The position numbers and the translations under genes were made by a program. A stretch of 50,954 bases of DNA from Citricoccus zhacaiensis. Lineage in GTDB: Bacteria; Actinomycetota; Actinomycetes; Actinomycetales; Micrococcaceae. A model generated the notes under the pieces. That model was not told the origin of the DNA and searched no databases. It saw only the letters and a list, made by a program, of their open reading frames with translations. This document shows, one piece after another, positions 1-50,954 of the stretch (position 1 is its first letter; each line of letters begins with the position of its first letter). The DNA lies in NCBI RefSeq assembly GCF_014645315.1, contig NZ_BMLQ01000013.1:1-50954 (forward strand). The letters are read 5' to 3'.

Positions 1-1
1 G

Positions 2-1018
2 GCCAGCCGGTTCGGGGTCGTCATCAAGTCCGGGGCGGCCTTCGAACGCCTCGGCGGGGTCCGCCACCTCGCCGTGGACAAGACCGGCACCCTGACCCGC
101 AATCAGCCCACCGTCACCGCAATCCTCACCATCGATGAGGTCTCTGAGCAGGACGTGCTGAGCTGGGCTGCCGCCCTGGAACGGCATAGCACCCACCCGC
201 TGGCCGCCGCGATCACCGCAGCTGCTCCCACCACGCCTGCGGCCGCCGACATCACTGAGACCGCCGGGCACGGCATCACCGGCCGTCTCGATGGCGCCAC
301 GGTCACCGTCGGCAGCCCCCGATGGCTCAGCCCCGGTCCCCTCGCTCAAGACGTCCAGAGCATGGAGGGGCAGGGCATGACCGTCGTTATCGTCCACCGC
401 GACGGGTCGCCGGCCGGAGCGATCGGTGTCCGCGACGAGCTGCGCCCCGAGGTCCCGGATGTCGTGACCACCCTGGCCGGCCAGGGCATCGGGCTGACGA
501 TGCTCACCGGCGACAACACCCGCACCGCTCAGGCGATCGCTGCTCAGGCCGGCATCGAGGATGTGCGCGCAGAGCTGCGCCCCGAGGACAAGGCGGCCGC
601 CGTCAATCAGCTCTCCGGTGCCGGGCCGACCGCGATGATCGGCGACGGCATCAACGATGCCCCGGCCCTGGCCGCCGCCGATGTCGGCATCGCCATGGGC
701 GCCTCCGGTTCGGATGCGGCTATCGAGTCTGCCGATGTCGCCTTCACTGGCCATGATCTGCGTCTGATTCCCCAGGCTCTGGCGCACGCCCGCCGCGGCC
801 GTCGAATCATCAACCAGAACATCGTCCTGTCACTGTTGATCATCGCCGTCCTGGTGCCGCTGGCCATCACCGGCGTCCTTGGATTGGCCGCCGTCGTGTT
901 GGTCCACGAGGTCGCCGAGGTCATCGTCATCCTTAACGGCCTTCGCGCTGCCACCGGACGACGCTCCACCCTGGAGCCCCTTACCGACCGGCAGGCTCAG
1001 CCCGCCACCGTGGGATGA
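2..1018 (+). CDS. Heavy-metal-transporting P-type ATPase, C-terminal part (5' end outside window)
   Basis: ATP-driven export of a heavy-metal ion (P1B type, Zn/Cd/Pb-like or Cu) across the inner membrane. The reading frame is open from base 2, so the protein starts upstream of the window. Visible in order: the phosphorylation motif DKTGTLT (codons from base 74), the nucleotide-binding HP dipeptide in 'ERHSTHPLA', the 'MLTGDN' loop, the hinge 'GDGINDAPALAAADVGIAMG', and two C-terminal membrane helices (about bases 830-950). The transmembrane CPC-type metal site lies before the window, so the metal cannot be assigned. The downstream lspA is a familiar neighbour of Cd/Zn ATPases on mobile elements, which favours Zn/Cd. 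A GTG at 74 is an in-frame valine and not a start, because conserved sequence precedes it. Confidence 0.95.
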   Translation, partial: ASRFGVVIKSGAAFERLGGVRHLAVDKTGTLTRNQPTVTAILTIDEVSEQDVLSWAAALERHSTHPLAAAITAAAPTTPAAADITETAGHGITGRLDGATVTVGSPRWLSPGPLAQDVQSMEGQGMTVVIVHRDGSPAGAIGVRDELRPEVPDVVTTLAGQGIGLTMLTGDNTRTAQAIAAQAGIEDVRAELRPEDKAAAVNQLSGAGPTAMIGDGINDAPALAAADVGIAMGASGSDAAIESADVAFTGHDLRLIPQALAHARRGRRIINQNIVLSLLIIAVLVPLAITGVLGLAAVVLVHEVAEVIVILNGLRAATGRRSTLEPLTDRQAQPATVG

Positions 1019-1172
1019 ACCTTCGCTGTGCCTGCCGGACAGAGACTCCGCAGACACGGTGAAGGCCTCCCTGCCAGCGCCCTCCAGTTCCTTTCAATGT
1101 CTTCACGCGTCGCGCGGGGGTTCAGCCGATTCACCCTGCGCCGGGAAACGGGCGCACCACGAAAGGTAACGA

Positions 1173-1673
1173 ATGAAAGACCGACGCAGGTATCCCCTCG
1201 TGCTCCTGACTGTCGGGATCGGGGTCGGCGTAGCGGTCCTGGACCAGTCGACCAAGTGGTGGGCGGAGCACGCCCTTTCCCTGGGTGAGCGAGTTCCGAT
1301 CCTAGGAGATCTGCTCGGGCTCCAGTTGATCTATAACCCTGGCGCGGCCTTCTCGCTCGGCACTGACGCGACCTGGATCTTCACCATCATCTCGGCTGTG
1401 GCCGTCGGGGTGGCGATCTGGTTCACCCTTCGGGTCCGAACTCTGTCCTGGGCCATTGTGATTGGGTGCCTCGGTGGCGCGGCGGTCTCCCACCTGGGTG
1501 ACCGGCTCCTGCGCCCACCCTCGGTCGGGCAGGGGCATATCGTGGACTTCATCGCCTATGGAGACTGGTTCATCGGCAACATAGCGGACATCTTCATCGT
1601 CGGCGGGGTGGTGGCCGTGCTCATCTTGGCCACCACGGAGCACGACCGCGACACCGCAGAAGCCCCGCAGTAG
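1173..1673 (+). CDS. lspA: Signal peptidase II (LspA-like)
   Basis: Membrane aspartyl protease that removes the signal peptide of prolipoproteins after lipidation. The 166-residue length fits the family (about 160-170). Four hydrophobic segments are visible (roughly 8-26, 68-88, 92-108 and 138-154). The two catalytic aspartates are D110 in 'SHLGDRLLR' and D139 in 'GNIADIFI'; the conserved 'YNPGAAFS' loop is at 54-61. The ATG at 1173 is preceded by AAAGG. It follows the metal ATPase by about 150 bp, the cadA-lspA pairing known from mobile Cd/Zn resistance loci. It is probably an accessory copy in addition to a chromosomal lspA. Identity is secure; its link to metal resistance is contextual. 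Confidence 0.93.
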   Translation: MKDRRRYPLVLLTVGIGVGVAVLDQSTKWWAEHALSLGERVPILGDLLGLQLIYNPGAAFSLGTDATWIFTIISAVAVGVAIWFTLRVRTLSWAIVIGCLGGAAVSHLGDRLLRPPSVGQGHIVDFIAYGDWFIGNIADIFIVGGVVAVLILATTEHDRDTAEAPQ

Positions 1674-1858
1674 CTGCCACCAGGACACCTGCGCCGCCTG
1701 CGTCGGACGGCAAGCCCTACGGAGCAGCCCGTCGATGCCGGACGGGACCACAGGGATGCAGCGCTGTCTTGCACACGGCGACCAAGATCTTCGCGGTGGC
1801 TGCCTGCGGCATATGACTGTCTCTTCGAGGTCGCGATGCCGTTCGATAGCCTGACCTC

Positions 1859-1990
1859 ATGGAGATGTCATGTGCTGATTGTGGATGCATGGTCAAACGG
1901 GGCGAAATCGTGCGCGCTTGCAATCGCCATCCGGCTTGTTGTTGCCGGGGTGTGCCGGTCGCGCATCTCAGAGAAGCACGGGGCGAATAG
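1859..1990 (+). CDS. Cys-rich 43-residue miniprotein, candidate metallothionein-like metal binder
   Basis: A short frame between lspA and the ZIP gene encodes 43 residues with seven cysteines: a CxxCxC cluster (C5, C8, C10), C21, H24, then the triple CCC at 27-29. Such spacing is what one expects of a small metal-thiolate protein, and every recognisable neighbour handles metals. There is no Shine-Dalgarno sequence. A TAGCCT box at 1847-1852 lies six bases before the ATG, which fits a leaderless actinobacterial transcript; an in-frame ATG at 1865 is an alternative start. No signal peptide, so it would act in the cytoplasm. I do not recognise a named family. The call rests on composition, spacing and context, and a chance frame is possible. 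Confidence 0.55.
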   Translation: MEMSCADCGCMVKRGEIVRACNRHPACCCRGVPVAHLREARGE

Positions 1991-2239
1991 CGCACATCGC
2001 GGAAGGATCTCAGGACCCCGTGAGCGCGGCGTAAGCCCAGCTGGCGGTCACCGCGATATCCCGAGTCAGACCCGGAGCTCCTGGTTGGGGCCGATTTCAA
2101 CGTCAACCGCATCACAACCCGTGACGGCCATGGCCGCGTTGCCCTCGGCCGTTGAAGCATCCGACCTCTGATCTGGTATCAGCCCAGCCCGGCTCGAACC
2201 GTTCGCACCGGAGCGGTGAAAACGGCCACGGCACGCGAG

Positions 2240-2254
2240 GGCCCTATTAGGGCC
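2240..2254. promoter_or_regulatory. Perfect palindrome upstream of the ZIP gene, possible operator
   Basis: GGCCCTA-T-TAGGGCC is a perfect 7+1+7 inverted repeat centred 64 bp before the ZIP start codon. The position suits a repressor site, but no regulator can be assigned. The stretch from 1991 to 2239 shows no gene that I can support. Confidence 0.35.
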
Positions 2255-2310
2255 GAGTACGGGCCGAGACCGGGATGAGTTGATGTGTCCACCACGAGAA
2301 GGCGGCAAAT

Positions 2311-3039
2311 ATGGAGGGTTTCGTCCTCGTTCTGGCCCTGGCCGCACTGCCGGCGGCCGGCAACTTCCTCGGCGGACTGACCGCCGAGCTGCTCACGGTC
2401 TCCGGACGGGCTCTGTCCCTGTCCCTGCACCTGGCCGCGGGCATCGTGATGGCCGTGGTCGGGCTCGAGCTGATGCCCGAGGCGCTGACCGCCTCGGACC
2501 CATGGGTGCCGATCCTGGCCTTCATTGGCGGCGGAGCCCTGTTCGTGGGCATCGAGTGGCTCATTGGCTCGATTCGGAAACGCCTCGGCGCCGGTGGCGA
2601 GGTCAGCGGGCCGCTGGCGATCTTCACCGGGGTGTCCCTTGACCTGTTCAGCGACGGGGTGATGATCGGCACCGCAACCGTCCTGAACCCCTCTCTGGGC
2701 CTGCTGCTGGCCATCGGCCAGGTCCCGGCCGACGTGCCCGAGGGCTTCGCGGCGATCGCCACCTTGCGACGGGCCGGCATCCGCCGCCGCACCCGCATCC
2801 TCATGGCGGCCGCCTTCGCGGCCCCCATCCTGATGGGGGCCACTCTGGGCTATTTCGCCCTGCGCCAGGCCCCGGAGATCTTCACCCTGGCCGTACTGGC
2901 CCTGACTGGCGGGGCTCTGACCAGCGTGGTGGTCGAGGAAATGATCACCGAAGCCCACGAACACCCCACCAGCAAATGGGAACCTATCGCCCTCACTGGC
3001 GGTTTCGCCCTCTTCGCGGCCATCTCCGCCTACACCTAG
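2311..3039 (+). CDS. ZIP-family divalent metal transporter
   Basis: Inner-membrane permease of the ZIP family, moving Zn2+ and related divalent ions, usually into the cytoplasm. 242 residues with about eight hydrophobic segments. Metal-pathway residues typical of ZIP helices are visible: 'HLAAGIVMAVVGLELMPE' (His and Glu), 'DLFSDGVMIG', 'VPEGFAAIATL' (the ZIP helix V PEG motif) and a C-terminal 'EEMITEAHEH'. The start is the ATG after GAAGG. It stands alone between the Cys-rich miniprotein and the convergent copper-storage gene. The ZIP assignment is good; metal specificity is not determinable here. Confidence 0.88.
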   Translation: MEGFVLVLALAALPAAGNFLGGLTAELLTVSGRALSLSLHLAAGIVMAVVGLELMPEALTASDPWVPILAFIGGGALFVGIEWLIGSIRKRLGAGGEVSGPLAIFTGVSLDLFSDGVMIGTATVLNPSLGLLLAIGQVPADVPEGFAAIATLRRAGIRRRTRILMAAAFAAPILMGATLGYFALRQAPEIFTLAVLALTGGALTSVVVEEMITEAHEHPTSKWEPIALTGGFALFAAISAYT

Positions 3040-3094
3040 GCCCGCAACAGCGGGACGGCGGCCAGACACTTTGCCGGCCGTGGTTGGTGCCGGT

Positions 3095-3505
3095 TCAGCC
3101 CATGGCTGTGAGCAGCTCCGCGCAGGTGTGTTCGCACCGCCGGCAGGCCTCGGCGCAGATCCCGCAGTGTTCGTGCATCTGGGCGTGGGAAGCACAGTCG
3201 TCCCCGCAGGTCTTGCAGGCGCTCCGGCAGGCCTCCAGCAGCGCCCGGGTGGTCTCGATGTTGGTGCCGGTCTGGCGGGACAGTACCGCCCCGGTGGCGG
3301 CACAAATGTCGGCGCAGTCCAGGTTCTTGCGGATGCACTCTCTCAACTCGGCGACGGTGTCCTCGGCCAGGCAGGCATCCGCGCAGGCCGTGCAGGTCTG
3401 GGCGCATTCGAGGCAGGCGGCGATGCACTCGGCCAGTTTCTGCCGGTCGATGCTGCCCACCTCCTTCGGGTAGGCCTCCAGCATCTGCTGCACACGGTCG
3501 GTCAT
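3095..3505 (-). CDS. Four-helix-bundle copper-storage protein (Csp/DUF326 type)
   Basis: Binds many Cu(I) ions along the core of a four-helix bundle and buffers or stores copper. 136 residues with 18 cysteines, mostly as CxxxC pairs facing one side of predicted helices (around 27-46, 57-70, 92-106 and 114-130). There is no Tat or Sec signal, so it is the cytosolic (Csp3-like) kind. I chose the ATG at 3505 because AGGAAGGGG lies just before it; the frame continues upstream to 3568 but that part lacks family features. It is divergent from the NRAMP gene and fits the CopC/CopD/MCO copper genes elsewhere in the window. Confidence 0.9.
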   Translation of the reverse strand: MTDRVQQMLEAYPKEVGSIDRQKLAECIAACLECAQTCTACADACLAEDTVAELRECIRKNLDCADICAATGAVLSRQTGTNIETTRALLEACRSACKTCGDDCASHAQMHEHCGICAEACRRCEHTCAELLTAMG

Positions 3506-3543
3506 GACGTTCCCCTTCCTCGGTGGAGCTGTTATGGGGCGCC

Positions 3544-3561
3544 GGTCGGCTCGGGCCGACC
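3544..3561. other. Perfect GC hairpin in the csp/mntH divergent promoter region
   Basis: GGTCGGC-TCGG-GCCGACC is a perfect 7-bp stem with a 4-base loop. It lies between the copper-storage gene and the NRAMP gene and could be an operator or structure in the csp leader. No assignment is possible. Confidence 0.3.
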
Positions 3562-3649
3562 CTGTCACCGACCGTAGGTCGTTGGCGCCGGCCGGATGAA
3601 GACCTCACCCGCGGCCACGTCGGCCATTGCTCAGCCAATCTCCCTCGGC

Positions 3650-3673
3650 GAAAGTTCGTGTAGCTTAACTTTC
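3650..3673. promoter_or_regulatory. Candidate MntR/DtxR operator at the NRAMP gene start
   Basis: GAAAGTT (3650-3656) and AACTTTC (3667-3673) form a perfect 7-bp inverted repeat with a 10-base spacer, ending directly before the ATG at 3674. A TAGCTT -10-like box (3661-3666) lies inside the spacer, seven bases before that ATG. A DtxR/MntR-type gene sits at the end of the same operon, so Mn-dependent repression through this site is the simplest reading. Confidence 0.5.
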
Positions 3674-4957
3674 ATGCGGGCACCATCGAGGATGACGACA
3701 AGGGCCGAGACCGTCTCAGAAGCGGCGGCCGGGCAGTGCTGGGTCCGGCGCCAGCCGGTGCCCTGGCTGTTGGGGCCGGCCTTCGTGGCGGCGGTGGCCT
3801 ACGTGGACCCGGGCAATGTGGCGGCCAACCTCACCGCGGGGGCCCAGTACGGGTACCTGCTGGTGTGGGTGCTGGTGGCCGCGAACCTGATGGCCGTGCT
3901 GGTGCAGTACCTCTCGGCCAAGCTCGGGCTGGTCACCGGGTCCTCGCTGCCCGAGCTGCTGGGCAAGCGGCTGCCACGGGGCAGGCGGCTGGCCTACTGG
4001 GTGCAGGCCGAGGCCGTGGCCGCGGCCACCGACCTGGCCGAGGTGCTGGGCGGGGCGATCGCCCTGCACATCCTCTTCGGGATCCCCCTGCTTCTAGGCG
4101 GACTGATCATCGGGGTGGTCTCGATGCTGTTGCTGGTCATCCAGTCCCGGCACGGCCAGCGGCCCTTCGAGTTCGTCGTGATCGGCCTGCTGGTGATCGT
4201 GACCCTCGGCTTCGTCGCCGGCCTGTTCTTCGGCCCGGTCTCCTGGGGTGCGGCGGTGGCCGGGATCGTGCCGCGCTTCGAAGGCGTCCAGACCGTGCTG
4301 CTGGCCGCCAGCATGCTCGGGGCCACGGTCATGCCGCACGCGATCTACGCACATTCGTCCCTGGCCCGGGACCGGCACGGCAGCCCGCTCCCCACCGCGG
4401 CGCTGCCGCGGCTGCTGACCGCGACCCGCTGGGATGTGGTGCTGTCCCTGCTGGTGGCCGGGTCCGTGAATATCGCCATGCTGCTGCTGGCCGCTGGCAA
4501 CCTGGCCGGGGTTCCCGGCACCGACAGCATCGAGGGCGCCCATGCAGCGATCACCACCGCGCTGGGCCCGGTGGTCGGTATCGCCTTCGGCCTGGGGCTG
4601 CTGGCCTCCGGGCTGGCCTCGACCTCGGTGGGCTGCTACGCCGGCTCGACCATCATGGCCGGGCTGCTGCACCGGAACATCCCGCAGGCAGCCCGCCGGG
4701 CCATCACCCTGATTCCGGCGCTGGCGGTCATTGCCGCCGGGGTGGAGCCGACGTGGGCGCTCGTGCTTTCCCAGGTGGTGCTGAGCCTGGGCATCCCCTT
4801 CGCCCTGATCCCCCTGGTCGCCCTGACCGGCAACCACACGGTGATGGGGTCCTTCACCAATCGGGCGCCGTTGCAAGTGGCGGCCTGGGTGGTCGTGGGC
4901 CTGATCGTGGCACTGAATCTGGCCCTGATCGGGCTAATGGCCACCGGCCAAGGCTGA
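3674..4957 (+). CDS. mntH: NRAMP-family Mn2+/Fe2+ transporter (MntH-like)
   Basis: Proton-coupled import of Mn2+ and related divalent metals across the inner membrane. The NRAMP metal-site motifs are present: 'YVDPGNVAANLTAG' in helix 1 and 'MPHAIYAHSSL' in helix 6, with about eleven hydrophobic segments, at the family length. The start is uncertain. The frame is open from 3596, but I prefer the ATG at 3674, which fits a leaderless transcript from the -10 box in the palindrome just before it; ATG 3692 is an alternative. It overlaps the following DtxR-type gene by one base if that gene starts at 4957, implying one operon. Confidence 0.92.
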   Translation: MRAPSRMTTRAETVSEAAAGQCWVRRQPVPWLLGPAFVAAVAYVDPGNVAANLTAGAQYGYLLVWVLVAANLMAVLVQYLSAKLGLVTGSSLPELLGKRLPRGRRLAYWVQAEAVAAATDLAEVLGGAIALHILFGIPLLLGGLIIGVVSMLLLVIQSRHGQRPFEFVVIGLLVIVTLGFVAGLFFGPVSWGAAVAGIVPRFEGVQTVLLAASMLGATVMPHAIYAHSSLARDRHGSPLPTAALPRLLTATRWDVVLSLLVAGSVNIAMLLLAAGNLAGVPGTDSIEGAHAAITTALGPVVGIAFGLGLLASGLASTSVGCYAGSTIMAGLLHRNIPQAARRAITLIPALAVIAAGVEPTWALVLSQVVLSLGIPFALIPLVALTGNHTVMGSFTNRAPLQVAAWVVVGLIVALNLALIGLMATGQG

Positions 4958-5004
4958 TGACCACCGGCAAGGCTGAGACCCCGGGGTTGGGTAGCGTGGC
5001 CGGT

Positions 5005-5709
5005 ATGGACCCGAGCGAGCTCACCCCCGTGGCCCAGGACTACCTCAAGGTCATTTGGTCGGCCACCGAATGGGGAGACCCGCCCATCACCACCACCGCC
5101 CTGGCCTCCCGCCTCGGCACCACGGCCCCGAACGTCGCCGACACCGTCAAACGTCTGGCCGCCCAGGGGCTGGTGGAGTACCGCCCGTACAAACCGGTCA
5201 ACCTCACCGCAGCCGGACGGGACTACGCCGTGGCCATGGTCCGCCGCCACCGGCTTCTCGAGACTTTCCTGGTCACCACCCTGGCCTACTCCTGGGACCA
5301 GGTCCACGACGAGGCCGATCGGCTCGAACACGCCGCCTCCCAAACGCTCATCGAACGTATCGACGCCCTGCTCGGCCACCCCGACCGCGACCCGCACGGA
5401 GACCCCATCCCGACCGTGGAGGGCCACACCCACCGACCGGCCCACGCCATCCGCCTGGCCGACGCCGCCCCCGACATCTACCGCATCGCGAGGGTCTCGG
5501 ATGCCGATCCCGCCCGCCTGAATCGCTTCAGCGGCCACGGCCTGCGGCCTGGCCAGACGGTCCGGGTGGGTGAGCGTGAGGCCGGTGAACTGACCATCAG
5601 CCTCCCGGGCAACGACCAAGCCCCGCTGGTCCTGGCCCCGGAGGAAACCAAAGCGATCTGGGTCAGCCCGGCGGCATCCGCAGGTCTTCGAGGACCTGCG
5701 TCCATCTAG
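5005..5709 (+). CDS. mntR: DtxR/MntR-family metal-dependent transcriptional repressor
   Basis: Metal-activated repressor, here probably Mn2+-responsive and controlling the upstream mntH. An N-terminal winged helix covers about residues 1-65 ('ITTTALASRLGTTAPNVADT' is the helix-turn-helix). The dimerisation/metal domain has 'RRHRLLETFLV' and 'HDEADRLEHAAS', with the Glu/His pattern of the family. A C-terminal FeoA/SH3-like domain is near 160-230. The frame is also open from an ATG at 4957 that overlaps the mntH stop (ATGA). I chose 5005 because family members usually begin close to 'ELTPVAQDYLKVIW'. Function is inferred from family and position. Confidence 0.85.
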   Translation: MDPSELTPVAQDYLKVIWSATEWGDPPITTTALASRLGTTAPNVADTVKRLAAQGLVEYRPYKPVNLTAAGRDYAVAMVRRHRLLETFLVTTLAYSWDQVHDEADRLEHAASQTLIERIDALLGHPDRDPHGDPIPTVEGHTHRPAHAIRLADAAPDIYRIARVSDADPARLNRFSGHGLRPGQTVRVGEREAGELTISLPGNDQAPLVLAPEETKAIWVSPAASAGLRGPASI

Positions 5710-5784
5710 GCGGAACCCGGATTACGGGGTCCCGCTCCCGGGCGTGGAAGACTAGGCCGATGACAGCCAAGGCTCCCTGCAACC

Positions 5785-6759
5785 ATGGATGAGGCCGGCA
5801 TGGACGGACCGGTCTGGATCCCGACGGAGCCCCCCAGCCTGGAGAACTTCCTCGCTCCCACCTTGCAGCCGATCCCGCTGATCCCCGCCATCGCCGTGGT
5901 GCTGGGCTTGCTGTATCTGGCCGGGGCGCTGCGGCTCTGGAGCGCCAGACGTCGGTGGCCGGTGTGGAGGACCCTGTGCTTCTTGCTGGGGTGCGCGGTT
6001 ATCGCGGTGACCATGGGCGCCGGAGTCGAAGGCTACGGGCTGAAGATGTTCTCCGTGTTCATCTTCCAACAACTGACCTTGATGATCGCCATCCCCCCGC
6101 TATTGGTGTTGGGCAGCCCGGGCACCCTGTTACTGCGGGCCACCCCTCACCGCGGACCTGGCAGGGCGGTGCTGCGACTGGCCCAAGCCGGCCTGCGCTC
6201 CCGGCTGGGCCGGATCGCCCTTCACCCGGGATTCACCATCCCGCTGTTCCTGATCACGTACTACGGGATCTACCTCAGTGGGCTGGACGACCGACTATTG
6301 CCCACCTGGTACGGCCACACGGGCCTGGAACTGCTGTTCTTGGCCTCGGGGGTCCTGTTCACCATCCCGCTGCTATCCAGCGACCCCTTGCCAGCCAGGC
6401 AGGGCTTTGGCGGCCGCATGTTCGATGTGGCCATCGAGATGCCGCTGCACGCCTTCTTCGGGGTGGTCCTGATGATGGCCACCACCCCGATCGTGGAGTT
6501 CTTCGCCACGCCCCCGGCCAGCTGGGGCCTCGATCCGATGGAGGACCAGCAGATCGCCGGTGGCCTGGCCTGGGCCTACGGCGAACTGCCCACCGTGCTG
6601 ATCCTGGTCTTCATCGCCCACCAGTGGTTCCGCGCGGACACCCGCCAAGCCCGCCGTGCCGATGCCGAAGCCGACCTCAACGGCACCCCGGAGCTTGATG
6701 CGTACAACGCCTACCTCGAACAACTCGCCGCCGGAACACCTCCGGGCCCATCGCGGTAA
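5785..6759 (+). CDS. CtaG/Caa3-type cytochrome c oxidase assembly-like membrane protein
   Basis: Polytopic membrane protein of the CtaG (caa3 oxidase assembly factor) family, linked to copper delivery to cytochrome oxidase. 324 residues with about seven hydrophobic helices. The family's 'HEVF'-like region appears here as 'FSVFIFQQLTLMIAIPPLLVLG' followed by a short loop 'PGTLLLRA'. It precedes copC and copD-ctaG by about 120 bp on the same strand, so a second CtaG domain is encoded in the same copper cluster. A second ATG at 5800 is possible. The family call is fair; a direct role in copper resistance is inferred from context. Confidence 0.8.
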   Translation: MDEAGMDGPVWIPTEPPSLENFLAPTLQPIPLIPAIAVVLGLLYLAGALRLWSARRRWPVWRTLCFLLGCAVIAVTMGAGVEGYGLKMFSVFIFQQLTLMIAIPPLLVLGSPGTLLLRATPHRGPGRAVLRLAQAGLRSRLGRIALHPGFTIPLFLITYYGIYLSGLDDRLLPTWYGHTGLELLFLASGVLFTIPLLSSDPLPARQGFGGRMFDVAIEMPLHAFFGVVLMMATTPIVEFFATPPASWGLDPMEDQQIAGGLAWAYGELPTVLILVFIAHQWFRADTRQARRADAEADLNGTPELDAYNAYLEQLAAGTPPGPSR

Positions 6760-6859
6760 AGCCCTTCTCCGGCCTGGACTATCCGCCGGCCCGCCCTTCG
6801 ACTCGTGATCGCTCATGCTTTCCGACTCTGGCGCGATCCGTTGGTACGCTAAGGGCGTT

Positions 6860-6876
6860 TTCTACAGGAGGTAGAA
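6860..6876 (+). promoter_or_regulatory. Inverted repeat enclosing the copC ribosome-binding site
   Basis: TTCTAC-AGGAG-GTAGAA is a perfect 6-bp inverted repeat whose loop is the Shine-Dalgarno core of copC. It decides the start (TTG at 6878) and could be either a repressor operator or an RNA hairpin displaying the ribosome-binding site. Confidence 0.5.
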
Positions 6877-6877
6877 G

Positions 6878-7513
6878 TTGTTGCGACGACAGGCCGTGCG
6901 GCCACTTGGCCCCATCCTGGCCTTCCTGGCAGTGCTGATGCTGGTCCTGCTGGCCCCCCTTTCCCCGGCCTCGGCTCATGATGCTGTGACGGGAACGAAT
7001 CCTGACGACGGGCAGAATCTGGAGACGGTCCCGGAGGCCATCGACATCGTCTTCACCGATACCCCGCTGTCTCTGGGCTCACAGATCCTGGTCGAGGACG
7101 ACCAGGGCGAGAACTGGGCTGCCGGGGAAGTGGAGATCTCCGGCAATACGGCTTCTCAGGCACTCAAGCCCGACACCCCCGCCGGTGAGTACACCGTGAC
7201 CTGGCGTGTGGTGTCCTCGGACTCCCACCCGATCGAAGGCACGTTCAGCTTCACTGCGGCCGGGGCCGCCGCCGACCCATCCTCAACCCCCAGCACGCCG
7301 GCCTCGAGCCAGTCGCCGCCTGCCGCCACCACAACCGAGCCCACGACGGCCCCGATGACCGACACGGCGGCACCGGCCTCCGAGGATGCCGGACCGGGCT
7401 TCCCGATCGGCTTCGTCATTGCGCTGGGCGTGCTGCTTCTCGCTCTGGCGGTCGTCGTCGTGACTGTCCTGGCCCGTCGAGGTCGAACGGACGGCCCGGG
7501 GTCCAGTGAATGA
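6878..7513 (+). CDS. copC: Periplasmic/exported CopC-domain copper-binding protein with C-terminal anchor
   Basis: Binds Cu(II) outside the membrane and passes it to CopD. 211 residues: a signal peptide (about 1-33, ending 'SPASA'), then the CopC fold starting with the N-terminal histidine that is a Cu ligand in the family (H34, 'HDAVTGTNP'). 'SSDSHPIEGTFSF' holds the second conserved Asp-x-His. A Thr/Pro/Ser linker (about 130-170) leads to a C-terminal membrane helix (about 178-200) and a basic tail. The start is TTG at 6878, fixed by a perfect AGGAGGT five bases before it. The stop overlaps the copD start (ATGA), so the two are translationally coupled. Confidence 0.92.
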   Translation: MLRRQAVRPLGPILAFLAVLMLVLLAPLSPASAHDAVTGTNPDDGQNLETVPEAIDIVFTDTPLSLGSQILVEDDQGENWAAGEVEISGNTASQALKPDTPAGEYTVTWRVVSSDSHPIEGTFSFTAAGAAADPSSTPSTPASSQSPPAATTTEPTTAPMTDTAAPASEDAGPGFPIGFVIALGVLLLALAVVVVTVLARRGRTDGPGSSE

Positions 7514-9528
7514 CTACCGACACGCCGGCCGGGGTTTCCATGGGTCAACCGTCGAGCGCTGATCATCCGGAATCCGCAGCCCAGCAACGCCGATCGGGAC
7601 GGGCCTGGATCTGGCTGGTGGCGGCCTTTGTCCTCGCCACGGCCGTCGTCGCCGCCAGCGCCGCGTTTTCCGGGGCCGTCGCCGAACGCGAGACCCTGGA
7701 CCCGGGCGCCTTCGCCCGGTGGGCCCTGCCGATCGTTCTGACCGTCCATCATCTCGCGGTCGCAGTGGTGGCCGGCTGCCTACTCTTCGCGGTCGCCCTC
7801 CTGCCGCCCTGGCGTGACCGGGCAGCAGGCGCTGCCGGTGACCGAGAACAGCGGCAGGATCCCCATCCAGCCTTCACCCGCGCCATGGCCACTGCCTCCG
7901 CCGTCTCGATTGTCTGGGTATTTTCTGCGGTGGCCGTCTTCGTGCTGACCTATGCCAATCTCTCCGGGCAGCCGGTGTCCGGCAGCGAGGCGTTCGCCCG
8001 CGAGCTGGTCTACTTCGGCACCGACCTGCTCGTCGGCCAGGCTTGGGCCACCGTCGTAGCGATCGCCTTCACCGTCTGTACCCTGACCTTTCTGGTCCGG
8101 TCTCCAGTCGCCTTGGTCGCCACCACCTTTCTCGCCCTATCCACGGCCATCCCGATCTCCCTGGTCGGGCACGCAGCCGGCAGCGACGACCACTTTGCCG
8201 GCGTCGGCGCCCTGGTTGTGCACTGGCTCGGCGTCCTGGTCTGGGTGGGTGGCGTGGCCGCCCTCGTGGTCGTGGTCCCGGCATTGACCGGTTCCCAGGC
8301 CGGGGCCAACACCTCCGGTGGTGTCCCGCTGGCCAGGACGGTGTTGGAACGCTTCTCGACGCTGGCAGGTGTGGCGTTCTTCCTCGTCTTCGCCTCCGGG
8401 GTGGTCAACTCCGTGTTGCGCCTGGGGGACTGGGAGGGGCTGTTTACCCGGTACGGCCAACTGATCCTGATCAAAGCCGCCGCGACCCTGCTGCTGGGAG
8501 CCATCGGCCTAGCCCACCGCCGATGGGCCATCGGACGGCTCGAGACCGTCTCGGCCGGCCGGACGGCCTGGCGACTGGTCATCGTCGAGCTGGGCATCAT
8601 GGCCAGCATCATCGGAGTGACCGCGGCCCTGGGCCGGACCGCACCACCGGTGCCCCAGGAGATCGAACCGGCGATCACCCCGGCCGAGGTCCTCACCGGC
8701 TACCTGCTGCCCCCCGAACTGAGCTGGGACCGGTGGCTCACCGAGTGGCGCTGGGACTGGCTCTGGGTGGCCTTCGTTGCCGTCGCTGCCGCCGTCTACC
8801 TCCTCGGCGTGCGCAAGGCCCAGGTCTGGCCGTGGCAACGAACCGCCAGCTGGATGACGGGACTGGCCGTGCTGCTCTACGTCACCTGCTCGGCACCAAC
8901 CATCTACGGCATGGTCCTCTTCAGCGCCCACTCCCTCATGCTGCTGGCCCTGGCCGTTCTCGTCCCGCTGCTGCTGGTCCTCGGTGCGCCCCTGCAGCTG
9001 ATGGCCCGCACGGTCGCCCGTCGCACCGACGGCATCCGGGGCGCCCGCGAATGGGTGGACGTCGTACGCCCAGCGCTGTCATACCCGGCCCTCAATGCCG
9101 TCGTGCTGGCTGCCTCGCTCGGGCTGGTCTACTACACCCCACTCTTCCGCCTGGTGCTGGAATACTGGATCGTCCACCAAGTCGCGAACCTGTACTTCCT
9201 CGCCGTGGGATTCTGCTTCATGACCTCGGTGATCGCACCCTCCAGCGGGCGTCCGATACCGCGAACCGCTCAGATCCGCACCGCAGCGATCCTGGCCGGT
9301 GCGCTGTTGCTCTGGGCCATCGTGCTGGCCGCCGGAGTCCTCCCGGTGCTGGAGCCCGACTGGTTCGTCAACATGGCACGCACGTGGGGGCCACCGGTCA
9401 CCCTGGACCAGCAACTGGCCGGAATCTCGGTGCTGGTGGCTGGGTTCGCCCCGATGGCTTTCCTGCTGACCGCATTGATCCTGTATCGGGCCCCACGCCA
9501 TGAAAGCGCACCCAGCTCGACCTCTTGA
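7510..9528 (+). CDS. copD: CopD-CtaG fusion, copper transport / oxidase-assembly membrane protein
   Basis: Predicted copper permease that takes copper from CopC. 672 residues with about fourteen or more hydrophobic segments. The N-terminal half (to about 400) is a CopD-type domain with 'VHWLGVLVWVGGVAALVV' and 'RFSTLAGVAFFLVFASGVVN'. The C-terminal half is a CtaG-type domain with 'MVLFSAHSLMLLALAVLVP' and 'WIVHQVANLYFLAVGF'. Such fusions are common in actinobacteria. It overlaps copC by four bases. Import versus export is not decided by sequence. Confidence 0.92.
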   Translation: MTTDTPAGVSMGQPSSADHPESAAQQRRSGRAWIWLVAAFVLATAVVAASAAFSGAVAERETLDPGAFARWALPIVLTVHHLAVAVVAGCLLFAVALLPPWRDRAAGAAGDREQRQDPHPAFTRAMATASAVSIVWVFSAVAVFVLTYANLSGQPVSGSEAFARELVYFGTDLLVGQAWATVVAIAFTVCTLTFLVRSPVALVATTFLALSTAIPISLVGHAAGSDDHFAGVGALVVHWLGVLVWVGGVAALVVVVPALTGSQAGANTSGGVPLARTVLERFSTLAGVAFFLVFASGVVNSVLRLGDWEGLFTRYGQLILIKAAATLLLGAIGLAHRRWAIGRLETVSAGRTAWRLVIVELGIMASIIGVTAALGRTAPPVPQEIEPAITPAEVLTGYLLPPELSWDRWLTEWRWDWLWVAFVAVAAAVYLLGVRKAQVWPWQRTASWMTGLAVLLYVTCSAPTIYGMVLFSAHSLMLLALAVLVPLLLVLGAPLQLMARTVARRTDGIRGAREWVDVVRPALSYPALNAVVLAASLGLVYYTPLFRLVLEYWIVHQVANLYFLAVGFCFMTSVIAPSSGRPIPRTAQIRTAAILAGALLLWAIVLAAGVLPVLEPDWFVNMARTWGPPVTLDQQLAGISVLVAGFAPMAFLLTALILYRAPRHESAPSSTS

Positions 9529-9671
9529 AGCGACCCGGGTGCATACCGGTCCTGCATCACCATTACAGCGAGAGGTGGCCTTCCCGGTTCTTCCATGGGA
9601 CCAGCATCCGAAAGCCCCAGAGGTCTGTCGGTTCGGCACGACGATTCCAAGTAACGCCGTACGGGGATATC

Positions 9672-9687
9672 ATCGTCGTATGACGAT
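9672..9687. promoter_or_regulatory. Inverted repeat over the arsR-type start codon, probable operator
   Basis: ATCGTC-GTAT-GACGAT is a perfect 6-bp inverted repeat that contains the ATG at 9680. TATCAT just upstream (9668-9673) can serve as the -10 box of a leaderless transcript. An autoregulatory ArsR/SmtB site here is plausible. Confidence 0.45.
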
Positions 9688-10057
9688 TTATCCTCTGCAT
9701 GCCGAGTCTGCGGGCTTGAAGGACCGTGGTGCCTATGCGGCGTTGTTCCACGCCCTGTCTGAGCCGACCCGTCTGGCACTGTTGGAGCACCTGGCCACCG
9801 GTGAGCACCGGGTGCGGGACCTCGTGGACCACATGCATCTGGCTCAGTCCACGGTGAGTAAGCACCTGGCCTGCCTGCGGGACTGCGGGTTGGTCACGGT
9901 ACGCGCAGAGGGGCGGTCCTCGTGGTTCCGCCTGGCCGATCCGGGCCGGCTGGCCGAACTCATGGCGATTGCGGACGAGCTGCTCAGCGCCTCAGGTGTC
10001 GCACTATCGCTGCGCGACCATCACGATCACGATGAACTGGCCGCCGGGGAGGGCTGA
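9680..10057 (+). CDS. ArsR/SmtB-family metal-sensing repressor
   Basis: Metal-dissociated transcriptional repressor, probably Zn/Cd-type because it is coupled to a CDF exporter. 125 residues. The winged-helix domain covers about 20-95 ('SEPTRLALLEHLATG', recognition helix 'AQSTVSKHLACLRDCGLV', wing 'VRAEGRSSWFRL'). The C-terminal 'RDHHDHDE' is His/Asp-rich, like the alpha-5 metal site of SmtB/CzrA members; the ELCxC alpha-3 site of ArsR/CadC is absent. The frame is open upstream to 9500, but the domain begins after 9680. The stop overlaps the next gene (ATGG/TGA), forming a regulator-exporter operon. Confidence 0.9.
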   Translation: MTIYPLHAESAGLKDRGAYAALFHALSEPTRLALLEHLATGEHRVRDLVDHMHLAQSTVSKHLACLRDCGLVTVRAEGRSSWFRLADPGRLAELMAIADELLSASGVALSLRDHHDHDELAAGEG

Positions 10058-10992
10058 TGGGCGCCGGACACAATCATGGCCAGGTGCCGCAGCGAGCCGA
10101 CCGGGGGATGCGCCGCCGGCTGCTCGTCGCTTTCGGCCTGACTGCGGTCATCGTGGTGGCCCAGGCCGTCGGCAGCGTGGTCACCGGCAGCCTGGCCCTC
10201 CTGACCGACACCGCCCATGCCGTGGGCGACGCCTCCGGGCTGCTGGTGGCCGTCATCGCCGCGACCATGATGCTGCGCCCAGCGAACAGCAACCGGACAT
10301 GGGGATTCGCCCGGATCGAGGTCGTCGCCGCTCTCGGTCAGGCAGCTTTGCTGCTCGTGGTTGGCACCTATGCCGCCGTCGAAGGCATCCGCCGGCTCTT
10401 CGAACCCCAGGAGGTGCCCGGCACCGAACTGCTGGTCTTCGGCATCGTTGGGCTAGTCGCCAACATCGCCGCCATCGCGGTGCTGGCAACCAGCCGGGGT
10501 GCGAACTTCAACATGCGCGCCGCGTTCCTAGAGGTCTTCAACGACGCCCTTGGGTCGTTGGGGGTGATCATCGCTGCCATCGTCATCAACACCACCGGAT
10601 TCCAACAGGCCGACACCATCGCTGCCCTGTTCATCGCCGCCCTGATCGTTCCCCGCGCCTTCATGCTTCTGCGAGAGACCGTGCGGGTGCTCATGGAGTT
10701 CACCCCCAAGGGGGTGGACCTGGACGAGGTTCGGACCCACATCCTGGAACTGGACCACGTCCGCGAGGTCCACGATCTGCACGCTTCAATGATCGGCACC
10801 GGCCAGCCAGTCATCACTGCCCACGTCGTCGTCGATGACCGGTGTTTCGAATCCGGACATGCCCCGCAGGTCCTGGAAACGATGCAGGCCTGTTTGCGGG
10901 AACACTTCCCAGTCTCTTTCGACCACGCCACCATCCAGCTCGAGACCGCCGAGCTGCGAGGACGGGAATCGGGCGCAGTCCAACATGCCTGA
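10057..10992 (+). CDS. czcD: Cation diffusion facilitator (CDF/CzcD-type) metal exporter
   Basis: Proton-antiport exporter of Zn2+, Cd2+ or Co2+. 311 residues: a short His-containing N-terminus ('GAGHNHG'), six hydrophobic helices and a cytosolic C-terminal domain (about 205-300). The helix-2 site 'DTAHAVGD' has the expected HxxxD. In helix 5, the usual HxxxD is 'LEVFNDALGS', so Glu stands where His is common; this occurs in some actinobacterial CDFs and may change metal preference. It overlaps the ArsR gene by one base. Confidence 0.92.
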   Translation: MGAGHNHGQVPQRADRGMRRRLLVAFGLTAVIVVAQAVGSVVTGSLALLTDTAHAVGDASGLLVAVIAATMMLRPANSNRTWGFARIEVVAALGQAALLLVVGTYAAVEGIRRLFEPQEVPGTELLVFGIVGLVANIAAIAVLATSRGANFNMRAAFLEVFNDALGSLGVIIAAIVINTTGFQQADTIAALFIAALIVPRAFMLLRETVRVLMEFTPKGVDLDEVRTHILELDHVREVHDLHASMIGTGQPVITAHVVVDDRCFESGHAPQVLETMQACLREHFPVSFDHATIQLETAELRGRESGAVQHA

Positions 10993-11096
10993 AACGAAAT
11001 AATTACCCCCACGGGGTTCTCACCGACGCGACAATAAGCAGTCGATAATAGTCCGACGCTGACGTCCGCGACAGGCGAATCCGAGTCAAGGCCGGT

Positions 11097-11442
11097 GGGG
11101 TTCCTCGCCTGCTCGGAACACCACAGGCGGGCGGCCGCAAGCGGCCGGCTGTTTTGTCCTGGTCCGCCGGAACGGCGTCGACCAGGACGCCGGCCCTGAC
11201 GGGCCGGATCTTCTTCGTTTTTTGCTGCTGTCCTTCGGATGATGCGCCCCGGCTCCACCGGCACAAGCCCCTCCTGCGTCGGGGCCGGTTCCCCCGGAAA
11301 CTTCCGGTCGGCGCTCCCTCGTTCCTCGGTCGCTTCTTTCCTCCCGGAACTTTCCTCCTCCACCGCCCTACGGGTTGATGCCGGCTCCGTCCGGGGCAGC
11401 TCACTGCGTTTCGCCAGCAGGCAAAAAAATACGGGGGAACGA
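11097..11442 (+). repeat. R1: ~350-bp structured leader element upstream of DUF4192 operon
   Basis: Non-coding element strongly similar to R2 (30274-30630, opposite strand). In order: a GGCCGC-AA-GCGGCC hairpin (11133-11146); a 33-base hairpin with stems GTCCTGGTC/GACCAGGAC and CGCCG/CGGCG (11156-11188); CCGGCCC-TGAC-GGGCCGG (11190-11207). A ~200-base domain follows, closed by a long-range pairing of TTTTTTGC-TGCTG (11218-11230) with CAGCAGGCAAAAAA (11415-11428). Stems are kept between copies while loops vary. It ends about 50 bp before the DUF4192 ATG. No transposase, terminal repeat or coding bias. Large leader RNA or ssDNA promoter are both possible readings. Confidence 0.75.
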
Positions 11443-11494
11443 CGAAGCGCGGGGCTGGCACCGCGACCCCCTTCACCTATCCGTGGAGGAAGAA

Positions 11495-12463
11495 ATGACC
11501 ACCTTTACCGCTACCACCATCGCTGATGTTCTCGACTACGCCGCCGGAGTTCTCGGCCTACGGCCCACCCATTCGCTGGTCGTGCTGCCGATGCAGGACA
11601 ACGCCTTGGGCCCGGTGCTCCGCACCGATGCCCCCGGCACTGACGTTCCGGCGCAGACCGTGGCGGACTCGATCATCGAGAACCTGTCTCACGCCCTCGC
11701 AGATGGCGCGCTGTTTATCGGGTTCGACGCGGACCCGGCCGTGGTCCAGGCCGTGGCCGAGGCCATGACCAAGCGCGGCCTGCCAATCCACGAAACGATC
11801 CACGTGGCTGGCAACCACTACACCGCGTTCCACGGGACCGAGGGGGAATGGAACCCCGGACAGACCGCGATCGGCCTGGAAACCGCCTACAACCGGGACG
11901 AACGCGACCAGATCCCCGAGTTGCCCACCCCTGCAGGGTTGGCGGCAGAGCCCGCACTGACCGAGCGGGCCCGGCTGGTGCGCACGGACCATGCGGAAGC
12001 CATGACCGAAGTCCGGGGCCTGTGGGCTACCGTCCTGGCCGGAGCCGAGCCGACCCCCGCCCAGATCCGCACCTTGCGGGCCGCGTTCAGCCTCTACGAG
12101 TCCCGGGACCGCCTGCACGCAGACACCTACGGGGCCGGAGACGGGCCCGGGTGGGAAGCGATCTTCACCGGCGACCCGGGCGAGCCGGTGGTATGGGGGA
12201 AGGTCGAAGCCGGAGAGGCCGCCCTGCGCCTGCTGGTCACGCACGCCGACACCGTTGAGGCCGCACACCTGTTGGCCCTGCTGGCACACATCTACTGGAT
12301 GCAGGGACGCGGCACCGCCGCCGGACGAACCGCAGATCGAGCCTGCGAATCCGACGCAGACAACACGTTCGCCCGACTGATCTCCCACCTGACGAACGCC
12401 GGAAAGCTGGCCCCGGTCGCCCGCGACCGAGACCGGGCATGGTCCACGAACCGGCCCCAGTGA
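11495..12463 (+). CDS. DUF4192 domain protein
   Basis: Function unknown; DUF4192 proteins are common on actinobacterial plasmids and chromosomes. 322 residues, beginning 'TTFTATTIADVLDYAAGVLG' with the family's typical 'RPTHSLVVLPM' strand (about 23-33). The C-terminal third resembles a helical TPR-like repeat ('AAHLLALLAHIYWMQGRG', 'AAGRTADRACESDADNTF'). The ATG at 11495 follows GGAGGAAG; the longer frame from 11375 lies within leader element R1 and is rejected as coding. Expression is likely driven through R1. Cytosolic, no membrane segments. Confidence 0.85.
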   Translation: MTTFTATTIADVLDYAAGVLGLRPTHSLVVLPMQDNALGPVLRTDAPGTDVPAQTVADSIIENLSHALADGALFIGFDADPAVVQAVAEAMTKRGLPIHETIHVAGNHYTAFHGTEGEWNPGQTAIGLETAYNRDERDQIPELPTPAGLAAEPALTERARLVRTDHAEAMTEVRGLWATVLAGAEPTPAQIRTLRAAFSLYESRDRLHADTYGAGDGPGWEAIFTGDPGEPVVWGKVEAGEAALRLLVTHADTVEAAHLLALLAHIYWMQGRGTAAGRTADRACESDADNTFARLISHLTNAGKLAPVARDRDRAWSTNRPQ

Positions 12464-12572
12464 TCCCAACCCGGTAACCCGGGGGCGGGGTTATCCACAG
12501 GATGACCCCGTCCCCGGGCGCGACCACCGGGAACCTGCCTACGCTGGGAACAGCCCAACAGCAGGAGCACTA

Positions 12573-12608
12573 GCAGGGACCCCCCGCCCTCCCGGCGGGA
12601 CTCCCTGC
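12573..12608 (+). promoter_or_regulatory. Strong two-part hairpin in the leader of the 12636 gene
   Basis: GCAGGGA (12573-12579) pairs with TCCCTGC (12602-12608) and, inside, CCCGCC (12583-12588) pairs with GGCGGG (12594-12599). It lies 27 bp before the next start codon and could be an attenuator or a terminator for the DUF4192 transcript. Confidence 0.45.
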
Positions 12609-12635
12609 CAAGCGCCACCCACACCAGGAGCCCCC

Positions 12636-13151
12636 ATGAGCGCCACCCCCCACACCATGGCAGGCATGGCCGCCGCCCGCGTCAGCGAGCTGCCCCTGGC
12701 GGCCATCACGATCTACCGTGCCGAACTGCGCGAGGCCCGACGCCCCTCCGGGGCACGGGCACGCACCGGCCTAGCGCTACGCCTGGAAGCAACGATCGCA
12801 ACTCTCTTGGCCGCCGGCTACGCCGCCGCCCACGACCAACCCTGGGCGGCCGTTCCCCTCGGGCTCATCAACCTCGCGATAGTGGCTGGCCCCTTGGCGA
12901 TCACCGCCCTACCAGACTGGATCGCGTGGACTGACAGTAACGGTCACGCCGTGACGATCACCGACCCCAACGCCAAGCCCATCGGGTACTGGAGTCTCGC
13001 TCCAGACCCGAGCGCAACCGGGAGCCAAGTCGAGGCGCACCTAACGGCCATGCTCGAGGGAACGTCACCCGCCGCCGCGACACGGGTGGATCTATTTACC
13101 GCCGAGCGGCACACCGCCCCACCATGGGATACCCGCCACCACACGAACTAA
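12636..13151 (+). CDS. Hypothetical membrane-associated protein, 171 residues
   Basis: No family recognised. The N-terminal third is basic and amphipathic (to about 45), followed by one or two hydrophobic helices (about 50-66 and 70-90). The C-terminal soluble part contains 'SNGHAVTITDPNAKPIGYW' and ends with a His-containing tail. Normal high-GC third-position bias supports coding. It lies 170 bp after the DUF4192 gene, probably the same transcription unit unless the 12573 hairpin terminates it, and is followed by a strong hairpin. Plasmid-backbone hypothetical. Confidence 0.7.
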   Translation: MSATPHTMAGMAAARVSELPLAAITIYRAELREARRPSGARARTGLALRLEATIATLLAAGYAAAHDQPWAAVPLGLINLAIVAGPLAITALPDWIAWTDSNGHAVTITDPNAKPIGYWSLAPDPSATGSQVEAHLTAMLEGTSPAAATRVDLFTAERHTAPPWDTRHHTN

Positions 13152-13201
13152 ACTCAACCCTCCGTACCCCTCCACGGGTACCGGCCCCACAAGGGCCACC
13201 A

Positions 13202-13231
13202 CCGGCCCCGGGTTTCGTCGCCCGGGGCCGG
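13202..13231 (+). terminator. Strong GC hairpin after the 12636 gene
   Basis: CCGGCCCCGGG and CCCGGGGCCGG are a perfect 11-bp inverted repeat with an 8-base loop, about 50 bp after the stop and before the convergent PDDEXK gene. No T-run follows, as is common for actinobacterial terminators. Confidence 0.6.
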
Positions 13232-13324
13232 CCATGCGATAGACCCGGTGACACTGCGGCCACTCCTTGCAAGACACAGCAGCCACCACGGGGGAGCGCC
13301 CCCGGAGTTCCTCGAAGCCGGGGC

Positions 13325-14368
13325 CTAGGATTCCTCGTCAGGTAACGCGTCCAGAGCGGCGATGAGCTGGTCCTCCGCAGGGACCAGATTCCGGTCGGCC
13401 GCCGGCAGTTGATCGTAGGTGTAGGCGGAAACCGCCAGTGGTGACGTTGACCGACCCAAGGCGTATCGGACGGTGTGGTCGTTCTTGCTGCCGCAAATCA
13501 GGATCCCCACCGTGGGCGCGTGAGCCTCGCGCTTGAGCAGGTCATCAACCAGGGCGACGTAGAAGTTCAGCTTGCCGGCATACTCCGGTTGGAACTTGCC
13601 AGTCTTGAGCTCGATGACGAAGCAACGCAGCTGCTCGACGTGGAAGAACAACAGGTCGATGTAGAAGTCATCTCCGTCCACCTCGAGGTGCACCTGACGC
13701 CCCACGAAAGCGAAGCCGTGCCCCAGCTCCCACAACGTCTCGGCGATCCGGTCCATCAGGGCCTGCTCCAGATCACGCTCTGCAACAGCTCCGGACAAGC
13801 CCAAGAACTCAAAGGAATACGGGTCCTTGGCGACCTGCTGCGCCAACTCGGAATCCGGGGCCGCCAGATGGGTGCCGAAGTTCGACGGGGCGGTGCCGGA
13901 ACGCTCCAGGGACCGGTTCATGATCATGTTCATCAACACATTCCGCGACCACCCATGCTCCACGGCCGCGGCAGCATAACGGTCCCGCGCCGACACGGCA
14001 TCGAGCTTATCCAGCAGGACGCGGACGTGGCCCCACGGCAAATGTCCCACAGGCTGTGGGACATTTGGGTCCCAGTCCGGCCACGCCGCGGCGAAAGCCC
14101 GCATGTAGAACAGGTTGCTGCGGGAGAAACCCGTCATCTGGGGGAACTCAGCCCGCAGATCCTGGGCCAACCGGCCAATGACCCCGCTACCCCAGCCCTG
14201 GTGTTGTTGCCGGGTCAGGCTGTCCCGCCCGATCCTCCAGTAGAGCCCGAGCAGGTCCGTGTTGACCCGACGCAAAGTTTGTAGACGGGCGCCCCGGACG
14301 TGCTACTTCAGCCAGGCTAGAAAGGCCGGGTAATCATCGGGCAGGGCGAGCTCAGCGGGATCAGTCAC
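13325..14368 (-). pseudogene. PDDEXK nuclease domain protein (DUF1016/YhcG type), amber codon near N-terminus
   Basis: Predicted DNA-binding nuclease-fold protein of the YhcG/DUF1016 family. Starting from GTG at 14368 the frame reads a family-like N-terminus ending 'PAFLAWLK', then a TAG at 14305-14303, then 'HVRGARLQTLRRVNTDLLG' in the same frame. A GAG or CAG to TAG change is the simplest cause. The remaining open frame (14275 to 13325, 316 residues from an internal ATG) has the DUF1016 N-terminal helical domain and the C-terminal nuclease core: 'DDFYIDLLFFH' (Asp), 'CFVIELKTGKFQPEYAGKLN' (ExK). It may still be made from the internal start, but a full-length product needs suppression. Confidence 0.8.
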
Positions 14369-14874
14369 GGACCGCATCCTATCGACGAAGGCCAGTGCCT
14401 AACCGTTGAGCTCCCGCGTAGTGCGATCAACATTTGGAACGCCACGAACAGTCAACAACCTGGACCGCTGCCGCCCACTAGAGGACTGTGGCGATCCCTC
14501 TCGAAAGAACGGCCGCTACAGTCCTCCAATGGTCAGCACCAGACAGAAGATGGTCAGGAGAGCAAAAGCTCGAACGCAAATGGACCGAGAAGAAAGATAC
14601 TCGCCCCAGTCCACGTGACCCATCGGGGGAGAGGTAGGCGCCGGGCCAACATCAGATTGACCCACATGAAGACGGGCACAAGAATCAGCAGCCATGCTGC
14701 GCCGATACTCAACCCCAGACCCGGGGAATCCAACTGGCGATAACCGATAGGACCGAAATAGTGAAGCAGGGCGAGATAGGCCATCCCCAACGGAACATAA
14801 CTCACCAGCCCGAACATCAGTGAATCGCCCTGGGTTTCTTGGAGACTCCTGACCTTGGAAACGAGGATGGGGTT

Positions 14875-15219
14875 ATGCCGAAGGACATCTCGCAGGATCA
14901 GCCGACCACGCGTCGGTACAGCGCGGAGGAGAAGGCCGCGGCGGTACGCATGGTCCGTACCCTGCGCGCTGAGCTGGGTACCACTCAGGGCACCGTGAAG
15001 CGGGTGGCTGAACAGCTCGGTTACGGGACGGAGTCGGTGCGGACCTGGGTCAAGCAGGCCGACGTCGATGACGGCCACACTCCGGGCGTCACCACCGATG
15101 AGGCCGCGAGAATGCTGGCTTTGGAGCAGGAGAATCGCGAGTTGCGCCGCGCCAACGAAATTCTCAAGAGGGCTGCTTCTTTCTTCGGGGCGGAGCTCGA
15201 CCGCCAACACAAGAGATAG
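14875..15219 (+). CDS. IS3-family transposase OrfA
   Basis: DNA-binding subunit of an IS3-family transposase, 114 residues from ATG 14875. The helix-turn-helix (about 15-60, 'YSAEEKAAAVRMVRTL', 'RVAEQLGYGTESVRTWVKQ') and a leucine-zipper-like C-terminus ('MLALEQENRELRRANEILKR') are typical. The frame is open to 14839. OrfB lies in the -1 frame and overlaps its end, so OrfAB would be made by programmed frameshifting near the pyrimidine run at 15177-15186. Intact. Confidence 0.88.
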   Translation: MPKDISQDQPTTRRYSAEEKAAAVRMVRTLRAELGTTQGTVKRVAEQLGYGTESVRTWVKQADVDDGHTPGVTTDEAARMLALEQENRELRRANEILKRAASFFGAELDRQHKR

Positions 15220-15920
15220 TCGCCTTCATCGACGCCAACCGGCACGAGTTCTTCGATGGCCACAAGCTCGGAGTCGAGCCCATCTGCACCGCCCTGCGCC
15301 AAGCAGGAGTGCAGGTGGCTCCGAGCACGTACTACTCCGCGAAGTCCCGTGCACCCTCCGTGCGATCGAAACGGGATGCGGTGATGGCCCCGATCGTGCG
15401 GCAGCTGTGGGAGGAGAACTACCGGGTCTACGGGGCTCGGAAGATCTGGAAGGCCGCCCAGCGCGCCGGCCACCAGATCGGACGGGACCAGGTGGCCCGT
15501 CTCATGAGTGCCGAGGGAATCGAAGGAGTGCGACGAACCAAGAGGGTACGGACCACCCGCCCGGATCCTGAAGCGCCCCGTCACCCTGACCTGGTGGGCC
15601 GACAGTTCACCGCCGAGACGCCAAACCAGCTGTGGGTCACCGACCTGACCTATGTGCCGACCTGGGCCGGCGTCGCCTACGTGTGCTTCATCATCGACGC
15701 CTGCTCGCGCGCGATTGTCGGCTGGCGGGTCGCCTCGCACATGCGGACCTCCATGGTCCTGGATGCAATCGAGATGGCCCGCTGGTCCCGCGGCACCACA
15801 CTGACCGGCTTGCGCTGCCATAGCGATGCAGGATCGCAATTCACATCGATTCGCTACGGGGAGCGGCTGGCCGAGATCGGGGCGGTGCCCTCGATCGGCA
15901 CCGTCGGCGACAGCTACGAT

Positions 15921-16176
15921 TGTCAGTCTGTTTCTGCCGCGTCCCGCAAGGATGAGGTAGTCCTGGCCGGAGTGTTCTGACCCTTGCTTACGATTGGCCC
16001 GTAGGGTGCCTTGGCGTTGATCTGTCGAGCCTCCGGCCGGGCGCAGTACCGCTGCCGCCGGATCGGGCGTGACCTGATAGGAGCCTGGAGCCTCGTCAAA
16101 GCGTCCCCATGACAGTCCTGTCCACCCGCCGGCGACAGCGTGAGACCACGCTAACCGGTGAAGGAGACAGCACCCC
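15921..16176 (+). ncRNA. Candidate IS110 bridge RNA region
   Basis: IS110-group elements encode a bridge RNA in the non-coding end upstream of the transposase; this is established for IS621. Here the 256 bp before the ATG carry short matches to the reconstructed target. GATAGGAGC at 16076-16084 equals the nine bases across the target junction (GAT at 15918-15920 joined to AGGAGC at 17255-17260). TACGAT at 15989-15994 equals the six bases ending at the core. Assignment of the guide arms is inference; I could not fold the RNA. Confidence 0.5.
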
Positions 16177-17247
16177 ATGGAACAGATCGAGCCCGCCCGT
16201 TCCGGGCACGTCGTGATCGGCGTCGATACCCACAAGCACATTCATGTCGCCGCGGTGATGGACTCGATCGGCGGGGTCCTGGCGACCCTCACGATCGCGA
16301 CCGACACTGCGGGGTTCAAGCAGTTGCTCGAGTGGGCGTCGTCATTCGGGAAGATCATCGCGTTCGGAATCGAAGGCACCGGCTCCTATGGTGCCGGGCT
16401 GACCTCGTTCGTCCGCCGGAACGGACACAAGGTCGTCGAGGTCTCCCGGCCCGATCGGCGGCTGCGCCGGCTGAACGGGAAGTCCGACACGCTCGACGCG
16501 GAGAACGCCGCCAGGGCAGTACTTGCCGGGTTCGCGACTGCGGTCCCGAAGACCGCTGACGGGGTGGTGGAGATGATCCGGCAGCTGAAAGTCGCCCACG
16601 ATACCGCGGTGAAAGACCGCACCGGGGCGATGGTGACGCTCAAGGCGCTGCTCGTCCACTCGGACGAAGAGCTACGGCGCGAGACGGCACGGAAAACGCA
16701 GAAGATGATCGCCCGTCACTGCGCCGCGCTCCGCCCACGCGGATTAGAGACGCCAGAGGACGCGAACCGGCACGCACTCCGATCGATCGCCAGACGCTGG
16801 ATTGCCTTGAACGAGGAGATCAAAGACCTTGAAGCGCAGATCGAGCAACTCGTCGCCCAACGCGCCCCGCACCTGCTGGACGAGTTCGGCATCGGCGTCG
16901 ATACCGCCGCAGAGATCCTCATCGTCGCCGGGGACAATCCTGAACGGATCCGCAGCGAAGCCGCATTCGCGAAGCTCGCCGGGATCAGCCCCGTGCCGGC
17001 AGGTTCCGGGATGACCAGCGGGAAGCACCGCATCAATCACGGCGGGCACCGTCAACTCAATGCCGCGATCTACAGAACCGTGATCGTCAGGATGAGATTC
17101 CACGAGCCAACAATCGCCTACGTCACCCGCCGCACAGCCGAGGGCAAAAGCAAACGCGACATCATCCGCTGCCTGAAACGCTACGTGATTCGAGAGGTCT
17201 ACCACCTCGTCAAAACCGACCCAAGAACGGGCGAAATCGCGAGTTGA
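16177..17247 (+). CDS. IS110-family DEDD/serine transposase
   Basis: Site-specific recombinase of the IS110 family, 356 residues. The N-terminal RuvC-like DEDD domain shows 'VIGVDTHKHIH' (D), 'AFGIEGTGSYG' (E) and 'KSDTLDAENAARAV' (D, D). A coiled-coil segment is around 200-235. The C-terminal transposase_20 domain contains 'AKLAGISPVPAGSGMTSGKH' with the conserved serine region and 'HGGHRQLNAAIY'. Start chosen at ATG after GAAGGAGA. The gene is intact and ends seven bases before the element's right junction, so the copy may be active. Confidence 0.93.
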   Translation: MEQIEPARSGHVVIGVDTHKHIHVAAVMDSIGGVLATLTIATDTAGFKQLLEWASSFGKIIAFGIEGTGSYGAGLTSFVRRNGHKVVEVSRPDRRLRRLNGKSDTLDAENAARAVLAGFATAVPKTADGVVEMIRQLKVAHDTAVKDRTGAMVTLKALLVHSDEELRRETARKTQKMIARHCAALRPRGLETPEDANRHALRSIARRWIALNEEIKDLEAQIEQLVAQRAPHLLDEFGIGVDTAAEILIVAGDNPERIRSEAAFAKLAGISPVPAGSGMTSGKHRINHGGHRQLNAAIYRTVIVRMRFHEPTIAYVTRRTAEGKSKRDIIRCLKRYVIREVYHLVKTDPRTGEIAS

Positions 17248-17659
17248 CAACTATAGGAGCATCAACGCCCTGGCCGAGACCGTGAATGGCTACTACAAGG
17301 CCGAACTGATCCGCGGGCCCGCCCGCGAAGGGCGCCCGTGGAAGACCGTCGAGGACGTCGAGCTCGCCACCCTCAGCTGGGTCCACTGGCACAACCAGAC
17401 CCGCCTGCACGGCTACCTGAATGACGTGCCGCCAACAGAGTTCGAGGAAACGTTCTACGCTACGAAGCGGACCGACCAGACCTTGGTCGGAATCCAATAG
17501 AACGAGTCTCCATCAGACCCAGGGCGATTCACAGGTTCGCTGCGACCCACACGAGCGGTGCCCACAACCATGACTGCCACCAAGATGTTCTCAGCGATCC
17601 ACTAGGTGTTGCTGGGCTTTGATCAGCCATGGTATCTACCTTGCTTTCCGCCTCGACAC

Positions 17660-17854
17660 GTTGGCCAGCTCGCACTCGAGGCATGCCGCACATTCGACAC
17701 CGGAGAACTGAAAGCTGTACTGCGTGGCTACCAAGCCGGCTACAACGCCAGGGCCAGCGAACTCGGGGACTACGTCGTCCGCTGGATCGAAATCAAATAC
17801 GGCATCAACGGGGCTGCCGAAGAGGAAGCCCGGATCATCCTGGCCGCGCTATAG
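17660..17854 (+). pseudogene. C-terminal fragment of a paralogue of the 28190 gene
   Basis: About 60 residues from 'LALEACRTF' to 'ARIILAAL' match the C-terminal part of the protein at 28190-28939 ('GYNARASELGDYVVRW' versus 'GYNARAADLGDYVVRW'). The homologous N-terminal region is absent; upstream sequence is unrelated and includes the promoter side of the split membrane gene. It is a truncated duplicate or the remains of a second backbone module. A start at 17606 is possible but not supported. Confidence 0.6.
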
Positions 17855-17881
17855 ACCCCATTGATTGCCAGCATCTCACTG

Positions 17882-18139
17882 TTAAGATCCAGTCACGCCT
17901 TGGTCGTTGCACTCAACTATCGGGAATCGCGCATCAACGACTTTCAGGATTTCTGCAGTGAGTTCGCCTTCAGCTTCGCTCATGTCGCCGTAGCGTACAT
18001 GTGTGCCATCAAGAGTGGCAGGTATATTCAAGGCATCAAGGATTTGCCAAAACCTACGCATGTACGCTTCGGGAGTTATGGAGTTTTCGACGTCATCAGA
18101 GGGTATCTGTAAAGTGACGCGTTTGTATTGTTCCGCCAT
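17882..18139 (-). CDS. Hypothetical protein, 85 residues
   Basis: No family recognised. A small soluble, acidic protein ('MAEQYKRVTLQIPSDDVE' start; helical middle 'PEAYMRRFWQILDALNIPA'). ATG at 18139 is preceded by AGAGGGA, a good ribosome-binding site; the frame extends upstream to 18238 without support. GC content is lower than the metal island, as in its neighbour. Same strand as and downstream of the secreted-protein gene at 18171-18515, with a 31-bp gap, so they may form an operon. Confidence 0.6.
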   Translation of the reverse strand: MAEQYKRVTLQIPSDDVENSITPEAYMRRFWQILDALNIPATLDGTHVRYGDMSEAEGELTAEILKVVDARFPIVECNDQGVTGS

Positions 18140-18170
18140 GGCGCATCCCTCTTTGTGCGGTGTCAATGGA

Positions 18171-18515
18171 CTACGGAGTATCTCGAAGCATGGGGCCCGC
18201 ATCGCTGCAATAATCCGAGACGGTGGCGATATTTCCATTTGGCGTCGATATTTTCCAGTTGCCTTTGTACTTCCCTGGCGCAGTCTTGAGGTAGTAGTTC
18301 CCTGTGCTGTACTGCGTGTCCTGCGGAAGGCCGTTCAACGTCAGGCTAATGGTGCCGGGGGTTGTCATGTATCCGGTCACGATGATTCTCTGATTGGTCG
18401 AGGGGCAGGTCAGGGAGCCGGACGCGGACTTGACGGCCGCAGTAGCGGGCGGTGCCCAGAAAAGTAGCGCGAGGATGGTGAATAGAGGAATAAGCGCTTT
18501 GCGAAGGGGTGTCAT
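18171..18515 (-). CDS. Secreted hypothetical protein
   Basis: 114 residues with a clear Sec signal peptide: basic start 'MTPLRKALIP', hydrophobic core 'LFTILALLFWAP', cleavage near 'ATA-AVKSA' (about residue 27). The mature part is about 87 residues with two cysteines ('LTCPSTNQ' and 'VSDYCSDAG'), beta-rich by appearance, likely one disulfide. No family recognised. ATG at 18515 follows GGAGAGA. Two palindromes lie 58-90 bp upstream. The GC content is clearly lower than the flanking metal genes, suggesting separate acquisition. Confidence 0.7.
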   Translation of the reverse strand: MTPLRKALIPLFTILALLFWAPPATAAVKSASGSLTCPSTNQRIIVTGYMTTPGTISLTLNGLPQDTQYSTGNYYLKTAPGKYKGNWKISTPNGNIATVSDYCSDAGPMLRDTP

Positions 18516-18572
18516 TCTTGTCTCTCCAAGGTGCGTAATGAGTCCCAGGCTGTGTTTGTTTGCGAGTGAGAG

Positions 18573-18604
18573 TAACCACCTGGTGGTTATCTGGATATTT
18601 CCAG
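18573..18604. promoter_or_regulatory. Two adjacent palindromes upstream of the secreted-protein gene
   Basis: TAACCACC-T-GGTGGTTA (18573-18589) is a perfect 17-bp palindrome. It is followed one base later by CTGGA-TATT-TCCAG (18591-18604). Both sit in the expected promoter region of the minus-strand gene starting at 18515. Operators for an unidentified repressor are likely. Confidence 0.45.
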
Positions 18605-19087
18605 TAAGTGAGCTGGATCTCAAGGCCTGACGGACAAGTCCGCCGGCGCAGCGCATGAGCAAAAGGGCCCAGCATGACCCCGAGGTCCCCGGCCAGCTCA
18701 CCAGCCTCATCAACGTCACCGCCCGAGCCGTTCAGTCCGTTCGAGAACTGCACAGCTGCCCGTGAGGCTGGCGCGGCCCCGGTCCACGCCGATTCGCTTG
18801 GGTATGCGCCCCATCTGGATGGCATTGGTGATGGAGTCGGCTGCGAGTAGTGACCGCCCAGGAAGGGTCGCGATTCGATTCAAGCCCAACCCACCATCTA
18901 AATGATTCGCGATAAACGATCGATAGACGGGAGTCCCGGCACCGCAGCGATTCCCGCTTCAGCCCATCCCGTCATCCGCGAGTTCTCAGCCCGTGAAATT
19001 CCTGAATAACGGGTATCAGTCAGGTTGGCCGCATCAAAGGGTGCCTCTTGGAGTTTTTGGGAGTGACGCGTGGCTCCATTGTGGCGG
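18605..19087. other. Non-coding or decayed stretch, nothing recognisable
   Basis: About 480 bp without a supported gene. Frames here have no start context, no domain and no bias. The last bases are the flank GGCGG (19083-19087) of a Tn402-type end. Confidence 0.5.
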
Positions 19088-19134
19088 TGTCAGTTTCAGA
19101 AGTCGACGGCACTGATATCAGAAGTGGCCTTCAC
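19088..19134 (+). repeat. Tn402/Tn5053-family terminal repeat (IRi-like) with a second TniA-type site
   Basis: The 25-bp end (19088-19112) starts TGTCAGTTTCAGAAGTCG and ends GGCAC, matching the ends at 35459 and 50624 in length and pattern. A direct repeat of the inner motif follows: CAGAAGTCGACGGCAC (19097-19112) and CAGAAGTGGCCTTCAC (19119-19134). Multiple TniA-binding repeats near the tips are typical of this family. Flank GGCGG. Confidence 0.75.
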
Positions 19135-19225
19135 GGATCGCCATGGTGACGTCGGAGGTGTTCCGTAGGGGGATGCTCCAGCGGGTCTCCGCGGTTCAAT
19201 TGGTCCAACGTTGCACGATTATTCG

Positions 19226-19834
19226 ATGGACGATATGCAGCTGCTGGTCGCTTCCGTCGGTGTCGCTGGAACACTTGCTGGAGCGCTTTTGAGCCAGCTA
19301 TTGGCGGGCAGGGCTGAGAAACAGCGACGTGTCGCGGAGAATCAATCTCGGTGGCTGGCCGATTCCCTCCGCGTCAACACCCGGCTTCTAGCCGGGTCGT
19401 TGAGCCTCGAACGGGACATGTGGTCCGCTGCTGCGCAGCTTGATCGAGATAATCGACCGGTGCGCATGCCTGCCCACACCACCATCCTGCTAACGCCCGA
19501 GCAAGGCATTCCCGGAGTATTCGACCGGGTCACACGCGCCATTCTCGTCGAGGCGGTCGAGGAAGCGTTCGAGCGTCTCGACGTGCTGGAAGAGGTGGCC
19601 GCCGAGATTGCTCTCGTCGGCACGGTAGAAGAAGTCAGCTCTGCCCACGCCCTGCACGAGGCGCTGTGGGATGTTGTCGGCGGACTGGAGAGCTATCAAG
19701 CATTCGATGTTGTAGCTGACGCCGTCGAGCGTGCTCGGGCGGCGCGCGACAACTTCACGAGAGCGTCGCGGATGGCGCTGCGCTCTAGCGGCGAGTCGAT
19801 TCAAGTCGACTCGCGTCCTCGCCGTCTCATATGA
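19226..19834 (+). CDS. Hypothetical membrane-anchored protein inside the first Tn402-type segment
   Basis: No family recognised. 202 residues: an N-terminal hydrophobic helix ('LLVASVGVAGTLAGALLSQL', about 4-23), then a basic turn ('RAEKQRRVAENQSR') and a long helical cytosolic domain to the end. Starts possible at TTG 19211, ATG 19226 or ATG 19235; no clear ribosome-binding site. It lies between a Tn402-type end and tniR/res, the position of passenger genes in this family, so it is probably cargo. Confidence 0.6.
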   Translation: MDDMQLLVASVGVAGTLAGALLSQLLAGRAEKQRRVAENQSRWLADSLRVNTRLLAGSLSLERDMWSAAAQLDRDNRPVRMPAHTTILLTPEQGIPGVFDRVTRAILVEAVEEAFERLDVLEEVAAEIALVGTVEEVSSAHALHEALWDVVGGLESYQAFDVVADAVERARAARDNFTRASRMALRSSGESIQVDSRPRRLI

Positions 19835-19975
19835 GGAATCCCCACCGGTAGAACATCAGACCAGTCGATGGGCACGTGATCGAGCGTCCCGCAAGACCCG
19901 CCCGGTGGCTCGTCCCACAACGGTGCGCCATACGGGGCACCCATAGACAGGCCTCCCGTCAGGACTCCGCGGTGG

Positions 19976-20593
19976 TCATCGGCGCTGGGTCAGCACCTTG
20001 TTGCCGGCCTCGCGGAGTTCCCCGGTGGGCGAGACGTGACGGTAAAGCGTCTGGCGGGTGATGCCCAGTTCCTTGCACAGCGCGCTGACGTTGGTGTCCT
20101 TCTTCCCCATCGACGCCATGGCCAGGCGGATCTTGGCGGGGGTCATCTTGTAGGGCCTGCCGCCCTTGCGACCTCGAGCGCGGGCCGAGGCCAGGCCGGC
20201 CTTGGTGCGTTCGGAGATCAGCTCGCGTTCGAACTCGGCCAGGGCGGCGAAGATGCCGAACACGAGCTTGCCCGAGGCGGTGGTGGTGTCGATGGCCGCG
20301 CCCTGGCCGGTGAGCACCTTCAGGCCCACACCGCGCTCGGTGAGATCGTGGACGATGTTGACCAGGTGGCGCAGGTCCCGGCCGAGCCGGTCGAGCTTCC
20401 ACACCAGCAGGGTGTCCCCGTCCCGCAGTGCCTTCAGGCAGGCGGCCAGGTGGGGGCGGTCGTCACTTTTGCCGGATGCCTTGTCCTCATACAGTGCCTC
20501 GGGCTCCACCCCGGCTTCAAGCAGGGCATCGCGCTGCAGGTCGGTGGCCTGGGATCCGTCAGCTTTCGACACCCGCATGTACCCGACCAGCAC
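19976..20593 (-). CDS. tniR: Serine recombinase/resolvase (TniR-like), first copy
   Basis: Small serine recombinase of the resolvase/invertase type, 205 residues from GTG 20593. The catalytic domain begins 'LVGYMRVSKADGSQATDLQR' with the nucleophile Ser9 in 'MRVS'; 'VWKLDRLGRDLRHL' holds the conserved arginines. The C-terminal helix-turn-helix is 'ALCKELGITRQTLYRHVSP'. It is about 85-90% identical by eye to the copy at 42061. The upstream 20594-20725 is its res region. It resolves cointegrates in Tn5053-type transposition. Its orientation is opposite to the second copy. Confidence 0.9.
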   Translation of the reverse strand: MLVGYMRVSKADGSQATDLQRDALLEAGVEPEALYEDKASGKSDDRPHLAACLKALRDGDTLLVWKLDRLGRDLRHLVNIVHDLTERGVGLKVLTGQGAAIDTTTASGKLVFGIFAALAEFERELISERTKAGLASARARGRKGGRPYKMTPAKIRLAMASMGKKDTNVSALCKELGITRQTLYRHVSPTGELREAGNKVLTQRR

Positions 20594-20725
20594 GCCATAC
20601 CTCCGATGTCATTTATTCGATCGTTTACGTGACAGACGACTCGCAACTCGCGAAGTATTGCAAAGTTGTCACATAACCCGTCATCTATTCTACGTCTCGC
20701 AGACGGTGGCGTAGACGATCAATGT
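20594..20725 (-). other. res site and promoter of the first tniR
   Basis: The sequence upstream of the recombinase aligns with that upstream of the second copy (41945-42060), in inverted orientation. Shared blocks include TGTCACGTAAACGA and GTAGAATA..ACGGGT. TGTCA (20607-20611) and TGACA (20630-20634) form one inverted arm pair. This is the expected recombination site of the resolvase. Confidence 0.7.
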
Positions 20726-20792
20726 GATAGCCAATCCGGGGCAGTTTCAAACTCCTAGCATTTTCTCGCGCGAACCCGTGCGAGCGATCAGA

Positions 20793-20835
20793 TGAGTATT
20801 CGGACTCTTCAGAGCCACCGATTATTGCGGTTCAC
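20793..20835 (+). repeat. Solo IS21-type terminal sequence, remnant
   Basis: TGAGTATTCGGACTCTTCAG.. (from 20793) followed by GAGCCACC and TATTGCGG resembles both ends of the IS21 element at 38470-41061. No IS21 gene is near, so this looks like the footprint of a deleted element. The rest of 20726-20999 holds no recognisable gene. Confidence 0.5.
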
Positions 20836-20999
20836 AGGTGCTCGTAGACGAGGGTCAAAACGAAGCGTCAACAAACGGTCGATTGTCGACCGAGGCTGAA
20901 GAGCCCAAACTTCGACCTACGTCAGATCCTCAGCGGCTGAGTTCGCGACCTGCTTAGACGTTCAACGAGCGGTGAGTAGCTGTATATAGGATCACAGCT

Positions 21000-21539
21000 A
21001 TGGATATGCAGAGGATGCTGAAGGCAACTGCCACGGTATGGATCACATGGGGCACATCCTTTGTTGCACTTCTGATTACGCTCACCCCCCTGATTCCGTC
21101 CATTGGGGGACAGATTGTGGCTTGCGTTGTAGTCGCAGCTCTCGCGGCGGTCAGCATCTTCCGAGACTTTCTGGTCCAGCGAGACAGGGACGCCTTGGAA
21201 TCCTCTGCAACCAAACCGTTTGATGAATGGGAGAGGCAGTTCAATCGTTTGAACGATTCCATCAACGTTCACGACGACAACGTTGAGAAACGGGCGCAAG
21301 AATGGAGAAGTGCCGAGGCAACCTGGACCCTCGGGTCGTCGGACATGCGGAAAGTTCAACGCAAACTCGCTGACACGGCCAAGAAGCAGTGGAAAACCGC
21401 ATTGCGAGACCGCGAGAATGCCCGGGCCGATCTGCGGAAGATGAGAAATAACCTAACGCGATTGACCGGAGTCGCGCTAGAAACTAATAGAAAGACACGA
21501 CTTTCTGAAGAGGAAGCGTCCCCCGCAGGTGGCAACTAG
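21000..21539 (+). CDS. Hypothetical two-helix membrane protein with coiled coil
   Basis: No family recognised. 179 residues: two close hydrophobic helices (about 9-30 and 37-52, 'GQIVACVVVAALAAVSIF') and then a charged, heptad-rich cytosolic region (about 60-165) likely to form a coiled coil. ATG at 21000 with TATATAGGAT about 15 bp upstream as a -10 region. It lies 140 bp before the type III methyltransferase on the same strand. It may be an accessory of that defence locus, but nothing beyond position supports it. Lower GC than the Res gene. Confidence 0.6.
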   Translation: MDMQRMLKATATVWITWGTSFVALLITLTPLIPSIGGQIVACVVVAALAAVSIFRDFLVQRDRDALESSATKPFDEWERQFNRLNDSINVHDDNVEKRAQEWRSAEATWTLGSSDMRKVQRKLADTAKKQWKTALRDRENARADLRKMRNNLTRLTGVALETNRKTRLSEEEASPAGGN

Positions 21540-21679
21540 GGGCGTTTTGCGGACGAAGGAGTGCCTCTCCTGGCACCGGTCAGCGACTCGCACGACGAAT
21601 GTCATCGTTGCCGTTGTTGCGATACTGAAGTGTCGGCTCGGACCACCCGCGAGCTGGATTCGAGAAGGGAACCCGCACG

Positions 21680-23827
21680 GTGTCACGACTGACCGACCTT
21701 ATCCGTCAGGCCAAGGAGAAGGACCCTGCCCTTGGCCAGGACCTTGAAGCTGAGTTCGCGGCGTTGTCGAGCCGTCGGCAGTTTGGCCTGAACTTCGAGC
21801 GTCACCAGCCCGAAGCCGTGGAGCTTCCGGGACGCATGCCCCGAAAAGGCGACAAGGTCCGGGTCCTCCCGCCGCGCGGTTCCACTATTGCCGGGGACCA
21901 GCGACTCTGGAATGTCGCCGGCATCGCGTCAGTGGATGGCATGGATCTTGCTCGCCTCCAGATCACGGACGACAACGGCGCTGTGCTCGAAAGTGCAGAC
22001 CAGCCCGTTGACGACGTCATAGTCGTAGCCGAGTTTCGCGATCCCATCTATCCAGGACTCGTATCCACTGGGCGGGTGGAGCGCGGTGGCGGCAAACCCC
22101 ATCACGCCGTCATCAACGCAGAGAACTTTCACGCTCTCCAGACACTCCAGTTCACCCACCGCGGCAAGGTCGACGCGATCTACATCGACCCGCCCTATAA
22201 CACCGGAGCTAAGGACTGGAAGTACAACAACGATTACGTTGACGGCGAGGACATCTATCGCCATTCCAAGTGGTTGGCGTTCATGGAACGTAGGCTCAAA
22301 GTCGCCCGCGAGCTTCTCAATCCTGATGACTCTGTCCTTATCGTCACGATTGATGAGAAGGAAATCCATCGCCTAGGGCTCCTTTTGGAGCAAACCTTCC
22401 CAGAAGCCTCAGTTCAGATGGTCAGTGCAGTGATTGCTCCGCAGGGGAGCAGCCGGGGTGTCGCTTTCAAACGGTCTGAAGAGTACATTTTCTTTGCCCT
22501 GTTCGGTGCTGCCAGCGTGACACCCCTGCGTCTCGGACCCGAGTGGGGAGGGTCTAACCCCACCAAGACCGTACGCGGAGCGATTCACTGGGCAAGTTTG
22601 AAGCGTACTGGCACCGGAGCCACCAGGGCAGATCGACCTGGGATGTACTATCCCATATTTGTTTCTGAGAATGGCGCTGGATTCCATTCCGTCGGCCACC
22701 CTTTGGGATCCCACGAGGCGCGTGAAGACATCCCTGTTCCACCCGGCTGCGTAGCTGTCTGGCCGATTCGACGAGATGGTTCAGAAGGTCGGTGGCAGGT
22801 CGGGCCGGATTCCCTCGAAGAACTGTTTTCCGTGGGCCACGCCAGGCTAGGGAAAGCTAATGGCGAGAACACTGCTATCGCCTACCTAAAGAGTGGGGAG
22901 CGTAAGAAGATCCTCTCCGGCGAGTACATAGTGACCGGTCGTCGGAGCGATGGCTCCGTAATAACTGACCATGAAGAGAACTCAGACTTTGGAGCGGAGC
23001 ATCGTCCAACGACAGTCTGGAATGTAGGCAGCCATAGTGCGGGTCACCACGGTTCCAATCTGCTTAGGGTTCTCCTGCCGGGGCGCAAGTTCCCCTTCCC
23101 TAAGTCCCTCTACGCAGTCGAGGATGCGCTGCGTTTCTTCATCAAGAACAAGCCGAATGCCGTGGTGCTGGATTTCTTCGCGGGATCAGGGACTACGGCA
23201 CACGCAGTGATGCGCCTCAACAAGCAGGATGACGGGCAGCGGCAGTGCATCTCGGTAACTAACAATGAGGTGAGCGCCGACGAACAGGGGCGCCTCCGGA
23301 GAACAGGCCTTAGACCCGGAGACTCCGAGTGGGAGGTGCACGGAATCTGCGACTACATCACGAAGCCGAGAATTGAAGCTGCCATCACGGGCCGCACGTC
23401 GAGCGGAGATCCAATCAAGGGCGACTACAAGTTCACCGATCAATTTTCCATGGCTGAGGGCCTTGATGAGAACGTGGAGTTCTTCACGCTGACCTATGAG
23501 TCGCCCTGGCGTGTGGCAAGGGGTCGGGCCTTCGACGCAGTGGCGCCGTTGCTGTGGATGCGTGCCGGGTCCGAGGGGCAGCGGATCGACGAGATTCCGG
23601 CGGCGGGCTGGGACATGGTCGATGTGTACGGCGTCATCGCGGACCTGGACCAGACAGGACCGTTCCTGGAGGCGGTGACGTGCTCGGAGCGGGTGCGAAT
23701 GGTGTTCGTCGTGACCGATGACGACCGGGCCTTTCAGTCGGTGTGCGCGGTACTTCCGGAGCGGGTGGAGCCGGTGCGGTTGTACGAGTCGTATTTGCGG
23801 AATTTCGAGATCAAGGGACGGGACTGA
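21680..23827 (+). CDS. mod: Type III restriction-modification DNA adenine methyltransferase (Mod)
   Basis: Modification and recognition subunit of a type III RM system, 715 residues from GTG 21680 (GAGAAGGGA upstream). It is a beta-class amino-methyltransferase: catalytic motif IV 'YIDPPYNTGAKDW' at about 167-180, then a long target-recognition region (about 190-495), then SAM motif I 'VVLDFFAGSGTTAHAV' at about 493-508. GC is around 55% until about 23,490 and then jumps to about 68% like the Res gene, so the recognition part looks imported. Four bases separate it from the helicase gene, so they are one operon. Confidence 0.92.
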   Translation: MSRLTDLIRQAKEKDPALGQDLEAEFAALSSRRQFGLNFERHQPEAVELPGRMPRKGDKVRVLPPRGSTIAGDQRLWNVAGIASVDGMDLARLQITDDNGAVLESADQPVDDVIVVAEFRDPIYPGLVSTGRVERGGGKPHHAVINAENFHALQTLQFTHRGKVDAIYIDPPYNTGAKDWKYNNDYVDGEDIYRHSKWLAFMERRLKVARELLNPDDSVLIVTIDEKEIHRLGLLLEQTFPEASVQMVSAVIAPQGSSRGVAFKRSEEYIFFALFGAASVTPLRLGPEWGGSNPTKTVRGAIHWASLKRTGTGATRADRPGMYYPIFVSENGAGFHSVGHPLGSHEAREDIPVPPGCVAVWPIRRDGSEGRWQVGPDSLEELFSVGHARLGKANGENTAIAYLKSGERKKILSGEYIVTGRRSDGSVITDHEENSDFGAEHRPTTVWNVGSHSAGHHGSNLLRVLLPGRKFPFPKSLYAVEDALRFFIKNKPNAVVLDFFAGSGTTAHAVMRLNKQDDGQRQCISVTNNEVSADEQGRLRRTGLRPGDSEWEVHGICDYITKPRIEAAITGRTSSGDPIKGDYKFTDQFSMAEGLDENVEFFTLTYESPWRVARGRAFDAVAPLLWMRAGSEGQRIDEIPAAGWDMVDVYGVIADLDQTGPFLEAVTCSERVRMVFVVTDDDRAFQSVCAVLPERVEPVRLYESYLRNFEIKGRD

Positions 23828-23831
23828 ACCG

Positions 23832-26453
23832 GTGCGGTACACGCTGAAGGACTACCAGGCCGACGCAGTCCGGGACGTGCTGTCCAACCTGGCCGATGCG
23901 CGCAAGCGTTTCCATCTGCTCGGGGACCGGTCCCAGTTCGCCCTGACCGCCACCACGGGAGCGGGCAAGACGGTGATGGCCGCGGCCGCGATCGAGGCTT
24001 TGTTCTACGGGGACGAGGAGTTCGACGTCGCTCCGGACCCCTCGGTGGTGGTGTTGTGGTTCTCGGACGACCCGAACCTGAACGAGCAGACCCGGTTCCG
24101 GCTGATGGCCGCCTCCGACAAGCTCAAGCACTCGGACCTGGTCACCATCCAGCACCCGTTCTCGGTGGAGAAGCTGCGACCGGGCAAGGTCTACTTCCTG
24201 AACACCGGCAAGCTCACCAAGACCTCTCTGCTGACTCGCGGCCACGATCAGGGCGATGAGACCACCCAGATTCCGGGGCTGCGGGAGCTGGCGGCCCCGG
24301 ACCTGCAGGGGTACACGGTCTGGGACACCCTGGCTAATACCATCGAGGACTCAGAGCTGACCCTCGTGATGGTCCAGGACGAGGCCCACCGGGGCTTCGG
24401 GACCAAGGCGACCCGGGATAAGGCCACCATCGTGCGCCGGCTGATCGACGGCCACGCGCACGTGCCGCCGATGCCGGTCGTGTGGGGGATCTCCGCGACC
24501 GTGCAGCGCTTCGAGGCCGCCATGGACGAGGCCAAGCTGACCGGACACCGGTTCCCGCTCCCGCGGGTGTCGGTGGACCCGGCCCGGGTGCAGGAGTCCG
24601 GGCTGCTCAAGGACACCATCGCTCTGGACATCCCCGCCGAGACCGGGTCCTTCGACACCGTTCTGCTGGCCCGGGCCACCCGCAAGGCCGTGGAGTCCAC
24701 CCGGGCCTGGGCCGAATACGCGGCTTCCCAGCCGGCGGACGCTGCAGGGTCCACCGCCGACCCGGTGGTGCCGTTGATGGTGCTGCAGGTGCCGAACACC
24801 CCGGACGAGGAGCTGTACGTCCGGGCCTTGGACACGATCTTCGAGCAGTGGCCGGGACTGTCCGAGGACGCCGTCGCCCACGTACTCGGCGACCACTCCA
24901 TCCAGCAGTGGGGCCCCTACCAGGTCCGCTACGTCGCCCCGGAGCGGGTCCAGGACACCACCGAGGTGCGCGTGCTGATCGCCAAGGAGGCGATCTCCAC
25001 CGGCTGGGATTGCCCGAGGGCCGAGGTCTTGGTCTCCTTCCGGCCGGCCAAGGACGCCGTGCACATCACCCAGCTGCTCGGGCGCATGGTCCGCACACCG
25101 CTGGCCATGCGGATCCCCGGCAACGAAAAGCTCAATGCCGTCGAGTGCCTGCTGCCGCACTTCGACCGCCGGACCGCCGAGACGGTGATCAAGGTCCTCA
25201 CCGCCGGCTCCGAGGACTTCCCCGACTCCGGTGGGGAACGCAAGGTGTTGATCGACCCGCAGGAGTTTGGGCCCAACCCGCACCTACCCGAGGCCGTCTG
25301 GGAGGCGCTGGACGCCATCCCGTCCCAATCGTTGCCGCGCAAGGGTGCCAAACCGATCAAGCGTCTGCTGGCCTTGGCGCACGCGCTGGCCACCGACGGG
25401 ATCCGCCCGGATGCCGGCAAGCAGGCACTGGCCGAGCTGTGCGCTGTCCTGGACGGCTGCGCCGCCCGCTACCGGACGGAAGTGGACCAGGCCGTGTCGG
25501 ATGTGTGGACCGTGGAGGGCGAGACCGTCGTCGGGACCTACGGGGCCGCCTCCACCTCGATCGAGCGGTTCACCGCGGCCGCCGACGATCGGGCCATTAT
25601 GGCCGCGTTCCGGGATGCCGGCCGGGTGCTGACCCAGGCCGTGGCCGGGGCTTACGTGGACCGGTTGGCCGGCCCGGAGGACCCGAACACGGACGACGAC
25701 GGGCTGCGCGACGCCCACGCCACCACCGCGGCGCTGGCCCTGGTGCGTCAGGTCCGCGAGGACCTGGACCGGGAGGCCGATGCTCTCACCATGAAATGGT
25801 TCGACGAACACCGGGTGGCCATCCTGGACGTCTCCGATGAACGACTAGCGGAGTACAACGAGATCCGGGCCATGTCCACGGACCCGCAGCGCATGGTGAT
25901 CAGCCGGCCCAAGAACGTCATCGCTGAGACCAAACGGCCCGGTCTGGACGGTGCCGAGCCCGAACCGGTTCCCACCCAGCGGCTGCACCTGCTCTCCGAC
26001 GGGCAAGGGGATTTCCCGGTCGGGGACCTCAACGACTGGGAACTCAACGTCCTGCACGCGGAGATGGAACGCCCCGGGGCCGTGGCCTGGTACCGCAACC
26101 CGGCCCGCAGCGCCCAGGAGGCGGTGTCCGTGGCCTACCAGGACGGCACCGGCGACTGGCGCACCCTGCGCCCGGACTTCGTCTTCTTCGACACCGCCCC
26201 CGGCAGCGAGACCCTAAGGGCCTCCCTGGTGGACCCACACTCCCACCACCTCGCCGACGCCCTGCCCAAGCTCCGCGGCCTGGCCCGCTTCGCCGCCGAA
26301 TACGGCGACGAGTTCCACCGCATTGAGGCCCTGACCCAACTGGAGGGCAAGCCGCGGGTACTGAATATGAAGGACGAATCGGTCAGGGACGCCGCGGAGA
26401 AGGCGACCTCGGCACAGGCGCTCTACGAATCGGTCTGGGCCCAGAACTACTGA
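23832..26453 (+). CDS. res: Type III restriction-type DEAD/DEAH helicase-nuclease (Res)
   Basis: ATP-dependent translocase/restriction subunit partner of Mod, 873 residues. Start GTG 23832 with AAGGGACGGG just upstream; the longer frame from 23718 lies inside mod. Superfamily-2 motifs: Walker A 'TATTGAGKTVMAA' (about 36-48), DEAH-type box 'VMVQDEAHRGFG' (about 180-190), 'WGISATVQRF' (motif III), motif VI 'QLLGRMVRTPL'. Near the C-terminus 'LRPDFVFF' (about 779-786) looks like the start of a PD-(D/E)XK site, but the second half reads 'SLVDPHSHHL', so the usual Glu-x-Lys is not seen. Cleavage competence is therefore uncertain. Confidence 0.9.
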   Translation: MRYTLKDYQADAVRDVLSNLADARKRFHLLGDRSQFALTATTGAGKTVMAAAAIEALFYGDEEFDVAPDPSVVVLWFSDDPNLNEQTRFRLMAASDKLKHSDLVTIQHPFSVEKLRPGKVYFLNTGKLTKTSLLTRGHDQGDETTQIPGLRELAAPDLQGYTVWDTLANTIEDSELTLVMVQDEAHRGFGTKATRDKATIVRRLIDGHAHVPPMPVVWGISATVQRFEAAMDEAKLTGHRFPLPRVSVDPARVQESGLLKDTIALDIPAETGSFDTVLLARATRKAVESTRAWAEYAASQPADAAGSTADPVVPLMVLQVPNTPDEELYVRALDTIFEQWPGLSEDAVAHVLGDHSIQQWGPYQVRYVAPERVQDTTEVRVLIAKEAISTGWDCPRAEVLVSFRPAKDAVHITQLLGRMVRTPLAMRIPGNEKLNAVECLLPHFDRRTAETVIKVLTAGSEDFPDSGGERKVLIDPQEFGPNPHLPEAVWEALDAIPSQSLPRKGAKPIKRLLALAHALATDGIRPDAGKQALAELCAVLDGCAARYRTEVDQAVSDVWTVEGETVVGTYGAASTSIERFTAAADDRAIMAAFRDAGRVLTQAVAGAYVDRLAGPEDPNTDDDGLRDAHATTAALALVRQVREDLDREADALTMKWFDEHRVAILDVSDERLAEYNEIRAMSTDPQRMVISRPKNVIAETKRPGLDGAEPEPVPTQRLHLLSDGQGDFPVGDLNDWELNVLHAEMERPGAVAWYRNPARSAQEAVSVAYQDGTGDWRTLRPDFVFFDTAPGSETLRASLVDPHSHHLADALPKLRGLARFAAEYGDEFHRIEALTQLEGKPRVLNMKDESVRDAAEKATSAQALYESVWAQNY

Positions 26454-26506
26454 CACGTCACTTCAGCAGCACCGCCGACTGATTTGGGGCCGGTTCCGAG
26501 ATTTGC

Positions 26507-27037
26507 TTAGGAATCGACCATCTCGTAGTCGTCCCGCTCGATCGCCTCGAACCAGGCGTTGCCTGAGTCGACGACCTCTGCGTAGTACTCGTTGCCCGCT
26601 GTGCCGTCTTCGATCAGGACATGGGTGGCCAGCACCTGGGACTGGAACTGCAGCTCCGCCAATTCCACGTTTCCCCGACAAGGGCCGACAGAGTTCTCGT
26701 TGGAGTCAAAGGCGTCTTTCACGGACTCGTTGAAGCTCTCTACCATGTCCCCGTGGTCGCCAGCCCCCTGGGAGGCCACGACCAGTTCCCAGCCCATCGA
26801 GATGATTCCCACGCGCATCTCCCCCAGGCACTCATTCTCGGCACGGGATGACTCCGCCACCGGTTCGGCCGGGGTGCTAGCAGGTGTGCTGGAGGCCGAG
26901 GGTCTCGGGGACACGGAGGACGACGCCGAGGAAGGCGCGGCAGCGTCAACGGTGTCACTGCCCTGACTACACCCTGCGGCGGACAGAGTCACGGCCAGGG
27001 CTGCGGCGGACAAGATGATCGGACGAATGAACTTCAT
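26507..27037 (-). CDS. Lipoprotein, hypothetical
   Basis: 176 residues with a lipoprotein signal: basic start 'MKFIRP', hydrophobic core and lipobox 'LSAAGC' (Cys23). A Ser/Pro/Ala linker (about 35-62) precedes a soluble acidic domain with two cysteines ('ENECLGEM' and 'VGPCRGN') that may form a disulfide. The family is not recognised. It lies convergent with the Res gene. It is attached to the outer face of the membrane; function unknown. Confidence 0.8.
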   Translation of the reverse strand: MKFIRPIILSAAALAVTLSAAGCSQGSDTVDAAAPSSASSSVSPRPSASSTPASTPAEPVAESSRAENECLGEMRVGIISMGWELVVASQGAGDHGDMVESFNESVKDAFDSNENSVGPCRGNVELAELQFQSQVLATHVLIEDGTAGNEYYAEVVDSGNAWFEAIERDDYEMVDS

Positions 27038-27206
27038 GAGTGATGCCCCTCTACGGTGCCCGGGTGGGGATACGTGCGCACACCGTCCCCGGACTCAAGC
27101 GATGGCGAATCGTGCCGTGATTCGGCGTCCTTGATACCGGAAACACGAAGCGGACAGCCAGGATTCGGACGGCACATGATCAGGCCAGGCCCAGGCCCAG
27201 ACACGT

Positions 27207-27615
27207 TTAGCTGGCACCTCCCTCCATGACGATCGTCCTTCGGCCATTCGAGTGGCGGATCACCACATTGCTGAACGTGTTCCCTGCTGCTTCGTCACGG
27301 ACGACGTCCCACCAGCCGTGGGACTTGGAATCGATCTTCGGCTTGCCGATGGCGCCGATGCGGGTGATGCGAGTAATGCCGGCAGCGTAGGCGCGGGCGT
27401 GCCGGGCTGAGCGGGGCCCGTAGCCCGCGTGGCCGCGGTGGCGGAGCATCCTAACGACGATCACAAGGCCGAGGCCATTCTTGATGGTGGACCAGACCCG
27501 GACAGGCCCCCTGGGTGCTGGGCACGACGGCGGACTCTCCCGCGGGGTCCGCCCAGAGCTTCCATCCCGGCACGACGAGGACGTTGACGATAGGCAGCGG
27601 AACGGACGAACTCAC
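27207..27615 (-). pseudogene. Frameshifted hypothetical backbone gene
   Basis: The open frame 27464-27207 (85 residues, ending 'RTIVMEGGAS') has no good start. Reading upstream in a neighbouring frame gives plausible coding sequence from GTG 27615, including 'VVPGWKLWADPAGESAVV'. The switch lies near the run of five C/G at 27507-27511. After a one-base correction the product would run '..PVRVWSTIKNGLGLVIVV' into the 85-residue part. The joined protein is not a family I recognise. A sequencing error in the homopolymer is the alternative. Confidence 0.4.
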
Positions 27616-27657
27616 CTCCGGGAGCGCCAGTTCCCTACCTGTGTGCGGGGACCCTGA

Positions 27658-28026
27658 TCACGACTTAGGGGCGTCGTACCAGCGCACGACGCCGTTGGCG
27701 GAGTGGGCGGCCATGATGGCTTGGGTGGCGTCGGCCAGCGCGGACGCTGCCTGCCGGAGCTGCTCGGCAGCGGTCACGGTGCCGGTGGCGCCGTCCCCGC
27801 GGTCGTCCTCTCCCTCGTAGTGGGTGCCGTCAGCCACACCGTCATGCCAGGTGGCGAGTTGCTGGCAGACCTGGGAAAGGTGGTCGGTGGTGGCGTTCAG
27901 TTCTCCCAGCAAGCGGTACGAGTCGCTGGGGACCGGGACGGTGCGGGTGGAGTGCGCCAGGACACGGGCGGCTTGCTCCAGTTCGGCTGCGATCTCGGCC
28001 TGACGGTGGTCTTCATTGATGGCCAT
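27658..28026 (-). CDS. Hypothetical plasmid-backbone protein, 122 residues
   Basis: No family recognised. It is mostly helical and acidic ('AEIAAELEQAARVLAHSTR', 'AAEQLRQAASALADATQAIM'), with no signal peptide or membrane helix. ATG at 28026 is preceded by AGGGAG. It lies about 160 bp downstream of the HTH gene at 28190-28939 on the same strand and probably belongs to the same long minus-strand unit that begins at leader R2. Confidence 0.65.
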   Translation of the reverse strand: MAINEDHRQAEIAAELEQAARVLAHSTRTVPVPSDSYRLLGELNATTDHLSQVCQQLATWHDGVADGTHYEGEDDRGDGATGTVTAAEQLRQAASALADATQAIMAAHSANGVVRWYDAPKS

Positions 28027-28189
28027 CGGTATTTACTCCCTATCGGTTGGGTCTACTGCTGTGGCCTTGGGCCAGATGTACCGTTGCCGTCCACCGCCCC
28101 CCAAATGCGGCGGCTGGTCGCCAGTCTAGGAAGCACGGCGGACACCGGAGGGGGCGGCGGGGGCGGCGGGGGCCTGCATGGCGAAACTC

Positions 28190-28939
28190 CTAGTCGAGCG
28201 GCTGGGGTTTGATTGCTTCGATGATGGCGCGGGCTTCTTCGTCGGTAGCCCCGGGCAGCGCCCACTCGATCCCGTTCGCAATTTCGGGCCAGCGGACCAC
28301 GTAGTCCCCGAGGTCGGCGGCGCGCGCGTTGTAGCCGCCCTGATAGCCGCGCACCACGGCGAGCATTTCCTCGGCCCCATAGGTCCGGTATGCCTCAAGG
28401 ACCAGCCTGCCCGTGTCGTCTCCGGGATGATGTGCGTCGCCCACGGTGGATGCCGGGGCTCCCTCGGAAGCATGTGCAAGGTCGGCTGCGTATTGGCCCA
28501 CTTCCTGGGCTCGCACGATCAGATTATTCAGCGATGACATCGGGCTTTCCTCACGTTCTGTCTTGATCCGTTTCCTGTTGATGGCTCCGACGGCCACGAC
28601 GCTAACGGAGTGCCCTCCGTCGTCTGCGTCGGTCCATCTGAAGGGGGCCCCGGCAGGAATCCGCTCTGGTGCATGAGCCCAGATGGCCTGCTCGGCCTCC
28701 ATGTACTCTTCCGGCGTCCCCCACGACGGAGGGGTGAGAGGGCCGAGACTCGGCCTCAGGTTCCGAGCGACCGTACTTTTCGGCACCCGGAGCTTCGCGG
28801 CTGTCTCCCGCACGGACATTCCAGCCATGTACGCGGCGTGAACGGCCTGTCGCAGTAGCCGAGCCTCCTGGTATTGCCCGATACTGGCGCGTCGGCGCGC
28901 GACCTCGAAGGCCTGCTCAATCGTTGTGAAATCTGACAT
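28190..28939 (-). CDS. HTH-containing protein, probable self-regulated backbone regulator
   Basis: 249 residues from ATG 28939. The N-terminal part has a helix-turn-helix ('MAGMSVRETAAKLRVPKSTV', about 40-60). The C-terminal part ('EAYRTYGAEEMLAVVRGYQ' onward) is the region duplicated at 17660-17854. An internal ATG at about residue 134 ('MSSLNNLIV') is preceded by GAGGAAAG, so the C-terminal half may also be made separately, or two genes have fused. Two identical palindromes lie 22-62 bp upstream, suggesting autoregulation. Family not recognised. Confidence 0.7.
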   Translation of the reverse strand: MSDFTTIEQAFEVARRRASIGQYQEARLLRQAVHAAYMAGMSVRETAAKLRVPKSTVARNLRPSLGPLTPPSWGTPEEYMEAEQAIWAHAPERIPAGAPFRWTDADDGGHSVSVVAVGAINRKRIKTEREESPMSSLNNLIVRAQEVGQYAADLAHASEGAPASTVGDAHHPGDDTGRLVLEAYRTYGAEEMLAVVRGYQGGYNARAADLGDYVVRWPEIANGIEWALPGATDEEARAIIEAIKPQPLD

Positions 28940-28960
28940 GACAGCCACCCCCATTCCTTC

Positions 28961-29001
28961 TGTCCCACCGTGGGACAGTATTAATGTCCCACGGTGGGAC
29001 A
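28961..29001 (-). promoter_or_regulatory. Twin palindromic operators upstream of the HTH gene
   Basis: TGTCCCAC-C-GTGGGACA (28961-28977) and TGTCCCAC-G-GTGGGACA (28985-29001) are perfect 17-bp palindromes, 24 bp centre to centre, with an AT-rich TATTAAT between them that can act as a -10 box. A half-site-like CGGTGGGTC follows at 29013-29021. This is a classic arrangement for a dimeric repressor, most simply the adjacent HTH protein. Confidence 0.7.
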
Positions 29002-29019
29002 GTAATGGTCAACGGTGGG

Positions 29020-29706
29020 TCAATGGGTTTCGGGGGGGTGCTGGTAGTGCGGGCACTCGGGGTTGGCGACTCCGATGCTGTAGCCGGGGCTGGCCGAATC
29101 GAACGGACCGGCGGCGCTGCTGTGGCTTCGGGTTGCGGCGGCGGAGTGCCGGCAATCCCTCCACGGCGCTCCGGCGGCCTGCCACGCGGCAGGGTAGTCA
29201 TCCGGGACGAGGTAGCGGGGTTTGTCCGGGCTCTTGCCCGGGCACAGCACGGGCAGGGCGTCCCAGCCCGGCCAGCAGTGGTCCAGGTACTCGGCCACGG
29301 CATCGGCCTCTGCCTCGTGGACTCCACTCCACCACTGGCACCCGTCGCACCACACCCGGTGGTAGTAGCCACCCACGTCCTGCAGGCGTTCCCTAATGCT
29401 CTGGCGCTGGGCTGCGACGGCGCGGAAGAGCCGGGCGGACCGCAGGTCGGCCGTGAACATCGCGGATGCGTGCGGGTGGCCCTTGCCGCCGTTGACGCTG
29501 GTCAGGTCCAGCCGCCAGCCGCGCCAGGGTCGCCAGGCGTCCCCGCGCAGTCGTCCGTAGTCGGCCCTCCACTGGTCTTCCAGCTCGGCCAGCTCGGCCG
29601 GGGTGAGCTCGAGGCGGAACCCCTCGGCCGGCCCCGTCGGAGTCGGCAGCAACTCGGTCAGCAGCTGCAGCGCGTCGAGTTGTCCAACCACCGCCGTCCG
29701 CTTCAT
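29020..29706 (-). CDS. DUF6349-like plasmid-backbone protein
   Basis: 228 residues from ATG 29706, which overlaps the redoxin stop (ATGA). Central region with Cys/Trp/His residues: 'YYHRVWCDGCQWW', 'YLDHCWPGWDALPVLCP'. The two CxxC-like positions could bind a metal. The pattern matches proteins I associate with DUF6349 in actinobacterial mobile DNA; function unknown. The longer frame up to 30135 runs antisense to the redoxin and is rejected. Same operon as nrdH and the 88-residue CPFC protein behind leader R2. Confidence 0.7.
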   Translation of the reverse strand: MKRTAVVGQLDALQLLTELLPTPTGPAEGFRLELTPAELAELEDQWRADYGRLRGDAWRPWRGWRLDLTSVNGGKGHPHASAMFTADLRSARLFRAVAAQRQSIRERLQDVGGYYHRVWCDGCQWWSGVHEAEADAVAEYLDHCWPGWDALPVLCPGKSPDKPRYLVPDDYPAAWQAAGAPWRDCRHSAAATRSHSSAAGPFDSASPGYSIGVANPECPHYQHPPETH

Positions 29707-29945
29707 GCCTTCACCACCTGGGCCAGCTCTTCGATCTTGTCCGGGCGGAAGCCGGACCAGTGATCGCCGGTCGCGGTCACGACCACGGGGGCCTGCATGT
29801 ACCCCAGGGTCCGGATCCGCTCCAGGGCGTCGACGTCCTGAGACAGGTCTACGGTTTCGTAGTCGATGCCCTTCTTCTCGAGGGCGCGGTAGGTGGCGTT
29901 GCACTGTACGCAGTCGGGCTTGCTGTAGACGGTCACGGTGGTCAT
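29703..29945 (-). CDS. nrdH: NrdH-type glutaredoxin-like redoxin
   Basis: Small thiol-disulfide carrier, 80 residues, thioredoxin fold. The active site is CVQC (C12-C15, 'YSKPDCVQCNATYRALEKKG'), the cis-Pro loop 'MQAPVVV' and the C-terminal 'WSGFRPDKIEEL' are typical of NrdH, which reduces class Ib ribonucleotide reductase. No nrdE/nrdF is present, so in this backbone it may serve plasmid replication needs or another reductase. Good ribosome-binding site (AAAGGACC). Overlaps the next gene. Confidence 0.9.
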   Translation of the reverse strand: MTTVTVYSKPDCVQCNATYRALEKKGIDYETVDLSQDVDALERIRTLGYMQAPVVVTATGDHWSGFRPDKIEELAQVVKA

Positions 29946-29977
29946 GGTCTGGTCCTTTCCAGTATTGACTGTCGCGG

Positions 29978-30244
29978 TCAGTGACTGCGGATGAGGTCGG
30001 GGTCGATGCCGTCGCCGAACTCGGCTCCGGGGTAACAGCGGGGGTGAATGCCGCTGATGATTTGTTCACGGAGCCGGTAGTCGAGCTCGGGTAGAGCGTC
30101 CTGGACGGGCTGGCCGTCCATGAGTGCGTCCGCACCGGTCTGGGGGATGGTGATCCATCCCTGCTGGTGGCAGAACGGGCACACCGGGGTCAGGATGTCG
30201 GCGTAGCCCTCTTGCATGCTGTCGTAGATCGCGTGGTGACTCAT
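29978..30244 (-). CDS. Hypothetical small protein with CPFC motif
   Basis: 88 residues from ATG 30244, the first gene after leader element R2. It contains 'PVCPFCHQQGWITIP' (a CxxC knuckle) and 'GIHPRCYPG'; three cysteines and several histidines could form one zinc site. No family recognised. First gene of the R2 operon, followed after 32 bp by nrdH. Confidence 0.7.
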   Translation of the reverse strand: MSHHAIYDSMQEGYADILTPVCPFCHQQGWITIPQTGADALMDGQPVQDALPELDYRLREQIISGIHPRCYPGAEFGDGIDPDLIRSH

Positions 30245-30273
30245 CTGGGGTTCCTCTCGCCGTGGGGGGGTGT

Positions 30274-30630
30274 GGGTCGTTCCTCTCCCCCGTTGTTTTT
30301 TGCCTGCTGGCGAAACGCAGTGAGCTGCCCCGGACGGAACCGGCATCAACCCGAAGGGCGGGGGAGGAGAAAAGCTTGGGGAGGAAAGAAGCGACCGAGG
30401 AACGAGGAAGCGCCGACCCCAGGTTTTCGGGGGGAGCCGGCCCCGGAGCGCCAGCGGAGGGGCTTGTGCCGGTGGAGCCGGGGCACATAATCCGCAGGAC
30501 AGCAGGCAAAAAATGGAGGTCGGCCCGCTAGGGCCGGCGTCCTGGTCCGTCGCCGTTCCGGCGGACCAGGACAAGCAGCCGGCCGCTTGCGGCCGCCCGC
30601 GAGTGGGGTTCCGAGCGAGCGAGGGACCCC
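30274..30630 (-). repeat. R2: ~355-bp structured leader element upstream of the CPFC-nrdH operon
   Basis: Second copy of R1 on the minus strand, similar over its whole length. Conserved parts: GGCCGC/GCGGCC hairpin (30581-30594), the large GTCCTGGTC/GACCAGGAC hairpin (30539-30572), CGGCCC-GCTA-GGGCCG (30521-30536). A perfect 14-bp closing stem joins 30296-30309 and 30500-30513 around 190 bases. It ends 30 bp before the ATG at 30244. No open frame is shared by the copies, so conservation is structural. Confidence 0.75.
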
Positions 30631-30752
30631 ATCTGCTCTGGCTCGGTCCGAACACATGCGGCGTCTTGGCGTTGATCGTTATTGAGCCGGAACTGATAGC
30701 GAGGCCGGGCAGGTTTGGGTCGGCCGCTACCCCGTCCGGGGGTTGAAATACC

Positions 30753-31118
30753 ATGGCAGCCATGGCCAGATCGCGTTTCCCGCTGAAGCAGCTCTCCTGG
30801 GAAAGCGCCAGGGTGCTCGCCAGCGACGATCCGAACCGAGAGCTGGAGCGCCTCAACCAACAAGACCGGGCGCGGGTGGCCCGTGAACTCGCCGCGGATC
30901 ACGCCCAGTGCATCCAGTGGTTCAGGGCCTTCGTCGTCCTTCTCGTTGCTTCAGTCGTGCTGGTCCCGCTCGTGGTCCTGCTGGATCGGTCTATCTCGTG
31001 GGCATTCCTGATCCCGTGGGCGACACCAGCCGTGATCTCGGCCTTCCTGGTGTACCGCCTCTGGCCTCTGCGGGCCTCGCAGTTGCGCTTGAGCCGTGTT
31101 GTGCACGACGCGTTCTAA
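30753..31118 (+). CDS. Hypothetical membrane protein, 121 residues
   Basis: A charged helical N-terminus (to about 50, 'RELERLNQQDRARVARELAA') and two hydrophobic helices (about 58-78 and 83-102) followed by a short basic tail. No family recognised. ATG 30753 or 30762; weak ribosome-binding site. Divergent from the R2 leader, with about 120 bp between. Likely small inner-membrane protein. Confidence 0.6.
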   Translation: MAAMARSRFPLKQLSWESARVLASDDPNRELERLNQQDRARVARELAADHAQCIQWFRAFVVLLVASVVLVPLVVLLDRSISWAFLIPWATPAVISAFLVYRLWPLRASQLRLSRVVHDAF

Positions 31119-31155
31119 GGTCACCTGATCACCATCCGACGCCAGCTAAGGAATG

Positions 31156-31205
31156 CCGGCCCGCCAGGGCCGGTACCTGGTCCGTCGCTGTCCCGGGGGA
31201 CCAGG
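31156..31205 (-). repeat. R3: partial copy of the R leader (two hairpins only)
   Basis: CCGGCCC-GCCA-GGGCCGG (31156-31173) and CCTGGTCC..GGACCAGG (31176-31205) match the hairpin pair of R1/R2 in the same order and spacing, same orientation as R2. The ~200-base domain is missing. Loop bases differ while stems are kept. Confidence 0.6.
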
Positions 31206-31296
31206 GAATCACCGTCCGCGTTCTGCCGCCCGTGTTGTCCACAGGCCCCGGCCGAACAGGACCTGGCGACAGACACTGACGTTTAGGCTCGTGTCC

Positions 31297-31995
31297 ATGG
31301 GTCAGGTCAGACGGGCGCACCCGGAATGGGTGATGATGGCCGATGCCGGCGTGCCGATCGCGGTGATCGCCCGACTCAATGAGGCCGATCCCAGCTATGT
31401 GCGGAGATACATTCGCGAGAGGGGCGAGGCGTTGCGTGGCGGGCCCGCTCCGGCACGGTTGTTCTTGCATGATCGGCCCCGGCCGCGGCCGGCTTCCATG
31501 CCGGATCTGGATCGGCGGTGGCGGGCCCGATTGGAGGAACTGCAGAGGTTCTTGGACACTCACCAGCGCCGGCCTCATGCCAGTGAGCACGACACGAAGC
31601 GTTGCGTGGGGGATGAGTGGTCGTTGGCGCATTGGCTCACGATGCAACGCTCCCAGGATCACCTCGGCCGCCTGGCCGAGCACCGGGCCCGACGACTGGA
31701 CCAGACACTGCCGTCCTGGCGTATCGATGACCGGGCCCTGGCCGCCGAGGCCGCATGGCGGCTGAAACTCGTCGAGGTACTGCGCTTCCTCAACGCGCAA
31801 GGGCGCCTGCCGCGCCGCAGCAAGAGCGCGAGCCCTGACGAAACCGTGCTGGCCTCGTGGATCGAAGGACAACGCGACCGCGACCGAGACGGCACGCTCG
31901 ATCCCGAACGCGCATTCTGGTTAGACCGCCAGGTGCCGGAATGGAAGGACGCACCTCGGAAGTGGGCCACGTCCAGACCGGTACGGTCGGCCTGA
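31297..31995 (+). CDS. Protein with two tandem helicase-associated (HA)-type domains
   Basis: 232 residues. The N-terminus (1-45) has a helix-turn-helix-like segment ('AGVPIAVIARLNEADPSYVR'). Two related repeats follow, about 72-145 and 152-225. Each has a Trp, 'L.E.L.FL...R.P' then 'LA.W...QR' and 'LD...P.W' ('WRARLEELQRFLDTHQRRP', 'WRLKLVEVLRFLNAQGRLP'). This is the pattern of helicase-associated domains, here without a helicase. Likely nucleic-acid binding. ATG 31297 follows TTTAGGCT, compatible with a leaderless start. Confidence 0.65.
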   Translation: MGQVRRAHPEWVMMADAGVPIAVIARLNEADPSYVRRYIRERGEALRGGPAPARLFLHDRPRPRPASMPDLDRRWRARLEELQRFLDTHQRRPHASEHDTKRCVGDEWSLAHWLTMQRSQDHLGRLAEHRARRLDQTLPSWRIDDRALAAEAAWRLKLVEVLRFLNAQGRLPRRSKSASPDETVLASWIEGQRDRDRDGTLDPERAFWLDRQVPEWKDAPRKWATSRPVRSA

Positions 31996-32106
31996 ACCGG
32001 GTGCTTGCGCTACAGACTTCGGCACTGACAGAGTCTGTGAGTAGGGCCACCATGGGATTCGTCCACATCCTTATCGAAGAGCGTCCTGCAAGGCCCCGTC
32101 CTCGAG

Positions 32107-32190
32107 TTCACCGATATTCACAAGATTCACAGATGTTCACCGGAACAAGGCCGGAGCGTGCTCCGGTAGGAACCGGCCTTCTCGGGTTCC
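32107..32190. promoter_or_regulatory. Phased TTCAC array followed by a hairpin with alternative pairings
   Basis: TTCAC occurs four times at 32107, 32117, 32126 and 32136, near one helical turn apart. Directly after, GGAAC (42-46) and AAGGCCGG (32147-32154) can pair with CCGGCCTT (32173-32180) and GTTCC (32186-32190). Alternatively CCGGAGC (32151-32157) pairs with GCTCCGG (32160-32166). An iteron-like binding array with an attenuator-like structure is possible; no gene is seen in 31996-32332. Confidence 0.4.
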
Positions 32191-32332
32191 ACGTCGGTCG
32201 GAGACGCCCCGGAAGGGCCGCGGGCACTCGTGAACGGTGCGCTCAAGTGGCGGCGACCTCGCAGATGGTCCCCTCGTAGATTCGCTCATCCGCGCTCGGG
32301 GACGACACGGTCGTCAGTTGTGGTGGTTGGCT

Positions 32333-32496
32333 TTAGCTGGGGTCCAGAATGGCCACGTTGAGCGGGTTCAGCTGGCGGGTGAGCCAGTCCAGGTACTCGG
32401 GCCGGCTGAAGGTGCGGGCGGTGACCTGGCCCGGGTGCACCCCGACGGTGTCGGGGGAGTGGGGCCGGTCGTAGCAGATGCGACGGTTGTCAACCT
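32333..32496 (-). pseudogene. C-terminal gene fragment truncated by the IS3-family element
   Basis: A frame on the minus strand runs from the IS edge to a TAA at 32333, reading '..CYDRPHSPDTVGVHPGQ' and 'FSRPEYLDWLTRQLNPL'. It has good codon bias but no start, and I could not find its N-terminal part on the other side of the IS. Family unknown. Confidence 0.5.
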
Positions 32497-32508
32497 GTTG
32501 TGAACCGT

Positions 32509-33480
32509 TTATTGGGTAATGAGTGTTTGAAGGGTCGGTGGGATCTCGAGTCGACTGCCATCATTGGTGATGTTGATGGTGGCTCGTTGCGGCGGGGTCT
32601 TCACCGTTGGAGGTCGACGGTAGCGTCCTGGGTGGGCTTGGTAGTGCTCGTCGAGGCGTAGCTGGCGTGCTCGAGCCACCTCGGTCCAGGTGCCGTCGTG
32701 CACGCTGGCAGGGGTGTAGCCGCCGATACCGGTGTGCCGATGGTGGTGATTGTAGTTTTCGATCCATCCGGTGATCCACTGCCCGGCTTCGTCCAGGTCC
32801 TCGAAGGCTCCGGGATAGGTGCGAGAGTACTTCACGGTGCCGAACCAGGATTCGATATATGCGTTGTCGTTGCTCACGCCGGGACGGATCAGGGATCGTT
32901 CCACGCCCCGGTCGGTGAGCACCCTGGCCACCTTGTGCGATTTCATCGCGGCTCCGTTGTCCGAGTGCACCTTTTGCACCGGGCCGGTGGCAGCGTCGAT
33001 GGCCTCGGCCAGCAGTTGGGCGGCGATCTGCCGGTCCTCGCCGGGCTGGACGGTGAAGCCCACGATCATCCTCGAGTACAGGTCGATCACCGAGTACAGG
33101 GCGTAGTGCTGACGGGAGAGCCAGCCGGGCAGGAAGGTGATGTCCCAGCAGTAGACCTGATCCGGCCGGACCGCCTCCAACTGGGGCGTCGTCGTGGAAC
33201 GCGGCGGTGACGGCCGAGCCGGCGCCGGCCGTGGCGGGCCCATGGTGGCGGCCAGGCGGTGGAACGTCGCGGCGCTAGCCAACACCGGCCCGGCGTCCAG
33301 ATGACGCAGATGGACCTGCTCCACACTGAGCCCGATCTGCCGGCCGGCCGTGAGCAACCCGAGTACCTGCCCGCGCTCATCGGCCTGGAGCGCGTGCGGC
33401 TGGTGCCGGTCCCGTTGCGGCACCGGATCCGGCACCGGTGGCCGCGGCTTGGCACGGTAGTGGTGCGAGCCCTTGGACAA
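32509..33480 (-). CDS. IS3-family transposase OrfB
   Basis: DDE integrase-fold transposase, 323 residues. Catalytic residues: D in 'VYCWDITFLPGW', D in 'KVHSDNGAAMKSH', E in 'NDNAYIESWFGTVKYS'. 'FHRLAATMGPPRPA' is the HTH_21-like region. It differs clearly from the IS3 element at 14821, so it is an independent arrival. Probably expressed as a fusion with OrfA or by coupling, as the frames lie close. Ends two bases inside the terminal repeat. Confidence 0.88.
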   Translation of the reverse strand: MSKGSHHYRAKPRPPVPDPVPQRDRHQPHALQADERGQVLGLLTAGRQIGLSVEQVHLRHLDAGPVLASAATFHRLAATMGPPRPAPARPSPPRSTTTPQLEAVRPDQVYCWDITFLPGWLSRQHYALYSVIDLYSRMIVGFTVQPGEDRQIAAQLLAEAIDAATGPVQKVHSDNGAAMKSHKVARVLTDRGVERSLIRPGVSNDNAYIESWFGTVKYSRTYPGAFEDLDEAGQWITGWIENYNHHHRHTGIGGYTPASVHDGTWTEVARARQLRLDEHYQAHPGRYRRPPTVKTPPQRATINITNDGSRLEIPPTLQTLITQ

Positions 33481-33557
33481 CCCGATCAGCGCCAGCGTCT
33501 GGTTCTGTGACCGGCCGGCGGCCTTCAGCTCGCCGATCAGTTCCTGCTCGGCGTCGA

Positions 33558-33953
33558 TCAGCTGCTGGTGTTCTGCCCGCTCGTCCTGGGCCCATCCGGG
33601 TCCTCCGCGTCGTCGGCCACGCCAAGTGAGTGCATGACCGATATAGCTTTTCCCAGGGCATCGACCACCTTGCGCTCGGAGGCCAGCTGCTCATTGAGCC
33701 GGTCCACCTCGGCCTGCAACCGGCGGACCTCGGCGGTATCACGGCAGGTCATCGCCCCAGTCTTCCGAGGGAACTGACCGGTGTCCAGATCCCCGTCGGC
33801 CAACGCCGACCGCCACCGGCGGAACTGATCTCGGTCCAGCTGGTGTTCCTCCAGGAACGCCGCCTTGGACCCGAACGGCTGCTCCAAGTACTCCAGCACC
33901 AGCCGACGCTTCTCATCGGCAGAGAACTGCTTCGAGGGGATGACCACAGTCAT
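33558..33953 (-). CDS. IS3-family transposase OrfA
   Basis: 131 residues from ATG 33953, with GGAG seven bases upstream; ATG 33965 is an alternative. The helix-turn-helix is in 'FSADEKRRLVLEYLEQPFGS' to 'RDQFRRWRSAL'. The C-terminal coiled coil is 'EVRRLQAEVDRLNEQLASER'. It binds the IS ends and partners OrfB. Confidence 0.85.
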   Translation of the reverse strand: MTVVIPSKQFSADEKRRLVLEYLEQPFGSKAAFLEEHQLDRDQFRRWRSALADGDLDTGQFPRKTGAMTCRDTAEVRRLQAEVDRLNEQLASERKVVDALGKAISVMHSLGVADDAEDPDGPRTSGQNTSS

Positions 33954-34136
33954 GACCTGCTCCATCTGTCAGGGAACCAACCGGTTCACAACCATCCTGC
34001 CAACCAGGGATGCCGCGCAGATACTGGTCTCGATCCTGGAAAAGGTCGAAGGAGGGCTACTCAAGATTTGCCGCTCGGCAAGCGCAACCCTGCATTGCGG
34101 CCTGAAAAGACTCGCCACGGGGAGCACGGCGGACTT

Positions 34137-34859
34137 CTAGACGCGTCCGGCTGTGGTTCTGGCCCATTTCAGCCCGAATAGCTCAAGGGCCTGCAATAGT
34201 TCCGGGGTCGTTTCAGTGAGCTTGAATTGGTTGAGAGAGGTCAAGTGTTTGCTCACACGCCCCTCATGAGGTTGCTCGTAGACACACCAGAGCATGAGCT
34301 CGTCTCCGTGTCGGGAGACGAACTGGATACCGTCTACGCCGGGTTCGTTATAGAGGTAGGACGACACTGCCTGGGTGATCTTCCGGGCACCGGTCGATGC
34401 GCTTTTGAGCAGCGCCGCATCGAAATCGTTGTGACCAGCCTTAATGGCTTCTGAGATGAACACAGGACGCAAGGCGGCGATCGACCCGCTGGCGGTGATA
34501 TTGCAGTAGCTGCCGTACAGGACGGCTTGGGCGCCCATTCTCGGTTCCAGCCAGGCAGGGTCCAGGTGGCCGGGCACGGCCGTGGGGTACTCCTGGGCAT
34601 CCTCTGCGTCCTCTTCAATATCGTCGAGCTCGTCCGCGACAGCGGTGTCCTTCCGCGCAAACGCGAGAACCTCCAGCAGGCACGCGTAAAGCGAAGCGCC
34701 CAAGTAGGTAGTGCGGAACTCGCCGTTGGCGTCATCCCACCGCCCTGAGAACCGACCGTCTTTGGCGTACTCCCAGCCGGCCCATGCCAGCGGCTCAGGG
34801 GCAAAGCCGACCCGCCAGACGGGTTGGGAACTGACGGGTGATAGATCCAGAAGCGCCAC
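34137..34859 (-). CDS. RES-domain toxin (NAD+-degrading type)
   Basis: Toxin of a RES-Xre toxin-antitoxin system; characterised RES toxins deplete NAD+. 240 residues from GTG 34859. The RES core is visible: 'WRVGFAPEPL', 'GRFSGRWDDANGEFRTTYLG' (the Arg and aromatic residues of the site), 'SLYACLLEVLAFAR' with the Glu. The C-terminal half has the Ser/Tyr-containing 'AVSSYLYNEPGVDGIQFVSR'. The start codon shares one base with the antitoxin stop (TAGTG), so translation is coupled. Confidence 0.85.
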   Translation of the reverse strand: MALLDLSPVSSQPVWRVGFAPEPLAWAGWEYAKDGRFSGRWDDANGEFRTTYLGASLYACLLEVLAFARKDTAVADELDDIEEDAEDAQEYPTAVPGHLDPAWLEPRMGAQAVLYGSYCNITASGSIAALRPVFISEAIKAGHNDFDAALLKSASTGARKITQAVSSYLYNEPGVDGIQFVSRHGDELMLWCVYEQPHEGRVSKHLTSLNQFKLTETTPELLQALELFGLKWARTTAGRV

Positions 34860-35257
34860 TAGCCGGCCGTCGCAATGAAGGCACGGGCCGCACCGAGGAC
34901 CTCGGTGGCCGCCTCGGGCCCACCGTCACGGAGCAACCGAGCCGGGGCCCGGTCGCCGAGCTGCGGATTCATGCCGGTGAACCAGGCCTGGACGACGCCC
35001 GGGGCATCGACCTCGTTGAGCATCGCAGCAACTTGGTATGCATCACGAAGCCGCCGCCGGACGAGATCGGAGCTGGGAGACCGTTTACCCTCGACCCACT
35101 CCCGAACGGTCCGGGTCTCCTTGACCCCACCCAGGTAGGCAACCAGGCGGGCGCCAAGAATCTCACGCAGGCCGGAGACAATCTCGGGAATCTCTAACCT
35201 GCTGGCATTGGCGGAGGCCTCGAGTCCAACGCGGGGCGTCAAGGGAGCGGTGGTCAT
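34859..35257 (-). CDS. Xre/MbcA-type antitoxin of the RES module
   Basis: 132 residues, upstream of and overlapping the RES gene. Helical, with a helix-turn-helix-like 'VREWVEGKRSPSSDLVRRRL' (about 50-70). The C-terminal segment 'VQAWFTGMNPQLGDRAPARL' resembles the toxin-binding domain ('W...N..L....P...L') of ParS/MbcA/Xre antitoxins. It neutralises RES and represses the operon. It lies beside a dif-like site (35399), an association known for plasmid toxin modules. Confidence 0.85.
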   Translation of the reverse strand: MTTAPLTPRVGLEASANASRLEIPEIVSGLREILGARLVAYLGGVKETRTVREWVEGKRSPSSDLVRRRLRDAYQVAAMLNEVDAPGVVQAWFTGMNPQLGDRAPARLLRDGGPEAATEVLGAARAFIATAG

Positions 35258-35398
35258 GACGCCATGATACTCCTTCCCACCCCAGATAACATGATCAATC
35301 CCAACCCAGATCCCATGCTTCGCACCACTATTGAAAGGGCGCAGGAGAGCTGTCCGGGCCTCCGATTTCGCTTCTTTCGCGAATATGTCGCCTCCTAG

Positions 35399-35421
35399 TT
35401 GACATAATCTGTGTTATCGGC
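35399..35421 (-). other. dif-like XerC/XerD recombination site
   Basis: TTGACATAA, six bases, TTATCGGC. Read on the minus strand this is GCCGATAA-N6-TTATGTCAA, the same arms as the site at 50818-50840 with a different 6-bp spacer. The arms and spacer length match the XerCD dif architecture (TTATGT-type XerD arm). It lies 38 bp from the transposon end and next to the RES-Xre module. Confidence 0.6.
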
Positions 35422-35458
35422 GTTTAGCCCAGGAGGAACGGCGACGCGCCGGCCCGCC

Positions 35459-35553
35459 TGTCATTTTCCGAAGTCGCCTGCACATCCGGCCCCGTGTTCT
35501 CGGGGGTTGTGCAGTCGGCTGTTGAACGCTGGCCGTTCAGTAGTCGTGTGCAC
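35459..35553 (+). repeat. Tn402-type end with three TniA-type binding repeats (tniA side)
   Basis: The end 35459-35483 contains AGTCGCCTGCAC. Related repeats occur at 35509-35521 (inverted, GTGCAGTCGGCTG) and 35538-35553 (AGTCGTGTGCAC). Flank CCGCC (35454-35458) is the complement of the flank at 19083-19087. Confidence 0.8.
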
Positions 35554-35600
35554 TAAAGTCGTTTTTGCTCAATAGTCCTGTTCTCAAAGGAGAGGCAGGG

Positions 35601-37277
35601 ATGGACGAAGAACCATACGGGATCCCGTCGCCGGGGCATTTAACGATGTCGGATGCTCAGTGGGAGCAAACTCGGTTGCGTGCTGAAGTGATCGGCAATC
35701 TCGCCGAGCGTGACCATGTTGGGGTGGCTGCTGCCGATGAAGCCGCCGTCGAGCTGGGAATCTCTCGCCGACAGGTGTACGTGCTGTTGGAACGCTACCG
35801 TCAGGGCTCTGGTCTGGTGACCGATCTCGCCAGCCGACGGTCCGACGGTGGCAGGGGTGGTAATCGGCTGTCGGAGCCGGTCGAGCAGGTCATTCGCGAG
35901 CTTGTCCGCACACGGTACTTGACGCGACAGAAGCGAAGCATCGCTTCGCTGCACCGCGAGATCGCCCGAGTCTGTGCTGTGCGGGGGTTGCCGGTGCCGG
36001 CGCGGAACACGGTCGAGACGCGAATCGCACGGATGAATCCGATAGCAGTCGGTCGGCGACGAGAAGGGCCCGACAGTGTGCGGCCCTTGCAGTCGGCCGG
36101 TGATGACGTCCCAGCGATCGGATCCATCTTGGACCAGGTACAGATCGATCACACCGTCATTGATCTGATCGTCGTCGATGAGCGGGAACGGAAGCCTGTC
36201 GGCCGCCCATATCTGACGTTGGCGATCGATGTGTGCAGTCGCTGTCTCGTGGGCATGGTCGTGACTTTGGAGCCGCCCTCGGCGGTGTCTGTGGGCTTAT
36301 GCCTAGCTCACGCAACCGGTGATAAACGGCCCCGGCTGGAACGACTCGGGATCGAAGCAGACTGGCCGATGAGCGGGAGGCCGAAGGCGTTGTTCGTCGA
36401 TAACGCCGCCGAGTTCAAGAGCGAGGCACTCACCCGTGGGTGTGAGCAGCACGGCATCGCACTGGACTACCGGCCGCTGGGCCAGCCGCATTACGGCGGG
36501 ATCGTAGAACGCGTCATCGGCACGGCAATGCGCGAGATCCACGAGCTGCCAGGCACGACGTTCTCGGACCCAGGTGAGCGTGGCCGGTATGACTCCGAGA
36601 AAATGGCTGCACTGACTCTTGCCGAACTGGAGAAGTGGCTGAGCCTGGCAGTGGCTGCGTACCACGGCACCGTCCACAGCACGCTGGGCCTGACTCCGGC
36701 TGGGCGCTGGGCTGAGGGTGTCCTCGCGGACGGCTCTCCTGTGGTCACGGCGAATCCGACAGCGTTCTTGGTGGATTTCCTGCCGGTGATCCGGCGGAAG
36801 CTGACGCGTACCGGATTCGTCATCGATCACGTGCGTTATTTCGCCAACGTGCTCAAGCCCTGGATCGCGCGTCGCGAGAGTCTCGAACAGTTCATCATCC
36901 GCCGAGACCCGCGCGACATCAGCCGAATATGGGTGCTGGACCCTGAGGGCGAGGAATACCTAGAGGTGCCCTATCGGACGTTGTCGAATCCTGCTGTCAG
37001 CGTGTGGGAGCACCGGCAGGCGCTGGCACGACTGCGTGAACGCGGTGCCGCCGAAGTCGACGAGGTCGCGTTGTTTCGGATGATCGAACAGATGCGTCAC
37101 ATCTCTGAGACCGCCGAGAAGACCACCAAGCGGACCCGCCGGGAAGCTGAACGCCGTAATCACGCGGGAACCACGAGAAAGGCGTCTCCCGCGCCGACAC
37201 CGGCTCCGCCGGCGACTGCGCCGGAACCGGGCGCGATGCGGCCTGCGGCCCGCTTCGAGGAGATTGAACAATGGTGA
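35601..37277 (+). CDS. tniA: TniA transposase (DDE, Tn5053 family)
   Basis: DDE transposase that cuts and joins the transposon ends. 558 residues from ATG 35601, preceded by GGAGAGGCAGGG. N-terminal helix-turn-helix (about 45-70). Catalytic core: Asp in 'LDQVQIDHTVIDLIVVD', Asp in 'ALFVDNAAEFKSE', Glu in 'GGIVERVIGTAMREIHELPG'. C-terminal Mu-type domain ('FLVDFLPVIRRKLTRTGFVI') and a basic tail. It acts with the ATPase TniB, whose gene overlaps by seven bases. Confidence 0.93.
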   Translation: MDEEPYGIPSPGHLTMSDAQWEQTRLRAEVIGNLAERDHVGVAAADEAAVELGISRRQVYVLLERYRQGSGLVTDLASRRSDGGRGGNRLSEPVEQVIRELVRTRYLTRQKRSIASLHREIARVCAVRGLPVPARNTVETRIARMNPIAVGRRREGPDSVRPLQSAGDDVPAIGSILDQVQIDHTVIDLIVVDERERKPVGRPYLTLAIDVCSRCLVGMVVTLEPPSAVSVGLCLAHATGDKRPRLERLGIEADWPMSGRPKALFVDNAAEFKSEALTRGCEQHGIALDYRPLGQPHYGGIVERVIGTAMREIHELPGTTFSDPGERGRYDSEKMAALTLAELEKWLSLAVAAYHGTVHSTLGLTPAGRWAEGVLADGSPVVTANPTAFLVDFLPVIRRKLTRTGFVIDHVRYFANVLKPWIARRESLEQFIIRRDPRDISRIWVLDPEGEEYLEVPYRTLSNPAVSVWEHRQALARLRERGAAEVDEVALFRMIEQMRHISETAEKTTKRTRREAERRNHAGTTRKASPAPTPAPPATAPEPGAMRPAARFEEIEQW

Positions 37278-38188
37278 CAGTCGACGAGGACCAGCCACCG
37301 GATCTGTCGCATCTGCATCCATCTGCACAGTCGACGGCGCGGCTGCCAGCTGCCGAGCGGGTCCACAGGATTCGAGCCGACCGCTGGATCGGCTACCCGA
37401 AAGCCGTCGAGGCTGTCGGGCGGTTGGAAACGCTGCTCGGGTGGCCACGGAAGCAACGCATGCCCAACCTGCTGCTGGTGGGGCCGACGAATAACGGCAA
37501 GTCCATGATCATCGAGAGATTCCGTCGACAGCACCTGCCCACGACTGAGTTGGATCGGGAACACATCCCGGTGCTGTGCGTTCAGATGCCCTCGGAGCCG
37601 TCCCCGTTGCGGTTCTATACAGCAATCCTCGCAGCCCTCGGCGCGCCGCTACGGCCGCGCCCTCGTGTGATCGAGCTCGAGCGCCTCGCACTCTCCCTAC
37701 TGCGCGAGGTCGGTGTGCAGATGCTGGTGATCGATGAGCTGCACAATGTGCTTGCTGGACGTGGTGACGTCCGTCGAGAGTTCTTGAACCTCTTGCGATT
37801 CCTTGGCAACGAGCTGCGCATCCCGCTCGTGGGAGTCGGCACCCGTGAGGCATACCTGGCGATACGCTCGGACGACCAACTGGAGAATCGGTTCGAGCCG
37901 TTCGTGCTGCCTGTCTGGAAGGCAGGCGAGGACGCCCGGTCGCTGTTGGCCAGCTTCGCGGCGGCCTTCCCATTGCGGCGGCCCTCCCGCATCGAGACCG
38001 ACGACATGACGCAGTACTTGCTCGCCCGCAGTGAAGGAACGATCGGTGAGCTTGCGCACCTGCTGACCGCGGCCGCCGTCGCGGCCGTCGAGTCCGGCGC
38101 TGAGACGATCAACCACCGGACGCTGACGATGGCCGACTACGTTGGCCCCACAGAGCGGCGGCGATTGTTTGAACGCGAGCTGATGTGA
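37271..38188 (+). CDS. tniB: TniB transposition ATPase
   Basis: AAA+ ATPase that selects the target and activates TniA, similar in role to TnsC/MuB. 305 residues. Walker A 'LVGPTNNGKSMIIERF' (about 70-85), Walker B 'MLVIDELHNVLAGR' (about 153-166), sensor region 'RIPLVGVGTREAYLA'. The start overlaps tniA; the stop overlaps tniQ (GTGA), so the three are one translationally coupled operon. Confidence 0.93.
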   Translation: MVTVDEDQPPDLSHLHPSAQSTARLPAAERVHRIRADRWIGYPKAVEAVGRLETLLGWPRKQRMPNLLLVGPTNNGKSMIIERFRRQHLPTTELDREHIPVLCVQMPSEPSPLRFYTAILAALGAPLRPRPRVIELERLALSLLREVGVQMLVIDELHNVLAGRGDVRREFLNLLRFLGNELRIPLVGVGTREAYLAIRSDDQLENRFEPFVLPVWKAGEDARSLLASFAAAFPLRRPSRIETDDMTQYLLARSEGTIGELAHLLTAAAVAAVESGAETINHRTLTMADYVGPTERRRLFERELM

Positions 38189-38629
38189 CCGCCCGCTGGC
38201 CGATCCATCCGCGGCCGATTCCGGGTGAAGCCCTCACCTCATGGCTGCACCGGATCGCCGACGGGTATGGGATCACCGTCGATGATCTTGCATTCGATAT
38301 CGGCTACTCCCTCGACCGCGATACGGATCTCGACCTGGCCCCACCGGAGGGGTTGATCGAGCAACTAGCGATCCAAACCGGAGTCAGCTCCGATCGGATT
38401 CACGGCATGAGCATCAGCGGGTACACCCCGTGGCTCTTGGACGACGTCGAGCCTGGCCCCGACGCGTTCTGAATATTCGGCGTTCTGAGCGCCACCCGTA
38501 TTGGGTTTGAGAGCCAGTGACGGTTGGATGCGTTGGACGCCTCGGGAGCCATCGTTATTCTCGTTCAGAGCCACCTGCTTAGGCTCCTTCCGCTGGGTGT
38601 AAAGGGCACCCGGCGGAAGGAGCAGTTCA

Positions 38630-40204
38630 ATGGTAAGGAAGATCAAGGCCAAGCTCGTGCTGCAGCTACGAGCTGAGGGCCTGTCCGGCAGGGCGATCGC
38701 CGCGTCGCAGCAGATCTCGCGGAACAGTGTTGCCGAGGTGCTGGAGGCCGCCGACACGGCAGGGGTCCGGTGGGACGACATCGCCGACCGTCCTGACGCG
38801 GAGGTCTACGCGTTGTTGTTCCCCGGGCGTGGGGAACACGAGAGCGTCTTCGCCGAACCCGATTGGCCCCGGGTTCACCGGGAGATGGCCCGGGTCGGGG
38901 TAACGATGAAACTGCTACACGGTGAATACGTGGACCAGTGCGCCCAGGATGGATCCCCGGCGATGGGCTACGACCGGTTCTGCAAGTCCTACCAGCGGCA
39001 CGTGATGGTCACCGGGCTGGCTTCCAGGATCGGACACAAGGCCGGCCAGACGGTCGAAGTCGACTGGTCCGGGCCCACAATGCAGCTCCTCGACACGGCG
39101 ACCGGGGAGCTGAGCCGGGTCTACCTGTTCGTGGGGTGCCTGCCGTTCAGCCGGTACTCCTTCGTCGAGCCGACCACGGATATGAAGCAGGACACCTGGC
39201 TGCGAGCCCACGTGGCCATGTTCGAGTACTTCGGCGGTTCGGTGCCCAGGATCGTGCCGGACAACCTCAAGACCGGGGTCATCCAGCACCCCAAGGAGGG
39301 CGAGATCGTCTTGAACGAGGCCTACCGTCAGATGGCCGCGCACTACTCGGCGGCGGTGCTGCCGGGCAGAATCCGGGCACCGAAGGACAAGGCCAGCGTG
39401 GAAAACACGGTCTGGCATGTGGCGATGCGCGTCATCGCCGACCTGCGGAATCAACAGTTCGCCACGTTGGCCGAGCTCAAGGTGGCCGTCACTGACCGCG
39501 TTGACGCCTACAACGCGGAGCCGTTCCAGAAACGCGCCGGTTCCCGCACCAGCGTGTTCGCCGCGGAGGAGAAGGCGCTGCTGCGCCCGCTGCCGGCCGT
39601 CTCCTATGAGATCAGCCGGTGGGTGTACGGCCGCAGGGTGGGACGCAACGGGCACGTGGCCTACGCCCGGAACTACTACTCTGTGCCCTACACACACGTC
39701 GGGGCCAAGGTCGACCTGCGGGTCACGGACACCATGCTGGAAGTCCACCGCGGACACCAGCGGATCGCCAGCCACCTGCTGGTCCCGGAGAACGTGGTCA
39801 ATGAATACCGCACCCACGACACCGACCTGCCAGCCGGACCGAAGTACCGGCAATGGGACCAGCCCCGGGTACGGGAATGGGCCGCGCGCGTGGGGCCATC
39901 GACGGCGACCGTGGTGGACAGGGTCTTCGAATCCGTTCCGGTCGCCGAGCAGGGCCTGAATCCGGCGCTGGCCGTGTTGCGGCTGACGCGCCGGTTCTCT
40001 GCCGAACGGGTGGAGGCCGCCTGCAGTATCGCGTTGGCCGGCCCGATCCGCTCCCCACGGTATGCCCATCTGCGCCCGATCCTGGACACCGGCCAAGACA
40101 GACCAGGAGCACTCACCAGCAGCCCGCCCGGGACCCCGCCAGCAGAGGAATCCGGTGGCTACGTTCGTGGGGCCTCCTACTACGCGGCAGGAGGCCCCCG
40201 GTGA
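38630..40204 (+). CDS. istA: IS21-family transposase IstA
   Basis: DDE transposase, 524 residues. N-terminal helix-turn-helix 'GLSGRAIAASQQISRNSVAE' (about 18-38). Catalytic Asp in 'TVEVDWSGPTMQLLD', second Asp in 'PRIVPDNLKTGVIQ', Glu in 'KDKASVENTVWHVAMRVI'. C-terminal Mu-type beta barrel around 320-400. ATG after GAAGGAGC. The stop overlaps istB (GTGA). Confidence 0.92.
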   Translation: MVRKIKAKLVLQLRAEGLSGRAIAASQQISRNSVAEVLEAADTAGVRWDDIADRPDAEVYALLFPGRGEHESVFAEPDWPRVHREMARVGVTMKLLHGEYVDQCAQDGSPAMGYDRFCKSYQRHVMVTGLASRIGHKAGQTVEVDWSGPTMQLLDTATGELSRVYLFVGCLPFSRYSFVEPTTDMKQDTWLRAHVAMFEYFGGSVPRIVPDNLKTGVIQHPKEGEIVLNEAYRQMAAHYSAAVLPGRIRAPKDKASVENTVWHVAMRVIADLRNQQFATLAELKVAVTDRVDAYNAEPFQKRAGSRTSVFAAEEKALLRPLPAVSYEISRWVYGRRVGRNGHVAYARNYYSVPYTHVGAKVDLRVTDTMLEVHRGHQRIASHLLVPENVVNEYRTHDTDLPAGPKYRQWDQPRVREWAARVGPSTATVVDRVFESVPVAEQGLNPALAVLRLTRRFSAERVEAACSIALAGPIRSPRYAHLRPILDTGQDRPGALTSSPPGTPPAEESGGYVRGASYYAAGGPR

Positions 40205-40911
40205 CCCGGATCGATACCGAGACCAAACGCAAGCTGCGCGAGATGGGAGCCACCGCCCTGCTGGAGTCCCTCGAGGCCCGAGACGAGACCCTCATGCTCG
40301 GCCTCGGCTTCGAGGACCAGGTCAGGCTCGTCGTGGACGAGGCCCACACCTCCTTCACCCATGCCAAGGTCGAGGGTCTGATCCGGCGGGCAGGATTGCG
40401 TTACCCCAACGCTGACCTGCGCCGGTTGGACCTGCTCTCCGAACGTGGCCTGGACCAAGGGGTGATCGCCCAGCTCGGGACGTGTTCGTTCATCGACCGA
40501 CAGCAGAACGTCGTCTTCCAGGGCTTCACCGGCTCTGGGAAGTCGTATCTGGGGTGCGCGTTGGCCAAGCAGGCTTGCCAGCACCGGATCCGGGCGCACT
40601 ACATCCGGATGCCGGACCTGGCCGAGGCCTGGGCCTTGGCCCGGGAAAAGCCCCACGGACAGCGGACCTTCCTGAAGAAATACGCCGCCTTCACCCTTCT
40701 GGTCATCGACGAGTGGTTGCTGGACCACCCAGATGAGGGGATGCGTAGCATGCTGCTGGAGCTGCTCGAGCGTCGGTACGGGAACACCTCGACGGTGTTC
40801 TGCACCCAGTACGCCCAGAAGGACTGGCACCAGCGGCTCGGCTCCTTCAGTCCACGCCGACGCCATCATGGACCGCATCGTGCACAACACCCTCTGGATC
40901 GAGACCGGTAG
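40201..40911 (+). CDS. istB: IS21-family helper ATPase IstB with frameshifted C-terminus
   Basis: AAA+ helper of IstA. 236 residues as read from GTG 40201. Walker A 'FQGFTGSGKSYLGCALAKQA' (about 103-122), Walker B 'FTLLVIDEWLLD' (about 164-175), 'TVFCTQYAQKDWHQRLGS' near the end. After this the frame reads 'FSPRRRHH', while the next frame continues the family sequence 'SVHADAIMDRIVHNTLW' to a stop near 40951. One extra base around 40841-40846 explains it. The protein is probably inactive or impaired. Confidence 0.85.
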   Translation: MTRIDTETKRKLREMGATALLESLEARDETLMLGLGFEDQVRLVVDEAHTSFTHAKVEGLIRRAGLRYPNADLRRLDLLSERGLDQGVIAQLGTCSFIDRQQNVVFQGFTGSGKSYLGCALAKQACQHRIRAHYIRMPDLAEAWALAREKPHGQRTFLKKYAAFTLLVIDEWLLDHPDEGMRSMLLELLERRYGNTSTVFCTQYAQKDWHQRLGSFSPRRRHHGPHRAQHPLDRDR

Positions 40912-41944
40912 CTTCAACATGCGCGAACACACCGCGATAAACGGTCTCTAGAAACCCGTTGAGAGCCGGTGGCTCCCACACCATCAGCCACTGGCTCTCA
41001 ACGGCAATACAGGTGGCTCTGAAAGGCAATACTGGGTGGCTCCCAGACCCTCAAATACTCAGTTCAGCACCTACATCCGGCAATTGACCGTTCTCTTGCC
41101 CGAGAGGAACCGTCGTCGCCGGACGGTGAGCTCGTGGCGAGCATGGGTCCCGACCGCCGCTGTCCGACACCACCGAACCTGCCCACAATGTGTGCGAGAT
41201 TCCACGTCTCCTCACCCCTACCTCGTGGTGTGGTCGCTGCCACTGATGCTCTCCTGCCCCGTCCACCACTGCTGGCTTGAGCACCACGACGGTCCGCCCG
41301 GCCATTACTACGCATGGCGCGACCCATCGAGCGCCCCCGAACCGCAGAGAGCCTCGCTGGCGATCCGGCGCATGGACGACCGGACGTGGCAAGCCCTGAC
41401 AGCCGGAGTAGTCGACCTTCCACGGCATCGCATCCACGCCGGCACGTGGTTCCGGCTGCTGCGCACTGTGGTCGATGAGCTTGGTGCAACCATGAGCGAG
41501 TGCGGTGCCGCGCAGCGGCTGACGCGCGAGGTGTGGCAGCGCGCGGGATATCCCGTGCGAGCCGGTCAAGCGATGTGGCGGCCCTTTGAAGCGCAGACCC
41601 TGCAGAGGCAGACGCGGACCCTCGAAGCCGCAGCCATCGCAATGCGCGTGCTCGAGAACGGTCACCTGACGGGTCTGGGCCGCGATGCCGCATTGTTCCT
41701 CCCGGAACCCGACACCTCTCTTGATCCTGGCAAGCCACTGGTAACAACAGGATGCCCGAAATCCCTTAACGAAGCCCTGCACGACGCCGTCGAGGATGCC
41801 AAGCAGAACCCGGACAGCGCACGCCAGCTATTCAATCTCATGACGCTCTACCGCAGCGACGACGACGAGCACGTCCACCGAGTTCGGAACGATTTCGCCG
41901 AACTTGGCATCCCTCTCGAATTTCTGTCACATTAACTGCTTTTA

Positions 41945-42060
41945 GCGGGGTCTGCACGACATAGAATAAGTAACGGGTAAAGTGACAAATTTTATGTGGC
42001 GGCGATACTTCGGTTCTCATGTCACGTAAACGAACGTATAAATGATGGAGGAGAAACCTG
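41945..42060 (+). other. res site and promoter of the second tniR
   Basis: Between tniQ and tniR. Aligns with 20594-20725 in inverted orientation: shared TGTCACGTAAACGA (42018-42031), GTGACAA and a tract near 41958-41980. This is the expected resolution site; its opposite orientation to the first copy allows inversion of the segment between them. Confidence 0.7.
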
Positions 42061-42684
42061 ATGCTGGTCGGCTACATGCGCGTTTCCAAAGCCGACGGCT
42101 CCCAAGCCACTGACCTGCAGCGCGACGCGCTCCTTGCCGCCGGCATCGAGCCTGCGCAGCTGTATGAAGACAAGGCCTCCGGCAAGAAAGAGGACCGCCC
42201 CGAGCTGGTCTCTTGCCTTCGGTCCCTGCGGGACGGGGACACTCTAATGGTGTGGAAGCTGGACCGGCTCGGTCGGGACCTGCGCCATCTGGTCAACATC
42301 GTCCACGACCTCACCGAGCGCGGCATCGGGCTCAAAGTCCTCACCGGTCAGGGTGCAGCGATCGACACCACCACCGCCTCCGGCAAACTGGTCTTCGGGA
42401 TCTTCGCCGCCCTGGCCGAATTCGAACGCGAACTCATCTCCGAACGAACCATGGCCGGCTTGGCATCGGCCCGCGCCCGGGGCAGAAAAGGCGGCCGGCC
42501 CTACAAAATGACGTCCGCCAAAGTCCGCCTGGCGAAAGCGTCCATGGGTCAGCCCGACACCAAGGTTGGTGATCTCTGCAAAGAACTCGGCATCACCCGG
42601 CAGACGCTGTACCGGCACGTCTCGCCCACTGGAGAACTAAGGCCTGACGGCGCTAAATTGCTCTCCCGAAGCCGGGCGCAGTGA
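42061..42684 (+). CDS. tniR: Serine recombinase/resolvase TniR, second copy
   Basis: Resolves transposition cointegrates at res. 207 residues, catalytic Ser9 in 'MRVSKADG', 'VWKLDRLGRDLRHL' with catalytic arginines, helix-turn-helix 'DLCKELGITRQTLYRHVSP' at the C-terminus. ATG follows GGAGGAG. Very similar to the copy at 19976 but with many synonymous and some amino-acid changes, so they are not a recent duplication. Bases 42685-42912 after it hold nothing I recognise. Confidence 0.92.
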   Translation: MLVGYMRVSKADGSQATDLQRDALLAAGIEPAQLYEDKASGKKEDRPELVSCLRSLRDGDTLMVWKLDRLGRDLRHLVNIVHDLTERGIGLKVLTGQGAAIDTTTASGKLVFGIFAALAEFERELISERTMAGLASARARGRKGGRPYKMTSAKVRLAKASMGQPDTKVGDLCKELGITRQTLYRHVSPTGELRPDGAKLLSRSRAQ

Positions 42685-42912
42685 ATATTGAGTACGACTG
42701 TATGGGCCGGCGCCCAGCGGCACGGAGGGTCCCCTTCACAGGCAGGTGTCTCTCTACCGCTTGCAGGTCCGACACCGCACCCAGTTGCTTGAAATCCAGT
42801 GCCAGGTTTGCTTACTAGTTGCAGATGCGGTTGGTGCATCGATCAACCCCGGTGGCGGTTACGGCACTGGGACAGTCGCTGAGCGCGGTGGAACGAAAGG
42901 AGCGGCGAATCG

Positions 42913-43686
42913 TCAGCCGCCGATGATGCCGATAATGGTGCTCACCGCCACGATGGCGGCGACGGCGAACACGAGGATGGCGAAGGCGGTGCGAACGTGT
43001 TTGCTGTTGAGTTTGTGTGACAGGCGGCTCGCGGCGAGCGAGCCGGCGATGGCGGGAATTGCGAAGGCCAGTGTTGGGACCCAGTCGATGGTGAAGCCGG
43101 TGGCGTGGGCACTGAATCCTGCTGCTGCGTTGATGGTGATGATGACCAGTGATGTTCCGACGGCCTGCGACATCGACAGACCGAGGAACAGCGTCAGTGC
43201 CGGAACGATGAGAAAGCCACCGCCGACGCCGAGCAGTCCGGTGAGAAAACCGATCCCAAGTCCGACGGCGGCTGCCTTGGGTAAGCACGATCGCAGGAAG
43301 GATCCCTGATCGGAGCCACAGTGTCCGGTTATCTCTGGTGTCTTGGTGAGCATCCGGGCCCCGGCGGCCACCATGATGGCGGCGAAGGCGAGAAGGAGCA
43401 CCTCTTCGTTCAGGAGCCGGCCGGCGGCGGCTCCGCCCCATGCCGCTGGAATGCCGGCGGCCCCAACCGGCAGTGCGATACGCCAGCTGATACCGGTGCG
43501 GATACGGGGGATGACGGCGGCTATGGAGGAGAGTCCGACGACGAGTAGTGAGGTGGGGATGGCGTCGTGGGTGCTCATTCCCACGCCGTAGACAAGCGCG
43601 GGAACGGCAATGATGGAACCGCCGGCCCCGACCAGGCCCAGGACCGCTCCGACGAGCAGTCCCAGGGCCAGGGCGGCGGCGATCAT
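42913..43686 (-). CDS. TauE/SafE-family sulfite/sulfur-compound exporter
   Basis: Inner-membrane permease that probably exports sulfite or related products of sulfur detoxification. 257 residues with about eight hydrophobic helices and the two family repeats beginning 'GAVLGLVGAGGSIIAVPALV' and 'GFLTGLLGVGGGFLIVPALT'. It overlaps the rhodanese gene by four bases (ATGA), as the last gene of the minus-strand sulfur operon. In that operon sulfite is the expected product of the persulfide dioxygenase. Confidence 0.92.
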   Translation of the reverse strand: MIAAALALGLLVGAVLGLVGAGGSIIAVPALVYGVGMSTHDAIPTSLLVVGLSSIAAVIPRIRTGISWRIALPVGAAGIPAAWGGAAAGRLLNEEVLLLAFAAIMVAAGARMLTKTPEITGHCGSDQGSFLRSCLPKAAAVGLGIGFLTGLLGVGGGFLIVPALTLFLGLSMSQAVGTSLVIITINAAAGFSAHATGFTIDWVPTLAFAIPAIAGSLAASRLSHKLNSKHVRTAFAILVFAVAAIVAVSTIIGIIGG

Positions 43687-44306
43687 GAAGCCTGGGTCTG
43701 CGGTGCCGGTCCCCGGGAGGGCAGTTGCAGGATGACTGCTTCGCGGGTTGGCTCCTGAGCCGCGCGGTTCCAGGGCATTGCGGCCAGTGCTTTGCCCATG
43801 GCGCAGGTGTTGGTCGCGGCGGAGAAGGTCAGTCCGGTGCCGATGGCCCCGGCGAGCATGCGGAATTTCGGTGAGAGGAACTTGCCGCCGGCGAGCCCGG
43901 TCACGACGAGGGAGCCGGCGACCAGGCGGACCTGGCGTTCGAGGTCCCAGCGTTGGGTGCCGTGGACGACGTCGCCGCCGGCGGCCGCGTAGGCGGGAAT
44001 GCCTCCGGTCAATACATGGGCGGCTTCCACGCCGGCGCCGTTGAGGCGCTGCCGTGCCTGTTCGGCACGCGTGCCGGATTGGCAGACCAGTACGGTGCGT
44101 CGGCCGAGCCGCCCTGCGAGCTCATCGGCGTGTTCGGAGAGCAGCGGCAGCGGCACGTTGTATGAGCCGCGGATATGCACCGTTTCGAATTCGGCTCCGC
44201 TGCGCACGTCCAACACGATCAGGTCATCGTCGGTGTCGATCCAGGACTGCAGCGTTGCCGCGCCCACGGTATCGATCGTGGGTTTAGGTTGTGTTGAAGT
44301 AGTCAT
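43683..44306 (-). CDS. Rhodanese-DUF2892 membrane sulfurtransferase
   Basis: Sulfurtransferase moving sulfane sulfur through an active-site cysteine. 207 residues from ATG 44306 (AAAGGAAAG upstream; TTG 44324 rejected). The rhodanese domain (about 10-110) has 'LDVRSGAEFETVHIRGSYNV' and the active loop 'CQSGTRA'. The C-terminal part (about 120-185) has two hydrophobic helices of the DUF2892 type, anchoring it in the membrane. The length and fusion are familiar from sulfur-detoxification operons. Confidence 0.9.
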   Translation of the reverse strand: MTTSTQPKPTIDTVGAATLQSWIDTDDDLIVLDVRSGAEFETVHIRGSYNVPLPLLSEHADELAGRLGRRTVLVCQSGTRAEQARQRLNGAGVEAAHVLTGGIPAYAAAGGDVVHGTQRWDLERQVRLVAGSLVVTGLAGGKFLSPKFRMLAGAIGTGLTFSAATNTCAMGKALAAMPWNRAAQEPTREAVILQLPSRGPAPQTQAS

Positions 44307-44384
44307 ACTTTCCTTTGTGCTCAAGGTGTCCCCGCCGCCGGCAAGGACCGGCAGCGGACCGCCGGGATGGGTGGATGCGCCTTT

Positions 44385-44687
44385 TTAGGGCTTGTGGGTG
44401 GGTCGACCTTCGGTTTCCCAGGCGGTCATGCCGCCGGCCATCGTGTCTGCGCGGAAACCTGCGACCAGCAGGTCCACGGCCGCGTGGGCGCTTCGGTTTC
44501 CGCTGGCGCAGACGGTGATGACCGGCCGGCCCGCATCGAGTTCTCCAAGACGGGATGCCAGTTGGCCGAGCGGGATGTGCACTGCGCCGGGGATCATGCC
44601 TTCGGCGGTTTCAGCCTCTTCACGTACGTCCAGGATGGTCGCAGTATTGCGGCGTGCATTGGCCTCTGCGGTGGTGATTTCGGACAT
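44385..44687 (-). CDS. Single-domain rhodanese
   Basis: Cytosolic sulfurtransferase, 100 residues from ATG 44687 (AAGGAAA upstream). 'ILDVREEAETAEGMIPGAVH' and active loop 'CASGNRS' are typical; the Cys is the sulfur carrier. The frame is open to 44774, but this extension overlaps the end of the cstB-like gene. Third gene of the minus-strand operon, likely shuttling persulfide sulfur between the other proteins. Confidence 0.9.
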   Translation of the reverse strand: MSEITTAEANARRNTATILDVREEAETAEGMIPGAVHIPLGQLASRLGELDAGRPVITVCASGNRSAHAAVDLLVAGFRADTMAGGMTAWETEGRPTHKP

Positions 44688-44727
44688 GGCGGTATTTCCT
44701 TTCCGGTGATGGTGCTGCCCGGTGTTC

Positions 44728-46107
44728 TTAGGCGTTGGATGGTTCGTGAGTGGCTGTCCAGGCGCTGTAGCCACCGGTCAGATCCTTAACGTTGGTGTGG
44801 CCGAGGGCTCGCAGGGTGCTGGCGCCGACGCTGGAGCGCCACCCGCCGGCGCAGTGTACGAGGACGGGCCGGTCCGCGGGGACTTCGTTGTGGCGCTGCG
44901 CCAGTTCTGCCAACGGAATCCGCACGGAACCGGGCACCGCGCCGTCTTCGATTTCACCGGGATTGCGGACATCGAGAACCGTGGCCCCTTCGTTTTGGCG
45001 TTCTGTGTCGAAGGTTTCGACGTCGACGCGTTCTCCCCGCTGGACAATGTCGCCGAGTTCGGTGAAGGCGCGTGCCGGTTCGTTGAGGTAACCGGCCACC
45101 CGGTCGAAGCCGATCCGGCCCAGCCGCATCGCGGCCTCTTCTTCACGTGACGCGTGGGTGATAAGGACGATCTCCTCATCTGATCCGATGACCATGCCGG
45201 CCGTCTCGGCGAAGCGTCCGTCGAGTCCGACGTTGAGAGATCCGGCGAGGTGGCCTTCGGCGAAGTCCTCCGGTGAGCGGGTGTCGAGGATCCGAGCGCC
45301 GCGGGCGGCGGCATCCTGCAGGTCCCGTACGGACAGTGCACGGAGGTCACTGGCGGCGCCGATCAAGGGGCGGTCCTGACGGTTCAGTACGGCATCGACG
45401 GCAAAGTACTCCGGGATGGCCGGCTGTCCACTGCGGATCATGGCAACGAATTCGTCTTCACCCATCGGCTGGACGGAGAGGTTCATCATCCGCTGCGCAC
45501 CGATAGTGGACTCGAGTTCATCCGAAAGGTTTTTGCCGCATGCGGAACCGGCGCCGTGGGCCGGCAGCACACGCACGTCGTCGGGAAGCTTCATCAGCAC
45601 ATCATGGATCGACGCGTAAAGGGCACGTGCCAGCTCGTCCGGGTCGGCGCCGACGGCGGCAGCCAGGTCGGGGCGGCCGACATCGCCGATGAACAATGCA
45701 TCGCCGGTGAGTACCGCATCCGGGCTCGCACCGGACTGTTCGCGTACCAGTACGCTGATCGACTCCCAGGTGTGCCCGGGAGTCTCCAGGATCTCGAGTT
45801 CGACCTCACCGAGGGAGACCTTATCGCCGTGGCTGAAGGTGCGGATCTCGTATTCGGTTTCTGCTCGGCGGCCGTAGCCGATCCATGCGCCGGTGGCCTG
45901 GGCGAGTTCAAGGTGGCCGGCGACGAAGTCGGCGTGGAAGTGGGTATTGATCACCCCGGTGATCGTCAGGTTGTTCGCCGCCGCGTCGGCGAGGTACTCG
46001 CCAATGTCGCGCCGCGGATCGACGACGACCGCCTGACCGCTTCTCTCATCGCCGATCAGGTAGGAGCCATGGGACAGGCAGCCGAGGTAGTACTGATTCA
46101 CGATCAT
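44728..46107 (-). CDS. cstB: CstB-like persulfide dioxygenase-rhodanese fusion
   Basis: Oxidises low-molecular-weight persulfide and forms thiosulfate. 459 residues from ATG 46107 (TTGGAGGAC upstream). Metallo-beta-lactamase dioxygenase domain (about 1-235): 'THFHADFVAGH', 'PGHTWES', 'LTGDALFIGDVGRPDL' with the Fe-ligand Asp. Then a rhodanese-like domain (about 260-350) whose loop 'THASREEEAAMR' lacks Cys, a pseudorhodanese, and a C-terminal rhodanese with 'HCAGGWRSS'. This three-part order is that of Staphylococcus CstB. It is divergent from the CstR gene with two operators between. Confidence 0.92.
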   Translation of the reverse strand: MIVNQYYLGCLSHGSYLIGDERSGQAVVVDPRRDIGEYLADAAANNLTITGVINTHFHADFVAGHLELAQATGAWIGYGRRAETEYEIRTFSHGDKVSLGEVELEILETPGHTWESISVLVREQSGASPDAVLTGDALFIGDVGRPDLAAAVGADPDELARALYASIHDVLMKLPDDVRVLPAHGAGSACGKNLSDELESTIGAQRMMNLSVQPMGEDEFVAMIRSGQPAIPEYFAVDAVLNRQDRPLIGAASDLRALSVRDLQDAAARGARILDTRSPEDFAEGHLAGSLNVGLDGRFAETAGMVIGSDEEIVLITHASREEEAAMRLGRIGFDRVAGYLNEPARAFTELGDIVQRGERVDVETFDTERQNEGATVLDVRNPGEIEDGAVPGSVRIPLAELAQRHNEVPADRPVLVHCAGGWRSSVGASTLRALGHTNVKDLTGGYSAWTATHEPSNA

Positions 46108-46156
46108 TATCGTCCTCCAAAGGATTGTCGTTGGTGGGAATGAAGCCAGTCTTACA

Positions 46157-46489
<333 letters not shown>

Positions 46490-46552
46490 CAGCACCCCCG
46501 CCCGCACGAATCGTCAAGCAGCACTGCAGGTACAACCAGCAAGGAGCAGCAG

Positions 46553-46972
46553 ATGAGCTACACCCACACGATCACCGTCGACCTTTCCTACACCGACGCC
46601 GTGGAACGGACCAAGGAGGCCCTCTCTGAACAGGGGTTCGGCGTCCTGTCGGAAATCGACGTCCGCTCCACCTTCGAGAGCAAGCTGGGCGCTGAGGCCG
46701 CAGAGGCGCTCGGCGATTACGTCATCCTGGGTGCCTGCAACCCCGGCCTGGCCCAGCGCGGCCTCACCGCCGAGCCGGATCTGGGGGCGCTGCTGCCGTG
46801 CAACGTCGTCGTGCGCCGCGGCCCATCAGCCGGCACCACGGTGGTCCAAGCCATTGACCCGCAAACCATGGTCGAGCTCAGCGACACCGATGCTGTCCGC
46901 GAAGTGGCCGACGATGCCGATACCCGGCTGCGCGCCGCATTAGCTCAATTGCCGGCCGCCGCCGGAGCGTAG
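46553..46972 (+). CDS. DUF302 domain protein
   Basis: 139 residues, single DUF302 domain ('YTDAVERTKEALSEQGFGVL', 'YVILGACNPGLAQRGL', 'LLPCNVVVRR'). The 'GACNP' and 'LPCN' cysteines are typical of the family. No signal peptide. DUF302 proteins often accompany sulfur-oxidation and CsoR-family genes, but no activity is established. ATG after AAGGAGC. Lies between cstR and the second MBL gene, 50-60 bp from each, as part of the same operon. Confidence 0.88.
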   Translation: MSYTHTITVDLSYTDAVERTKEALSEQGFGVLSEIDVRSTFESKLGAEAAEALGDYVILGACNPGLAQRGLTAEPDLGALLPCNVVVRRGPSAGTTVVQAIDPQTMVELSDTDAVREVADDADTRLRAALAQLPAAAGA

Positions 46973-47025
46973 GAACCCCACCTATTCCATCAGCGTGAAC
47001 AGTGCCCATAGTGAAGGAGCATCCC

Positions 47026-48381
47026 ATGGACGTCATCACGATCGACACCCCGCAACTGGGCGACCGCAGCTACCTGGTCCACGACGGCACGAGTGCACTG
47101 GTGATCGACCCGCAGCGCGATACCGACCGGCTCGAAGCCGCCGTCCGGAATGCGGGGGTGAAAATCACCCACGTTGCCGAAACCCACATCCACAACGACT
47201 ACCTCACCGGCGGGCTGATGCTCGCCAAGGCTCACGGGGCAGAGTATCTGGTCAACGCCGCCGACCCCGTCGACTACGAACGGACCCCGGTTGCCGACGG
47301 GGAGGTCTTCCAAGTCGGCGATCTATCCGTCAAGGCGGTGGCCACGCCCGGGCACACCCACACCCACCTGTCCTATATCGTCAGCGATGGTCAAGGGCAG
47401 GCGGTTTTCTCCGGAGGGAGTCTGCTGTATGGCTCCGTTGGGCGCACCGACCTGGTCAGCGACGATGACACCGAGACCCTCACCCGGAACCAGTACGCCT
47501 CGGCGCGGCGGCTCGTTGCCGAAGCCGTCCAGGACGCCCCGCTGTATCCCACCCATGGGTTCGGTTCCTTCTGCTCCAGCGGACCTGCCGCCCAGGTTGA
47601 TTCGTCCACTATCGGCGAGCAGGCCCGGGACAACCATGCTCTGACAGATCCGGACGAGGACCACTTCGTTTCGGAATTGATCGCCAACCTCAGCGCTTAC
47701 CCTGCCTACTACGCACACATGAGCCCCCTGAACATTGAAGGCCCCGGTCCCGCGGACCTGACAGTGCCAGAGTCGGTCGACGCCGGCGAACTCGGCCGCC
47801 GCCTCAACGACGGCGAATGGGTCATCGACCTGCGCAACCGGGTCGCTTTCGCCAGCAACCATCTGGATGGGTCCGTCAGTTTCGAATATGGCGACGGGTC
47901 CAGCTTCACCGGATATTTGGGCTGGGTGCTGCCCTGGAACGACAAACTGACACTGCTCGGTACGCACGAAGATGTGGAGAACGCGATCCGGGACCTGTCC
48001 CGGATCGGCATCGATTCCCCCGATACTGCCACCGGCGGCGGCCCGGCCGAATGGGCCCATGGAGTGCCAACCGCCAAGTATCCCCGGGTTGGCTGGGATG
48101 AGGTTCCCCGCGGCAGCACCGGTGACGAAGTCATTCTTGACGTGCGGCGCACCGACGAGTTCGAAACCTCCCACATTCGAGGGGCCGTCAACATCCCCGT
48201 CCATGACCTGCCGTCCCGGATGGGCGACGTCCCGCCACAGCGGCTGTGGGTGCACTGCGCCTCCGGCTACCGTTCCGGCATCGCCGCGAGCCTGCTGCAG
48301 CGCGCCGGCAAAGACGTGGTCCACATCGACGCCATGTTCAACGAGGCCGAAAGTGTCGGCCTGCCCATGGCCGAATCGTAA
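47026..48381 (+). CDS. MBL-fold/rhodanese fusion, persulfide dioxygenase-like
   Basis: 451 residues from ATG 47026 (AAGGAGC upstream). The N-terminal metallo-beta-lactamase domain (about 1-240) has 'ETHIHNDYLTGG' and 'PGHTHTHLSY'. The position of the third Fe ligand reads 'FSGGSLLYGSVGRTDL', Gly instead of the Asp seen in 'TGDALL' of the CstB-like protein. A middle rhodanese-like domain ('VIDLRNRVAFASNHLDGSV') lacks an active Cys. The C-terminal rhodanese has 'HCASGYRSG'. Actinobacteria often have this variant. It is probably a sulfurtransferase or an atypical dioxygenase; its activity is less sure than that of CstB. Confidence 0.88.
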   Translation: MDVITIDTPQLGDRSYLVHDGTSALVIDPQRDTDRLEAAVRNAGVKITHVAETHIHNDYLTGGLMLAKAHGAEYLVNAADPVDYERTPVADGEVFQVGDLSVKAVATPGHTHTHLSYIVSDGQGQAVFSGGSLLYGSVGRTDLVSDDDTETLTRNQYASARRLVAEAVQDAPLYPTHGFGSFCSSGPAAQVDSSTIGEQARDNHALTDPDEDHFVSELIANLSAYPAYYAHMSPLNIEGPGPADLTVPESVDAGELGRRLNDGEWVIDLRNRVAFASNHLDGSVSFEYGDGSSFTGYLGWVLPWNDKLTLLGTHEDVENAIRDLSRIGIDSPDTATGGGPAEWAHGVPTAKYPRVGWDEVPRGSTGDEVILDVRRTDEFETSHIRGAVNIPVHDLPSRMGDVPPQRLWVHCASGYRSGIAASLLQRAGKDVVHIDAMFNEAESVGLPMAES

Positions 48382-48690
48382 CCGCTCCTCACAGCGACAG
48401 CCTTCGCGCTGGCTCACCAGGCTCTGCTGTTCCGTGCCCGATTCGCTGCTGCTGCGCTTCGGACAGGCCCAGCCCGGTTAGCGACCGCGATCGAAGAAGC
48501 CACCGAAGCTGGGATCGCCGCCGTCTCCATCGGCGGGGCCCCTGCAGCACACGGTCCATCCCGGTGGTGGTGAGCAGGAAATGCCCGCTGCCCAAGGCTT
48601 GAGAGGTCAAAACTGGGTTGACACATACCGGCAAGAGACACATAGGACTGAAGATCTGACCATGCACGACCAGAGAGAAGGAGCACGATC
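48382..48690 (+). other. Intergenic stretch with decayed coding trace and a promoter
   Basis: From about 48400 to 48570 a frame without a start reads as short helical sequence ('AIEEATEAGIAAVSIGG'), perhaps the rest of a lost gene. TTGACA at 48618-48623, a 17-base spacer and CATAGG/TAGGAC at 48641-48648 look like a sigma-70-type promoter for the SHOCT-MCO pair. Confidence 0.45.
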
Positions 48691-48957
48691 ATGATGAACG
48701 GCGGCGGTATGGGTGGTATGGGATTGATGTGGGTCTTCGGGCTGCTGGTGCTCGCCGGGGTAATCGTGCTGGTGGTCGTGCTGGTAAAGACCCTCTCCGG
48801 CAGATCCTCGAACACCGGCGCACCCGATCACGGTCGTGCCCCCGGCGCGGATCCTGGCCGGGGGCGGGAGATCCTCCAGGAGCGCTACGCCCGCGGCGAG
48901 TTGAGCGCCGAGGAGTACCGCGAACGGTTGCAGACCCTCGAAGATGACGGCCGGTGA
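48691..48957 (+). CDS. SHOCT-domain small membrane protein
   Basis: 88 residues: a Gly/Met-rich start ('MMNGGGMGGMGLMW'), one hydrophobic helix (about 11-34) and a C-terminal SHOCT motif ('ILQERYARGELSAEEYRERL', about 61-80). ATG after GAAGGAGC. Such small proteins often precede multicopper oxidases in copper-resistance operons; the role is unknown, maybe assembly or membrane recruitment. The stop overlaps the oxidase start (GTGA). Confidence 0.88.
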   Translation: MMNGGGMGGMGLMWVFGLLVLAGVIVLVVVLVKTLSGRSSNTGAPDHGRAPGADPGRGREILQERYARGELSAEEYRERLQTLEDDGR

Positions 48958-50447
48958 GCCCGCTGACCCGCCGGCAGCTGCTGGCGCTTGGCGCGGCAGG
49001 GGCCGGTGCCACCGTCGTCGGCGGGACCGGGCTGTGGTGGACCGCCACCGGCGGCCGCGGGTACACCGGTGGTGAGGACCTGATCGAACCGCAGGTGCTG
49101 GCCAGCCGCGAAGACGTGCTGGAACTGGACCTGACCGCCGCCCAGACACGCATCCAGGTCGGCGGACGGCAGGCATCCGTGAAGGCTTTCAACGGCTCCC
49201 TTCCCGGCCCGACTCTGCGCGTGGCACCCGGAGATACAGTGCGGGTTGCGATGACCAACCGTCTGGAGGCGCCGACGAACCTGCACGTGCACGGGATGCA
49301 CGTTTCCCCGGAAGGCAACGGCGATAACCCGTTCGTGAGTATCGCACCCGGTGGGTCCTTCAACTATGAGTTCGCCTTGCCCGCCGACCATCCGCCGGGC
49401 ACCTACTGGTACCACCCGCACCGCCACGGCCACGTGGCCGATCAGGTCGCCGCTGGACTCTACGGGGCCATCATCGTTGAGGACACCGAGCCGGTCCCGG
49501 TCACCCGGGAGCGGGTCATGGTGGTCTCGGATCTGACCCTGGATGCTTCGGGCAACCTCGCCGAGGTGAGTCAGATGCAACAGATGATGGGCCGGGAAGG
49601 TGAGGTCGTGCTGGTCAACGGAGCGGTCCGCCCGCAACTGAACGCCGCGCCCGGGGAGCGGGAACGGTGGCGAATCGTGAACGCCTGCCCCTCCCGGTAC
49701 CTCCGACTGCGGTTGGAGGGCCAGCAGGTGCGGGTGCTCAGCCGCGACCTCGGCCGCCTGCCGACCCCCGAGGACATCACCGAAGTGGTGCTGGCCCCCG
49801 GCAACCGCATCGAGATGCTCGTGGAAACGACCGAGGGCTCCTCCACGCTGGTCGCCGCACCGGTGGACCGCGGCGGCATGGACGCCATGATGGGCGGGAC
49901 CATGATGGGTGACAACGAGACCGGTAGCGGCGAGCCGGTCGAGCTGCTCACTCTGACAGTGTCCGGAGCACCCGTCCAAAAACCTCCACCTGTGCCTGAA
50001 GGACCGGGCCTGCGAGATCTGCGCGGGGAGCCGATCACCGCCCGCCGCACCCTGGACTTCGCCATGGGCATGGGCGGCGGGGCCATGATGGGCAGTGGGG
50101 GCGGTGAGGGGGACACCACGATGATGGCCTTCACCATCAACGGCCAGGAGTTCGGCCCCGACCGGGTCGACACCCCCGTGGCGGCCGGGACCGTGGAGGA
50201 GTGGACCCTGAAAAACTCCAGTCCCATGGACCACCCCATCCACCTGCACGTATGGCCCATGCAGATCGTCCAGGACGGAAACCGCGACCTCTCCGAACCG
50301 AGGTGGCAGGACGTAGTGAACGTCCCGGCCCGCAGCCAGGTAAAAGTCCTCATCGCCTTCGAGGACTTTCCCGGGAAGACCGTCTACCACTGCCACATCC
50401 TCGACCACGAGGACCAGGGCATGATGGGCACCGTAGAAGCCCGCTGA
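48954..50447 (+). CDS. Multicopper oxidase, CueO/CopA-like
   Basis: Exported copper oxidase that turns Cu(I) into less toxic Cu(II). 497 residues from GTG 48954. Twin-arginine-type signal ('LTRRQLLALGAAGAGATVVG'). Copper-site motifs: 'HVHGMH' (type 2/3), 'TYWYHPHRHGH', 'HPIHLHVWPM', and the C-terminal 'YHCHILDHEDQGMMG' with the type 1 Cys, His and Met. Met-rich loops ('MDAMMGGTMMGD', 'MGMGGGAMMG') fit extra Cu(I) sites as in CueO. Last cargo gene, 130 bp before the transposon end. Confidence 0.94.
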   Translation: MSPLTRRQLLALGAAGAGATVVGGTGLWWTATGGRGYTGGEDLIEPQVLASREDVLELDLTAAQTRIQVGGRQASVKAFNGSLPGPTLRVAPGDTVRVAMTNRLEAPTNLHVHGMHVSPEGNGDNPFVSIAPGGSFNYEFALPADHPPGTYWYHPHRHGHVADQVAAGLYGAIIVEDTEPVPVTRERVMVVSDLTLDASGNLAEVSQMQQMMGREGEVVLVNGAVRPQLNAAPGERERWRIVNACPSRYLRLRLEGQQVRVLSRDLGRLPTPEDITEVVLAPGNRIEMLVETTEGSSTLVAAPVDRGGMDAMMGGTMMGDNETGSGEPVELLTLTVSGAPVQKPPPVPEGPGLRDLRGEPITARRTLDFAMGMGGGAMMGSGGGEGDTTMMAFTINGQEFGPDRVDTPVAAGTVEEWTLKNSSPMDHPIHLHVWPMQIVQDGNRDLSEPRWQDVVNVPARSQVKVLIAFEDFPGKTVYHCHILDHEDQGMMGTVEAR

Positions 50448-50576
50448 CCGCGACGTGCGGTGACGACCGTGGCGACACAGTGCTCCGTGCCCTGCGCCGC
50501 CAGGCGAAAAAATGAGGGAAGCGCCGAAGAACAAGATCAGCAGGGTCGTCGATCAGAGCGCGGCCTCCAGCAGATA

Positions 50577-50624
50577 GTGCAGCCGACTTCGGACATTCCG
50601 TGCAGCCGACTTCTGAAAATGACA
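50577..50624 (-). repeat. Tn402-type end (cargo side) with two TniA-type repeats
   Basis: GTGCAGCCGACTTC occurs twice in direct orientation (50577-50590 and 50600-50613); the tip ends CTGAAAATGACA at 50624. It matches the ends at 19088 and 35459 in inverted orientation. Flank on the outer side is TTTGA. Confidence 0.8.
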
Positions 50625-50816
50625 TTTGATCCGTGGGAGGGATCCTCTGACTCGGTCAGAAGTCATGTGCGAAACGTGCTTGCTGGTCCCGAGGGTATAG
50701 AACGGATTCTGACCTGGCTGGAGTGCACAGATAGGTGGACATCACCCATGGACACCGACAAGCTCACACGTGCGAAGCGAGAGCTCCGGCATCTACTGCG
50801 ATTCCCGTTGGCTTAA
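50625..50816 (+). pseudogene. C-terminal remnant of the gene hit by the transposon
   Basis: A frame enters from the transposon end and runs to a TAA at 50816, reading 'DPWEGSSDSVRSHVRNVLAG' and 'KLTRAKRELRHLLRFPLA'. The ATG at 50619 lies inside the transposon tip, so the natural start has been lost. Protein not recognised; GC is lower than in the cargo. It stops one base before the dif-like site. Confidence 0.4.
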
Positions 50817-50817
50817 C

Positions 50818-50840
50818 GCCGATAAGCTATCTTATGTCAA
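50818..50840 (+). other. dif-like XerC/XerD recombination site
   Basis: GCCGATAA-GCTATC-TTATGTCAA. The two arms are identical to those of the site at 35399-35421, the 6-bp spacers differ. The arm lengths and TTATGT-type XerD arm fit XerCD sites. The present orientation is inverted relative to the first site. Confidence 0.6.
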
Positions 50841-50954
50841 GTGGACCATGGCATGTTGGCGATTTCTGCGAATCCGCCGGTTGGGACGACTCCCCCATGA
50901 CGGAGCGCTGGAGATCGGTTTCTGAGCGGGCCGCGGAGCACTTGCAGTACACCG
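50834..50954 (+). CDS. Start of an unidentified gene, cut by window end
   Basis: An ATG at 50834, within the XerD arm of the dif-like site, opens a frame to the window end (40 residues, 'MSSGPWHVGDFCESAGWDDS' at its start). TAAGCT/TATCTT upstream could be a -10 box. Too short to identify; the true start may be later, for example ATG 50897. Confidence 0.35.
   Translation, partial: MSSGPWHVGDFCESAGWDDSPMTERWRSVSERAAEHLQYT

Follow-up and report, generated by a model that had tools for sequence, protein, structure and literature searches.

The two related non-coding elements R1 and R2, found in a window of 50,954 nt from Citricoccus zhacaiensis (contig NZ_BMLQ01000013.1, the whole stretch of DNA that was analysed), are each probably a single-strand DNA promoter, judging from sequence comparisons, and would resemble the Frpo elements of the F plasmid in action while being unrelated to them in sequence. 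They belong to a family, borne by conjugative plasmids of Arthrobacter-like soil bacteria, which by computation has a conserved fold, carried by the template strand of the gene that follows, DNA-type hairpin loops, invariant promoter boxes, a constant orientation to the relaxase gene and recurring families of led genes. The reading that these features suggest is that genes of the leading region would be expressed from the transferred strand (T-strand) as it enters a recipient cell.

The elements, their family and the genes they lead

The elements are about 345 nt long and are named by the direction of the gene they lead. R1 (11097-11442, plus strand) and R2 (30286-30630, minus strand) are 87% identical across 342 of the 346 query bases (BLAST, E=2.5e-112), and a MAFFT alignment of both with their flanks, 487 columns in length, has a mean column identity of 85%, so that the first-pass annotation was right to describe them as alike over their full length. 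It had also placed their ends 30-55 bp before the first genes, which agrees with the distances found here: 52 nt from the end of R1 to the ATG (11495) of a DUF4192 gene (11495-12463, plus; PF13830, E=1.5e-17; ATG with GGAGG upstream), and about 30 nt from R2 to the ATG (30244) of the gene given the name CPFC in that annotation (29978-30244, minus), which matches no Pfam family. The hairpins with the same stems and different loops (TGAC and TAGC) that it reported are present in the sequence, as is the 14-bp pairing of R2 (30296-30309 with 30500-30513). A third copy, which it missed, lies on another contig of the same genome (C16:2811-3151) and leads a gene of the CPFC family as well (tblastn, 76%).

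Searching 72,556 plasmid records with R1 (blastn, E<=1e-5) gave matches in 46 of them, all from Micrococcaceae, and in most of these the match runs roughly from position 113 to 342 of R1, which takes in the 200-nt domain but not the upstream hairpins. Among 197 Micrococcaceae genomes 49 have BLAST matches, some of them partial; since several of the 107 element rows are matches of only about 30-100 nt, this figure sets a ceiling for near-complete copies. A covariance model detects weaker relatives in other families of the Micrococcales and outside that order, but many of the matches outside Micrococcaceae span the apical part alone, and the data on promoter boxes given below come from copies of at least 90 bits. 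A pattern scan of the genomes found at least 119 stretches, 80 of them listed. The set of copies used for most counts comprised 93 rows, with 89 copies at 90 bits or more, and 82 sequences were left once near-duplicates and stretches shorter than 350 nt had been removed.

An open reading frame lies near 84 of the 89 copies (start codons were chosen by a simple rule), and it begins 38-86 nt past the end of the core domain in 68 of the 84. The led genes are of the DUF4192 family (27), an unknown family (14), ParB (10), CPFC (6), DprA (5) and others. On the MOBF plasmid pChr15, copies immediately precede dprA, DUF4192 and ParB, and at three loci (L194, L296 and L298) they immediately precede ArdC, while at L149 ArdC is on the opposite strand; 9 of 20 regions examined had no match to the query genes. 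If the element were a short mobile repeat, or an attC-like recombination site that folds, and had no regulatory role, the many copies per plasmid and the folding of one strand would be accounted for, but copies would hardly be expected to stand before the same few gene families again and again in a strict orientation. There was also no match to the element among 50,697 phage records and no exact match, in viral contigs, of the one pattern searched, and a phage element was rejected on these results. The mobile repeat or recombination site is extremely improbable. Nothing noticed in the homologues, in comparisons made for other purposes, looked like decayed coding sequence or the end of a transposon.

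A conserved fold on the template strand

When folded as DNA and compared with 100 dinucleotide shuffles per strand, R1 is more stable than expected on both the template strand (z=-4.5) and the gene strand (z=-4.6), with no shuffle as good, and R2 somewhat less so (z=-3.1 and -2.5, with one shuffle as good on each). A stable single-strand fold, as in Frpo and ssi elements, is thus found by computation. The first-pass annotation had proposed looking for covarying pairs in homologues, and the fold does covary strongly. In an alignment of 49 sequences, 92.0% of cells are paired, compared with at most 49.3% when the partners are slid, and the covariation score is 0.487 against 0.172 +/- 0.010 in shuffles; 267 cells have changed on both sides against 87.8 +/- 9.9, and neither value is reached by any of 500 shuffles. 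The number of pairs changed on both sides (20) is barely above that in shuffles (17.1), 11 of 500 reaching 20.

The core domain of R1 lies at 11218-11427 on the minus strand, the template of DUF4192 (covariance model, 188 bits), and that of R2 at 30297-30512 on the plus strand, the template of the CPFC gene (164 bits); both sequences were part of the model alignment. According to the family fold and DNA folding, helix P1 of R1 is formed by a 5' arm at 11412-11429 (minus), the template half from which RNA would be copied outwards, and a 3' arm at 11218-11233 (minus), the non-template-like half; the corresponding arms of R2 are at 30296-30312 and 30497-30513 (plus).

The strand that folds can be read from wobble pairs. 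For this test the structure was found with G-U pairs forbidden, and 52 of 55 element pairs and 100 of 103 RNase P pairs were used. Read on the gene strand, the element has gained 38 G.T against 79 A.C changes (p=1.9e-4), or 11 against 25 when counted by pairs (p=0.03), and since A.C gains exceed G.T gains there, the wobbles belong to the template strand. As a control, RNase P RNA of the same bacterial family was taken from 30 genomes (one row being an untrimmed stretch of 2882 nt), and it favours its own sense strand by 73 gains to 25. Gains of other mismatches are commoner in element pairs than in RNase P pairs (139 against 38). It is the template strand of the led gene that folds.

The loops are of a kind that suits DNA. 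Hairpin A, on the template strand, has the form TCC-GAA-GGA with a GNA triloop in R1 (11231-11239, minus; read from the letters beside the -10 box, the automatic match having chosen another site at 11339-11348) and TCC-GCA-GGA in R2 (30491-30499, plus). Its loop is GNA or GNNA in 75 of 82 copies, with one other and six unresolved. RNA tetraloops follow the GNRA rule, and the four-base loops of hairpin A go against it, having C at the third position in all 18 cases, within GNNA. Hairpin B (CCC-GTA-GGG, a GNA triloop, at 11366-11374, minus, in R1; CCC-GAA-GGG at 30350-30358, plus, in R2) has GNA or GNNA loops in 62 copies of 82, with nine unresolved and 11 of another type; its GNNA loops number 22, of which 9 are also compatible with GNRA. 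The apical hairpin (11311-11333, minus, in R1; 30391-30413, plus, in R2) has in R1 two tandem GA/AG steps and a GAA loop, the GA pairing being read from the letters. DNA mini-hairpins that have GNA or GNNA loops and at least two G-C pairs are described as extraordinarily stable (PMC4686876).

These results bear on the two alternatives that the first-pass annotation had left side by side, a leader RNA acting in cis and a single-strand promoter like Frpo. A structured leader RNA on the gene (+) strand would be well placed just upstream of start codons and would have a conserved fold, but the wobble asymmetry is reversed, and the loops and GA steps fit the other strand. The wobble test, in which RNase P as positive control came out for its own strand, gave no indication of a structure conserved on the gene strand. 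Rfam likewise gave no family match, whether for the whole window at curated cut-offs or for R1 alone at a low threshold, where the lone match reached 13.5 bits against a cut-off of 46.7; a known RNA class was rejected on these searches, just as the element had been recognised as none before. A leader RNA on the gene strand was rejected on the wobble test and the loop types, and this alternative is left with a very low probability. The other alternative, a Frpo-like promoter, is supported at the level of sequence by the template-strand fold and the DNA loops, together with the boxes, the relaxase orientation and the leading-region type of the genes.

Promoter boxes and orientation to the relaxase gene

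On the template strand, all 82 copies have a -35 and a -10 box with a spacer of 16 nt. Within the -10 box (NANNNT) A2 and T6 are present in all 82, and within the -35 box (TNGNNN) T1 is found in 80 and G3 in 81; TTG occurs in 54 of the 82 and TA...T in 57. The boxes of R1 itself are mediocre (TTGTGC at 11261-11266, in a helix that is paired in the family fold, and CATCAT at 11239-11244, in an internal loop, both minus), and R2 has TTGTGC at 30464-30469 and CATAAT at 30486-30491 (plus). Across the family fold the -35 columns are paired and the -10 columns are unpaired save for the last T. This placement was picked after viewing the alignment, and a scan of 4080 placements on both strands served as control: the chosen placement scores 8.38 out of 12, and the best unrelated one 5.35. 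Since the boxes belong to the folded strand and the -10 stands open in a loop, this strand, the template of the gene, would when folded be a promoter itself and direct transcription into the gene. In Frpo and ssi elements, too, folding of the single strand restores boxes that face the led gene; here this feature is found in the sequence.

In duplex DNA the same -35/-10 pair is directed away from the led gene. If the boxes were an ordinary duplex promoter of divergent or antisense type, and the fold arose as a side effect or served to bind a protein, their invariance in that direction would be explained. Such a promoter, however, needs neither a covarying fold, nor GNA/GNNA loops, nor any constant relation to the gene lying on the opposite side, and this explanation is quite unlikely. 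A duplex promoter toward the gene was rejected, the best placement on the gene strand being the 5.35 just mentioned.

In 29 contigs out of 29 the element has the same strand as the relaxase (p=4e-9 on the assumption of independent contigs, which does not quite hold for related plasmids). The relaxase follows downstream at no more than 30 kb in 23 of these, and in the other six there is none in that range. The count used all 107 element rows and 62 relaxase rows, an earlier subset of 83 of the 107 giving 29 of 29 as well, and the relaxase search, with two Pfam families, covered 38 of the 49 genomes with an element match. One contig (G038:C13) has three copies 20-25 kb downstream of the relaxase. 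In two Citricoccus plasmids, copies that have diverged and score weakly (21 and 12 bits) stand next to the relaxase or mobC; they have kept the boxes and are directed away from the relaxase. Conserved inverted repeats upstream of mobC (six aligned sequences) and mobF (seven) are candidate origins of transfer; on the folded strand of the mobF set a hairpin is followed on its 3' side by the conserved core, an arrangement known from other oriTs, but the signal is too weak to settle which strand is nicked. The window's own contig has no match to either of the two relaxase families, and R1 and R2 are an exception within the family in lying on opposite strands, so that at most one of them could work on a given T-strand.

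If the folded strand is the T-strand, as the shared orientation of copies and relaxase suggests, it would fold back on itself over about 200 nt after entering the recipient. Its 3' half would take the part of the non-template strand, with the -35 box in a paired helix, the 16-nt spacer and the -10 box in an internal loop, and its 5' half that of the template, helix P1 directing RNA polymerase, presumably with sigma-A, out of the structure and into the gene beside it. In this way the genes of the leading region (DUF4192, ParB-like, DprA, ArdC, DUF3560, CPFC and others) would be expressed before second-strand synthesis. Conversion to duplex would then turn the promoter off, since in duplex form the boxes are directed away from the gene.

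A folded structure on what is likely to be the T-strand could instead serve mainly to prime synthesis of the complementary strand, as an ssi- or sso-type site with its position beside a gene incidental; the title of a paper by Masai and Arai (1997) presents Frpo itself as active in transcription and in the synthesis of primer RNA alike. Such a site would require neither the short, fixed gap before start codons (38-86 nt, as above), nor several copies per plasmid each with its own gene, nor a complete -35/-10 pair, and priming as the main function is unlikely.

The single-strand promoter, if real, could turn on protective genes once the first strand of a plasmid enters a new cell, and would be a case in which the secondary structure of DNA, not RNA, is visibly selected in alignments. 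The covariance model also offers a route to leading regions and to their uncharacterised genes, among which DUF4192, DUF3560, CPFC and a family of 156-aa proteins are candidate anti-defence or establishment factors.

Comparison with known systems

Repeats located 5' of DUF4192, DprA and ParB genes on conjugative Arthrobacter plasmids are credited to a 2016 paper (cited in PMC10494377 and PMC6305408), and these are very probably the same objects. The passages that cite them deal with partitioning, conjugation and common ancestry, and mention no fold, strand or promoter.

Another parallel is found in the EGeRS of pLS20-family plasmids, which are repeated regulatory sequences before establishment operons on conjugative plasmids of Gram-positive bacteria. 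They differ in that their authors, in the relevant passage, hold a single-strand promoter to be highly unlikely, among other reasons because the pLS20 T-strand is the non-template strand (PMC8708921).

A further likeness is to Frpo1 and Frpo2 of F and the ssi promoters of ColIb-P9, which are also long, non-coding, folded single strands with -35 and -10 boxes, occur more than once per plasmid, each leading an operon, are accompanied by ParB-like and anti-restriction genes, and lie on the strand of the transfer genes. In the gene table of F, ssb, a ParB-like gene and psiB are upstream of traM, traJ and traY on the same strand, and the ParB-like protein has marginal similarity to that of Arthrobacter (E=0.002). 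The stretch before ssb has a strong fold (z=-7.1); a scan of it with a threshold of 9 of 12 found no promoter box, and for this reason a box-by-box likeness to Frpo is not claimed. As for differences, no DNA similarity was detected, R1 matching only Micrococcaceae plasmids at E<=1e-5, and the F stretch folds as one long rod whereas the element forms a branched domain with GNA hairpins. The hosts also differ, being actinobacterial here. The Frpo promoters of F have been tested in vivo (PMC9849209), and in the literature found, experimentally shown single-strand promoters come from enterobacterial plasmids only (F and ColIb-P9). It can tentatively be suggested, as a possibility somewhat short of even, that the elements are an independently evolved actinobacterial class of such promoters, made of covarying structured DNA with GNA/GNNA mini-hairpins and working as a switch that would express establishment genes when single-stranded and antisense RNA when duplex; a non-homologous family of this kind would mean that early expression from the incoming strand has evolved more than once.

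The elements, their hosts and the genes behind them

The first-pass annotation had claimed two similar elements in the window, and these are real: R1 (11097-11442, plus strand), which leads a DUF4192 gene, and R2 (30286-30630, minus strand), which leads the gene for the protein named CPFC, are 87% identical. A third copy lies on another contig of the same genome (C16:2811-3151), and the genes behind it and behind R2 encode one small protein family (CPFC), for which a Pfam search gave no match. In an Rfam scan of the window no family attained its cut-off at R1 or R2, and a low-threshold search of R1 returned a single match of 13.5 bits (cut-off 46.7). Since R1 and R2 are on opposite strands, the window's plasmid looks rearranged, or one copy out of use; several insertion sequences surround them. 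An ALIL pseudoknot (RF01497, 53.8 bits), a frameshift element of IS3-type transposases, was found by Rfam at 15174-15323. The window also carries a YhcG-type PDDEXK nuclease gene (13325-14275), adjoining genes for an N6_N4_Mtase DNA methylase and a ResIII helicase between R1 and R2 (21680-26453), a pair that resembles a restriction-modification system, and, at 35565-40911, a Mu-type transposase accompanied by TniB, behind which comes an IS21-like pair.

By BLAST, R1 matched at 90 sites in 46 of the 72,556 plasmid records, the hosts being Arthrobacter (29), Pseudarthrobacter (8), Paenarthrobacter (5) and Citricoccus (4), and 27 of the 46 were typed as conjugative; the phage records searched gave no match. 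The element was present in six of eight genomes of the genus and, partial matches included, in 49 of the family's 197 (17 of its 32 genera). Across the order, 25 of 396 genomes matched a covariance model made with 49 copies, and 15 of these lie outside the family; across the class 10 of 394 did, four of them (one weak) outside the order. Many distant matches are restricted to the apical part of the model. The copy of Rhodococcus sp. KRD162 (locus L186), before ParB, scores 196 bits, level with Arthrobacter copies, and may be a recent transfer or contamination. Among the matches listed, four loci that fit the pattern exactly (L199, L203, L213, L227) come from records titled Vibrio cholerae, Spirosoma (a MAG) and Sporosarcina; perhaps these assemblies are contaminated with Arthrobacter DNA.

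Behind 84 of 89 copies an ORF of 60 aa or more begins within 200 nt, and 68 of the 84 start 38-86 nt past the end of the core. Judged from blastp clusters, and from Pfam for at least one member, the families led are DUF4192 (27), a family of 156 aa that matches nothing in Pfam (14; L051 8511-8978 and 13 relatives) and is the second commonest gene behind the element, ParB (10), CPFC (6), DprA (5), DUF3560 (2), and ArdC, DUF3846 and DUF6573 (one each), the remainder being small or doubtful. Outside the family, ParB lies behind the copies at L151 and L153, DprA at L151 and at L157 (a weak copy), and DUF3560 460 nt beyond the copy at L152, while ArdC follows directly at L296 and L298 and about 1 kb on at L145 and L156. 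At the Nesterenkonia locus L194, copy, ArdC and relaxase follow one another on one strand. When 20 regions around copies were searched with query genes, none matched in nine.

The folded core and its strand

In 82 dereplicated copies the core is closed by a long helix, P1, and has inner helices and several hairpins. For the covariation test, 49 copies were aligned separately with MAFFT. Paired cells made up 92.0%, against at most 49.3% with partners slid, and the covariation score was 0.487 against 0.172 +/- 0.010 in shuffles; the structure came from the tested alignment itself, which biases both in its favour, but both margins are large. Pairs changed on both sides, a weaker measure, numbered 20 of 30 against 17.1 in shuffles (reached by 11 of 500).

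A strand-specific fold tolerates G.T (G.U) on the folded strand, and such a pair appears as A.C on the complement. Wobble gains were counted on a tree, with G-U forbidden in the structure and only pairs common to both strands used. Read on the gene strand, the element gained 38 G.T against 79 A.C (p=1.9e-4; by pairs, 11 v 25, p=0.03), whereas the same procedure applied to RNase P RNA (30 genomes of the family) gave 73 against 25 in favour of its own sense strand (p=1.3e-6). As the control returns the correct strand, the A.C excess points to the template strand of the gene led as the folded one. Other mismatches gained by pairs numbered 139 in the element against 38 in RNase P.

On the template strand, hairpin A reads TCC-loop-GGA with a GNA or GNNA loop in 75 of 82 copies (one other, six unclassed), and the loops of hairpin B fit in 62 (11 other, nine unclassed). 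Hairpin A has a four-base loop in 18 copies (GTCA 9, GCCA 7, GACA 2), always with C as the third base, contrary to the RNA tetraloop rule, GNRA, but compatible with the GNNA rule described in PMC4686876 for stable DNA mini-hairpins; in hairpin B, 9 of 22 four-base loops are compatible with GNRA as well. The apical hairpin is GCGA-C-GNA-G-GAGC in many copies, with GCGAAGC or GCGCAGC inside its short forms and the GA step doubled in Citricoccus; on our reading the GA steps would be paired. The fold is unlikely to be that of an antisense RNA, since the only conserved promoter found on the template strand sits within the core, close to the 3' end.

Promoter-like boxes and orientation

That promoter consists of -35-like and -10-like hexamers with a spacer of exactly 16 nt in 82 of 82 copies. 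A2 and T6 of the -10 hexamer are invariant (T1 in 57 of 82), and the -35 hexamer has T1 in 80, G3 in 81 and TTG in 54. The position was picked after inspecting the alignment; in a control, among 4080 placements scored against TTGACA/TATAAT (both strands, spacers 15-19), it ranked top, with 8.38 of 12 and the next unrelated placement at 5.35. The -35 columns are paired and the -10 columns unpaired apart from the last T. In the folded single strand the predicted promoter would aim into helix P1 and outwards into the gene; in the duplex it would point away from it.

For orientation, all 107 element rows of the family BLAST were set against 62 relaxase matches in 38 genomes. On all 29 contigs with both, element and relaxase are on a single shared strand; 23 of these contigs have a relaxase no more than 30 kb downstream of a copy and six do not; counted by copies, the nearest relaxase within 30 kb is downstream of 34 and upstream of four. 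Several element matches occur on 25 contigs, all on one strand in 23, the exceptions being the window and G170:C1, a genome contig with two matches of about 40 nt each, 555 kb apart. Plasmid pChr15 has copies directly before dprA, DUF4192 and ParB, oriented toward MobF, and a fourth, likewise oriented, about 680 nt before a DUF3846 gene, the gene table used being incomplete. Similar layouts with another relaxase type occur on pSI-1, which has five copies in the stretch examined, one of them adjoining an IS110 gene, and on pJ340-69, which has two. Against the shared orientation stand two Citricoccus plasmids with weak, diverged copies pointing away from the relaxase, L301 13611-13783 on contig G000:C10 of the window's own genome (21.3 bits, adjoining the relaxase) and L303 34698-34870 on NZ_CP133843.1 (12.2 bits, adjoining mobC); both keep TTGACC-16-TACCCT. 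The DNA that separates the leading cluster from the relaxase contains conserved inverted repeats, candidate oriT sites, upstream of mobC/relaxase at six loci (L044, L071, L074, L079, L082, L083) and of mobF at five (L051, L063, L069, L075, L076).

Comparison with known systems

Repeats at these gene positions have been noticed before: a 2016 paper is cited, in passages of PMC10494377 and PMC6305408, for DNA repeats 5' of DUF4192, DprA and ParB. A literature search, with most subscription journals outside its scope, found no paper linking single-strand promoters with actinobacteria. According to PMC9849209, Frpo1 and Frpo2 of plasmid F are 92% identical, each ahead of leading genes, and are believed to reconstitute -10 and -35 boxes as single strands; in their absence early expression was not seen for the genes tested. 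The ArdC of R388 is described in PMC7213743 as required in recipients and not in donors. The relaxase usually lies in the lagging region, as stated in part of PMC11541004; if that holds here too, the folded strand would be both T-strand and template. This assignment is opposite to that of pLS20, whose T-strand is the non-template strand according to PMC8708921.
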